Assembly (NCBI GenBank): GCA_902765485.1
Contig: CACWZZ010000019.1
Coordinates: forward strand, 1 to 39,619
Origin: an uncultured Bacteroidales bacterium
Lineage (GTDB): Bacteria > Bacteroidota > Bacteroidia > Bacteroidales > Paludibacteraceae
Direction: 5' to 3'
Length of the DNA: 39,619 nt
Shown here piece by piece: positions 1 through 39,619 of the stretch. Under the pieces are notes generated by a model that saw only the letters and a program-made list of their open reading frames with translations, was not told the DNA's origin and searched no databases. Both the position numbers and the translations under genes were made by a program. Every line of letters starts with the position of its first letter. Position 1 is the stretch's first letter.

Positions 1-300
1 TCGGGCAAGATCGCGAAGAAATTTCGCACGATTTACAATTACATGAAAGCCACCGGACTGAAGTACACTTCCGTCCACGGCGAGCGTACCACTCAACCGG
101 GCACCAAGGAGCTGAAAGCGCGTGAGCGTTTTGCAGGAGTGGCAGCGATGGTCACCGCACGTCGCGCCGATCTGACCAAGATCGTTGCCGATCAGCAGGC
201 TTTCCTTGCGCAGAAAGACACGGCTGGCGGTGCAAAAACTATGCGGGCATACCTCTGGCTCATCTGCGGCGAGGAGTACGACCAGTCGCACCAAGGTTAG
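1..300 (+). CDS. Unknown protein, C-terminal part (5' end outside window)
   Basis: The frame is open from base 1, so the gene begins upstream of the window; about 99 residues are visible and the stop is TAG at 298-300. The visible part is basic and mostly polar, with no obvious membrane segment or catalytic motif. It contains ERFAGVAAMVTARRADL in the middle and MRAYLWLICGEEYD near the end. I do not recognise the family. The pattern (a basic N-terminal part, then a helical tail) is loosely like small Bacteroidota structural or phage-like proteins, but that is only an impression. It is followed directly by a palindromic repeat and a strong intrinsic terminator, so transcription of its operon probably ends here. 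The codon pattern is typical of a real gene. Confidence 0.6.
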   Translation, partial: SGKIAKKFRTIYNYMKATGLKYTSVHGERTTQPGTKELKARERFAGVAAMVTARRADLTKIVADQQAFLAQKDTAGGAKTMRAYLWLICGEEYDQSHQG

Positions 301-326
301 CCCCCCAACCCCCTAAAGGGGGAGAG
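301..326. repeat. GC-rich palindromic dispersed element, intergenic copy
   Basis: A C-rich half is followed by CCCCCTAAAGGGGGAGAG. The inner part, CCCCCT/AGGGGG, is a palindrome. Closely related copies occur at 561-592, 1654-1679, 3942-3970, 5610-5640 and 36361-36390, several of them inside genes. This copy starts immediately after the stop codon of the preceding gene. Confidence 0.8.
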
Positions 327-332
327 AATTGG

Positions 333-360
333 AAAAAGCGTCCCACGGGGCGCTTTTTTT
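333..360 (+). terminator. Intrinsic terminator
   Basis: An 11-bp stem (AAAAAGCGTCC paired with GGGCGCTTTTT, one G-T pair) closes a CACG loop and runs straight into a T tract. It would end transcription from the partial gene before the promoter of msrC, whose -33 element lies in the end of the T run. Confidence 0.85.
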
Positions 361-390
361 TGTATATGTCAAAAAAAAGTACTACCTTTG
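359..390 (+). promoter_or_regulatory. Bacteroidota-type promoter for msrC
   Basis: TTTG at 359-362, a 20-bp spacer and TACCTTTG at 383-390 match the Bacteroidota -33/-7 consensus. Transcription would start near 396, which excludes the upstream TTG and ATG codons of the same frame and supports ATG at 414 as the start. Confidence 0.8.
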
Positions 391-413
391 CGGCGCAATT
401 AAGGAAGACTATT

Positions 414-881
414 ATGACGAAAGAAGAACAATACCAAGAATTGCTGGCGCAGGCGGCTTCGGTAGTATCCGGCGAGACGGACCTGATCGCCAACATGGCG
501 AACGTGGCGGCACTCATCCATGAGACGTTCGGGTTCTGGTGGACGGGATTTTACAGAGTGGCCCCCTCCGACTCCCCTATTAAGGGGGAGAGAAAAGAGC
601 TGGTGTTGGGTCCGTTCCAAGGACCGCTGGCGTGTACACGTATTCCTTATGGAAAGGGTGTCTGCGGCACTGCGTGGGCGAAAAACGAGACCGTGATCGT
701 GCCCAATGTGCATGAGTTTGCCGGACATATCGCCTGCTCCAGCGAGTCCAACAGCGAAATCGTCGTGCCCCTCCGCCGCAACGGCGAGGTGATTGCCGTG
801 CTGGATATAGACAGCAAAGAGTTCAATACTTTCGACCAAATCGACAAAAAATACTTGGAACAAATCGTTAAATTGCTATGA
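414..881 (+). CDS. msrC: Free methionine-R-sulfoxide reductase (fRMsr, GAF domain)
   Basis: This 155-residue GAF-fold enzyme is predicted to reduce free L-methionine-R-sulfoxide to methionine with thioredoxin, in the cytoplasm. The three family cysteines are present at residues 74 (in PLACTRIP), 84 (in GKGVCGTAW) and 108 (in HIACSSESNSEIVVP). Their 10/24 spacing equals that of E. coli fRMsr (Cys84, Cys94, Cys118). ATG 414 is chosen because the promoter puts the transcript start near 396; an upstream TTG in frame at 360 lies inside the promoter. Residues 50-60 (APSDSPIKGER) are encoded by a copy of the dispersed palindromic element and replace what is normally a tight hairpin before ELVLGPFQG. 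The stop overlaps the next start as ATGA, so it is translationally coupled to the esterase gene. Confidence 0.93.
   Translation: MTKEEQYQELLAQAASVVSGETDLIANMANVAALIHETFGFWWTGFYRVAPSDSPIKGERKELVLGPFQGPLACTRIPYGKGVCGTAWAKNETVIVPNVHEFAGHIACSSESNSEIVVPLRRNGEVIAVLDIDSKEFNTFDQIDKKYLEQIVKLL
561..592. repeat. Palindromic element inside msrC, in frame
   Basis: GCCCCCTCCGACTCCCC is followed by TATTAAGGGGGAGAGA. It has the same C-rich half, palindromic centre and GGGGGAGAG end as the intergenic copies. It is read as APSDSPIKGER within the reductase and leaves the rest of the frame intact. Confidence 0.8.
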
Positions 882-1648
882 AACACATCCTTTACTTGGC
901 GGCAATCGTGCTATTAGCCGTCAGTTGTCAGAAATCAGCTGTCAGCCTTCAGCCTTCAGCCGGAACGGTTGTGCGCGACACGATCCACGGCACGCCCTGC
1001 TGCGTCTATCTGCCTAATGAAGTACCAAGTACCAAATATCCGGTTCTCTATCTGCAGCATGGCATGTACGGCAACGAGGACGACTGGACGAGGCAAGGAC
1101 GTTTGGTGGAGATCATGGACTCGCTGCTGCAAGCCGGAGAGGTCAAAGAGATGGTGGTTATCATGCCGGATAACTGTCCTTCTCGTCCTACTTCGGAAGA
1201 GGAGCGCGCGAACGCCATGAACGGCGAATGGATCCGCCAATTCCCGGACTTCATGGCGGAAGCCGAAGCCAAATATCCAATCAGCAATGAACCTTCCAAG
1301 CGCGCCATTGCAGGTCTCTCCATGGGCGGTTTTCACACCCTGCACGTGAGCCATCATCTGCATGGACAATTTGCATACGTGGGTTTATTCTCCGCGGCAA
1401 TCCGTCCTGTTGAACCGGTTGCGATCTACGACCATTGGGAAGAGGAAATCCGCGAACAGATGAAGACTACCACACTCTATTGGATCGGCATCGGAAGGGA
1501 GGATTTTCTGTATGATTTCAATACCGATTACCGCCGTTGGTTAGAAGCCAATCACCTCGAATACACCTATTACGAGAGTGCCGGCGGTCATACCTGGGAC
1601 AACTGGCAGGACTACCTCTGCCGATTCTTACCTAAACTATTTCAGTAG
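878..1648 (+). CDS. Esterase-family alpha/beta hydrolase lipoprotein
   Basis: A 256-residue alpha/beta hydrolase of the putative esterase family (esterase D / feruloyl-esterase-like, PF00756 type). The N-terminus is a lipoprotein signal with lipobox LAVSC (Cys17), so the enzyme should sit in an envelope membrane. The oxyanion-region motif YLQHGMYGNEDDW, the nucleophile elbow GLSMGG (Ser148), a likely acid in GREDFLYDF (Asp209) and the histidine in AGGHTWDNW (His238) form a complete catalytic set. The substrate cannot be read from sequence; relatives cleave acyl or feruloyl esters of carbohydrates. Two dispersed short repeats lie inside the gene in frame: a CAGCTGTCAGCC-type run just after the lipobox cysteine and AGTACCAAGTACC at 1021-1033. 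It starts in the ATGA overlap with msrC. Confidence 0.88.
   Translation: MKHILYLAAIVLLAVSCQKSAVSLQPSAGTVVRDTIHGTPCCVYLPNEVPSTKYPVLYLQHGMYGNEDDWTRQGRLVEIMDSLLQAGEVKEMVVIMPDNCPSRPTSEEERANAMNGEWIRQFPDFMAEAEAKYPISNEPSKRAIAGLSMGGFHTLHVSHHLHGQFAYVGLFSAAIRPVEPVAIYDHWEEEIREQMKTTTLYWIGIGREDFLYDFNTDYRRWLEANHLEYTYYESAGGHTWDNWQDYLCRFLPKLFQ
917..962. repeat. Short direct-repeat run (TCAG-type) inside the esterase gene
   Basis: Repeated TCAGC/TTGTCAG words (for example CAGCTGTCAGCCTTCAGCC) encode residues just after the lipidated cysteine. The same word family appears at 5711-5745 inside the TonB receptor gene and between genes at 6391-6419, 35066-35098 and 38461-38485. Confidence 0.65.
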
Positions 1649-1653
1649 CCAAA

Positions 1654-1679
1654 GCCCCCCAGCCCCCTAAAGGGGGAGA
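1654..1679. repeat. Palindromic dispersed element, intergenic copy
   Basis: GCCCCCCAGCCCCCTAAAGG followed by GGGAG. It is almost identical to the copy at 301-326 and lies a few bases after the esterase stop codon. Confidence 0.8.
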
Positions 1680-1685
1680 TGTTTA

Positions 1686-1760
1686 GTGTTTGCGGTCGCC
1701 CTCATGGGATCTACCGCCATGTCTGTTGAGCCGCTGCGGCGAGGGGAATACGATTTTGTG
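1686..1760 (+). pseudogene. Remnant resembling the endonuclease/exonuclease/phosphatase gene downstream
   Basis: The frame here reads FAVALMGSTAMSVEPLR followed directly by RGEYDFV. The intact gene at 3190-4239 has MVFAGINAMSAEPLR at its signal-peptide end and LRRGEYDFV about 95 residues later. The remnant therefore looks like the start of such a gene joined to its middle. The join falls on a short shared word (TGCGG), as expected for a microhomology deletion. It then runs into 33-bp tandem repeats. This is an inference from two short matches; the match in the signal-peptide region is weak and the LRRGEYDFV match is strong. Confidence 0.5.
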
Positions 1761-1835
1761 CAGTTTAGACTACCTAAAACTTGCGATTTTGTGCAGTTTA
1801 GACTACATAAAACTTGCGATTTTGTGCAGTTTAGA
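1751..1835 (+). repeat. 33-bp tandem repeat, 2.6 copies
   Basis: Units begin at 1751, 1784 and 1817 (CGATTTTGTGCAGTTTAGAC at the start of each full unit). The first two differ at one base (CTACC versus CTACA) and the third stops after 19 bases. Within the array AAACTTGC and GTGCAGTTT form an imperfect inverted repeat. The array ends about 10 bp before the promoter of the AAA ATPase gene. The word CGATTTTGTGCA is also present in the downstream endonuclease-family gene. Confidence 0.85.
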
Positions 1836-1844
1836 ATGATTTTT

Positions 1845-1876
1845 CTTGCATATATGAATAAATTTTACTACCTTTG
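1845..1876 (+). promoter_or_regulatory. Promoter of the AAA ATPase gene
   Basis: CTTG at 1845-1848, a 20-bp spacer and TACCTTTG at 1869-1876. It differs from the -33 consensus TTTG at one base. It lies just after the 33-bp tandem repeats. Confidence 0.7.
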
Positions 1877-1904
1877 CAGCGGTTTTTAGAAAGACATTAT
1901 TCTT

Positions 1905-3188
1905 ATGAAGAACTTAAAACGTATTTTAGAGTCCCAAAGAGAGGAATTGGAGCATGTGGACACCGGCTTGCTGTGCACGCGCAAGGAAGAGCAAGAAATG
2001 GATCTGAACAGCCATTTGGCACAGGTAGTTATCGGCGTACGGCGTAGTGGTAAGTCAACGCTTTGTCAGAAAGTGTTGATTGAGAAGAAAGTGCCTTTCG
2101 CTTATGTCAATTTCGATGACGAGCGTCTAAGAAATGCCAAAACGGACGACTTGGATGACGTACTACAGATGCTTTATGAGATTTATGGTGATTTCACACA
2201 CCTGTTTTTAGACGAGGTTCAGAACGTCAAGGATTGGCCTCTATTCGTTAACCGCCTCTTACGCCAGCAAATTCGATTAATAATAACAGGAAGCAATGCC
2301 AATTTGTTAAGCGGAGAATTAGCAACGCATCTCACCGGCCGTTACCATAAGATAGAATTGTTCCCATTCTCTTTTGCAGAAGTATGCAAAATGAACCATA
2401 TAGATACTGTATCCGGTAGCGTTCGTGCAATCGGACTTAGACAGCACGCATTATCGCAGTATATTATGGAAGGAGGCTTCCCGGAATTGATTGCTGTTCC
2501 CGAGACGAATAGACACGATTATTTACAATCACTTCTTAAAGCAATCATTGAGAAAGACATTTGCAAGCGATACAAAGTGCGGTACAAAAAAACGCTATCC
2601 GATTTGGCAAACAAGATGCTAGACTGGTTCTGTCAAGAAAAATCCTACAACGATATAACAGAGGAATTAGGAATCCAATCGGTACACACCACGAAGAATT
2701 ATATGGAGTATCTGCAAAATGCGTATCTGCTATATGTGCTACCTAAGTTTTCCTTAAAGAGCAAAGAAAAGACGATGGCGCGTAAAGCCTATGCTATTGA
2801 TCCGGCATTTATTGACGAGCATGACAACGCCTTACTGACCGAGAGTTACGGCTTGCGACTGGAGAATGTAGTCGCATTGGAGATAGCACGCCGCATTCAT
2901 AGTGACTATCAGCAACTATATTATTTACGCAAAGAGCGTGAATATGAAGTGGATTTTGTGGTGGTAGAAAGGAATCATGTGCAAGAACTGGTACAAGTGA
3001 CTTATGACTTTAGTAATCCTTCTGAGAAATTATATAAGCGTGAGATTGAAGGATTAACACGAGGATCAGTAGCAACTCATTGTGACAACCTGACGCTGAT
3101 TGTTATGTATGGTGACACGGGTACCATTGAACATAACGGCAAAAAGATCCGTGTAGTGAATGCTGCCGATTGGCTCTTAGAACATTAA
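1905..3188 (+). CDS. AAA ATPase with C-terminal DUF4143 domain
   Basis: A 427-residue member of the AAA_14/DUF4143 family, which is widespread in Bacteroidota and archaea and has no settled function. The Walker A motif is GVRRSGKS at residues 44-51, Walker B is LFLDE at 100-104, and a sensor-like ITGSNANLLSGELATHLTGR follows. The C-terminal third holds the DUF4143 part with YEVDFVV followed by an ELVQV strand, a layout like a PD-(D/E)xK nuclease core. Such genes are often scattered in many copies; here it lies between a scar and an intact copy of an endonuclease-like gene and may have arrived there as a unit. The stop is one base before the next ATG. Its own promoter precedes it. Confidence 0.88.
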   Translation: MKNLKRILESQREELEHVDTGLLCTRKEEQEMDLNSHLAQVVIGVRRSGKSTLCQKVLIEKKVPFAYVNFDDERLRNAKTDDLDDVLQMLYEIYGDFTHLFLDEVQNVKDWPLFVNRLLRQQIRLIITGSNANLLSGELATHLTGRYHKIELFPFSFAEVCKMNHIDTVSGSVRAIGLRQHALSQYIMEGGFPELIAVPETNRHDYLQSLLKAIIEKDICKRYKVRYKKTLSDLANKMLDWFCQEKSYNDITEELGIQSVHTTKNYMEYLQNAYLLYVLPKFSLKSKEKTMARKAYAIDPAFIDEHDNALLTESYGLRLENVVALEIARRIHSDYQQLYYLRKEREYEVDFVVVERNHVQELVQVTYDFSNPSEKLYKREIEGLTRGSVATHCDNLTLIVMYGDTGTIEHNGKKIRVVNAADWLLEH

Positions 3189-3189
3189 A

Positions 3190-4239
3190 ATGCAGCATAA
3201 GTGTTGTAATATTCTCCTTACTCTTGTAATGGTTTTCGCGGGTATAAACGCCATGTCCGCCGAGCCGCTGCGGGTGGTGAGTTATAATGTGGAAAACCTT
3301 TTCCATCCGAAGCATGACAGCGTCATGGTTGACAGCCTGTGGGTGGAGAAAGACGATTGGGAATGGACGCCGGAGGGTGAGCGGCGGTGGAGCTATTCAC
3401 GCTATGAACGGAAGGTCGAATCCATTGCCCGCGTGCTGACCGCCATCGGCGAGTGGGATGGGGTGGATATAGCGGGTCTGCAGGAGGTGGAGAATGCCAA
3501 ATGCCTGCGCAAACTATGCTACACTTTGCGGCGGGGCGAGTACGATTTTGTGCATTACGAGAGCCCTGACCTACGAGGGATAGATGTTGCGCTGATCTAT
3601 AAAAAGAGCAGGGTGGACACACTCCGGACGAGAAAACTCAGCATACAAAACCCACCCCGGAGTTCTACGGACGGCCACCGGCAGTCCGATCGAGCAGAGC
3701 TCTTCACCACCTCAAGGGAGGAGAAACTGGAAACCCGCGACATTCTCTATGTTTGCGCCAAGGTGGACAAAAAAGACACGCTCCATCTGTTTGTATGCCA
3801 TCTGCCGAGCCAGCGCGGCGGAGCCGCAGAGAGCGAATGGAAAAGGACCGCAGTAAAAGCCGTACTGCAAACCGCCATCGACAGCGTTTATGAGGCTTGT
3901 CCGAACGCGAAAATCATCGTTATGGGCGATATGAATAGTGACGCCCCCTCTGTCCCCCTGAAGGGGGAGGAACTACGGGGTGTGAGGTATCGGGAACCGG
4001 TTAATGGAAAAGAAATCGGCACGCATAAATGGCAAGGGCGGTGGAGTTGTCTCGATCGGTTCTATACCTCGCCTGCCTTGGACAGCCTCAGCAGAGCGGA
4101 GATATACAACGCCGCTTGGATTCAAGAGCCGGATGAGAAATATCTGGACTTGAAACCCAAGCGGACGTATAACGGTTTTCGGTATCAGAAAGACGGCTTT
4201 TCGGACCATCTGCCGATTGTGCTTACAGTTTCGCTTTGA
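3190..4239 (+). CDS. Secreted endonuclease/exonuclease/phosphatase family protein
   Basis: A 349-residue DNase I-like fold protein, a common secreted type in Bacteroidales. A signal peptide covers about residues 1-25 (ending NAMSAEP). Metal and catalytic motifs are present in order: SYNVENLF, LQEVENA, HLPSQRGG, MGDMNSD and the terminal SDHLPIV. The real substrate (nucleic acid, phospholipid or phosphosugar) cannot be told. The start codon lies one base after the ATPase stop, so the two are probably cotranscribed. Two dispersed-element copies appear in frame: a full one at 3942-3970 right after MGDMNSD (read APSVPLKGEE), and a partial one near 3706-3724 (read TTSREEK). The 3' end overlaps the convergent TonB receptor gene by 17 bp. 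Confidence 0.88.
   Translation: MQHKCCNILLTLVMVFAGINAMSAEPLRVVSYNVENLFHPKHDSVMVDSLWVEKDDWEWTPEGERRWSYSRYERKVESIARVLTAIGEWDGVDIAGLQEVENAKCLRKLCYTLRRGEYDFVHYESPDLRGIDVALIYKKSRVDTLRTRKLSIQNPPRSSTDGHRQSDRAELFTTSREEKLETRDILYVCAKVDKKDTLHLFVCHLPSQRGGAAESEWKRTAVKAVLQTAIDSVYEACPNAKIIVMGDMNSDAPSVPLKGEELRGVRYREPVNGKEIGTHKWQGRWSCLDRFYTSPALDSLSRAEIYNAAWIQEPDEKYLDLKPKRTYNGFRYQKDGFSDHLPIVLTVSL
3942..3970. repeat. Palindromic element inside the endonuclease-family gene, in frame
   Basis: GCCCCCTCTGTCCCCCTGAA followed by GGGGGAGG. It is read APSVPLKGEE directly after the MGDMNSD metal-binding motif. In relatives I remember, the segment after GD(F/M)N is short. Confidence 0.75.
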
Positions 4240-6391
4240 TACTCACTTTTGCCCACGCTCCGGGTTGGAGGATTCCGCCGTAGTCGTAATAGCGGGTGTT
4301 GGTCATGTTCGTACAGTCGGCAGAGACGCGCAGGTACTTGTTTTGCCAGAAGATCGAACCGTCCAAGAGCCATACCGGCTGGTAATCCGCCACAGCTCCT
4401 TCGGCATTATTGTACTGCCCTTCGCGTTTCTGGAAACGGACGGTCCATGACGCTCCGAGCCCTTTGTAAATCCCGTGCTCCAGATAGATCGAAAGCTTAT
4501 GGCTGAGGTAGTCCAAGTACCGCGAACCGGACTCTTTCAGATCCAAATCCAAATAGGTGTAAGCATAGTCCACCGAGATACACCTGAGCCATTCATTCCA
4601 CCTATACGCCACACTCAGTTCCACACCCGTGGCATTCACCTGTTGCTGGTTCTCGGCGTGGTAAGGACGCTTGGTGTCGGTCGGCACATACACCCAGTCG
4701 ATGATATTCTTTCCCCAGCGATAGTACCAGTCAGCGGACAGAGACAGCTTGCCTGCTTTGCCAAAGTCCGGCGTGTATTTATACCCCACGGATAGCAGCC
4801 ATGCTTCTTCGGGTTTGAGATTGCGGTTGCCGAGTTGGTTGCCGGCATTATAATAGAGGTCCGTGAAGGTCGGCATGCGCAGCGACCGGTTGGCATTGGC
4901 ATAGAGCGTGCCGGCTTTCTCAAAGGTATAACCGATGTTCGCACCTCCGCCTAAATGGTGTCCGAACTGCGTGTTATACGTACCGTTAATACCGATAGAC
5001 GCAGCCAATCCGGCATAGTAGAACGTCTGCTCGGCGTAGTAATTGGCATGAAACCTATTACCTCCTTTGACCAGATTCAGCACACGCACGTCCGCCAGCG
5101 GAAAATCCGCCACGTTAGGCACTTGTCCGTTCGGGTTGATCGTGTCGCCGAGGTTGGTGGAATGCATGTTCTCGTTCCTTACTCCGACGCCAAAAGAGGT
5201 CGTACCAACCCGCGAAGCATAGTGCGCTGCAAGAGCAGCAGAAGCGGTCTGGGCGAAATGGAAATTACCATACAACCGCTGGCCTCTATGCCACTCATAG
5301 CGGTCGTAGTTAGCGCGATAGCTTGCCTGCGCGTCCAGACGCCATGCACCCCAACGATGCGCATACTTGGCGGAAGCAAAAGCCGTACGCGTGGCGTCAA
5401 ACTGATCCTGGCTGCCAAAACCATAACCCATTCCAAGTCCTGCATCTTTCCATTGCGCACCGGCTTGCACGTCCAGTCCTCTCCAGCGGGTCTGGAAATA
5501 GACATTAGCCAGTTTGAAATCGCTGTTCTTGCAGGCGTTGGCTTCTTTCTCGGTGGGCGACGGCGCATAATATCCATCCGCACGGCTGTACTCGGCGGAG
5601 AGGTTAATAACCCCTTCCGACCTCCCCTCAAGGGAGGAGGATTTATTAGGAATGGCAAGGGTAGCCGCCACCTCGGGATTGACCAGACCGTTCATACCTG
5701 CCGTAAGTTTGAGGCTGACTTCTGACGGCTGACGGCTGACAGCTTGCTTCGTGACGATATTGATTGCGCCGGAGAAAGCACCGTGCAGGTTCGCCGACGT
5801 ACCTTGCAGCACTTCCACGCGCTCGATCAGTTCCGCCGAAACAGGTATATTGAGCGCATAGTGCCCGGTGTGAAAATCAGATAGCGGCACACCGTTTAGG
5901 AGCACCAGCACTTGGTCGAACGTACCGCCGCGCATGCTGATATCCGCTTGGGCACCGTTCGCGCCGCGCGTTCGCACATCAATCCCGGGCAGATACTGCA
6001 AAATATCCGCTACGGTCTGGATCGGCAAGGCTTCTATCTCGGCGTGCGAGACCTGCGTGATCAGACGATAGGCTTCCGAATGAACTTCAGCTTTGTGAGA
6101 AACGACCAGCACCTCCTGAAGACTAAGTTGCTGGCTGTTCAATGGGACAGAATCCTTGGGAACGCCTTCATCGGCTTCCGCGGAAGCTACTCCGGCAAAA
6201 AGCAGCAACGCCGAAACGGCAATACTCTTTCCGCTCTTGAGCATCTCCAGATCCGTCATGTACGCTGCCACGCGCCCGATCGTCACCTCCCGGTGAACAG
6301 AACAGAAAGCGGCATACGCCTTGTGGCTGAACCGACGGAAACGGATTCCTTGTTGTTTTAGAAGATTTTTGAACATAAAATTGATAAGCAT
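4223..6391 (-). CDS. TonB-dependent outer-membrane receptor, BtuB-like
   Basis: A 722-residue TonB-dependent receptor. The N-terminus has the long extension (RFRRFSHKAYAAFCSVHREV) that precedes the signal core in many Bacteroidales receptors, then the hydrophobic SIAVSALLLFAGVASA. The plug domain follows (ADILQYLPGIDVRTRG, DISMRGGTFDQVLVLLNGVP, RVEVLQGTSANLHGAFSGAINIVTK), then a beta-barrel ending in the aromatic-rich last strand with GAWAKVSIKAKL. The plug wording is close to Bacteroidota cobalamin (BtuB-type) receptors, so a corrinoid substrate is likely but not proven; no riboswitch or cobalamin gene is nearby. Two dispersed elements sit in frame at 5610-5640 and 5711-5745, both in the early barrel. 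The start could be 6391 or the ATG at 6376. Confidence 0.9.
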   Translation of the reverse strand: MLINFMFKNLLKQQGIRFRRFSHKAYAAFCSVHREVTIGRVAAYMTDLEMLKSGKSIAVSALLLFAGVASAEADEGVPKDSVPLNSQQLSLQEVLVVSHKAEVHSEAYRLITQVSHAEIEALPIQTVADILQYLPGIDVRTRGANGAQADISMRGGTFDQVLVLLNGVPLSDFHTGHYALNIPVSAELIERVEVLQGTSANLHGAFSGAINIVTKQAVSRQPSEVSLKLTAGMNGLVNPEVAATLAIPNKSSSLEGRSEGVINLSAEYSRADGYYAPSPTEKEANACKNSDFKLANVYFQTRWRGLDVQAGAQWKDAGLGMGYGFGSQDQFDATRTAFASAKYAHRWGAWRLDAQASYRANYDRYEWHRGQRLYGNFHFAQTASAALAAHYASRVGTTSFGVGVRNENMHSTNLGDTINPNGQVPNVADFPLADVRVLNLVKGGNRFHANYYAEQTFYYAGLAASIGINGTYNTQFGHHLGGGANIGYTFEKAGTLYANANRSLRMPTFTDLYYNAGNQLGNRNLKPEEAWLLSVGYKYTPDFGKAGKLSLSADWYYRWGKNIIDWVYVPTDTKRPYHAENQQQVNATGVELSVAYRWNEWLRCISVDYAYTYLDLDLKESGSRYLDYLSHKLSIYLEHGIYKGLGASWTVRFQKREGQYNNAEGAVADYQPVWLLDGSIFWQNKYLRVSADCTNMTNTRYYDYGGILQPGAWAKVSIKAKL
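5610..5640. repeat. Palindromic element inside the TonB receptor gene, in frame
   Basis: On the plus strand ACCCCTTCCGACCTCCCCTC is followed by AAGGGAGGAGG. It is the same design as the other copies but with GGGAGG arms. On the coding strand it is read SSSLEGRSEG, most likely in an extracellular loop of the early barrel. Confidence 0.7.
5711..5745. repeat. TCAG/CTGA-type short repeat inside the TonB receptor gene
   Basis: The plus strand shows repeated GGCTGAC words (CTGACGGCTGACGGCTGACA). The coding strand reads AVSRQPSEVS between the plug end (NIVTK) and the first barrel strands. The esterase copy at 917-962 is read AVSLQPSA, so the same word is inserted in the same reading frame in two unrelated genes. 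Confidence 0.65.
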
Positions 6392-6428
6392 TCAGCTGTC
6401 AGCTATCCGCATTCAGCAAAAAAGCGTG

Positions 6429-6460
6429 CAAAATTACTGCTTTTTTTGCATATTTGCAAA
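6429..6460 (-). promoter_or_regulatory. Promoter of the TonB receptor gene
   Basis: On the minus strand TTTG (6460-6457), 20 bp, then TAATTTTG (6436-6429). It overlaps the divergent promoter of the DUF2851 gene; both -33 elements lie in one palindromic stretch (TTTGCATATTTGCAAA). Confidence 0.75.
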
Positions 6461-6476
6461 TATTTTCGTACCTTTG
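6445..6476 (+). promoter_or_regulatory. Promoter of the DUF2851 operon
   Basis: TTTG at 6445-6448, 20 bp, TACCTTTG at 6469-6476. Transcription would begin near 6483, so translation of DUF2851 starts at ATG 6528 and not at the earlier codons of the open frame. Confidence 0.8.
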
Positions 6477-6527
6477 CACACATTTTCAAATGAACAAATC
6501 GTAAATCTTCAAATCGTAAATCGTTTT

Positions 6528-7760
6528 ATGCCGGAGATCATACTGCATTATATATGGGAGCATTGCCTGTGGGCGGGATACGCACAACAGACGACGGACG
6601 GTCGGTCGGTGGAGATCCTGTCGGTGGGTGAGCACAACCGAGACGCAGGACCGGACTACAGCCATGCACGGATCCGGATCGACGGCAAAGAGTGGGTCGG
6701 AAACATCGAGATACATGTCTCTTCCGGCGACTGGGTCAAACACCGCCACCATCTGGATCCGGCGTACGATAATATCATCCTGCATGTCGTTCGGACGGCG
6801 GACAAGCCGGTGTATAACTCGCACGGCGAACTGATCCCGCAATGCGAACTCAATTACCCGGGCGACCAAGACTACCTCTCTGACCTCTTCGTTTCAGCCC
6901 AACAGATGGATAGCGCCATCAGCCGCATCGGCTGCGCCGAGCAGCTGATCCACGACCCTGATTTGATCACAGCAGGTTGGCGAAAGACACTGCTGAACAA
7001 ACGGCTGGAGTGCAAAAAAGCGTCTATTGACCGGCTGTTGGAGATCACCAAAGGCAGTTGGGAACACGCGCTCTATATCTCGCTTGCACGCAATTTCGGA
7101 TTCCACACCAACAGTCTGCCGTTTGAGCAACTGGCTATCAACACACCCCTCTCGTACCTCCAGAAACACCGCAACAGCCTTTTCCAACTAACCGCCCTGC
7201 TGATGGGTCAGGCGGGGCTTATCAAAGAAGAGGAAACCGACCTTAAGAAAGAGTACGAATTTCTGCGCACCAAATTCAGCCTGACGCCCATGGATCCAAG
7301 TATCTGGAAACATGCCCGAATGCGACCGCAGAACAGCCCGGAGTTGCGAATCAGGCAATTTGCACAACTGATTTATCAGTCCGAGTCGCTGCTCAGTAAG
7401 ATCCTCGATACCAACGACTTAAAAGACCTCATTTCGCTCTTTGAGTTCAGGGAAATTAATGTGCCGCCGCTGGGCAGAAGCAGTATAGACATCTTGCTGA
7501 TTAACACCGTCATTCCGTACAAATACGCGTTCGCGAAACGCCATAACAGCCACTGGGACGCATTCGCTATGATGGAACAGATTCCGGCGGAGAACAATAG
7601 TATCATTCGCCAGTGGCGGGTGTTGGGACAAGAGGTGAAGAACGCCGCAGACACCCAGGCACTGCTGCATCTATACCAAAACTACTGCCAACACCACGAG
7701 TGTATCAACTGCGAAGTGGGGTACCAGATTTTCCAAGACAAACAACTCAAACTCTTCTGA
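6528..7760 (+). CDS. DUF2851 family protein
   Basis: A 410-residue protein of the DUF2851 family, found almost only in Bacteroidota. It begins MPEIILHYIWEHCLW and carries the family hallmark NRDAGPDYSHARIRIDG followed by WVGNIEIHVSSGDWVKHRHH. This early part has the shape of a nuclease-like active site (D, E, H residues in strands), but no activity is established. The C-terminus has the family-type cysteine pair in CQHHECINCE. The open frame runs further upstream, but those codons lie inside the promoter; ATG 6528 gives the usual family length. A short TTCAAATCGTAAATC repeat fills the 5' leader. The next gene starts one base after the stop, so it is the first gene of a three-gene operon. Confidence 0.88.
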   Translation: MPEIILHYIWEHCLWAGYAQQTTDGRSVEILSVGEHNRDAGPDYSHARIRIDGKEWVGNIEIHVSSGDWVKHRHHLDPAYDNIILHVVRTADKPVYNSHGELIPQCELNYPGDQDYLSDLFVSAQQMDSAISRIGCAEQLIHDPDLITAGWRKTLLNKRLECKKASIDRLLEITKGSWEHALYISLARNFGFHTNSLPFEQLAINTPLSYLQKHRNSLFQLTALLMGQAGLIKEEETDLKKEYEFLRTKFSLTPMDPSIWKHARMRPQNSPELRIRQFAQLIYQSESLLSKILDTNDLKDLISLFEFREINVPPLGRSSIDILLINTVIPYKYAFAKRHNSHWDAFAMMEQIPAENNSIIRQWRVLGQEVKNAADTQALLHLYQNYCQHHECINCEVGYQIFQDKQLKLF

Positions 7761-7761
7761 T

Positions 7762-8358
7762 ATGTTCGTTTCCATCACAGACCATATAGCTTTGGACCGC
7801 GAACGGCGGATCGTGCGCGTGGACGAGAAAGAAGTGTCCCTCACGGGCTTGGAGTTCGGGCTGCTGGAGTACCTCGCTACGCACCCCAATAAGATCTGCA
7901 GCAAAGAGGAACTGATCGACCATGTATGGGGCAACCGCTTCCAATACGATATGGGCACGATTGATGTACACCTGAATGCCATTCGCCGCAAGACAGGGTG
8001 GACTAAAAGCCGCCCGATCGAGACCTTGCGCGGACTGGGGCTGGTCTTTCGGACGGAAGAGAAACCCGTCGTCTATACCATTGACTTGCAGTCTTTTGCT
8101 GCGCAGTGGGTGCAACGACATGCCGTGGAGTTAGCCGGAAAAAGTATCATTCCTTCTGTCCACCTCACGCCGTTTGTGAACGATCTGAGTATCGCGCCGG
8201 AAGCATTGAGCGGCTTGCTGGACGCCGTGCTCGCAGCACTACTGCCCAATGCCCAACCCGGTTTGCTCAAACTAACCAGCAAGCTGACGATCCAGCATTT
8301 TGTGCTCTCTATCGACCTGAACGGCACAATTAATGAACTGAAAATACCTATTGCATAG
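7762..8358 (+). CDS. OmpR-type winged-helix protein with a possible degenerate HATPase tail
   Basis: A 198-residue protein without a receiver domain. Residues about 8-95 form an OmpR/PhoB-type winged helix (VSLTGLEFGLLEYLATHPNK, SKEELIDHVWG, DVHLNAIRRKTG, ETLRGLGLVF). The remaining ~95 residues are not typical for this class. EALSGLLDAVLAALLPNAQP followed by beta strands (LKLTSKL, HFVLSIDLNG) resembles the N-box region and core strands of a histidine-kinase ATPase domain, but the Asn and glycine motifs needed for ATP are missing. The assignment of the second half is an inference. It is the middle gene of an operon, one base after DUF2851 and two bases before the metallopeptidase gene. It probably binds DNA; its signal input is unknown. 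Confidence 0.75.
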   Translation: MFVSITDHIALDRERRIVRVDEKEVSLTGLEFGLLEYLATHPNKICSKEELIDHVWGNRFQYDMGTIDVHLNAIRRKTGWTKSRPIETLRGLGLVFRTEEKPVVYTIDLQSFAAQWVQRHAVELAGKSIIPSVHLTPFVNDLSIAPEALSGLLDAVLAALLPNAQPGLLKLTSKLTIQHFVLSIDLNGTINELKIPIA

Positions 8359-8360
8359 AT

Positions 8361-10325
8361 ATGAAACAATCTTTTTTCAAAGCCCTTGCGGCTATTATTA
8401 TGATGACTAACTGGATTGGATGTACTACTTCGGACAAGCAACAAACACTGTACGAAGGGATCGTTTTTTCGGACGCCCGCATGGAGCGGGGTGTGAAACA
8501 GGCTGCTGCCCTTTGGACTGAACAAGACGGGTCGGCTGCCGATTTCCGCGAGTTTGTAGAGCACAATTATGCACGGACGGAAGAGGAGCGGAACACGCTT
8601 TTTGAGAGCCTCAGCCGGATGATGGAGAAAATGAACGAGAGTGCCGACATGCTGAAGGTCGAACTCCTCAAACCGACCCAGCTCATGAATGCCGGCGAAC
8701 CGACGGATATAGACTGGATCATGTCCGGCTACGACCCGAGTGCACACATGATGGATGACCTCTTTGCTAACAAAGTGGCGTTTATCACGATTCTAAATTT
8801 CCCTTTTTATACCTTGGAGGAAAAGAATACGCTTGGCGAGCACTGGACGCGCCGCGAATGGGCGGAAGCACGATTGGGAGATGTCTTCACAAGCCGTATT
8901 CCCGCTAAGGTCAAAACAGCCGAATCGGAAGCACTCGCAGCAGCAGAGAACTATATTGCCGATTATAATATCTGCATGGACCGCCTGCGCACGGAGGACG
9001 GACGGCAGATCTTCCCGGATGGCATGAAGCTGTTGAGTCACTGGAACTTACGGGACGAACTGAAGGTCAATTATTCCAATCAGGAGAAGCAGGAGATGAT
9101 CTACCAAGTTATGCAACGTATTGTGCGTCAAGAGATTCCACTCTCCGTCATCAATAATGCCGGACCGGAATGGTACCCCTATAGCAATCGGGTCGTGAAC
9201 GGAGAAAGCACCCGCGAACCCGACACACGATACCAAAAAATACTGGATATTTTTCATACCATGCAGCAGGTGGACGCCTATTGCCCCAATATGCCCACAG
9301 CGATCATTCGCAATTTCGAAGGAGACATCGAGATTCCTGCCGCCGAAGTGGACAGCCTTTTCTGCCAACTCTTATCCTCCGAACAGGTCAAGACCGTAGC
9401 AGCCGAGATACAGACCCGCTTGGGACGCGAGTTGAGACCATACGACATCTGGTACGACGGTTTTAAGGCACGCAGTAACATGGACGAAGAAGCACTCTCT
9501 GCCGAGACACGCAAGCGTTTCCCCGATCCCATCACATACGAAAAGAAAATAGCATCCATGCTCACCATGCTCGGTTTTCAGAAGGAGAACGCGGAAGATA
9601 TAGCCCGTCATATAGTAGTCGAACCCGCACGCGGATCGGGTCACGCGTGGCCCTGCGTCGGCAGGAACGAACCTACACGTCTTCGGACACGTATCGCGTC
9701 CGAAGGAATGGATTACAAAGGCTATAACATCGCCGTCCACGAGATGGGACATAATGTAGAGGAAGTGATCAACCTTTACCGGATGGACGAGTACATGCTT
9801 CATGGTATTCCGAACACCGGTTTCACGGAGACAAGCGCCTTCCTCTTTCAGTCGCGCGACCTGCAGTTATTAGGCTACGGCAAGCAGACCATGAACCGGG
9901 AAACCGTCATGGACCAGTTCTGGGGAATGTATGAGATCATGGGCGTCAGCCTGGTGGACATGCGAATGTGGCAGTGGCTGTATGCTCATCCGAAAGCGAA
10001 TGCCGCCGAACTGAGAGAAGCCGTTCTGGCGATCGCCGCTGAGGTTTGGAACACCTATTACGAACCCGTTCTCGGCGAAAAAGACTGCGTCTTGCTGGCG
10101 ATCTACTCCCACATGGTCAACAGCCCGATGTACCTGCCTAATTATCCGATCGGACATATTATCCAGTTCCAGCTGGAGCAAGCGCTGGCGGATAAAGAAG
10201 GGCGCGAATGGGCGGAGTCCTACGAGCGTTGGTATCGTTTAGGCAGACTCACACCCCAACAATGGATGAAACAAGCAGTAAATGGAGAACTCTCCGTACA
10301 GCCTATATTGCAAAAAATACAGTAA
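8361..10325 (+). CDS. Zinc metallopeptidase lipoprotein (HEMGH, M2/M3-like gluzincin)
   Basis: A 654-residue protein with an N-terminal lipoprotein-like signal ending WIGCTTSD, so it is probably envelope anchored; tryptophan at -3 is not a classic lipobox. The zinc site is HEMGH in NIAVHEMGHNVEEV at about residues 459-463, with a probable third ligand in NTGFTET about 30 residues downstream. This matches the order seen in angiotensin-converting-enzyme-like M2 peptidases (HEMGH ... PGFHEA) and, more loosely, M3 oligopeptidases. The protein is otherwise largely helical, as expected for these families. It probably cleaves oligopeptides outside the cytoplasm. It is the last gene of the DUF2851 operon (2-bp gap). 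The exact peptidase family should be treated as open. Confidence 0.75.
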   Translation: MKQSFFKALAAIIMMTNWIGCTTSDKQQTLYEGIVFSDARMERGVKQAAALWTEQDGSAADFREFVEHNYARTEEERNTLFESLSRMMEKMNESADMLKVELLKPTQLMNAGEPTDIDWIMSGYDPSAHMMDDLFANKVAFITILNFPFYTLEEKNTLGEHWTRREWAEARLGDVFTSRIPAKVKTAESEALAAAENYIADYNICMDRLRTEDGRQIFPDGMKLLSHWNLRDELKVNYSNQEKQEMIYQVMQRIVRQEIPLSVINNAGPEWYPYSNRVVNGESTREPDTRYQKILDIFHTMQQVDAYCPNMPTAIIRNFEGDIEIPAAEVDSLFCQLLSSEQVKTVAAEIQTRLGRELRPYDIWYDGFKARSNMDEEALSAETRKRFPDPITYEKKIASMLTMLGFQKENAEDIARHIVVEPARGSGHAWPCVGRNEPTRLRTRIASEGMDYKGYNIAVHEMGHNVEEVINLYRMDEYMLHGIPNTGFTETSAFLFQSRDLQLLGYGKQTMNRETVMDQFWGMYEIMGVSLVDMRMWQWLYAHPKANAAELREAVLAIAAEVWNTYYEPVLGEKDCVLLAIYSHMVNSPMYLPNYPIGHIIQFQLEQALADKEGREWAESYERWYRLGRLTPQQWMKQAVNGELSVQPILQKIQ

Positions 10326-10365
10326 TACATATCCCTATTTATGGTGATTTAAGCCTGTCTTAAGC

Positions 10366-10379
10366 ATTTCTTAAGAAAT
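10366..10379. promoter_or_regulatory. 14-bp perfect palindrome over the -33 position
   Basis: ATTTCTTAAGAAAT is a perfect palindrome. The -7 element TACTTTTG lies at 10397-10404, so the palindrome covers the place where -33 TTTG would be, and no TTTG is present there. It is a candidate binding site for a dimeric regulator of the broken outer-membrane gene. Confidence 0.4.
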
Positions 10380-10396
10380 ATATCATTTATTTGTTG

Positions 10397-10404
10397 TACT
10401 TTTG
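10397..10404 (+). promoter_or_regulatory. -7 element upstream of the broken OMP gene
   Basis: TACTTTTG matches the Bacteroidota -7 consensus, 25 bp before the first ATG at 10430. The -33 element is not recognisable. Confidence 0.55.
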
Positions 10405-10429
10405 TGGCGAATTTCAAAGCAAAGGTACA

Positions 10430-11086
10430 ATGAATATGCGTGCTAAAATACTGATTATATGTTTATTATGCGCATGTAGCATAACTGCGCAAGTGAGCGA
10501 AGGAATAGCTAAAAATAAAGTCTATCAAGGCTTTTCTGGAGGTATGATGTTACATACCGGATATCTCTTTGGACAAGACTAAAATGCACCTCTTGCAGCT
10601 AACGGACGTTCTGCCAGCCCGCAAGGAGCACTTTTTGGTATCGGAGGAGCTTTGCGAGTGCATTTATGGAAATACCTGCGGACCGGATTCGAAGGATATG
10701 TATCTACTATGCCGAGTACAGCTACCGATTGCAATTCTATTCTTAAACCGGGAAGTTATGTGCGGGTCGGATGCGGAGGAGTGCTGGCTGACTGTTGTTG
10801 GCGGATGGATAAAGTTTGGCCCTATATAGGGGGAGTAATAGGCGGTGGATCTATGAAAGGACTTTATATATTAGAGGGCAATCAAACGAGTTGGAACAAA
10901 GATCCCAACAGCACGTTTCATAAACAACCTTTTTTCTATATCACACCTTATGTAGGATGCGATTATTGCCTTACCCAAAAGGTACATTTAACTTTCCGCT
11001 TCGATTGGATGCTGGCTATTCATCGTAATGAATTAGTCCTGCCTACCGGACCGAGGCTATATTTCGGGTTTATGTTTACACACTAA
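10430..11086 (+). pseudogene. Outer-membrane beta-barrel protein gene, interrupted by an in-frame stop
   Basis: The frame starting at ATG 10430 encodes a signal peptide (MRAKILIICLLCACSITAQV) and KNKVYQGFSGGMMLHTGYLFGQD, then hits TAA at 10580-10582. The same frame continues without a shift: NAPLAANGRSASPQGALFGI, GGALRVHLWKYLRTGFEGYV, a glycine-rich middle, and YVGCDYCLTQKVHLTFRFDW to the stop at 11084. All parts belong to one small Bacteroidales outer-membrane barrel family as I remember it (about 215 residues). A single base change to TAA therefore explains the break. The downstream part shows no further damage, so the mutation may be recent, or the stop may be read through or a sequencing error. 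Confidence 0.75.
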
Positions 11087-11112
11087 ATGAAATAAAAAAT
11101 TATTAATTATTT

Positions 11113-11253
11113 ATGAACTGGACAGGAATTATCATCGGAGCAGCTGTCTTTCTGAGTATTGGCATCTGCCATCCTATTACGATCAAACTGGAGTATTATT
11201 TCGGGCGCAAAGGCTGGTGGGGCTTTAACTCATTTCCAGCATTCGTTGGATAG
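11113..11253 (+). pseudogene. DUF4491 membrane protein, truncated at the 3' end
   Basis: The frame begins MNWTGIIIGAAVFLSIGICH and continues PITIKLEYYFGRKGWW, the hallmark start of the DUF4491 family (about 95 residues, membrane protein of Bacteroidales). After GWWGF the sequence becomes the reverse complement of the end of nadA and stops at TAG 11251, giving only 46 residues. The conserved second half is absent. I infer that a deletion joined the gene to the 3' end of nadA. Nothing marks it as expressed. Confidence 0.6.
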
Positions 11254-12157
11254 AAGAGATAGCTTTTTCGGCTGTCTCTTTTTTTACCTCCATCTCCGGC
11301 TGCTCGTCTCTGAGACACGCGTACACTTTCTCCAACGTGTTCATCCGCATGTACTCGCACTCGTTGCAGCTGCACCCAACTCCTTCCGTCACCTCCGGCG
11401 GAACAGGAATAAACTCCTTGTCCGGACATGCACGCTGCATCTCAAAGAGAATACCGCTTTCTGTGGCGATTATAAAGCGTTTGGCGCTCGATTGGATCGT
11501 GTGCTCCAGCAATGCCTTGGTCGAACCAATTACGTCGCTCTGAGCTAAAATAGGAGCCTTGCACTCCGGATGAGCCAATACTTCCACACCCGGGTTCTCT
11601 TTCTTCAACTGCAGCAATGCCTCCAGCGAGAAACGGCTATGCACATGGCACGCTCCGTTCCACAGCAGCATATTGCGCCCGGTGACCGAATTGATATAAC
11701 TTCCTAAGTTATGATCCGGACCAAAGATGATCTTTGCGTCTTTCGGCAGCTGATCCACGATCTTCTTGGCGTTCGAACTCGTCACCACCACATCCGTCAG
11801 AGCTTTCACATCCGCGCTCGTGTTCACATAGCTCACCACCATGTGATCCGGATGTTGCGCTTTGAATACCGCCAGATCCTCCGCCTTGCAACTGTCCGCC
11901 AGCGAACAACCCGCATTCATATCAGGAATCAGCACTTTCTTCTCCGGACAAAGGATCTTCATCGTCTCGCCCATGAAATGCACGCCACACATTACTAATA
12001 TATCCGCGTTCACGCGCGTAGCCTGTTGCGCGAGCGCGAGAGAATCTCCTATGAAATCGGCTATTTCTTGTATTTCCGGACGTGTGTAATAGTGCGCGAA
12101 AATGACCGCATTCTTCTCTTTTGCCAAACTTCTGATCTTTTCCTTCAACTCCTCCAT
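11225..12157 (-). CDS. nadA: Quinolinate synthase
   Basis: A 310-residue quinolinate synthase A, which condenses iminoaspartate with dihydroxyacetone phosphate to quinolinate in de novo NAD synthesis, in the cytoplasm. Substrate motifs AHYYTRPEIQ, GDSLALAQ, ATESGILFEM and HPECKAP are present. The [4Fe-4S] ligands are expected in MCGVHFMGE, in the GACHVHSRF segment and in GCSCNECEYMRMNT. Length fits the family. No nadB or nadC lies next to it in this window. It is preceded by a 205-bp AT-rich gap shared with corA. Its 3' end covers the truncated DUF4491 remnant on the other strand. Confidence 0.95.
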   Translation of the reverse strand: MEELKEKIRSLAKEKNAVIFAHYYTRPEIQEIADFIGDSLALAQQATRVNADILVMCGVHFMGETMKILCPEKKVLIPDMNAGCSLADSCKAEDLAVFKAQHPDHMVVSYVNTSADVKALTDVVVTSSNAKKIVDQLPKDAKIIFGPDHNLGSYINSVTGRNMLLWNGACHVHSRFSLEALLQLKKENPGVEVLAHPECKAPILAQSDVIGSTKALLEHTIQSSAKRFIIATESGILFEMQRACPDKEFIPVPPEVTEGVGCSCNECEYMRMNTLEKVYACLRDEQPEMEVKKETAEKAISSIQRMLEMS

Positions 12158-12362
12158 CTACCTTCTTATTTTATAAATATTTCTTAATTTTAAAAATCCA
12201 ATGAATATTATATTCTGTTAATTTTGTTAATAACTGCTCTAACCCGTTGATCCACTATTTATTATTTTTAATTTTCACCTTTCCGCAAATGTTATAATTT
12301 TTGATAATTGCAACGTGGAACAGGTTTTGAATTGTGGAACGCAGCACTTGTTAACAATATGT
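12158..12362. other. AT-rich intergenic gap between nadA and corA
   Basis: This 205-bp stretch holds no gene. GTGGAAC occurs twice (12315-12321 and 12334-12340), 19 bp apart, and would be upstream of nadA on the minus strand. I see no clear -33/-7 promoter with correct spacing. The repeat could be an operator, but two 7-bp words are weak evidence. Confidence 0.35.
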
Positions 12363-13313
12363 TTATAACCATTTTTTCAGTCTGAAAATCAACAAGATAA
12401 TTACTACCGAAAGTATCATCAGACCGAGCGCAAAAAGATAGCCCAAACGCCAATGTAACTCCGGCATAAAATCAAAGTTCATGCCGTACAAACTACCGAT
12501 CAAGGTTGGCGGCAGGAAGATAATATTGATGACCGTAAAGATCTTGATGATTCGGTTCTGCTCGATGTTTACCAAACCGAGGAACGTATCCTGGAGGTAG
12601 TCCAGACGGTCAAAACCGAACCGCGTGTAGTCGAAAAGCGAATTGATATCTTTGATGATCATCGTCAGCCGCGGATACAGCTCTTCCGGGAAGAAATCGC
12701 ACTTCAGGAAGTTGGAAATAACGCGCTGTTTATCCATGATGTTCTGTCGGATGATAGTCACTTTTTCTTGCAAGTCCTTGATCTGAACCAGCAAATCTTC
12801 GTCCACGTGATCGCTCTCCGCGTTGATCTGTTGCGATAGTGCGGTAATCATATCCGTCGTGTCCTCGATCATATCCGCATCCTTTTCTACTCGCGTCTCG
12901 AAGAGCGCCACCAACACGTGGTATCCGGTAGGGAAATTACGCGTGTTCACGAATAGTTTCTTGAATGTCTCGTTGAACGTGTCCAATTCATGATCGCGGA
13001 TCGATACCAAGATGGAATTCTTCAAAATGAAGTTCACAGCCTCGGTCTCAAAATCCGACTTCAAGAAGTTCGAGTTCGCTACAATCGAATCGTCCGTCTG
13101 GATATAACGGCTGGAGAACTCGATCTCCTCCATTTCCTCGTCTTCCTGAATATCAATCTTCAGGAATCCCTCCAATGTATCCTCGGTCTTGTCGCTCACA
13201 TCGAGCAGATCGATCCAGATAATATCTTTCTTATCGAGCTCGCGAAGCGCGGAGATAGAACGCGCTACCTTGATCTTCTCCTTATCTTTATAGAATATCT
13301 TGATTTCACTCAT
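12363..13313 (-). CDS. corA: CorA-family magnesium/cobalt transporter
   Basis: A 316-residue CorA/MIT channel for Mg2+ (possibly Co2+ or Ni2+). A long cytoplasmic, mostly helical N-terminal part is followed by two C-terminal membrane helices (IFTVINIIFLPPTLIGSLYG and LGYLFALGLMILSVVIILLI). The signature loop GMN is at residues about 277-279 between them, followed by FDFMPEL. The basic end (RLKKWL) is usual. The start codon overlaps the rsmA stop by 8 bp (ATGAGTGA), so it is the second gene of an operon and probably translationally coupled. Confidence 0.95.
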   Translation of the reverse strand: MSEIKIFYKDKEKIKVARSISALRELDKKDIIWIDLLDVSDKTEDTLEGFLKIDIQEDEEMEEIEFSSRYIQTDDSIVANSNFLKSDFETEAVNFILKNSILVSIRDHELDTFNETFKKLFVNTRNFPTGYHVLVALFETRVEKDADMIEDTTDMITALSQQINAESDHVDEDLLVQIKDLQEKVTIIRQNIMDKQRVISNFLKCDFFPEELYPRLTMIIKDINSLFDYTRFGFDRLDYLQDTFLGLVNIEQNRIIKIFTVINIIFLPPTLIGSLYGMNFDFMPELHWRLGYLFALGLMILSVVIILLIFRLKKWL

Positions 13314-14121
13314 GGCTTTTCTCTATTAAATTAGTTAATTCAATAAATTCTTCAACACTCAGCTGTTCCGGTCTGCGGGTTAGAAAAAACTCTAATCGTT
13401 GATTCTCTTCTCCCTCTGTGGTGGGGTTTACTAATCCCTTCAGAGAATTCCGCATCTGCTTTCGTCTCTGGTTGAAAGCAGTCTTCACTACCGTCTTGAA
13501 CAGCTCTTCATCGCATTCCAATCGTCGTCGCTTATTCCGCGTCATGCGGATCACAGCCGACTTCACCTTGGGCGGAGGGTTGAACACATATTCATCTACC
13601 GTAAATAGATATTCTATATCATAATACGCTTGTAGTAACACACTCAAAATCCCGTACGCTTTCTTGCCGGGCTTCGACGCAATCCGTTCTGCCACTTCTT
13701 TTTGGATCATACCCGAGCACACGGGAATACGGTCCTTGTATTCCAATACCTTAAAGAAAATCTGGCTGGATATATTGTACGGATAATTGCCGATGACGTT
13801 AAATTCGCCTTCGGGATAAAGAATATTAAGGTCGAGTTTCAGAAAATCTCCTTCTATCAGATGCAGCTCTGGGTACCATTCTTTGAGGTACGCCACACTT
13901 TCGCGGTCGATCTCTATCGCCGTGAGCTGTATATTCGGATCTTTCAGCAGAAACTGGGTCAATACACCCATACCGGGACCGATCTCCAATACACGTACTT
14001 TTTCGGTACTTGGTACTTGGTCACTTTGTCCCTTATAGGTGGTCTCAGCAATCCTCTGGGCGACATTCAAGTCCTTCAAGAAGTGCTGACCAAGAAATTT
14101 TTTGGCATGTACTCGCTGCAT
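13306..14121 (-). CDS. rsmA: 16S rRNA (adenine1518/1519-N6)-dimethyltransferase
   Basis: A 271-residue KsgA/RsmA enzyme that dimethylates two adjacent adenines in helix 45 of 16S rRNA with S-adenosylmethionine. The N-terminal KKFLGQHFLKD, SAM motif VLEIGPGMGVLT, the acidic AIEIDRE, the catalytic NYPYNIS and the FNPPPKVKSAVI segment are all present. Between TTYKG and VRVLEIG the protein reads QSDQVPSTEK. This comes from an ACCAAGTACCAAGTACC-type dispersed repeat at 14006-14029 and lengthens a loop that is short in relatives. Its promoter is at 14196-14227 on the minus strand. Confidence 0.95.
   Translation of the reverse strand: MQRVHAKKFLGQHFLKDLNVAQRIAETTYKGQSDQVPSTEKVRVLEIGPGMGVLTQFLLKDPNIQLTAIEIDRESVAYLKEWYPELHLIEGDFLKLDLNILYPEGEFNVIGNYPYNISSQIFFKVLEYKDRIPVCSGMIQKEVAERIASKPGKKAYGILSVLLQAYYDIEYLFTVDEYVFNPPPKVKSAVIRMTRNKRRRLECDEELFKTVVKTAFNQRRKQMRNSLKGLVNPTTEGEENQRLEFFLTRRPEQLSVEEFIELTNLIEKSHE
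14006..14029. repeat. GTACCAAGTACC-type repeat inside rsmA, in frame
   Basis: The plus strand reads GGTACTTGGTACTTGGTCAC; the coding strand contains ACCAAGTACCAAGTACC. It is read DQVPST. The copy in the esterase gene at 1021-1033 is read VPST in the same frame. A looser relative lies at 38351-38386 near the end of the DUF285 gene. Confidence 0.65.
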
Positions 14122-14195
14122 TTTCAGGGTGATAGTCGTCCATAAATTGTTACTTTTAGTTACTAATTTGAAAAGGCACTTACCTTTTGCGGCTG

Positions 14196-14227
14196 CAAAA
14201 GTAGTATTTTTTTTTTACATACGCAAA
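14196..14227 (-). promoter_or_regulatory. Promoter of rsmA-corA
   Basis: Minus strand TTTG (14227-14224), 20-bp spacer, TACTTTTG (14203-14196). It leaves a leader of about 70 bases before the rsmA start. Confidence 0.75.
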
Positions 14228-14263
14228 TAAAATCGTGTTTTGTATGCAATTTTAACGAAATAA

Positions 14264-14295
14264 TTTGCATATTTGGCAAAAAAGCAGTACTTTTG
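14264..14295 (+). promoter_or_regulatory. Promoter of the secreted protein / barrel pair
   Basis: TTTG at 14264-14267, spacer CATATTTGGCAAAAAAGCAG, TACTTTTG at 14288-14295. Transcription would start near 14302 and places the start codon at 14312. Confidence 0.8.
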
Positions 14296-14311
14296 TGCTC
14301 AATTTTACGAA

Positions 14312-15760
14312 ATGGGTTCTCGTTTATTACATAAGATATTTCTATTTATCCTTATTATTATGAGCGTAAGTAATGTTTTATACGCTCAGGATGAACTCTG
14401 TACGGATGGGATTCTGTTGTTCCGCGAAGATTTCGGAGGTAATGATGCTGGAGATTCAGAAATCAGTTGCGCACACGTGTCAGGAATTGCAAATTTTTAT
14501 ACGAATGCATGTCAGGAGGTAAGAAAACATCCTGAATACGGAATGAGCACAATGAATTATGTGCTCACTAAAAAAGGGCAAGGAAATCGTCAGTGGCATG
14601 TGCAAGATGATCATACTTATCCCAATGATTATACTCGTGGGTATTTTCTTGAAGTAGATGGATATGGTGGAACCATCTATAAAACGACTGTAAATAATTT
14701 GTATGAAGGGATGGAATTGACCTTCTCTGCTTATATCGCTAATTTACACGATTCATGTGTCATCGCAAATATGCGGAAGAACTACGGTTACACATATCCG
14801 CGATTTAAGTTCATTTTGAAGGATGCGGAATCCAATGCAGAGTTAGCCACATATACTACAGGTAATATTTTGCCGGACATAACGACGCCATGTGTTCTCG
14901 CAAAATCGGCTCTATGGCAATTGAAAGGAATGAAGTATGTAGTGCCAGAAGGGGTTTCATCTATTCAAATGCTTATCAACAATGATGTGGCTTCCAATGA
15001 TGGCAATGATTTTGGTATAGACGACATCGAGATTCGTTTGTGTTATATGCCAGCCAAAAAGATAGTACAAGACACGATCATTTGCGACACTATTTATAAT
15101 ATTGTTTGGAGAAATAAGATCTATCCATTGAAAAATGAATTACGCGACACGGTATATGATAGTAGTGGGGCAGATAGTATTTATTACATATTGAATGTAA
15201 TTATGGAACATTGTTGCCCGGAAATCAAAGAGAAAACAATAACCATAGGAACTCTATGTGATACCTTGCTCCCATATACTTTGTATTTTAGAGATACAGT
15301 ACTGACTTTTAAAATGGCAGGAGATCTCCTTCTGGAATTTCAGCACCCCCAATGGGATTGTATAGATTCTATTTATACCCTCCACCTTGATACCATCCAT
15401 TGTGAGCGGTTATATGACATCATCGTCAATAAGTATAATTGGCAGTTACTCTTGGATAATGTCACTTTCGCGCGTTTGTTCCCGGAGTGTACGGCGCGAG
15501 CTTTACAATGGTTCAAGAACGAAGAGCCCATACCCGGTGCGACCGGCGATGATTATTCCGAGCAGAATGAACTACATGGACGATTCCAGTTGCGCCTTGA
15601 GTTGGATAACGACAAAACGATCTGGTCGAATATCCTCATTATTTTGGATACAGAGGCGGAAGTGCCGATCAAAACAAGCGTGTATAATTGGCAGAATCTT
15701 TATCTGATTCGCTATGAGCAGGGAGATAAGCAGTGGACTGAAAAGAAATTAGTTCAATGA
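14312..15760 (+). CDS. Secreted protein of unknown function
   Basis: A 482-residue protein with a signal peptide (LLHKIFLFILIIMSVSNVLY, cleavage after YAQ). The start at 14312 is chosen because the in-frame upstream codons lie inside the promoter. Residues about 30-240 begin GILLFREDFGGNDAGDSEIS and end DFGIDDIEIRLC. This is the look of a jelly-roll (galactose-binding or MAM-like) domain common in secreted Bacteroidota proteins. The rest contains paired motifs DTIICDTIYNIVW and GTLCDTLLPYTL, which may be short repeats of the gliding-motility/PKD-like type. No sorting tail is obvious. The stop overlaps the start of the next gene (ATGA), so the two products probably act together at the outer membrane. 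Confidence 0.7.
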   Translation: MGSRLLHKIFLFILIIMSVSNVLYAQDELCTDGILLFREDFGGNDAGDSEISCAHVSGIANFYTNACQEVRKHPEYGMSTMNYVLTKKGQGNRQWHVQDDHTYPNDYTRGYFLEVDGYGGTIYKTTVNNLYEGMELTFSAYIANLHDSCVIANMRKNYGYTYPRFKFILKDAESNAELATYTTGNILPDITTPCVLAKSALWQLKGMKYVVPEGVSSIQMLINNDVASNDGNDFGIDDIEIRLCYMPAKKIVQDTIICDTIYNIVWRNKIYPLKNELRDTVYDSSGADSIYYILNVIMEHCCPEIKEKTITIGTLCDTLLPYTLYFRDTVLTFKMAGDLLLEFQHPQWDCIDSIYTLHLDTIHCERLYDIIVNKYNWQLLLDNVTFARLFPECTARALQWFKNEEPIPGATGDDYSEQNELHGRFQLRLELDNDKTIWSNILIILDTEAEVPIKTSVYNWQNLYLIRYEQGDKQWTEKKLVQ

Positions 15761-16653
15761 GACGAACCATCCTATCCATAGTATTCCTTTTGCCGCTCAT
15801 GGCGCACGCGGAACACCTGTTTGAGATGGGTGTTCATGGTGGTATAGCAGGCTTATCGTCTCAACCGATTTATGTCGATAAACGAGTAGGTTTCAACGGC
15901 GGTGCACAACTCTATTATAACTACCTTTCACCCTATGTAGTGGGCTTCCGAACGGGTATAACGCTTGATATTCACAATGCCGGTTTTGGTAAGACTAATT
16001 ACGAAGATCACTACTCAACCATCGATGTAGAGAACGAACAAATGGACATCGATTATACGATAGGTCACCTTAGCGAACGTTATACGACCTGGTCGGTCGG
16101 TGTACCACTGCAATTGGCGCTTTCCAAGAAAAACATTTTGTTTTTAGCGGGCGTTAAAGCGGTGTTTCCGTTGAGTACTACTTGGAAGCAAAAAGTAGAA
16201 AATGCCGCGTTATCCGTCTATTTCCCAGCATACAATAACCGCGTCGAAGAGTCGTATCCATTAGCCGCTTCGCAAGATTTTACGATGTTCCAAAACGGCA
16301 AACTGAACCTCCCGAAAGTGCAATGGTGGTTGGCGATGGAGTTGAGTTATGTGCTCCCGCTCCATACATGGTCGCGCAACTCGCATTCCTATATCATCGT
16401 CGGTGCTTATTTTGATTATTGTTTTACCAAATACGCGCCTTCTCAGAGCCTTACGGAAAGCCTGATCATGCTCACCGATACGCGTGACGGTTTTCCGCTT
16501 CAACGTATCCTGACACCGATCATGGAAGCGAATCGAAAAGGTCGCAAACTGGTCACCGATGGCTCTCTCTTCGACGTAGGCATCAAAATCTCCTATGTCA
16601 TCTCTCCTTACAACCCCCATCGCCGCAGTTCTCATTCCTGCAATTGTCTCTAA
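15757..16653 (+). CDS. Outer-membrane beta-barrel protein
   Basis: A 298-residue protein with a signal peptide (MRRTILSIVFLLPLMAHA) followed by alternating amphipathic strands: EMGVHGGIAGL, GFNGGAQLYYNYLSPYVVGF, SVGVPLQLALS, WWLAMELSYVLPL, SYIIVGAYFDYCFT and GIKISYVISPY. This is a small porin-like or OMP_b-brl barrel. It begins in an ATGA overlap with the secreted protein gene. A role in holding or exporting that protein is a reasonable inference, though the pair resembles no system I can name. The C-terminus ends in a cysteine-containing tail (SHSCNCL) rather than a terminal aromatic strand. Confidence 0.75.
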   Translation: MRRTILSIVFLLPLMAHAEHLFEMGVHGGIAGLSSQPIYVDKRVGFNGGAQLYYNYLSPYVVGFRTGITLDIHNAGFGKTNYEDHYSTIDVENEQMDIDYTIGHLSERYTTWSVGVPLQLALSKKNILFLAGVKAVFPLSTTWKQKVENAALSVYFPAYNNRVEESYPLAASQDFTMFQNGKLNLPKVQWWLAMELSYVLPLHTWSRNSHSYIIVGAYFDYCFTKYAPSQSLTESLIMLTDTRDGFPLQRILTPIMEANRKGRKLVTDGSLFDVGIKISYVISPYNPHRRSSHSCNCL

Positions 16654-16668
16654 AAAAATGCGCTAAAA

Positions 16669-16700
16669 CTTGCATATTTCGCAAAAAAGCAGTACCTTTG
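16669..16700 (+). promoter_or_regulatory. Promoter of the HepT-like / GtrA / editing-protein operon
   Basis: CTTG at 16669-16672, spacer CATATTTCGCAAAAAAGCAG, TACCTTTG at 16693-16700. One mismatch to TTTG. Confidence 0.75.
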
Positions 16701-16742
16701 CACCGAAAAATAAAATATACTCACCTTTTAAACACATGAAGT

Positions 16743-17084
16743 ATGAAAACACCCGTTACTGACGTCGATCATTTAGCGATGATTATTGTGCTCATGGACG
16801 AATACATGGCGAATTGGGCGAAATATGAAGTGGATGATGTCGATAAAAACCTCATTCTCCAATTCGGCTTTGTCAAAACCCTGGAGCTGATAGGCGAAGA
16901 AACTTTAGCCCTGACCGACGAATTTAAGGGAAAATATAGCGTCAATTGGACACAACTGGAGTCCTACAAAGATGCCTTCCATTGGCAAATAAACGCCGAA
17001 GAATTACACGACATCAATTGGAATCCGTACTTCTCCGTCACGTGGAATAAACTGCTAAATATATACGATGGGGTAAGTGAATAA
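16743..17084 (+). CDS. HepT-like (DUF86) protein with degenerate RNase motif
   Basis: A 113-residue helical protein. The central stretch FGFVKTLELIGEETLALTDE matches the HepT signature (as in AVVKNIEIIGEASYMLTKE) and is followed by a W and the position of the RNase motif. HepT toxins normally have R-x4-6-H, often RxxLVHxY; here the aligned text is YKDAFHWQ, so the arginine is a lysine and the spacing is one shorter. Catalysis may be lost or changed. No MntA-type nucleotidyltransferase antitoxin gene is next to it, which is unusual. The start at 16743 is used because an ATG at 16736 opens only an 8-residue frame. It leads an operon with GtrA and the tRNA-editing protein. Confidence 0.65.
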   Translation: MKTPVTDVDHLAMIIVLMDEYMANWAKYEVDDVDKNLILQFGFVKTLELIGEETLALTDEFKGKYSVNWTQLESYKDAFHWQINAEELHDINWNPYFSVTWNKLLNIYDGVSE

Positions 17085-17096
17085 ATAGACCTGCTG

Positions 17097-17606
17097 ATGA
17101 ACCGTATTGCTCAGACTATAACTAAAATCATAGACTTTTTCTATCGTCCTTTCTCCAACTGGATGTCGGAGCAGCTCTTCCGTTATGCCGCCTGCGGAGG
17201 GGGAAACCTCGTCCTCGACTGGGTACTCTATTTCTTCATCTATAACTTTGTTATAGGACACGATCTGGTATATTTAAATCTTCAAATCTTCAAATTATCA
17301 AATCTTCAAATTTGTCTCACTCCCCACATAGCCACCCTCTGTATAGTCTTTCCGATCACCCTTCTCACGGGTTTTTGGCTCCAGAAATACGTCACTTTCT
17401 CCCAATCCGAACTCAATAGTTGGCGTCAACTCGGGCGCTATATTCTGATCGTAGCCCTCAATCTGGCAATCAACTATTTCGGTCTCAAACTCTGCGTCGA
17501 AACCCTCGGCTGGTACCCCACGCCATCCAAGATGGCAATCACCCTCATTACCGTCGCCATCAGCTATATTGGACAAAAATATTTCACCTTTAGAGTCTCC
17601 AAATGA
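17097..17606 (+). CDS. GtrA-like membrane protein
   Basis: A 169-residue protein of the GtrA family with four predicted membrane helices: FRYAACGGGNLVLDWVLYFF, ATLCIVFPITLLTGFWL, GRYILIVALNLAINYFGLKL and MAITLITVAISYIGQ, ending QKYFTFRV. Family members are linked to moving or flipping polyprenol-linked sugars in cell-surface glycan synthesis. Between the first two helices it reads NLQIFKLSNLQI, encoded by the TTCAAATC-type dispersed repeat at 17276-17313. In relatives I recall, this loop is short and leads directly to a PHIA motif, which is present here as LTPHIATL. The stop overlaps the next start (ATGA). Confidence 0.88.
   Translation: MNRIAQTITKIIDFFYRPFSNWMSEQLFRYAACGGGNLVLDWVLYFFIYNFVIGHDLVYLNLQIFKLSNLQICLTPHIATLCIVFPITLLTGFWLQKYVTFSQSELNSWRQLGRYILIVALNLAINYFGLKLCVETLGWYPTPSKMAITLITVAISYIGQKYFTFRVSK
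17276..17313. repeat. TTCAAATC-type repeat inside the GtrA gene, in frame
   Basis: AAATCTTCAAATCTTCAAAT is followed by TATCAAATCTTCAAATTTG. The same words fill the leader of the DUF2851 gene (6486-6525) and the gap before dtd (22118-22162). It is read NLQIFKLSNLQI in the membrane protein. Confidence 0.75.
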
Positions 17607-18145
17607 ATTACGAAATCATATCCGACCGCCAGGAAAAAGTGCTGCGTTTTCTCGAAGAGAACCATATTCCTTTCACCACCTATAACCATCCGGAAGGCAA
17701 AACGATCGAAGAAGCCAAACGCTGGTGGCATGACGACGGCAGCGTCCATTGCAAAAATATCTTCATGCGGAATCACAAGGGCGACCAGCACTATCTGATC
17801 TGTTTCCCCTGTGATGACGACTTGGCGATCCATGATATAGAGCATTGGCTCAAAGACATCTTGGTCTCGCAGGGCAAAAAAGCACCCGGCAAACTCTCTT
17901 TTGCTTCGCCCGAACGGATGATGCGATATTTGGGACTCGAACCGGGTAGCGTCAGTCCTTTCGGACTCATCAACGACACGGACCACCATGTGATCCTTTT
18001 CTTGGATTCCCGCCTGAAGTCCGCTCCCTCTCTCAGTTTCCATCCCAACGACTGCCGCGGTACAGTCGTTCTCTCCCAATCCGCCTTCCGTCAATACCTC
18101 TCCCTCCTCCCCAATCCCGTCGAATATATCCATACCTGCGATTAA
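17603..18145 (+). CDS. Prolyl-tRNA editing protein (YbaK/ProX-type aminoacyl-tRNA deacylase)
   Basis: A 180-residue YbaK/EbsC/ProX-fold protein that hydrolyses mischarged prolyl-tRNA (most likely Ala-tRNAPro) in the cytoplasm. Family motifs are HCKNIFMRNHKGDQHYLICF (with the conserved lysine that positions the tRNA end), GKLSFASPERMMRYLGLEPG, the GSVSPFGLINDTDHHV loop with the GxxxP motif, and SFHPNDCRGTVVLS. Length matches stand-alone ProX/PrdX proteins. It starts inside the GtrA stop (ATGA). It may help translation fidelity as dtd does 4 kb downstream, but the two are not in one operon. Confidence 0.9.
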   Translation: MNYEIISDRQEKVLRFLEENHIPFTTYNHPEGKTIEEAKRWWHDDGSVHCKNIFMRNHKGDQHYLICFPCDDDLAIHDIEHWLKDILVSQGKKAPGKLSFASPERMMRYLGLEPGSVSPFGLINDTDHHVILFLDSRLKSAPSLSFHPNDCRGTVVLSQSAFRQYLSLLPNPVEYIHTCD

Positions 18146-18364
18146 TCCCGTCACCCCTCCCTTCTTCCTTTCATTTTCACCCCTAAATAAGGGGCGCATA
18201 AGGGTACCTTCGTGGTAGTTCTAGACTTTGTACTACACACATACGGCACAAAAGGCTGAATATCAGCACATTACACGCCACTCCAAAGCACCAGAAAAAT
18301 AGCCTAAAAACCACTTTCAAACACCCATTTTACCCACTTTTATTTTAAAATTCTCGCACAAATG
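18146..18364. other. Intergenic gap before the STAND ATPase gene
   Basis: No gene is visible. CCCCTAAATAAGGGG at 18181-18195 is a short hairpin but has no T tract. GTAGT and ACTAC words flank a 12-base loop near 18216-18236. Neither is convincing as a terminator. The final 60 bases are AT rich and lead into the next promoter. Confidence 0.4.
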
Positions 18365-18396
18365 TTTGCATATCTCGCAAAAAAGCAGTACTTTTG
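18365..18396 (+). promoter_or_regulatory. Promoter of the DUF4062-STAND ATPase gene
   Basis: TTTG at 18365-18368, spacer CATATCTCGCAAAAAAGCAG, TACTTTTG at 18389-18396. It gives a transcript start near 18403 and supports ATG 18422. Confidence 0.85.
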
Positions 18397-18421
18397 TACG
18401 CCAATTAGTAACCATAGCATT

Positions 18422-21400
18422 ATGTCGCAGCAAGAATCAGAAGCAGGATATGTCGGATCGCGTAGAATAAGGGTGTTTCTCTCTTCGACCTTCCAGGACA
18501 TGCAGGCAGAGCGCGATTACCTCGTCAAAAACACTTTTCCGGCAATCATGCAGATTGCCAGACGCCGAAATGTGGACTTTTCGGTCGTCGATCTGCGTTG
18601 GGGAGTAACGGAGGAAGAGGCACACGAAGGAAAAGTGATTGAGATCTGCCTTAACCAGATTGAAGACACGCGTCCTTTCTTTATCGGACTTATTGGAGAT
18701 CGCTACGGCTGGTGTCCAATCGAAGCGGACATATCCTCCAACCAACGTCTGCTGAACGCGTATCCTTGGGTGAAAGAGAGCATCGCCTCGGGGCTGAGCA
18801 TGACCGAGATAGAGATGCGCTTTGGTGTCTTCATGGCGGAAAAACAGATTTTCGCTAATTTCTATCTCAAGGACAGCAACGGCGCTTCCGACCAGCCGGA
18901 AGCTATCCGGAACAAACTGCGTTCACTCCGTGAAATGGTGGAGAAAAAAGGCGAAGAAGGCATTTGCAACGTATCGCATTTCGGCTCTCCCAAACAGTTG
19001 GGACAGCATATATATAGGTCGCTGCTTGCCTTGTTGGACGAATTATACCCCGAATCGCAAGCGGATCCGCTTCATGTAACGATGGACAAGCAGGTCTATC
19101 TGGTGCGTCAAATGCAGCAGATTTACGCGAACCGCGCTGCCTTACAGATGCTTGATACATGGCTCAAAGAGTGCAAAGAAACCAAATGGTGTTGGTTCAT
19201 AGGAGGCGGAAGCGGAGAAGGAAAAACGGCGCTTGTCTGCAACTGGCGGAAGGACGATCCGCATATCATTCGCACCTTGCTGAATGAAGAATTGCATACC
19301 TCCGCTGAGGCTATAGCTCATTTTGAGGCGGAGCGCGAAAAACGCGGTCTGCAACCCGGAGAAGTGATTTGGATCATAGACGGTTTGGATTGTTTGGTGA
19401 CGGATGATGACACGGGTCTGCAGTGGCTCAAAGACGAGAAATTGCAGGACGTAAATATAATCCTCACCTCCCGCAGCCAAGATTTCGAGAAGATAGCACA
19501 AGGCATCGCGCAAATGGAGAACCGCGGTTTTCGTTCTGCTACTCCTCCTATTCCTGCTGCAAATGAAATAAAGTCGATCACAATCGGCTATCTGCGTCAT
19601 TTTGCGAAAGGTCTCTCGGACGCGCAACTGGATCGGATCGCGCGTTTTCCGCTTTTCAAAAACATATTGGTATTGCAGTATTTCTTGCAAGAATTGGTTC
19701 AGTTTGGCGTTTACGAAGAGTTGGATAATTATATAGACATATATCTTCGCGTAAATAACACAGAGGAGTTGATCACTCTTATCTTGGATCGTTTGGAGAA
19801 GGACTATGGCGAAAAGAATGTACGAACCTATTTCGGTATGTTGTCGCTCACGAGTTGTGGCATTCCTGAATCGGAAATGCAGACTTTCACAGGGTTAAAC
19901 ACGATTGAATGGGCGGCTTTTTCCTCCGCGCTGTCCCTCTATACCAACCGAGCGAATCAAATGCTGACCCTTCGTCCGAAATGGAAAGAAATAGCTCAAA
20001 AAAGGTATTGCGCAGATGAGCAACAACTCACCGAATGGAGAAAGAAACTGATTATCGTATTCCAAGAATTATTAGATCATAAAGCAAAGAAGGAAGATGA
20101 GGATGGATGGCTCTTCAATCTGCTATATTCATCATTAAAATTATTGTTCAGAATAGCAAAATTTGATATTGTACTATCCTCGGAGAGCGAAAAAGAGGTT
20201 AATATTAAAAATGAGTTACTCCTGAATAAGATCCATGTAGAAGGACCTGAATCTACATTTAAGGATGTGGCGTATTTAGAGATATTATCATCCTTTAGAA
20301 ATGCTGATTTGTACCGCTATTACCGGGAATACATAAATGGTTCTGCTAAGAAATTTTTGTCGGGTACGAACTATATGAGTTTGATAACCATCTCATTCTT
20401 TGACCTTGTTTCCATGTATGCCCTTATGGTAAGCCAACTTCTTCCCTCTATGGAAGAGCGTCAGAAGGTCTATAACTATATTCGCAGAAAACTACTTCCA
20501 AGGTCCATAAAAAAGAGGTTCTTAGACGCTCTTGCGCAATATATAACTACGAACTCCGGTACGAACACCAATATAGAAGACACATGGGCAGATGCTGATT
20601 GTAAGAATCTCAATTACGCAGAGATTGTGGTATTCTGTACAGGAAACTTGCCATATATCCTTTCCGACACACGAATCCGGCATATTGAAGAGGAAACGGA
20701 CAAGATGATTGAGCGCATCGGAGAAGGAGGGGATAAAACGGATCTAAGTTTATTTTATATCTTAAAGGCCTATTGTCTATACCGGAATGGGGAATATAAT
20801 AGAGCCTATGATACATTTACGATTGCCTTCCAATATAACGACGTGATGTTTAAAGCGGTTCCGCTGCTCGTCTATTTTCTTATATTATTGAAAGTCAAAC
20901 GCTACAAAGAATGTCAAGATATTTTCAATAAATTTGAAAATCTATCATCACAGGAGAACAAAAACAAAATTGTTCGGGATGCCCTGCAAATCTATTATAT
21001 AGAAAAACTCTTGTACTATTATACTTTACAGGAATATGACCAAGCAGAAGCGATCATAAAACAGGTGGTAGAACTATATTCCAAGGAAGATCCCAATGAA
21101 GCCTATGATTATTTGAGGAACATGGGATACGTCTGTACAAATCATCAGTTCTACCATCTCGGAGCGCTAATATATCTGGAAGCAAGGAAAATAAAGAGCA
21201 ATCCTTCTCCTGAGGATGATTACTCTTTGCTGGATAATATCGTCTCTAATTATCTAAAGACCGATGCCTTGGAGGAGATGCGTCCGTTTATTCAAGAATT
21301 GATAGAGGCAGAAAAAGCCCGAAATAATTTCAATAATGAGGTGTGGGCGGAAACAAGATATACGGAAACATTCCTGAAAGAGAAAGACCGATATATCCGC

Positions 21401-22114
21401 AGAAGCCAAATAAAACAATGTTTTGAGAACTATATTGAGGCGATGAAACCGCTGCTTCAATACGGACCCGAAAAGGTGGGCGAGAGGAGTTATTACGTCT
21501 GGAGAGTGAATTATTATATCGAGTTAGCCCAAGGAGAACTAAATTACCATCTCTGGGGACCGGAATCGGCATTCATTCAGCAATTAGCGGACGACATGGA
21601 AACCATTTATGAGAAGGCTAAACAATATGGAGATGTGGAATGGATATACAATTTGTGTATGCTTGCCGCAGAGCGTGTGGATCGAATCCAAAACGACCAT
21701 TTCACAAGCAATGTTTCATACCAAAATCATTATTACATCCTGACACACCGAAAGGATGAGGATTTCGAGAAAAGGATGGAGTATATTGCGACGAGAGATA
21801 CCAACAAACTCTTCAGTCTTTGGGACAAAATAGAGCCGATTCATCCCTTCGAATGGCGCGCCCGGAATGCCGAAGCACGGATCAAATACATCTATGATAC
21901 AGTCTGGAACGACGCGATGGAAATATATCGCTTGCCGTTCCTGCGAAAAATGGCGGAAGATAAGAATACCAACGCGATTGCGTCTATGATCCTGTATTCG
22001 TATTTGACGGATAATAACGAGGAAATGCAGTATTATCTCCAAATGGCAGAACCTTTCGACACTCCACCTTTGAAGGCGCTCCGGCAATGTCTGAAATCAC
22101 TAAATCGTAAATAA
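18422..22114 (+). CDS. DUF4062 - STAND/NACHT-like ATPase - TPR protein, candidate NLR-like sensor
   Basis: A 1230-residue three-part protein. Residues about 15-220 are a DUF4062 domain (FLSSTFQDMQAERDYL, DLRWGVTEEEAHEGKVIEIC, RPFFIGLIGDRYGWCP), the same head found in eukaryotic NPHP3, TEP1 and NWD1. A P-loop ATPase of STAND type follows: Walker A GGGSGEGKTA near 261-270, Walker B WIIDGLD near 317, and an ILTSRS sensor. A winged-helix-like stretch (to about 560) leads to helical TPR-like repeats from about 770 to 1060 and a further helical tail. The start at 18422 is set by the promoter; the upstream in-frame codons fall inside it. It is transcribed alone or with dtd. By architecture it may detect a ligand with the TPR part, oligomerise and activate the DUF4062 head; an antiphage role is inferred, not shown. 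The C-terminal half is visibly more AT rich than its neighbours. Confidence 0.85.
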   Translation: MSQQESEAGYVGSRRIRVFLSSTFQDMQAERDYLVKNTFPAIMQIARRRNVDFSVVDLRWGVTEEEAHEGKVIEICLNQIEDTRPFFIGLIGDRYGWCPIEADISSNQRLLNAYPWVKESIASGLSMTEIEMRFGVFMAEKQIFANFYLKDSNGASDQPEAIRNKLRSLREMVEKKGEEGICNVSHFGSPKQLGQHIYRSLLALLDELYPESQADPLHVTMDKQVYLVRQMQQIYANRAALQMLDTWLKECKETKWCWFIGGGSGEGKTALVCNWRKDDPHIIRTLLNEELHTSAEAIAHFEAEREKRGLQPGEVIWIIDGLDCLVTDDDTGLQWLKDEKLQDVNIILTSRSQDFEKIAQGIAQMENRGFRSATPPIPAANEIKSITIGYLRHFAKGLSDAQLDRIARFPLFKNILVLQYFLQELVQFGVYEELDNYIDIYLRVNNTEELITLILDRLEKDYGEKNVRTYFGMLSLTSCGIPESEMQTFTGLNTIEWAAFSSALSLYTNRANQMLTLRPKWKEIAQKRYCADEQQLTEWRKKLIIVFQELLDHKAKKEDEDGWLFNLLYSSLKLLFRIAKFDIVLSSESEKEVNIKNELLLNKIHVEGPESTFKDVAYLEILSSFRNADLYRYYREYINGSAKKFLSGTNYMSLITISFFDLVSMYALMVSQLLPSMEERQKVYNYIRRKLLPRSIKKRFLDALAQYITTNSGTNTNIEDTWADADCKNLNYAEIVVFCTGNLPYILSDTRIRHIEEETDKMIERIGEGGDKTDLSLFYILKAYCLYRNGEYNRAYDTFTIAFQYNDVMFKAVPLLVYFLILLKVKRYKECQDIFNKFENLSSQENKNKIVRDALQIYYIEKLLYYYTLQEYDQAEAIIKQVVELYSKEDPNEAYDYLRNMGYVCTNHQFYHLGALIYLEARKIKSNPSPEDDYSLLDNIVSNYLKTDALEEMRPFIQELIEAEKARNNFNNEVWAETRYTETFLKEKDRYIRRSQIKQCFENYIEAMKPLLQYGPEKVGERSYYVWRVNYYIELAQGELNYHLWGPESAFIQQLADDMETIYEKAKQYGDVEWIYNLCMLAAERVDRIQNDHFTSNVSYQNHYYILTHRKDEDFEKRMEYIATRDTNKLFSLWDKIEPIHPFEWRARNAEARIKYIYDTVWNDAMEIYRLPFLRKMAEDKNTNAIASMILYSYLTDNNEEMQYYLQMAEPFDTPPLKALRQCLKSLNRK

Positions 22115-22117
22115 AAT

Positions 22118-22162
22118 AAATCTTCAAATCCTCAAATCTTCAAATCCTCAAATCCTCAAATA
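22118..22162. repeat. TTCAAATCC-type repeat in the gap before dtd
   Basis: Five or so copies of CTTCAAATC or CCTCAAATC in a row, ending four bases before the dtd start codon. It is the same family as the copies at 6486-6525 and inside the GtrA gene. Confidence 0.75.
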
Positions 22163-22165
22163 GTT

Positions 22166-22615
22166 ATGCGAGTAGTAGTACAACGATGCAGCCGCGCAGA
22201 AGTGCGGATTGACGGCGAGTGCGTCGGCAAAATAGGGAAGGGTTTTATGCTCTTGGTGGGCGTCACGGAGGGCGATACCCAAAAAGAAGCCGATCTCTTG
22301 GCGAAAAAAATTGCACAACTTCGCGTCTTCGAAGACGAGGCGGGAAAGATGAACCTTGCGCTCCATGACATCGGAGGCGAGATACTTAGTATCTCCCAGT
22401 TCACGCTCTATGCCGATTGCCGCAAAGGAAACCGGCCTTCTTTCGTCCGCGCAGCACGTCCCGAGACCGCCGAACCGCTCTACGAATACCTGAATAACAC
22501 GCTCCGCAATACGTACGCTCTCCACGTCGAAACAGGGCGCTTCGGAGCCGATATGAAGGTCGATTTCATCAACGACGGACCCGTCACTATTCTCCTCGAT
22601 ACAGACGACTTATAG
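22166..22615 (+). CDS. dtd: D-aminoacyl-tRNA deacylase
   Basis: A 149-residue DTD that removes D-amino acids (and glycine from tRNAAla) from tRNA. The diagnostic motifs SQFTLYADCRKGNRPSF and NDGPVT (the cross-subunit Gly-cisPro motif) are both intact, and the N-terminal MRVVVQRCSRAEV and the MLLVGVTEGDT strand are typical. Length is the usual 145-150. It starts 51 bases after the STAND ATPase gene; no separate promoter is visible in that gap, which is filled with TTCAAATC-type repeats, so readthrough from upstream is likely. Confidence 0.96.
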   Translation: MRVVVQRCSRAEVRIDGECVGKIGKGFMLLVGVTEGDTQKEADLLAKKIAQLRVFEDEAGKMNLALHDIGGEILSISQFTLYADCRKGNRPSFVRAARPETAEPLYEYLNNTLRNTYALHVETGRFGADMKVDFINDGPVTILLDTDDL

Positions 22616-22633
22616 AAAAAAAATCGCCAAATA

Positions 22634-22665
22634 TTTGCATATATGCAAAAAAAGTAGTAACTTTG
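22634..22665 (+). promoter_or_regulatory. Promoter of the isomerase-like / aldolase / CoA-transferase operon
   Basis: TTTG at 22634-22637, spacer CATATATGCAAAAAAAGTAG, TAACTTTG at 22658-22665, 38 bases before the start codon at 22704. Confidence 0.85.
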
Positions 22666-22703
22666 CGCCGATTTGTAAATAAACCCCTAAAAATAATACA
22701 ACC

Positions 22704-23792
22704 ATGCTACACAAATTATGCTCGAAACTCCACACGGAGGTATCAGACATGCCGTTCAAGGTGTCGGATTCTTTTGCAGAAGAAAACCAAGTGGTAGCCG
22801 TCCTTTCCGGAGGTACTGAGGCTATGTTTATTGATTTGGTTCGTGAGAAGAAGATCGATCTCAAGAGACCTGTTTATCTCATGGTCAGCGGATTCAGCAA
22901 CTCAATCCCTGCAGCACTGGAGATACTTAGTTTCATCCGCCAAAGAAACGGTATTGCCAAAATCATGCACCATGCGAAAGATACGGTCTTTGTGGACGAC
23001 AGCGACACAGCTTCTCTCACCCGTACGCCGCTGGAGAAAGTGCTGAAGAGCGATACAAGAATGCGTCTCGGAGTAGTGGGCAAATCCCAAGATTGGTTGA
23101 TCGCTTCCAATGTGGATTACAAGGCTGTGCTGGATACGATGAACTATGAACTCATCGATATTCCTTTCGAGGAGGTTTCCTCGCTCGGCGAAGTGGATCC
23201 CGGCATGAAAGGAGCTGAAGCTATCTACGCTCGGCTCAAAGAGATCATTGCGAAATACAAACTGGATGGTATCACGATTCGTTGCTTCGACCTGTTCGCA
23301 ACGGTTAAGAATACCGGTTGCATCGCCGTTTCCAAGCTGAACGACGAAGGCATTCCGGCGGGCTGCGAAAGCGATATTCCTGTGCTCCTTACGATGATGG
23401 CGTGCAAGAGACTGACAGGAGAAGTAGCATGGATGGGTTCGCCCGCACGGATTCAGCCGGATGGCAAAGTCCTCCTCGCTAAATGTACGATCGCCCTCTC
23501 GATGACCAAGAAGCACGAATATACCACCCATTTCGAATCGGGTATAGGAGTAGCGATCCACGGCGAAGTGGAGCCGGGCGACTACACGCTCGTCAAACTG
23601 AGCCACGATATGAAACGACTCTTGGCGGTAAACGTACAGGTAACAGGATGCCAATACGAGAAAAATATGTGCCGCACACAAATCTGGATTCAGACTACGC
23701 CGATCGTCAGCCAATATCTGCTGACTTCGCCGCTCTCCGACCACCATGTTTTGATCAAAGGACACCACGCTGCTAAATTCTGGAGAAAATAA
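22704..23792 (+). CDS. L-fucose isomerase-like protein, copy 1
   Basis: A 362-residue protein resembling the fucose/arabinose isomerase superfamily (COG2407 type). Evidence is the early VVAVLSGGTEAMFIDLV, the PVYLMVSGFSNSIPAALEIL stretch, DPGMKGAEAIYARLKEI, the CFDLFATVKNTGC segment, THFESGIGVAIHG and the C-terminal DHHVLIKGHHA. The last resembles the histidine region at the end of FucI-type active sites. It is shorter than true FucI (about 590 residues), and substrate and activity are unknown. It overlaps copy 2 by one base (TAATG). It is the first gene of a likely four-gene operon with aldolase and CoA-transferase genes, which points to central or sugar carbon metabolism. Confidence 0.75.
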   Translation: MLHKLCSKLHTEVSDMPFKVSDSFAEENQVVAVLSGGTEAMFIDLVREKKIDLKRPVYLMVSGFSNSIPAALEILSFIRQRNGIAKIMHHAKDTVFVDDSDTASLTRTPLEKVLKSDTRMRLGVVGKSQDWLIASNVDYKAVLDTMNYELIDIPFEEVSSLGEVDPGMKGAEAIYARLKEIIAKYKLDGITIRCFDLFATVKNTGCIAVSKLNDEGIPAGCESDIPVLLTMMACKRLTGEVAWMGSPARIQPDGKVLLAKCTIALSMTKKHEYTTHFESGIGVAIHGEVEPGDYTLVKLSHDMKRLLAVNVQVTGCQYEKNMCRTQIWIQTTPIVSQYLLTSPLSDHHVLIKGHHAAKFWRK

Positions 23793-24880
23793 TGATATTA
23801 CATATCTTATCATCGGAGATGCATCGTGAGCGGCTGGGGCTGCCGTTCGAGCTGAGTGAGGACTTTCTGCAAACCCACCAAGTGGTTGCGGTTCTCACGG
23901 GAGGAACGGAAGGCAAGTTTGTCCAGCTCGTCAAAGAAGGGCTCATCGACCTCAAGAAACCGGTTTATCTCATGGTCAGCGGACATAGCAATTCGCTTGC
24001 CGCTTCGCTCGAAATACTGAGTTACATCCGCCAGCATAACGGAGTGGGAAAAGTAATGATGAACGCCGACGATACCTTGTTATCGGAGGAGTCTTCATCA
24101 CGACCTCTCGTCGGGACGCCGTCGACCTCTGTGCTCCATAGCGACCGGCCGCTGAGGCTCGGTGTCGTCGGTTTCCCTTCCGATTGGCTCATCTCCTCCC
24201 GCACGGACTACCAACAAGTGCTGGACACTATGAACTGCGAACTGATCAACATCCCCATCGAAGAGATGACTTCGCTCGGAGAAGTGGATCCCGGCATGAA
24301 AGGAGCAGAAGCTATCTACGCACGCCTCAAAGAGATAGTTCTCAAATACGACCTGCAGGGCGTGACGCTCCGCTGCTTTGACCTCCTGACGACCGTCAAG
24401 AATACCGGATGTATTGCGCTCTCCAAACTGAATGACGAAGGTATTCCTGCTGCTTGCGAAGGAGACATTCCGACGCTTCTGACCATGATGGTCTGCAAGC
24501 GGCTCACAGGTGAACTATGCTTCCAGGTCAATCCGGCACGCATACAATCCAACGGAGAAATGCTCTTCGCCCATTGTACCCTGCCGCTCGGCATGACCGA
24601 GAAGCACGAATATACCACCCATTTCGAGTCGGGTATAGGCGTAGCCATCCATGGCGATCTGCCCATTGGCGACTACACGCTCGTCAAACTATCGGGTGAC
24701 CTGAAACGGATGCTGGCGGTCGATGTAGAGCTGGAGCGATGCCAATACGAGCAGAACCTCTGCCGCACACAGGTGTGGATCAAAGCAACGCCCGAAGTAG
24801 CGCACTATTTCCTGACCGACCCGATCCACAACCACCATGTCCTCATCCGAGGTCACCATGCAAATGAATTTAGAAACTAG
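23792..24880 (+). CDS. L-fucose isomerase-like protein, copy 2
   Basis: A 362-residue paralogue of the preceding gene, of identical length and clearly a tandem duplicate. DPGMKGAEAIYARLKEI, KNTGCIALSKLNDEGIPA, KHEYTTHFESGIGVAIHG and the NHHVLIRGHHANEF end are nearly identical, while the first 130 residues differ more. All shared putative active-site regions are kept in both copies, so both may be active, perhaps as a heteromer or with different substrates. It starts on the last A of the previous stop. The 65-bp gap to the aldolase gene holds CTAGTCAGCTAGTCAACTAG and an AT-rich leader but no promoter I can recognise. Confidence 0.75.
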   Translation: MILHILSSEMHRERLGLPFELSEDFLQTHQVVAVLTGGTEGKFVQLVKEGLIDLKKPVYLMVSGHSNSLAASLEILSYIRQHNGVGKVMMNADDTLLSEESSSRPLVGTPSTSVLHSDRPLRLGVVGFPSDWLISSRTDYQQVLDTMNCELINIPIEEMTSLGEVDPGMKGAEAIYARLKEIVLKYDLQGVTLRCFDLLTTVKNTGCIALSKLNDEGIPAACEGDIPTLLTMMVCKRLTGELCFQVNPARIQSNGEMLFAHCTLPLGMTEKHEYTTHFESGIGVAIHGDLPIGDYTLVKLSGDLKRMLAVDVELERCQYEQNLCRTQVWIKATPEVAHYFLTDPIHNHHVLIRGHHANEFRN

Positions 24881-24945
24881 TCTGCTAATCCTCTAGTCAG
24901 CTAGTCAACTAGATATTTTTTTAACAAAATAAATTATTAATAACT

Positions 24946-25947
24946 ATGGTAAGTTTCAAAGAATTAGGCTTGGTAAACACCCGTGAGATGTTTGCTAAAG
25001 CAATCAAGGGAGGCTATGCTATCCCTGCGTTCAATTTCAACAACATGGAGCAACTCCAGGCGATCATCAAAGCTGCGGCTGAGACCAAATCTCCGGTAAT
25101 CCTCCAGGTATCCAAAGGTGCGCGTAACTATGCGAACCAAACTCTGCTGCGCTACATGGCTCAAGGAGCTGTTGAGTATGCGAAAGAGCTCGGTTGGGAG
25201 CACCCGCAGATCTGTCTCCACTTGGACCACGGAGATAGCTTCGAACTCTGCAAATCCTGCGTGGACTTCGGTTTCTCCAGCGTTATGATCGACGCTTCTT
25301 CCCTTCCGTACGAAGAGAACATCGCCCTCACCAAGAAAGTGGTTGACTACGCTCACCAGTTCGATGTAACGGTTGAGGCTGAGCTTGGCGTTCTTGCCGG
25401 TGTAGAGGATGAAGTAGCTTCTGAGGTTAGCCACTATACCAAACCGGAAGAGGTAGTTGATTTCGCTACCCGTACGGGCTGCGACTCTCTCGCAATCTCT
25501 ATCGGTACCAGCCACGGCGCATACAAATTCACTCCGGAGCAATGTACCCGCGACCCGAAGACCGGACGTCTCGTTCCTCCTCCATTGGCTTTCGACGTAC
25601 TCGACGCTGTGATGGAGAAACTCCCGGGCTTCCCCATCGTGCTCCACGGTTCGTCTTCTGTTCCGCAGGAGTATGTGGATATGATCAACAAATACGGCGG
25701 CAAACTGCCTGACGCAGTAGGTATTCCTGAGGAGCAACTCCGCAAGGCTGCTAAATCCGCTGTTTGCAAGATCAATATCGACTCTGACTCCCGTCTCGCC
25801 TTCACAGCTGCTGTCCGCAAAGTGTTTGCAGAGAAACCGGCTGAGTTCGATCCGCGTAAGTACTGCGGTCCGGCTCGTGACTTGATGACCGAGCTGTACA
25901 AACATAAGATCATCAACGTCCTCGGTTCCGACGGCAAAGCTGAATAA
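24946..25947 (+). CDS. fba: Class II fructose-bisphosphate aldolase
   Basis: A 333-residue zinc-dependent aldolase that splits fructose-1,6-bisphosphate (or a related ketose bisphosphate) to triose phosphates in glycolysis and gluconeogenesis. Zinc and phosphate motifs are in place: NFNNMEQLQAI, LHLDHGDSFE, VEAELGVLAGVED, AISIGTSHGAYKF, VLHGSSSVP and NIDSDSRLAFT. Codon use is strongly biased and regular, as expected for a highly expressed glycolytic gene. It lies 65 bp after the isomerase-like pair and 2 bp before the CoA-transferase gene, so the four probably form one transcription unit. A tagatose-bisphosphate preference cannot be excluded from sequence. Confidence 0.94.
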   Translation: MVSFKELGLVNTREMFAKAIKGGYAIPAFNFNNMEQLQAIIKAAAETKSPVILQVSKGARNYANQTLLRYMAQGAVEYAKELGWEHPQICLHLDHGDSFELCKSCVDFGFSSVMIDASSLPYEENIALTKKVVDYAHQFDVTVEAELGVLAGVEDEVASEVSHYTKPEEVVDFATRTGCDSLAISIGTSHGAYKFTPEQCTRDPKTGRLVPPPLAFDVLDAVMEKLPGFPIVLHGSSSVPQEYVDMINKYGGKLPDAVGIPEEQLRKAAKSAVCKINIDSDSRLAFTAAVRKVFAEKPAEFDPRKYCGPARDLMTELYKHKIINVLGSDGKAE

Positions 25948-25949
25948 TC

Positions 25950-27446
25950 ATGGCACTTCCTTTCATGTCAGCTGAAGAAGCTGCCGAATTGATACAAAAT
26001 GGTGACGTCTTAGGCATGGGTGGTTTTACCGCCACCGGAGTGCCTAAGGCGGTTCCTTTTGCTTTGGCGCAACGCGCAGAGCGTCTGCACGCAGAGGGTA
26101 TTCCTTTCCGCGTGGGACTGGAGACAGGTGCGTCCATGGGTGACAGCTGCGACGGAGCTTTGGCGCGTGCGCACGCAGTAGAGTTCCGTACGCCGTACCA
26201 GTCCAATAAATCCATGCGCGAAGAGATCAACGCAGAAGGTACCCACTATTTCGATATGCACTTGAGCCACATGGCGCAAGATCTGCGCTACGGCTTCCTC
26301 CCGCGTCCTAAATTCGCAATCATCGAGGCTTCCTATGTGGGCGAAGATGGTACAATCGTGCCCGCTGCCGGTGTAGGTATCATGCCCACCATCTGCCGCA
26401 TGGCGGATAAGATCATTGTGGAGCTCAACGAGATGTTCCCCGCTACCATGCGGGGTATGCACGACCTCTACGAACCGCTCGACCCGCCCGCACGTCGCGA
26501 GATCCCGATCTACAAACCCTCCGACCGCTGCGGCTCGGATCATATCAAGGTCGATCCCGCTAAGATTGCTGCCGTCGTGAAGACCAACCGTCCGAACGAG
26601 ATTGCTGCTTTCACCCCGGTTGATGCTACTACGGCGAAAATCGGCGAGAACGTAGCTATGTTCTTGGAGGCAGAGATGAAAGCCGGACGTATTCCGTCTT
26701 CCTTCCTCCCGATCCAATCCGGTGTGGGAAATGTAGCAAACGCCGTACTCGGCGAACTCGGTAAGAACCCGCATATCCCGCCGTTCGAGATGTACTCGGA
26801 GGTAGTACAGGATTCCGTCGTGGACCTCATCAAAGCAGGCCACTGTAAGTTCGCTTCCGGCTGCTCCCTGCGTCTGGTGGAGAGCAAGATGGCGGAGGTG
26901 CTGGAGAACCTCGATTTCTACCACGACAAGATGTTGCTCCGTCCGCAAGAGACGTCCAATAACCCGGAGGTCATCCGCCGACTCGGTCTGATTGCTATCA
27001 ACACCGCCCTGGAGGTAGATATCTACGGAAACGTCAACTCGACGCATGTATGTGGTACCAAGATGATGAATGGTATCGGCGGTTCGGGTGACTTCGCGCG
27101 CAACGCGTACCTTAGTATATTTACTACGGCTTCCACTGCGAAGAACGGCGCTATCTCGTCTATCGTACCGATGGTAACCCACCTCGACCACTCCGAGCAC
27201 TCCGTCAAAGTGATCGTAACGGAAATAGGTGTGGCGGATCTTCGCGGCAAGAGCCCGCGTCAGCGTGCGGAAGAGATCATCAACAACTGTGTAGCTCCGG
27301 AGTATCGCGAGATGCTGCGTGACTACCTCAAGATCGCTAAGCACGGTCAGACCCCGCATGAGCTCTCCTGTGCATTCGCTATGCACGAGGAGTTCATGAA
27401 ATCCGGCGATATGCGAAACACCAAGTGGGAGAACTACAAACGTTAG
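25950..27446 (+). CDS. Acetyl-CoA hydrolase/transferase family protein (likely succinyl-CoA:acetate CoA-transferase)
   Basis: A 498-residue class I CoA-transferase of the acetyl-CoA hydrolase/transferase family. In anaerobic Bacteroidota such enzymes swap CoA between succinate and acetate or propionate during fermentation; the exact acyl pair is not readable. Motifs: GMGGFTATGVPKAVP at the start, LPIQSGVGNVANAVLGEL, then MYSEVVQDSVVDLI with the probable catalytic glutamate near residue 287. The downstream STHVCGTKMMNGIGGSGDFA and IVPMVTHLDHSEHSV segments are also family typical. It starts two bases after the aldolase stop and is followed by a perfect 15-bp stem terminator, so it closes the operon. 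Confidence 0.92.
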   Translation: MALPFMSAEEAAELIQNGDVLGMGGFTATGVPKAVPFALAQRAERLHAEGIPFRVGLETGASMGDSCDGALARAHAVEFRTPYQSNKSMREEINAEGTHYFDMHLSHMAQDLRYGFLPRPKFAIIEASYVGEDGTIVPAAGVGIMPTICRMADKIIVELNEMFPATMRGMHDLYEPLDPPARREIPIYKPSDRCGSDHIKVDPAKIAAVVKTNRPNEIAAFTPVDATTAKIGENVAMFLEAEMKAGRIPSSFLPIQSGVGNVANAVLGELGKNPHIPPFEMYSEVVQDSVVDLIKAGHCKFASGCSLRLVESKMAEVLENLDFYHDKMLLRPQETSNNPEVIRRLGLIAINTALEVDIYGNVNSTHVCGTKMMNGIGGSGDFARNAYLSIFTTASTAKNGAISSIVPMVTHLDHSEHSVKVIVTEIGVADLRGKSPRQRAEEIINNCVAPEYREMLRDYLKIAKHGQTPHELSCAFAMHEEFMKSGDMRNTKWENYKR

Positions 27447-27480
27447 AGGGAAGATTTAAGACAATTTTTTATTAATTTGG

Positions 27481-27532
27481 AGGTGCAAAAACTCGCGGAA
27501 AGGATAAAAAAAACGAGTTTTTGCACCTTTTT
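27481..27532 (+). terminator. Strong intrinsic terminator after the CoA-transferase gene
   Basis: The left arm AGGTGCAAAAACTCG (27481-27495) and right arm CGAGTTTTTGCACCT (27514-27528) pair perfectly over 15 bp with an 18-base loop, followed by Ts. It insulates the metabolic operon from the regulator promoter beyond it. Confidence 0.88.
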
Positions 27533-27567
27533 GCATGTTATGATAAATTTTTTGCATTTTATGATAA
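27531..27567 (+). promoter_or_regulatory. Direct-repeat operator pair at the TPR-AraC regulator promoter
   Basis: Two copies of TTGCATnTTATGATAA lie at 27531-27546 (TTGCATGTTATGATAA) and 27552-27567 (TTGCATTTTATGATAA), exactly 21 bp apart, two helical turns. The second copy begins 38 bp before the -7 element. The same word recurs at the same distance in front of the locus at 29550. They are candidate half-sites for the AraC-type protein encoded immediately downstream. Confidence 0.7.
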
Positions 27568-27589
27568 CAATTATATGCAAAAAAAGTTG

Positions 27590-27597
27590 TACCTTTG
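27590..27597 (+). promoter_or_regulatory. -7 element of the TPR-AraC regulator gene (no -33)
   Basis: TACCTTTG is perfect, but the four bases 20 bp upstream are AACA instead of TTTG. They fall at the end of the second operator copy, which suggests that an activator replaces the -33 contact. Confidence 0.7.
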
Positions 27598-27622
27598 CAG
27601 CGGATTTTGAAATCTTGACTCT

Positions 27623-29344
27623 ATGAATCTCTATCGCAGTCTCAAATGGTTTCTTGGCTTGTTGTCTTTTTTGTGGATTGCTATGCCGCTGGGTGCCTCT
27701 GATTTCTCCGACCGGATGGACAATTATGCGCTTCGTTATTCCCGGACGAAGCAGCCGGAAGTGCGTTTGGCGAGAGCGAACGATTTTTTCGAGTACCTCT
27801 ATGCGCAGAGGTATATTGATTCGCAGGTGCGCTTCCCTGCCGATGCGCACATGGATTCCGTGGACGTCAATGTCTGGTATTATCTCGCCGAGTATTACTA
27901 TGGCGAGGGAGACTACCGCCGCGCTGTGCAGTATTGCGAAAACGCGGCGGCTTCATGTACGGAGCATGTGAACCCCGACTCCAGGGGGGATGTCTATAGC
28001 CTCCTCGGTGCCGCTTATTTCCGCCTCAGCGAGTTTGACAAGGCGGCTGAGGCGCTCAACGAGTGCTATCTCATTGACTCCAAGAGCGGCAATTACGACC
28101 ACCTCAGCTCGACACTCAATAATATCGCCGGAGTCTATATTGCTGCGGGTAAACCTGCCGAGGCGGAGAAATACGTACGCGAGGCGGTGGCGGCTAATTC
28201 GCTTACTTCCAATCTGGCGCGCAGGGCGGTTATCTTCGGTACCGCCTCGGAGATGTACAAAGCCATGGGTGACCCCAAGCAGTCACTCTCTTATGCACGC
28301 AAAGCGCTTGCGATTGAGCGGCAGAGAAAGGACAGCGCCAGGATTGGCGTACGCCTCTCACAGGTCGCCAATGCCGAACTGGCGATGGGAAAGATAACTG
28401 AAGCCAAACGCTCCCTCGCGGAGGCGATGCCGCTGCTTGAGAAAGCCGGTAACACCCATTCGCTCGGTATCTGCCAGAACCAGATGGGGGATATACTCTT
28501 GGCGCAGGGAGATGAAAAGGAAGCGGCGGAATACTACCGCGAAGCGGCGGCGCTCTTCTTTATTCAGGGAGATTTATATAATGAATCGCACGCGCGTGAG
28601 GGACTCGGCAAGGCGCTCAAGACCTCCGCTCCGGACGAAGCGGTCCTCCATCTCGAACGCGTGAAGCAGCTTCAGGACTCTATCCATAGCCGCGAGACCG
28701 ACGAAGCGATCAGCCGCTATAACGCTATCTATCATAACGATATCCTCCAGCAGGAGGCGCAGAGGGCGAGAGCCCGGGAACGGCGCGTACTCTGGATAGC
28801 CCTAGCAGCTGTACTCGCACTCGTGCTGATCATGGCGGCGGCGGCTTGTTATACCTACAGGCGCCATAAGAGAAACGAACAGGAGTACAACCGCAATATA
28901 TCATCCATGGAGGACAAATATTCCGAGGCGGACAGACGCTACCGGAATATCATGTCTGACCAGGTCTTCGCCAAAACGGAGATGACCGAGGACGACAGGC
29001 TCTTCCTCTCCAACCTTGCTCAGACCATCAGTGTGCTCTCCGAACAAGGAGAACTGGACCTCAAGACACTCGCCAAAACCATGCATGTCTCTGTCTCGGG
29101 GATGCGTACCAGACTCGACAAACTCGTCTCCGAGACTCCGCAGTCTTATATACTCAAGGTGCGTATGAGCAAAGCCAAATATCTCCTCCATAATTTCCGC
29201 GACATGCCTATCTCCGTGGTTGCAGAGAAATGCGGATATATGCAGCTCCCTAATTTCACCAGGGCGGTCACCAAATACTACGGTGTCACCCCTACCCAGA
29301 TGAGGAATACGGCGCCTATTGACAAACCTAAGCTGAAAGAGTAA
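27623..29344 (+). CDS. Membrane TPR sensor fused to an AraC-type DNA-binding domain
   Basis: A 573-residue one-component regulator. A signal or anchor helix at the N-terminus (YRSLKWFLGLLSFLWIAMPL) is followed by TPR repeats (about residues 85-310), for example VYSLLGAAYFRLSEFDKAAE and LGICQNQMGDILLAQGDEKE. A strong membrane helix near 388-412 (RVLWIALAAVLALVLIMAAA) and a polar coiled-coil linker come next. The AraC-type double helix-turn-helix starts near 476: LDLKTLAKTMHVSVSGMRTR and, after KVRMSKAKYLL, ISVVAEKCGYMQLPNFTRAV, ending KYYGVTPTQMR. TPRs outside and HTH inside fit a membrane-bound sensor of an envelope signal. Two 16-bp direct repeats lie at its own promoter and the same motif sits before the surface-protein locus, so autoregulation and control of that locus are likely. 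Confidence 0.88.
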   Translation: MNLYRSLKWFLGLLSFLWIAMPLGASDFSDRMDNYALRYSRTKQPEVRLARANDFFEYLYAQRYIDSQVRFPADAHMDSVDVNVWYYLAEYYYGEGDYRRAVQYCENAAASCTEHVNPDSRGDVYSLLGAAYFRLSEFDKAAEALNECYLIDSKSGNYDHLSSTLNNIAGVYIAAGKPAEAEKYVREAVAANSLTSNLARRAVIFGTASEMYKAMGDPKQSLSYARKALAIERQRKDSARIGVRLSQVANAELAMGKITEAKRSLAEAMPLLEKAGNTHSLGICQNQMGDILLAQGDEKEAAEYYREAAALFFIQGDLYNESHAREGLGKALKTSAPDEAVLHLERVKQLQDSIHSRETDEAISRYNAIYHNDILQQEAQRARARERRVLWIALAAVLALVLIMAAAACYTYRRHKRNEQEYNRNISSMEDKYSEADRRYRNIMSDQVFAKTEMTEDDRLFLSNLAQTISVLSEQGELDLKTLAKTMHVSVSGMRTRLDKLVSETPQSYILKVRMSKAKYLLHNFRDMPISVVAEKCGYMQLPNFTRAVTKYYGVTPTQMRNTAPIDKPKLKE

Positions 29345-29412
29345 ATTTTTTTCATAAATTGGTGGAAAGCGGTGTACAAATGTTGTATATCGCTTTTATT
29401 ATGTATTTTTCC
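29345..29412. other. AT-rich gap after the regulator gene
   Basis: No gene or clear terminator is visible. The sequence contains a TTTTTTT run at 29346-29352 without a stem. The regulator transcript may run on toward the operator cluster. Confidence 0.4.
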
Positions 29413-29487
29413 GTATATTTTATGATAAATTTTTGCACGTTATGATAAGCGCGCATAAAATGATAAAACTTTTGCATTTTGTGCTAA
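29413..29487 (+). promoter_or_regulatory. Four-copy operator cluster before the surface lipoprotein locus
   Basis: Copies of the regulator-promoter motif occur at 29413-29428 (GTATATTTTATGATAA), 29433-29448 (TTGCACGTTATGATAA), 29451-29466 (GCGCATAAAATGATAA) and 29472-29487 (TTGCATTTTGTGCTAA). Their starts are 20, 18 and 21 bp apart. The last begins 38 bp before the -7 element, exactly as in front of the regulator gene. Confidence 0.65.
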
Positions 29488-29509
29488 CAATTTATTCGAG
29501 AAAAAGCAG

Positions 29510-29517
29510 TAATTTTG
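29510..29517 (+). promoter_or_regulatory. -7 element of the surface lipoprotein locus (no -33)
   Basis: TAATTTTG fits the -7 consensus. The bases 20 bp upstream are AACA, identical to the regulator promoter and unlike the TTTG or CTTG of the other paired promoters in the window. Confidence 0.7.
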
Positions 29518-29549
29518 CCCGCAAAATCAACTATCTTAACTTTTTAATC

Positions 29550-29669
29550 ATGAATAAATGCGTTTGTATTATGGTACTTGCTACACTTTTAACGGGACGA
29601 GCAGCCGCAACCCTGACCTTCTCCGACCACTATTCAATTACGGTGCACGAGTGGGTGATTAGTGGGTGA
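29550..29669 (+). CDS. Short signal-peptide ORF (39 residues), possibly a truncated gene or leader
   Basis: MNKCVCIMVLATLLTGRAAA looks like a signal peptide and is followed by TLTFSDHYSITVHEWVISG and a stop. The stop lies inside a tandem array of an 11-bp unit, suggesting that repeat growth cut off a longer secreted protein, or that this is a small leader peptide. It is the first ATG after the activator-type promoter. I do not recognise a family. Confidence 0.4.
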   Translation: MNKCVCIMVLATLLTGRAAATLTFSDHYSITVHEWVISG

Positions 29670-29694
29670 TTAGTGGGTGATTAGTGGGTTGTTA
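29651..29694. repeat. 11-bp tandem repeat, four units
   Basis: GTGGGTGATTA is repeated at 29651, 29662 and 29673 without change, with a fourth imperfect unit (GTGGGTTGTTA) at 29684. The unit is not a multiple of three and contains stops in all frames. Confidence 0.85.
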
Positions 29695-29732
29695 ATAGGA
29701 CAAAAGCGGCACAAAAGCGGCACATAACCACC

Positions 29733-29820
29733 TCAAACAAGCGGCTCCGCCGCCAAAATTATAACTAACTTCAAACAACATCAAACAAGCGGCTCCGCCG
29801 CCAAACCATTATAACTAACA
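29733..29820. repeat. Paired leader repeat with GC hairpins
   Basis: TCAAACAAGCGGCTCCGCCG begins a ~39-base unit present at 29733 and 29781, each followed by CCAAA, then ATTATAACTAAC. Each copy can form a GCGGC-TCC-GCCGC hairpin. They sit in the ~300-base untranslated leader of the lipoprotein mRNA. A shorter pair of AAAAGCGGCAC words precedes them at 29702-29722. Confidence 0.75.
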
Positions 29821-29838
29821 TCAAACAATTTCAAACAA

Positions 29839-31197
29839 ATGAAAAAGAAAAAACTTTTGTTCTTTGCCCTTATGGCAACATTAGGCATCTTCTTCACCGC
29901 CTGCGAACCCAAGCAGCCCGAAGAACCCGCCATCACCTTGCAGGGCATCAAACTCAACCAAACTTCCGTCACGCTCTACGAGAAAGAGGAGGTCAAACTC
30001 CGTGTCCGCTACACGCCGGAGGAAGCCGCAGCGATAGCTCCTGCTGTCGTCTGGTATAGCGATAAACAGCGTGTCGCTTCCGTTGACGACAACGGTCTCG
30101 TTAAAGCCGACCGCGTCGGTACTGCCGTCATCACCGCCCAATGCGGTCAGTTCGAAGCCAAATGTACCGTCGAGGTCGTCAAACTTGACCTACCTGAGCC
30201 CGAACCCGACCCCGAGATCAATTTCTCCCTTTCTACGGAGCTCATCGAAGCGCCGGCGAAGGGCGGTACGTTTGACATCACCGTGACTACGGACACCACT
30301 TGGAAAGCCGCTTGCGAGAAAAGTTGGGCGCACCTCAGTCAGACGGAGGGAAAGGGCAACGCTACTATTCAAGTAACCGTCGATCCCGCGGAAACGGAGT
30401 CCACGCTGACCCAGAAAATAACCTTCTCTGTCGGCAAGGGTAAATACTTCGTTACCATCCAGCGAAAAGGAAAGATTATGGCTATCACGATAGACCAAAG
30501 CCAAATAGACGTGCCCGTAACAGGCGGTACTTATACCGTCAATGTGACATCCGGAAACGAAGAATGGGATGTGAAAGCAGTTTGTCCTAACTCTCTCAGC
30601 TATGACCATGTAACCGTTTCGAAATCAGGTAATACGGCTACAATTAAAGTGGCTGTAAATAAAGTATTAACAGGACTGTATACCGACAGTTACAATCGTT
30701 TCTCTGATCGCTTAACCTATAGCGTTATCAAAGTTATCTTCACGGATGGCGACCTCTCAACCACGCTTACTCTCCAGCAAGAAAAACCGTATATACAAGT
30801 TGTAGATCATGGTTATGGGGTGTTCTTATATGTGAAAAATGGAAACGAAGCATTAGCATATTATGATGGAAATTATTATAAGTTCTCAACGGAGAAGTTT
30901 ACGATAAAATCAAACATCCCATGGAAATTTGACGGAATTGAATATCTCGACGGAGAACAAATAACATCCGGCAACTATAATGACGGAATGCGAGATTTTA
31001 CTAGTACGTTATCTCCGGACCATGGAAAAGCAGGAGAGACTTCTGCGATAGCAACAATAACCGTTCCAGCTCATCTGCGCTTTTACTATGGTGGATGCAG
31101 ATTTTTGGTTAACGGTACCGGCGAGTGGTCTAATTTGGTTACAGAAGAATATTTTAAAACACGTGTAGCTACAATTGCATTTGATTTTACTTACTGA
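29839..31197 (+). CDS. Lipoprotein with Ig-like (BIG2) and BACON domains
   Basis: A 452-residue surface or periplasmic lipoprotein; the lipobox is FFTAC (Cys21) and the start follows the leader repeats. Residues about 31-113 form a bacterial Ig-like group 2 domain (GIKLNQTSVTLYEKEEVKL, VVWYSDKQRVASVDDNGLVK, GTAVITAQCG). A proline-rich spacer leads to two BACON-type domains, the first with APAKGGTFDITVTTDTTWKA and VTIQRKG, the second with VPVTGGTYTVNVTSGNEEWD. The last 130 residues are another strand-rich domain. BACON domains in Bacteroidota are linked to mucin or glycan binding, so adhesion is plausible. It is the first full gene behind the operator cluster, presumably under control of the TPR-AraC protein. 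Confidence 0.85.
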   Translation: MKKKKLLFFALMATLGIFFTACEPKQPEEPAITLQGIKLNQTSVTLYEKEEVKLRVRYTPEEAAAIAPAVVWYSDKQRVASVDDNGLVKADRVGTAVITAQCGQFEAKCTVEVVKLDLPEPEPDPEINFSLSTELIEAPAKGGTFDITVTTDTTWKAACEKSWAHLSQTEGKGNATIQVTVDPAETESTLTQKITFSVGKGKYFVTIQRKGKIMAITIDQSQIDVPVTGGTYTVNVTSGNEEWDVKAVCPNSLSYDHVTVSKSGNTATIKVAVNKVLTGLYTDSYNRFSDRLTYSVIKVIFTDGDLSTTLTLQQEKPYIQVVDHGYGVFLYVKNGNEALAYYDGNYYKFSTEKFTIKSNIPWKFDGIEYLDGEQITSGNYNDGMRDFTSTLSPDHGKAGETSAIATITVPAHLRFYYGGCRFLVNGTGEWSNLVTEEYFKTRVATIAFDFTY

Positions 31198-31242
31198 TTG
31201 AAAAATCAACCCTTAATAATAACAAACAAAATCCACACAACA

Positions 31243-31764
31243 ATGAAAAAAATCCTTTTTTTAGCAGTGGCAGTTATTGCCCTGATCACAACCGGCTGTG
31301 AGAACCTCCAGCCGACGCAGGTCTCCTCCAAGGACCTCAAGGACAAAGTGACGGTAAGCGGTTACGCACGTTACACAGTCAACAACGGCAAAGGCGAAGC
31401 CCAGAAACCCCAGCTGCTGACCGACCAGGAACTCGTCCTCTACTACGGTATGAAGGACGCCGAAGGCAAGATGGCGTACACCCATTATGCCCTGAAGACC
31501 AACGAAGACGGCTACTTCGCTATCGACCTGCCTCTCCAACCCGGAAAGGTGATCATTGACGAAGTCAAAGTCGTATGTTCTTTCTCGCTCGATCTGGCTA
31601 CTTATGCTTACAACAAGGTCTCCAAGAAATGGGAGATGACCAATGCCGATTTCTTCGGCGAAGTGGCAAAACAGAACCTCGCTGCAGGTAGTTCGTATTA
31701 TTATGCTCTCGAGGTAGCAGCCGTGGCGTACACCTCCAGTCCCGATCTGGAGCAACCGAAGTAA
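31243..31764 (+). CDS. Small lipoprotein of unknown function
   Basis: A 173-residue lipoprotein starting MKKILFLAVAVIALITTGC (lipobox ITTGC). The open frame reaches 31198, but only ATG 31243 gives a normal signal peptide. The mature part (KVTVSGYARYTVNNGKG, ELVLYYGMKDAEGKMAY, GYFAIDLPLQPGKVIIDEVK) has the strand pattern of a carboxypeptidase-regulatory or transthyretin-like fold, where a beta-sandwich carries a turn after DGYF. I do not recognise a named family. Between two other envelope genes in the same orientation, it probably belongs to the same operon. Confidence 0.72.
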   Translation: MKKILFLAVAVIALITTGCENLQPTQVSSKDLKDKVTVSGYARYTVNNGKGEAQKPQLLTDQELVLYYGMKDAEGKMAYTHYALKTNEDGYFAIDLPLQPGKVIIDEVKVVCSFSLDLATYAYNKVSKKWEMTNADFFGEVAKQNLAAGSSYYYALEVAAVAYTSSPDLEQPK

Positions 31765-31766
31765 AC

Positions 31767-31795
31767 TGAAAGTTGAAAATTGAAAATTGAAAGTT
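31767..31795. repeat. GTTGAAAATTGAAAA-type short repeat
   Basis: CTGAAAGTTGAAAATTGAAA followed by ATTGAAAGTT fills the gap up to the next start codon. It is another member of the class of short direct-repeat runs seen throughout the window. Confidence 0.7.
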
Positions 31796-32743
31796 ATGAA
31801 AAAGATTTTAGCAACTCTTCTTGCGGCGATGATAGCCCTCCCGATGCTCTATGCCAAGGACGAGAAAGCGCAACCGCAAGAGTGGAACGAGCCGGGTGTA
31901 GGCTCCTGGGCAATAGGTATCACTTTCAACCCTGTCAGCCTCGCTTCGCGTCTGACCGTTCAGCCGAAAGCCGGTACGGCGGTCAACGGTACTATATCCG
32001 GCAGTATGGCTATCGAGAAACAGCTCTATGCTCTCTCTCAGGACCCGGTACTCGCCATCCGTGCCAAATACCGCATCCAGCAGAACTGGAACCTGCGTAT
32101 GGCATTGGGCTTCAGCGGTTCGCATATCCATTATTCCGAGTACGTACAGGATGATGCGGCAGTGCTGCTGAACCCTGCTTCCGAGAACAAAGTGACGGAC
32201 GCCGTCAAGTCCGACCTCACCTCCGGTAACCTCGTCCTCGGTGCGGAGTTCGTGAAAGGAAAGAAAGTGAAATTCACCATGGGCTTCAGCCTCCTCTACG
32301 CCATCGGCGGCGGCAAGCTGAATTTCGCGTACGGCAATGCCATGACTTATAGCAATCCCATCCCGTCCTCGATGCCGTATTCCGGTTGGATCAACGGTGC
32401 TTCGGCTGCCTTGAACCCCGACCACGGAGCTGCGGCTGCGCAGGGTATAGGCTGGGCGCGACCCCTCAAGACCAATAACTCCGGCGTACACCACGGTATA
32501 GGCGTAGCTATGGATATGGGTATCGAGTGGTTCTTCCAGGACCGCATCTCGCTTGGTGCGGCAGTCACTTTCTCACCGGTTATGTTCACCTTCCGTCCGC
32601 AGACTTATACCGTCATGGAAGGTCTGAGCACCCTTTCCGGCAAGGTGGAGCAGTATAACCTGCTCGTCAGCCCGGGTAGCTGGTCCTGCCTCTACGGTAC
32701 GGAGAACATCGGTTTCCAGTTATCGTTGAACTATTATCTATAA
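31796..32743 (+). CDS. Outer-membrane beta-barrel protein
   Basis: A 315-residue protein with signal peptide MKKILATLLAAMIALPMLYA. ATG 31796 is preferred over an upstream TTG because it gives this signal. Strands with alternating residues (GSWAIGITFNPVSLASRLTV, AIRAKYRIQQNWNLRMALGF, FTMGFSLLYAIGGGKLNFAY, GVAMDMGIEWFFQDRISLGA, and the final GFQLSLNYYL ending in an aromatic-rich strand) indicate a porin-like barrel anchored in the outer membrane. With the two preceding lipoproteins it forms a likely three-protein surface unit under the activator-type promoter. Its cargo is unknown. Confidence 0.8.
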   Translation: MKKILATLLAAMIALPMLYAKDEKAQPQEWNEPGVGSWAIGITFNPVSLASRLTVQPKAGTAVNGTISGSMAIEKQLYALSQDPVLAIRAKYRIQQNWNLRMALGFSGSHIHYSEYVQDDAAVLLNPASENKVTDAVKSDLTSGNLVLGAEFVKGKKVKFTMGFSLLYAIGGGKLNFAYGNAMTYSNPIPSSMPYSGWINGASAALNPDHGAAAAQGIGWARPLKTNNSGVHHGIGVAMDMGIEWFFQDRISLGAAVTFSPVMFTFRPQTYTVMEGLSTLSGKVEQYNLLVSPGSWSCLYGTENIGFQLSLNYYL

Positions 32744-32772
32744 GTTAACTTTTCCCCGTGATCTTTGAATTA

Positions 32773-32955
32773 TAAATCGAAAATTATTTTTATTATTTTT
32801 GTAAGCGTTAGCGCATTTTTGTAAGGCGGTAGTACGGCATTTAGCCGGACGCAGCGGGGCTACGGGGCGGCAGAACGAGGAGCTCGCTCATCGGGCAGAC
32901 GAGCCGGAGCAACGTAAAGGCGCATCAAGCGCCGAACCGCCGCATTTTCGATTTA
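32773..32955. other. Inverted-repeat-bounded GC-rich element, candidate structured RNA or MITE-like element
   Basis: Twelve-bp inverted repeats TAAATCGAAAAT (32773-32784) and ATTTTCGATTTA (32944-32955) bound a region whose core (about 32822-32943) is much more GC rich than its surroundings. Inside, GGCGGT (32825-32830) pairs with ACCGCC (32936-32941). GGCGC-ATCAA-GCGCC (32919-32933) and CGGC-ATTTA-GCCG (32835-32847) form local hairpins, and CTCG/CGAG words can pair between. No open frame of note runs through it. It fills the gap between the barrel gene and the next lipoprotein gene. Confidence 0.55.
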
Positions 32956-32994
32956 CTAAAAATACCAACCGGGAAACAATTAATTAAAACAATT

Positions 32995-34548
32995 ATGAAA
33001 AAGATTTTTTATTTCATGTCCCTGGCAGCAGTAGTCTTTGCCATGGCGTCTTGTAAAGACAAAGAGGAGCCTGTTCCTCAAGGCGAGAAAGTGATCCCGC
33101 AGCAGATCAGGCTGGCGGACGCTTTCCAGGAGTATTTCATGAGCGAAGGAGAGACGGCTGTCATCCAGTACACCGTCACGCCCTCCAACGTCAATGTCAC
33201 CTACACGCTCGCGTGGGCCTCTTCCGACGAGAAGGTGGTTAAGGTGGACAGCAAAGGTAGGGTTACCGCTCTGGCAGAAGGTTCCGCTACGGTCACTGTC
33301 TCTATTAACGAGTATCCGGAGGTAAAGCCGGCGGTGGCTTCCATCACTATTCTGGCGCCCGCGAAAGTAGGAGATTATATCTACAATGACGGCTCCTGGG
33401 GCGAGAATCCCAATCCTGATGGCAAGAAAGTGATTGCGGTCGTTTACTGGCTCGGCAACGCTTCTCTCTTCGACCCGATCCTCGAGGTGGATTATCCGAA
33501 CTGCACTCACGGTCTGGCAATGTCTATCAAGCAAGGAAAGGCAGGCGAATGGATGAAGGATTTCCATTCTTATTTCCTTGGTACGGATATCGAATACACT
33601 TCATTGGAAGAAGTCTTTATGAATATGGGTAACGGACCTCTCTGTGACAACTCCGGTTCGCTGACTGAGTGGGGTATTGAGCATTCTTCTTATGCGGAGC
33701 TCATCCGTCCGTATTTTGAGAACAAAGATTTATGGGCTGGTGATGGCTTCTGCGGATTGGGTGGCTACACCTATACTTCCGTGCTGGAGCAATATACGCG
33801 CGAGTATCCGAATGCAGATCAATACCCCTTCGAGTTCTATATCAACGCCATGAATCTCGTAAAAGACATTGAGGCGCCGCTGACTACTTCGCGCTGGTAT
33901 GTGCCCTCTATCTTTGAGGCGGCACTGATGGTCAATACCGCGCTTACCAAACCGAGCGATTTCAATAACTCCCAAGTGGATGACGATATGAATCCGCTCA
34001 TCAACCACAACAATGACAATTTGGCGGTTATGAACACTGCGCTTCAGAAAGTGCAGGGTGCCGATCTCCTGCCTACGACGGATGAGTATGCTATCGCTTC
34101 TGCTACAGATGCATATTGTCCGTTCAAAGAGATATGCAGTTCTATGAGCTGCGGCGATTTCTTCGAGTGCTGCTATGTATGCAATACAGGCGAAGGACGC
34201 CCGGCCGACGAAGCGGCGGAGATTGAAGCAAGATGGGATAGCTGGCTCAAAGACAATGCCGGTGACAAGTATCAGGAGTACAAGAACTACGCCGAGACTA
34301 TTAATGAGCGCTATGAAGTATTCCTGGCAATCAGAGGATATGATAATGTCACTCCCGAGCAGATAAGAGGTGACCGTGTAGGTGTTGGGCTTTCCATACT
34401 GGTTGCTTCGATATATGCCAATGTGGGTGTAGCAGATGGAAAGATGCATGCCCGCATGACTAAAATTGATGGCTATTGGCCATACGTATCCGGCCAGAAA
34501 GGAGAAGACAACGAAGGCGACGTAGTCCGCGCTATCATCGCATTCTAA
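32995..34548 (+). CDS. Lipoprotein with Ig-like (BIG2) domain and a large unknown C-terminal domain
   Basis: A 517-residue lipoprotein with lipobox MASC (Cys20). Residues about 33-122 form a BIG2-type domain (YTLAWASSDEKVVKVDSKGR, SATVTVSI). From about residue 125 it reads KVGDYIYNDGSWGENPNPDG and VIAVVYWLGN, the opening seen in many Bacteroidota surface proteins. A ~390-residue domain follows that I do not recognise, with clusters CSSMSCGDFFECCYVC near residues 380-396 that could bind metal or form disulfides. The promoter is uncertain; TATTTTTG at 32794 lies 26 bp after a TTTG, too far for the normal spacing. It may also be read through the element before it. Confidence 0.75.
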   Translation: MKKIFYFMSLAAVVFAMASCKDKEEPVPQGEKVIPQQIRLADAFQEYFMSEGETAVIQYTVTPSNVNVTYTLAWASSDEKVVKVDSKGRVTALAEGSATVTVSINEYPEVKPAVASITILAPAKVGDYIYNDGSWGENPNPDGKKVIAVVYWLGNASLFDPILEVDYPNCTHGLAMSIKQGKAGEWMKDFHSYFLGTDIEYTSLEEVFMNMGNGPLCDNSGSLTEWGIEHSSYAELIRPYFENKDLWAGDGFCGLGGYTYTSVLEQYTREYPNADQYPFEFYINAMNLVKDIEAPLTTSRWYVPSIFEAALMVNTALTKPSDFNNSQVDDDMNPLINHNNDNLAVMNTALQKVQGADLLPTTDEYAIASATDAYCPFKEICSSMSCGDFFECCYVCNTGEGRPADEAAEIEARWDSWLKDNAGDKYQEYKNYAETINERYEVFLAIRGYDNVTPEQIRGDRVGVGLSILVASIYANVGVADGKMHARMTKIDGYWPYVSGQKGEDNEGDVVRAIIAF

Positions 34549-34577
34549 AATAACAAATCACAAATAACAAAAAACAA

Positions 34578-35012
34578 ATGAAAAAAATCTTTACAAAACT
34601 GCTTGTGCTGCTGGTGGTAGTGGCAAGCGGAATGGTTCTCACCGGATGTGAGAAAAACAATCAGAAAAACCTGATTGGCAGATGGAAACTCGTTTCGCAC
34701 GATGTCGAGTACAAAAATGGCGGCGACGTGGAAAAAAACACAGTGCCGCTTCAATATAGCCTGATCTGGGAGTTTACGGCTGACGGTACTGTTATACAGA
34801 CCATGGAAGAAGAGGGTGAAATTGATACAGCTACAGCCTCCTATACATTCGGAAACAATATAATTACTACGAATGATGATGGTGATGTCATGCAGATGGT
34901 TGTCAAAGAACTAACCTCCAAGAAGTTAGTCATTGAAAAAAGTGAATCAGAAATAGAAGATGGAATACGGTACACCATTACCACTACTCTTACATTCGAG
35001 AAGATGAACTAA
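34578..35012 (+). CDS. Lipocalin-like small lipoprotein
   Basis: A 144-residue lipoprotein (lipobox VLTGC, Cys24). The mature part starts NLIGRWKLVSHDVEYKNGG, then LIWEFTADGTVIQTM, TASYTFGNNIITTNDDGD and KLVIEKSES, which is the strand order and GxW entry of the lipocalin-like domain proteins common in Bacteroidota. Ligand unknown. It lies 29 bp after the previous gene with no promoter between, so cotranscription is likely. Two short hairpins follow its stop codon. Confidence 0.82.
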   Translation: MKKIFTKLLVLLVVVASGMVLTGCEKNNQKNLIGRWKLVSHDVEYKNGGDVEKNTVPLQYSLIWEFTADGTVIQTMEEEGEIDTATASYTFGNNIITTNDDGDVMQMVVKELTSKKLVIEKSESEIEDGIRYTITTTLTFEKMN

Positions 35013-35013
35013 T

Positions 35014-35056
35014 ATCCGTTCGCGGATTTCAGCTCGGCGGGATTGGTTTCCCGCCG
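35014..35056 (+). other. Two consecutive hairpins after the lipocalin-like gene
   Basis: ATCCG-TTCG-CGGAT (35014-35027) and CGGCGGGA (35035-35042) paired with TCCCGCCG (35049-35056). No T tract follows, so they are not a classic terminator but could protect the 3' end or separate two transcripts. A TGAATGCTGA-type short repeat (35066-35098) follows. Confidence 0.55.
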
Positions 35057-35126
35057 GGTTACAAAAGCTGAATGCTGATAACTGAATGCTGACGGCAAAA
35101 TGTGACCTATATAAATAATAATGAGT

Positions 35127-36473
35127 ATGAAAAAAATCTTTACCCTTTTCGTAGTTGCCGTAGCGGCAGTAACGATGTCCGCCAAAACCGCCGAAAGCGG
35201 CTCATGCGGCGCCAATCTGACATGGAACTTTGATTCCGGCACTCTCACAATCTCCGGTACGGGACCCATGACCGACTATTCGACGGACAATCTCGCTCCA
35301 TGGTTTGATCTGAAAGACAATATCACTGTCCTGCACATCAATCCCGGTCTCACCACCATCGGTGATTATGCCTTCTATGGATTAACCAAAGTGGCAAACG
35401 ATGTACATATTCCTGCCGGTGTGACTTATATCGGCAAATATGCATTCGATGTGTGTGTGTCTATCCCCTCTGTGTTTATTCCCGTCGTGGATAGTATCGG
35501 CGCCTATGCGTTCGGATTATGCGCCGCTTTGAATAGCGTGTTTATTCCTTATGGTGTGAATAGGGTCGGAGAAAGTGCTTTCGCTTTCTGCACCGGCTTG
35601 AAAGAAGTGGCTCTGTCTTCTACAACCGGAATTGGACAATACGCCTTCCGCAGTTGCACGGCTTTGGAAAGGGTAGCGGATTATTCATTATACCCGCAGA
35701 GCAATAGAGACAATATCTTCGAAGATGTTAATGTAGGTCAGTGTGAGCTCTTTGTGCCGGTTGACGAACATGCACAAACATGGTATAACAAAGGGATATG
35801 GGACGGATTCAGGCAACGAATAATATCATCCATTGAAGACATGGGCAATGGCTTCTATCACTTCTATGATTTTGAAGAAGGCAGCATGCGTGTGGCCGGG
35901 GAAGGCATGTTACCCGATAATGTTTATGAATCGATGCTGCATCCTTCCGTAACTGATCCGAGGTTCCAGGTCGTCAGTCTTTCTCTGCCGGAAGGTCTGA
36001 CCGGTATCGGCAAATATTATTTCGGAAACTACTGGTATCTGGACTCCCTGACGATTCCTGAAGGAGTGTCAGTACTCAAAACAAGTGCTTTCCAGAACTG
36101 CTATTCGCTGCGCACCGTGACGATACCAAGTAGCACTGTATTAATCGAAGATTATGTTTTCGCTGACTGCTATCCGCTGAAAACGGTTTATAACTATGCT
36201 ACTGCTCCGCAATCCATTAACGCGGGTGTATTTGATCGCGTAAATATATCCAAGTGCACGCTCTATGTGCCGAAAGGATACAAATCCGCGTACGAAGCCG
36301 CGCCTGTATGGCAAGACTTTATCATCAAGGAGATGGAGTATCCGGAAGCCATCGAACAGCCTACCTCCGACTCCTCCCTGAAGGGAAGAGCCAATAAGGT
36401 GCTGCGCGACGGACAGTTGTTTATCCTCCGCAACGGCAAGACCTATACCACTTCCGGCGCCGAGGTAAAGTAA
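35127..36473 (+). CDS. BspA-like leucine-rich repeat surface protein
   Basis: About 448 residues with signal peptide MKKIFTLFVVAVAAVTMSA; ATG 35127 is chosen over 35121 because paralogues begin MKKIF. After a TWNFDSGTLTISGTG segment the protein carries LRR_5/BspA-type repeats: IGDYAFYGL, IGKYAFDVCVSIPSVFIP, IGAYAFGLCAALNSVFIPYG, VGESAFAFCTGLKEVAL and IGQYAFRSC. A second block lies near residues 290-350 (LTIPEGVSVLKTSAFQNCYS). Such proteins often bind host or bacterial surfaces. A degenerate copy of the palindromic element (36361-36390, read TSDSSLKGRA) precedes the last 26 residues, KVLRDGQLFILRNGKTY to GAEVK. That tail is shared with the next protein and may be a sorting or anchoring signal. 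Confidence 0.85.
   Translation: MKKIFTLFVVAVAAVTMSAKTAESGSCGANLTWNFDSGTLTISGTGPMTDYSTDNLAPWFDLKDNITVLHINPGLTTIGDYAFYGLTKVANDVHIPAGVTYIGKYAFDVCVSIPSVFIPVVDSIGAYAFGLCAALNSVFIPYGVNRVGESAFAFCTGLKEVALSSTTGIGQYAFRSCTALERVADYSLYPQSNRDNIFEDVNVGQCELFVPVDEHAQTWYNKGIWDGFRQRIISSIEDMGNGFYHFYDFEEGSMRVAGEGMLPDNVYESMLHPSVTDPRFQVVSLSLPEGLTGIGKYYFGNYWYLDSLTIPEGVSVLKTSAFQNCYSLRTVTIPSSTVLIEDYVFADCYPLKTVYNYATAPQSINAGVFDRVNISKCTLYVPKGYKSAYEAAPVWQDFIIKEMEYPEAIEQPTSDSSLKGRANKVLRDGQLFILRNGKTYTTSGAEVK
36361..36390. repeat. Degenerate palindromic element in the BspA-like gene, in frame
   Basis: CTACCTCCGACTCCTCCCTG followed by AAGGGAAGAG. It matches the CTCCGACTCCCC ... AAGGGGGAGA layout with several changes and is read TSDSSLKGRA, close to PSDSPIKGER in msrC. 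Confidence 0.6.
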
Positions 36474-36522
36474 GCCAACATTTTGGGCCATTTGGGACGA
36501 CTAACAACTAAATAATAATTTT

Positions 36523-38460
36523 ATGAAAAAGATATTTACTCTATTGGCATTAAGCCTTGTTACCCTGTTTGCGCTGAATGTGCAGGCGCAGGAGATCTAC
36601 GCCGTGCGAAGTAGCGACGGCAACACGGTAACCCTCTATTACGACAACCAGCGAACATCGCGCGGAGGAGTAACTAACTGGAGTATCTATAACGATAACC
36701 CATATGCCGGCGATGGAATCGACCACACGCAAAACCATGTTACCAAGATTGTCTTTGACTCGTCCATGAAGAGCGCAAGACCGACATCAACGTATAGATG
36801 GTTCCAATGGTTCACAGGCGTAACGCAGTATGAGCATCTGGACTACCTCAATACGTCTCAAGTCACCAATATGTCATCCATGTTTAGCCACTGTTCCGGG
36901 CTTGTTTCGTTGGATGTAAGTACGTTTAACACGTCCAATGTAACCGATATTTCAGCCATGTTTAGCGCCTGTTCCGGGCTTGTTTCGTTGGATGTAAGTA
37001 CGTTTAACACGTCCAATGTAACCGATATGTCATCCATGTTTAGCGACTGTTCCGGGCTTGGTTCGTTGGATGTAAGTACGTTGAACACGTCCAATGTAAC
37101 CGATATGTCATACATGTTTAGCCACTGTTCCGGGCTTGTTTCGCTGGATGTAAGTTCGTTTAACACGTCCAATGTAACGAATATGAAAATGATGTTTGAA
37201 CATTGCGCGAAACTAAATCAGTTGGATGTAAGCCGTTTCAACACCTCTAAAGTCGAATGGTTTGAATATATGTTTCGCGACTGCGTCACATTGGCTTCAC
37301 TGGATGTAAACAATTTCAATTTAACTAAAGCCAAAAACATCACGTCGCTATTCCAAGGCTGTATCGCTTTACAAACCATTTACTGCGAAAACGATTGGAG
37401 CGTCCAGGCGCCAACATCTTGCACTTCGTATGTTATATTCTCTTCCTGTTCGAATCTGGTTGGCGGCAATGGAACTATATATGACAGCAATCATAGGGGT
37501 ATAGAGTATGCCCGACCAGACTTGCCCAATCAACCCGGCTATTTCACTTCGAAGTCACCTGTCATAGCTGATGCGGTATCATTGAGAGGCGTCTTCTCCG
37601 TGTCAGCGGACAAAAAAGTGAATTTCTCGCAGGGCAACTTGCAATACATCGCGGCTACCGGCACGTGGGCGTTTGCCGGCAACCAGTACGACATCGTGGG
37701 TAATGATAACTCCGGTATATCTAGTTTCAATACAGGCTGGATAGATCTGTTCGGTTGGGGAACTTCCGGCTACCACAGCAAAGATCCCTGGATGACCTCT
37801 TACAACGACGAGGACTATACCAATGGCAACACGAACGATATCTACGGCACGGATTACGACTGGGGTCACTATAACTCCGTTGCCAACGGCGGCGCCGAAG
37901 CCGGGGTGTGGTACACCATGCCGCAGGAGGAGTGGAACTACCTGCTACGTACGCGCCCGAACGCAAGCCAATTGCAAGGAATAGCCACTGTGAACAATAA
38001 TAAGGCATATATCCTTCTGCCGGATAACTGGGAGCAACCCTCTTCCGTGAGCTTCACGGCTCTGGCTGCGTCTTTCTCCACCAACACATACACCGCTGAC
38101 CAATGGAAAATAATGGAGAATGCCGGTGCGGTCTGCCTGCCTGCAGGCGGCTACCGGAACGGGAAAAAAGTTTCGGGATTGGATAGTTTCGGGCGTTATT
38201 GGACCTCTTCCTCCGACTCGTATGACAAAGCGCAGGCATATGAAGCCATCTTTGGCGAAGGCTCCTATATGACGATGAAAGTGGAGCGGTTCAACAAGAG
38301 TTACGGCTTGAGCGTGAGATTGGTGAAAGTGGCGGATACGACACCCATCGAGAATGTACAAAGTGAGAATGTACAAAGTACCAAAATTCTGCGCAACGGC
38401 ATGCTCCTCATTGACTGCGACGGCAGGACCTACAACGCACAAGGCGCGGAAGTGAAATAA
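36523..38460 (+). CDS. DUF285 (BspA-like) repeat surface protein
   Basis: A 645-residue secreted protein with signal peptide ending NVQA. Residues about 100-280 are DUF285 repeats of 26 residues, each LxSLDVSTFNTSNVTDMSxM followed by FSxCSG. Four DNA units of exactly 78 bp (starts 36901, 36979, 37057, 37135) are nearly identical, showing recent expansion; flanking units are more diverged. The second half (VNFSQGNLQYIAATGTWAFA, GWIDLFGWGTSGY, GGYRNGKKVSG, GRYWTSS, SVRLVK) resembles the domain found after such repeats in Bacteroidota and in FISUMP-type proteins. The end, KILRNGMLLIDCDGRTY to GAEVK, matches the tail of the preceding gene product. A GTACAAAGT-type repeat lies just before that tail. 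Confidence 0.85.
   Translation: MKKIFTLLALSLVTLFALNVQAQEIYAVRSSDGNTVTLYYDNQRTSRGGVTNWSIYNDNPYAGDGIDHTQNHVTKIVFDSSMKSARPTSTYRWFQWFTGVTQYEHLDYLNTSQVTNMSSMFSHCSGLVSLDVSTFNTSNVTDISAMFSACSGLVSLDVSTFNTSNVTDMSSMFSDCSGLGSLDVSTLNTSNVTDMSYMFSHCSGLVSLDVSSFNTSNVTNMKMMFEHCAKLNQLDVSRFNTSKVEWFEYMFRDCVTLASLDVNNFNLTKAKNITSLFQGCIALQTIYCENDWSVQAPTSCTSYVIFSSCSNLVGGNGTIYDSNHRGIEYARPDLPNQPGYFTSKSPVIADAVSLRGVFSVSADKKVNFSQGNLQYIAATGTWAFAGNQYDIVGNDNSGISSFNTGWIDLFGWGTSGYHSKDPWMTSYNDEDYTNGNTNDIYGTDYDWGHYNSVANGGAEAGVWYTMPQEEWNYLLRTRPNASQLQGIATVNNNKAYILLPDNWEQPSSVSFTALAASFSTNTYTADQWKIMENAGAVCLPAGGYRNGKKVSGLDSFGRYWTSSSDSYDKAQAYEAIFGEGSYMTMKVERFNKSYGLSVRLVKVADTTPIENVQSENVQSTKILRNGMLLIDCDGRTYNAQGAEVK
36823..37212 (+). repeat. 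78-bp tandem coding repeats (DUF285)
   Basis: Five consecutive 78-bp units. The four from 36901 on differ from each other at only a few bases; the first (36823-36900) is more diverged. All keep the frame. Confidence 0.85.
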
Positions 38461-38527
38461 AGCCATCAGCCTTCAGCTGTCAGCCGGATATTCCGGACAA
38501 ACCAGACAAACCAGACAAACCAAAAAA
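38461..38527. other. Short repeats in the gap before the last gene
   Basis: CATCAGCCTTCAGCTGTCAG (TCAG-type, family of 917-962) is followed by three copies of GACAAACCA (38503-38522). No promoter is evident. Confidence 0.65.
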
Positions 38528-38537
38528 TAACAACATT

Positions 38538-39619
38538 ATGAGAAAAATCTTTTTATTTCTCCTGCCGGCGGTGATGCTGTTTGCGGCGGGATGCAAGGAC
38601 AAGAACGAGCCTGAGCAAGGACAGAGCCAGGAACAAGGACAAGGTCAAGGTGAGGAACAAGGCGGGACACAGACGGACACCCTGCGGGTTTATACCGTCT
38701 TTGATGCCGCTTCCGGCGTGATGACCTATTATTGCGACAACAAGATGAATTCCCGCGCGGGAGACTACAAGGAGATCTTCATCCCCAAAAAAGACTACCA
38801 AACAACCCGTCTGGAAGCGTACAAGTATTACAGCAACGTGAAAAAAGTGGTCATTGACCCCTCTATGAAGGATTATCCGTACACCTCCATGTGCTCTTTA
38901 TTCGGCAAAGTTTTTGATGCCGAAACGAAAGGTTCGAAAGGTCTGGAAAACATGACGGAAATCGAGGGAATAGAGAATCTGCATACCGAAAACGTGACGG
39001 ATATGAGGATTATGTTCTGTTGCTGCTCTTCGCTGAAGTCGCTGGATTTGCGCGCTTTCAATATCGCCAAACTGGAGACTGCGTATTCTATGTTCCTAAA
39101 GTGCACTTCGCTGGAGACAATTTACTGCAACGACGACTGGAGCCAAAGTGCTGTACTGACTGAATCCGGCTATATGTTTGAAGACTGTCTGGCGCTGGAG
39201 GGCGGAAAAGGTACAAAATACTATTCGTCAAAAAAAGACAAAACCTATGCCCGTCCGGACGGCGGTACTGCCAATCCGGGATATTTCACGCCGGTTAAGG
39301 AGTTGAATCCCATTGCCTTCTCCGTAGCCAAAGCAAACCAAGTGTTCTTCTCCAAAGCCAACCTGCAATACCATCCCACCAATGAGGTCTGGCGATTCGC
39401 TGACGCGGCATACGATATCGTCGGAAACGACAACTCCAAGATCGCTCGTTTCTGCGATGGCTGGATCGACCTCTTCGGCTGGGGCTCCGCCGACGAACCG
39501 TACAATGCCTCCACCTACACCTCGGAGTATCCGTCTGATTTCACCGACTGGGGTACAAAGAATATCTCCAACGGTGGCGGCAGGGCTTGGCGCACGCTGA
39601 CCGCCGCGGAGTGGGAGTA
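38538..39619 (+). CDS. DUF285/BspA-like surface lipoprotein, 3' end outside window
   Basis: The frame from ATG 38538 stays open to the end of the window (360 residues visible). The signal peptide ends AAGC (lipobox cysteine 19) and is followed by a Gln/Glu/Gly-rich linker (EQGQSQEQGQGQGEEQ). Next come DUF285-type segments (NLHTENVTDMRIMFCCCSSL, KSLDLRAFNIAKL, ETAYSMFLKCTSLETIYCND) and the same second-half domain as its neighbour (VFFSKANLQYHPTNEVWRFA, YDIVGNDNSK, GWIDLFGWG). It is thus a lipidated paralogue of the 36523-38460 product with fewer repeats. Whether it ends in the shared LRxGxL tail cannot be seen. Confidence 0.82.
   Translation, partial: MRKIFLFLLPAVMLFAAGCKDKNEPEQGQSQEQGQGQGEEQGGTQTDTLRVYTVFDAASGVMTYYCDNKMNSRAGDYKEIFIPKKDYQTTRLEAYKYYSNVKKVVIDPSMKDYPYTSMCSLFGKVFDAETKGSKGLENMTEIEGIENLHTENVTDMRIMFCCCSSLKSLDLRAFNIAKLETAYSMFLKCTSLETIYCNDDWSQSAVLTESGYMFEDCLALEGGKGTKYYSSKKDKTYARPDGGTANPGYFTPVKELNPIAFSVAKANQVFFSKANLQYHPTNEVWRFADAAYDIVGNDNSKIARFCDGWIDLFGWGSADEPYNASTYTSEYPSDFTDWGTKNISNGGGRAWRTLTAAEWE

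Follow-up and report, generated by a model that had tools for sequence, protein, structure and literature searches.

REP-like mobile palindromes have very probably spread, mostly as single copies, between and into the genes of a Bacteroidales genus. We started from a stretch of 39,619 nucleotides from an uncultured member of this group (the window; its genome, G000, is 82.8% complete), in which an initial annotation had described GC-rich palindromic elements inserted in frame in conserved genes. The description holds across the genome: 56 of the 101 matches to a palindrome model in G000 lie in frame in Pfam-supported genes, a count in which four entries (L052, L037, L039 and L045) are overlapping loci whose genes were scanned a single time, and 44 are internal, in 38 gene keys, with the gene at two of these 44 sites assigned by paralogy (BspA-like rows, unscanned).

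Palindromes in the window and across the genus

The elements consist of a short C-rich tract followed by a 5–7-bp GC hairpin, measure 24–33 nt and fall by eye into about six stem families. In the window, the copies first listed were confirmed at their positions, and the features considered here are as follows.

301..324, plus strand: 24-nt type A palindrome (CCCCCCAACCCCCTAAAGGGGGAG), model match of 41.1 bits, directly 3' of the first gene's stop codon
417..881, plus: fRMsr-type methionine sulfoxide reductase (GAF), first named msrC; host gene
561..592, plus: long-form palindrome, translated in the msrC frame as APSDSPIKGER, 33.6 bits, between WTGFYRV and ELVLGPFQG
1020..1038, plus: heptamer repeat AAGTACC, a second repeat class, in coding sequence
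1655..1678, plus: 24-nt type A palindrome, intergenic, exact hairpin pattern and model match
3190..4239, plus: endonuclease/exonuclease/phosphatase family protein (PF19580), host gene with two insertions
~3651..3723, plus: composite element within the endonuclease reading frame, made up of a C-rich tract, a conserved core of ~48 nt and the 3' arm CTCAAGGGAGGAG of a palindrome
3943..3970, plus: palindrome within the endonuclease reading frame, translated as APSVPLKGEE, model match
4223..6391, minus: TonB-dependent receptor, host gene
5610..5640, plus: type E palindrome in the TonB receptor gene, antisense to it and in frame, model match
5710..5744, plus: heptamer repeat TGACGGC in the TonB gene
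14005..14029, plus: heptamer repeat GGTACTT, which is AAGTACC on the other strand, in a gene that we take, from its sequence, to be rRNA dimethyltransferase-like
36361..36390, plus: BspA-like gene with a decayed palindrome in its C-terminal tail, model match

With up to three mismatches, the pattern CCCCCTCCGACTCCCC has four matches in the window compared to 0.19 expected from 100 shuffles; three are listed copies and the fourth (3448, minus strand) is not an element. For the half-pattern CCTNAAGGGGGAGR at three mismatches the window excess is not clear (20 matches compared to 13.4, with 4 of 100 shuffles reaching 20), and the case therefore rests on the full element and on the genome. In G000, CCCC..AAGGGGGAG yields 27 distinct exact hairpin sites (95 overlapping matches) and none in the reversed control, CCCCCTNAAGGGGGAG yields 24 matches and none in its control, and 60 of the 101 matches in the model search reach E ≤ 0.5, where E-values of this model (R1) are rough and matches below about 20 bits were judged by appearance. 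The genome search thus favours an excess of the element.

Across the genus the distribution is patchy, from 0 to 60 copies. At E ≤ 0.5 the model finds 60 matches in G000, 57 in G075 and none in 16 of 60 congeners, and CCCCCTNAAGGGGGAG has no match in 18 of 24 other same-genus genomes and one to four in the remaining six. Folded as single strands, the elements are not much better than shuffled sequences (z of −0.5 to −2.9), and the expected hairpin is the best fold in five of seven short forms. By eye, no T-run lies 3' of the intergenic window copies, and the first of them (301..324) is followed by a separate terminator-like hairpin; a terminator role for the window copies was rejected on such inspection, and at gathering thresholds Rfam gave no match in the window.

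Residence in genes and filled or empty sites

Genes with in-frame palindromes in G000 include those for MnmE, a MiaB-like protein, IspH, MurD, GlmS, RsgA, LepB, Mfd and HflX, and 3 of the 49 ORFs scanned in this genome are without a Pfam match. Host frames stay open, and the insertions lie in variable stretches between conserved enzyme blocks. Aligned with solved structures, the element peptide forms a gap in fRMsr, IspH, RsgA and the first of two sites in MnmE; in MurD and GlmS it falls where the alignment is poor, with gaps next to it, and the second MnmE site aligns to 3gee without a gap. The claim that the msrC insertion left the catalytic cysteines undisturbed is borne out, as all three align ungapped to 3mmh with the element peptide as the gap. 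A shared reading, (A)PSxSPxKGE, had also been proposed, and APSDSPIKGER and APSVPLKGEE are indeed read in frame; it does not extend to the genome, where both orientations are used (27 sense and 29 antisense among the 56 in-gene matches). With use this nearly equal, no single peptide is conserved, and an explanation by a fixed peptide was rejected for that reason.

Orthologous sites were compared between species of the genus, and the element is absent from many orthologues, in line with the original suggestion that it had been added. In 7 of 15 relatives, a MiaB-like gene that carries a 24-nt palindrome in G000 is without it and shorter by exactly 24 nt, and at the TonB site, where G075 and G050 have the palindrome, G058 and G047 lack it and are 30 nt shorter; G003 lacks it but has other extra sequence, for a length difference of 0. 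At the msrC site the palindrome is present in G075 and decayed in G050, G057 and G052 are without it and each 27 nt shorter, and G045, G053 and G006 carry other sequence. The second endonuclease site (3943..3970) shares its palindrome with G075; G050 is without it and 21 nt shorter, and G057, G051 and G071 are without it yet differ by only −3, −6 and −12 nt. At every intragenic site with good anchors the length difference is divisible by three (anchors overlap at C7:80601 in both relatives compared, and at C7:86622 and C7:82499 in G050). The copy at C7:75772, outside genes, is common to G000 and G050. No target duplication could be read at the compared sites; at MiaB C17:4179 the difference in G024 is −25 with poor anchors, and divergence in the AIRS and MiaB C17:3852 loops is too high to read junctions.

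In other species, these protein loops are filled by palindromes of other families, by short tandem repeats or by a composite. One AIRS loop has two stem families in G000 and G075, and the MurD site has the short form in G000 and a composite in G051. With the repeats at a given loop differing between related species, selfish-looking DNA is repeatedly turned into protein. In the TonB gene of G050, a composite element lies in the part where the window gene has the heptamer TGACGGC. The tail that holds the decayed BspA-like palindrome is common to two other BspA-like ORFs (C2:49306 and C2:38594), and the copy therefore probably reflects one old event.

The composite element and the question of movement

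The partial copy first placed at 3706–3724 does contain palindrome sequence, as the 3' end of a composite repeat with nine matches in G000. This composite has a conserved core of ~48 nt between palindrome arms and measures ~75–85 nt in all. Its endonuclease site holds 69 nt less in G051, G012, G058 and G003, whereas G075 has a short palindrome in its place (−57) and G057 a composite in another frame; the anchor-counted length differences are multiples of three, G050, whose assembly has N at 500–611 of L141, being left out of the measurement. The core occurs in 16 of 61 genomes and shows 100% identity across 47 nt in G018, G022 and G071, the last of which matches G000 over gene lengths at 67–80% except for one 316-nt stretch at 95%. 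In relatives, composites lie in frame in genes including those for FtsK, HisS, MurD and Mfd, and all 20 composite-bearing ORFs scanned have a Pfam match; they were picked from the 33 of 35 copies whose frame is open. The core has no match in IMG/VR (21-nt exact pattern), plasmids or phages, and thus no vector was found.

Copies of the exact 24-mer occur widely in other Bacteroidota: among the matches listed, 76 of 80 titles name what we take to be members of that phylum. An inverted partner lies within 130 nt at 59 of 119 loci in other Bacteroidota compared to 4 of 101 sites in G000, where copies are mostly single. The 24-mer also occurs in 38 stretches of viral contigs. Searches for Y1_Tnp (the RAYT transposase, PF01797) gave no match in G000 or in the other four highest-copy genomes (G075, G063, G021 and G050), and the presence of Y1 is unrelated to copy number (mean 7.4 in 22 genomes with it and 9.5 in 39 without, p = 0.76). 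No palindrome-model match was found in 12 Y1 loci, and no Y1-like ORF in the 119 other Bacteroidota loci with three query proteins. For a MITE or fragment derived from IS200/IS605, the Y1_Tnp search likewise gave no candidate parent gene in G000.

The palindromes are most likely selfish or neutral, with protein loops as one place of survival. Insertion would be roughly random, and selection would keep only in-frame, stop-free insertions in permissive loops; as the palindromes are stop-free in several frames and both orientations and one common form is exactly 24 nt, insertions would often be harmless. A REP-type HuH activity that acts in trans and copies them in the form of single-stranded hairpins could plausibly account for their spread, and this activity would now be absent from the high-copy genomes, lost or not recognisable. 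That a RAYT-type HuH transposase in particular spread them, its gene lying in the missing part of the MAG or too diverged for PF01797, we put forward tentatively: the REP-like form, the inverted pairs elsewhere in Bacteroidota, the incompleteness of G000 and the atypical structures described for TnpA subclass 2.6 in Bacteroidetes (accessible part of PMC6006769) speak for it, whereas the gene is not matched either in G050 (97% complete, 32 copies) or G063 (90%, 41 copies) and Y1 presence has no statistical link to copy number. Movement without a dedicated enzyme, with hairpins driving template switching or ectopic conversion, is in our view a somewhat less probable route. It would account for middles being exchanged at one site, as with the alternating short and composite forms at the endonuclease (composite in G000 and G057, short in G075) and MurD sites and the two stem families at the AIRS loop, and it agrees with the scarcity of inverted partners in G000, but new insertions at otherwise empty loops would still require a joining step.

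Functional DNA or RNA sites under selection (terminators, nucleoid or segregation sites), carried by genes by chance, would suit the strong conservation of the composite core between species and the reports, in the accessible part of PMC6006769, that REPs elsewhere bind proteins or end transcription. Their patchy numbers in the genus, the restriction of the core to 16 of 61 genomes, different families at the same site, and intergenic window copies with neither a T-run nor an Rfam match make such a role improbable. We give almost no weight to ordinary variable loops with lookalike codons: length and composition at these places do vary strongly between species, but the same DNA occurs in both orientations, in several frames and between genes, reversed controls are zero, and at the MiaB-like and TonB sites filled and empty genes differ in net length by just the length of the element. 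Equally hard to credit is horizontal acquisition of the same element family as the Rickettsia palindromic elements (RPEs), for although these behave alike, with several families in frame in unrelated metabolic genes, they measure ~150 bp (PMC10969869, a review, in its accessible part) against hairpins of 24–33 nt here, and the exact 24-mer is spread through Bacteroidota, which at least 76 titles among the matches listed name.

For the mobile palindromes, we can tentatively picture a modular system in which the middle, a short hairpin arm or the ~48-nt core, swaps between constant arms. Moved by an unrecognised enzyme or by hairpin copying, it would continually provide new in-frame loops for the genus's housekeeping proteins, repeatedly at the same loops in one species and another.

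Relation to known systems

Rickettsia provides the best-known in-frame palindromes in proteins, and REPs add scattered cases, as far as the accessible parts of PMC10969869 and PMC3733652 go. A genus with many sequenced species provides natural replicates of filled and empty sites, which allow insertion frequency, accepting loops, persistence and the effect on the enzyme to be measured. A composite that pairs a strongly conserved core with exchangeable arms, in genomes where no Y1 transposase is visible, makes the movement of palindromes testable.

We know of no transposase for RPEs. The Rickettsia precedent invoked at the outset stands for behaviour, several palindromic families lying in frame in unrelated conserved genes there too; it does not stand for the DNA, which here is a far shorter Bacteroidota REP-like palindrome (24–33 nt, or ~75–85 nt for the composite, compared to ~150 bp; PMC10969869, accessible part). 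Hosts differ as well (intracellular alphaproteobacteria compared to Bacteroidales), and here the same loop takes different repeats in related species. The initial annotation knew of no description for Bacteroidales. According to the accessible part of PMC6006769, TnpA-REP subclasses 2.4 and 2.6 in Bacteroidetes have atypical or REP structures, and REPs are inserted in frame inside subclass 2.4 transposase genes; for in-frame palindromes across Bacteroidales housekeeping genes the statement holds in the literature covered (titles and abstract openings, few subscription papers), which contained none.

With REP/REPIN systems and their RAYTs the elements share hairpins of 20–40 nt, high copy number, several families, inverted pairs in other Bacteroidota and the in-frame insertion known from subclass 2.4 (PMC6006769, same part). 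Unlike those systems, they have no GTRG foot 5' of the hairpin: by eye, type A has neither GT[AG]G nor CGTC, and in types C and E GTAG/GTGG-like letters occur only past the opposite side of the hairpin. The five highest-copy genomes have no detected Y1 gene, copies are mostly single, more than half of the matches in G000 lie inside genes, and there is a composite form with a fixed core. Closest in location are the GTAG- and CGTC-tagged REPs inside ORFs, many of them in DNA repair and tRNA genes (accessible part of PMC3733652); those have other foot sequences and occur in other species, whereas here filled and empty sites can be followed across a genus.

Palindrome copies between and within genes

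The palindrome copies listed in the initial annotation are indeed found in the window, and a pattern search of the window's own genome (G000, a draft assembly of 2,116,796 bases spread over 41 contigs, of which the window is C19, with 82.8% completeness) returned 27 distinct sites for CCCC..AAGGGGGAG (95 overlapping matches; 0 in the reversed control) and 24 matches for CCCCCTNAAGGGGGAG; a looser half-pattern gave no clear excess inside the window. Among 24 other genomes of the genus searched, CCCCCTNAAGGGGGAG had no match in 18 and 1–4 in 6; in 16 genomes from other families it had 3 matches, all in a single genome. A covariance model built from 15 copies (R1), whose E values are rough and which is biased towards the family it was built from, gave 101 matches in G000 at E ≤ 10; at E ≤ 0.5 with stricter filters there were 60 in G000, 57 in G075, 41 in G063, 38 in G021 and 32 in G050, and none at E ≤ 0.5 in 16 of 60 congeners.

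For each of the 101 sites we listed the frames that stay open through it, and from these we picked 49 ORFs by length and codon score, 46 of which have a Pfam match at 1e-5. Including two BspA-like rows assigned by paralogy, 56 of the 101 sites are in frame in a Pfam-supported gene (27 sense, 29 antisense, a balanced orientation), and 44 of these (38 gene keys) are internal, at 10–95% of ORF length. RibD has a copy at 9% of its ORF. Copies close to ORF starts may sit upstream of the true start. Several internal copies occur in MnmE (2), HflX (3), a PD-(D/E)XK nuclease (2) and a MiaB-like enzyme (2, plus one close to its start), and further internal sites lie in CCA/poly(A) polymerase, the exonuclease VII large subunit, RsgA, IspH, MurD, GlmS, PrmA, signal peptidase (LepB), Mfd, Dus, DapB and GldD. 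When six proteins were aligned to solved structures, the element peptide fell in an alignment gap in fRMsr (3mmh), IspH (3dnf), RsgA (1u0l) and, at its first site only, MnmE (3gee); in MurD (3lk7) and GlmS (4amv) its region aligned poorly and had gaps next to it.

A decayed palindrome lies in the C-terminal tail common to three BspA-like ORFs (window 36361–36390; loci L074 and L065:4095–4126), and therefore probably spread along with the gene. By eye, the first gene (window 1–300) looks multi-copy: like sequence precedes a stop codon on contigs C10, C12, C14 and C15, with a palindrome directly after the stop, as in the first gene.

Between genes, the window's copies take the form of the 24-mer CCCCCCARCCCCCTRAAGGGGGAG. 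Inspected by eye, longer forms of 29–33 nt share a plan in which an 8–9-nt C-rich tract is followed by about 2 other bases and a hairpin, and the stems vary jointly on both arms (for example, CTCCCCC/GGGGGAG, CCCCTCC/GGAGGGG and CTCTCCC/GGGAGAG); 5 of 7 short forms fold best into the expected hairpin, with only a modest gain over shuffles. An exact scan of GTDB genomes located the 24-mer in at least 119 stretches. Among the matches listed, 76 of 80 titles name Bacteroidota (Mucilaginibacter, Pedobacter, Paludibacter, Prevotella, Muribaculaceae and others) and 4 do not, and open frames of 200 aa or longer, counted as ORFs only, span 45 of 138 copies in these other genomes. Among the loci compared, the MAGs UBA4295 and RUG13776 are the closest relatives that carry a name. 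Loci L038, L050, L051 and L092 hold a type A palindrome within a longer intergenic repeat, which matches a rumen MAG locus (L271) at 80–87% over 196–287 nt.

A composite element

The sequence first described as a partial palindrome copy is present, though as the end of a longer composite at window 3651–3723. Its conserved core of ~48 nt (commonest form TGTTCTACGGACGGCCACCGGCAGTCCGATCGAGCAGAGCTCTTCACCC) stands between a 5′ tract and a 3′ arm that come from different palindrome families. The composite has 9 matches in G000, and 16 of the 61 genomes sampled from the genus have matches, at 78–100% identity; an order-wide sample added a further genome of the genus and two from the family, with no match in its other 294 genomes. 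Composite copies increase with palindrome copies (rho 0.60). Over 47 nt, G018, G022 and G071 match the core at 100% identity, and gene-length matches between G071 and G000 are at 67–80%, one 316-nt stretch at 95% excepted.

Among the copies examined, 33 of 35 lie in some open frame and the composite is read in five frames. All 20 composite-bearing ORFs scanned, chosen among the longer ones, have a Pfam match (FtsK, HisS, MurD, Mfd, RibD, MiaB-type, NqrA, CstA, U32 peptidase and an EPSP synthase fusion among them), and one of them, a class II tRNA synthetase, carries it within the first tenth of the ORF. In HisS, G002 and G021 carry it in different loops and on opposite strands. One RibD loop, after VGAVLV, is filled by a palindrome in G000 and by the composite in G071, and one MurD site holds the short form in G000 and the composite in G051. 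This alternation of forms at one site, seen in MurD and the endonuclease gene, suggests either that the composite's middle can be swapped or that one loop receives insertions repeatedly.

Filled and empty sites between orthologues

The closest relative found, G075, matches window 380–6400 in three pieces at 91–97%.

State of individual sites in relatives of G000 (length differences in nt)
msrC (7 relatives): palindrome in G075, decayed copy in G050; without it and 27 shorter in G057 and G052; other sequence of equal length in G045; AATCATC-type repeats (+15) in G053 and G006.
Endonuclease gene, first site (lengths between conserved anchors, G050 left out for an assembly gap): composite in G000 and, with the core in another frame, G057; short palindrome in G075 (−57); neither form in G051, G012, G058 and G003 (−69); other sequence in G071 (−51).
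Endonuclease gene, second site: palindrome in G075; without it G050 (−21) and, shorter by only 3, 6 and 12, G057, G051 and G071, respectively.
TonB gene: palindrome in G075 and G050; without it G058 and G047 (−30) and G003, which has other extra sequence.
MiaB-like gene, C17:4179 (15 orthologues): palindrome in G075; exactly 24 shorter in G003, G071, G062, G050, G058, G049 and G045, 21 in G057, G060 and G076, 18 in G012; without it, with poor anchors, G024; TACAGAGTACAGA-type repeat in G047; different palindrome and other repeats in G063.
MiaB-like gene, C17:3852: palindrome in G000 only; other short repeats in G075, G050 and G003.
AIRS gene (16 orthologues): two stem families at one loop, one in G000 and another in G075; by eye, neither in the other 15 orthologues.
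Dus gene: without composite in G050 (−87) and G057 (−60); CAACTCTCAACT-type repeats in G057 at the site of the palindrome.

In relatives, similar short repeats were seen to occupy loops that hold palindromes in G000. The window itself has tandem repeats of 7-nt period at 916–962, 1020–1038, 5710–5744, 6384–6417 and 14005–14029, several in coding sequence (an AAGTACC repeat lies in an esterase-like gene and, reversed, near 14005), and, by eye, about 3 tandem copies of a TTGCGATTTTGTGCAGTTTAGA-like direct repeat between genes at ~1753–1835.

Movement and known systems

The simplest REP–RAYT scheme is without support in these genomes, since Pfam Y1_Tnp (the IS200/RAYT family) gave no match in G000, G075, G063, G021 or G050, palindrome copy number does not differ with its presence (mean 7.4 with Y1_Tnp, found in 22 of 61 genomes, 18 above the cut-off, and 9.5 without; p = 0.76), and 12 Y1 loci hold no R1 match at E ≤ 0.1, although the drafts have gaps and such a search may overlook a diverged enzyme. 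Copying of single-strand hairpins by a HuH enzyme acting in trans is a tentative explanation at somewhat less than even odds, and enzyme-free template switching or conversion is a slightly less likely one. Selection against frameshifts and core disruption would keep the palindromes in protein loops. Several congeners also have Y1-like open frames of 271–397 aa with a long C-terminal extension (L163–L166), which may represent a Y1 class distinct from RAYT.

Our literature search, mainly of open-access papers and including PMC5771137, found no account of genome-wide in-frame palindromes in a Bacteroidales, of the composite core or of recurrent use of the same loops. REPs within genes (PMC3733652) and RPEs (PMC10969869) are already known, as are in-frame REPs within subclass 2.4 TnpA-REP genes (PMC6006769). 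The inverted-pair layout of REPINs is matched by 59 of the 119 loci listed for the 24-mer in other genomes, with an inverted REP-like copy at most 130 nt away, whereas in G000 an inverted partner lies within 200 nt at only 4 of 101 sites.
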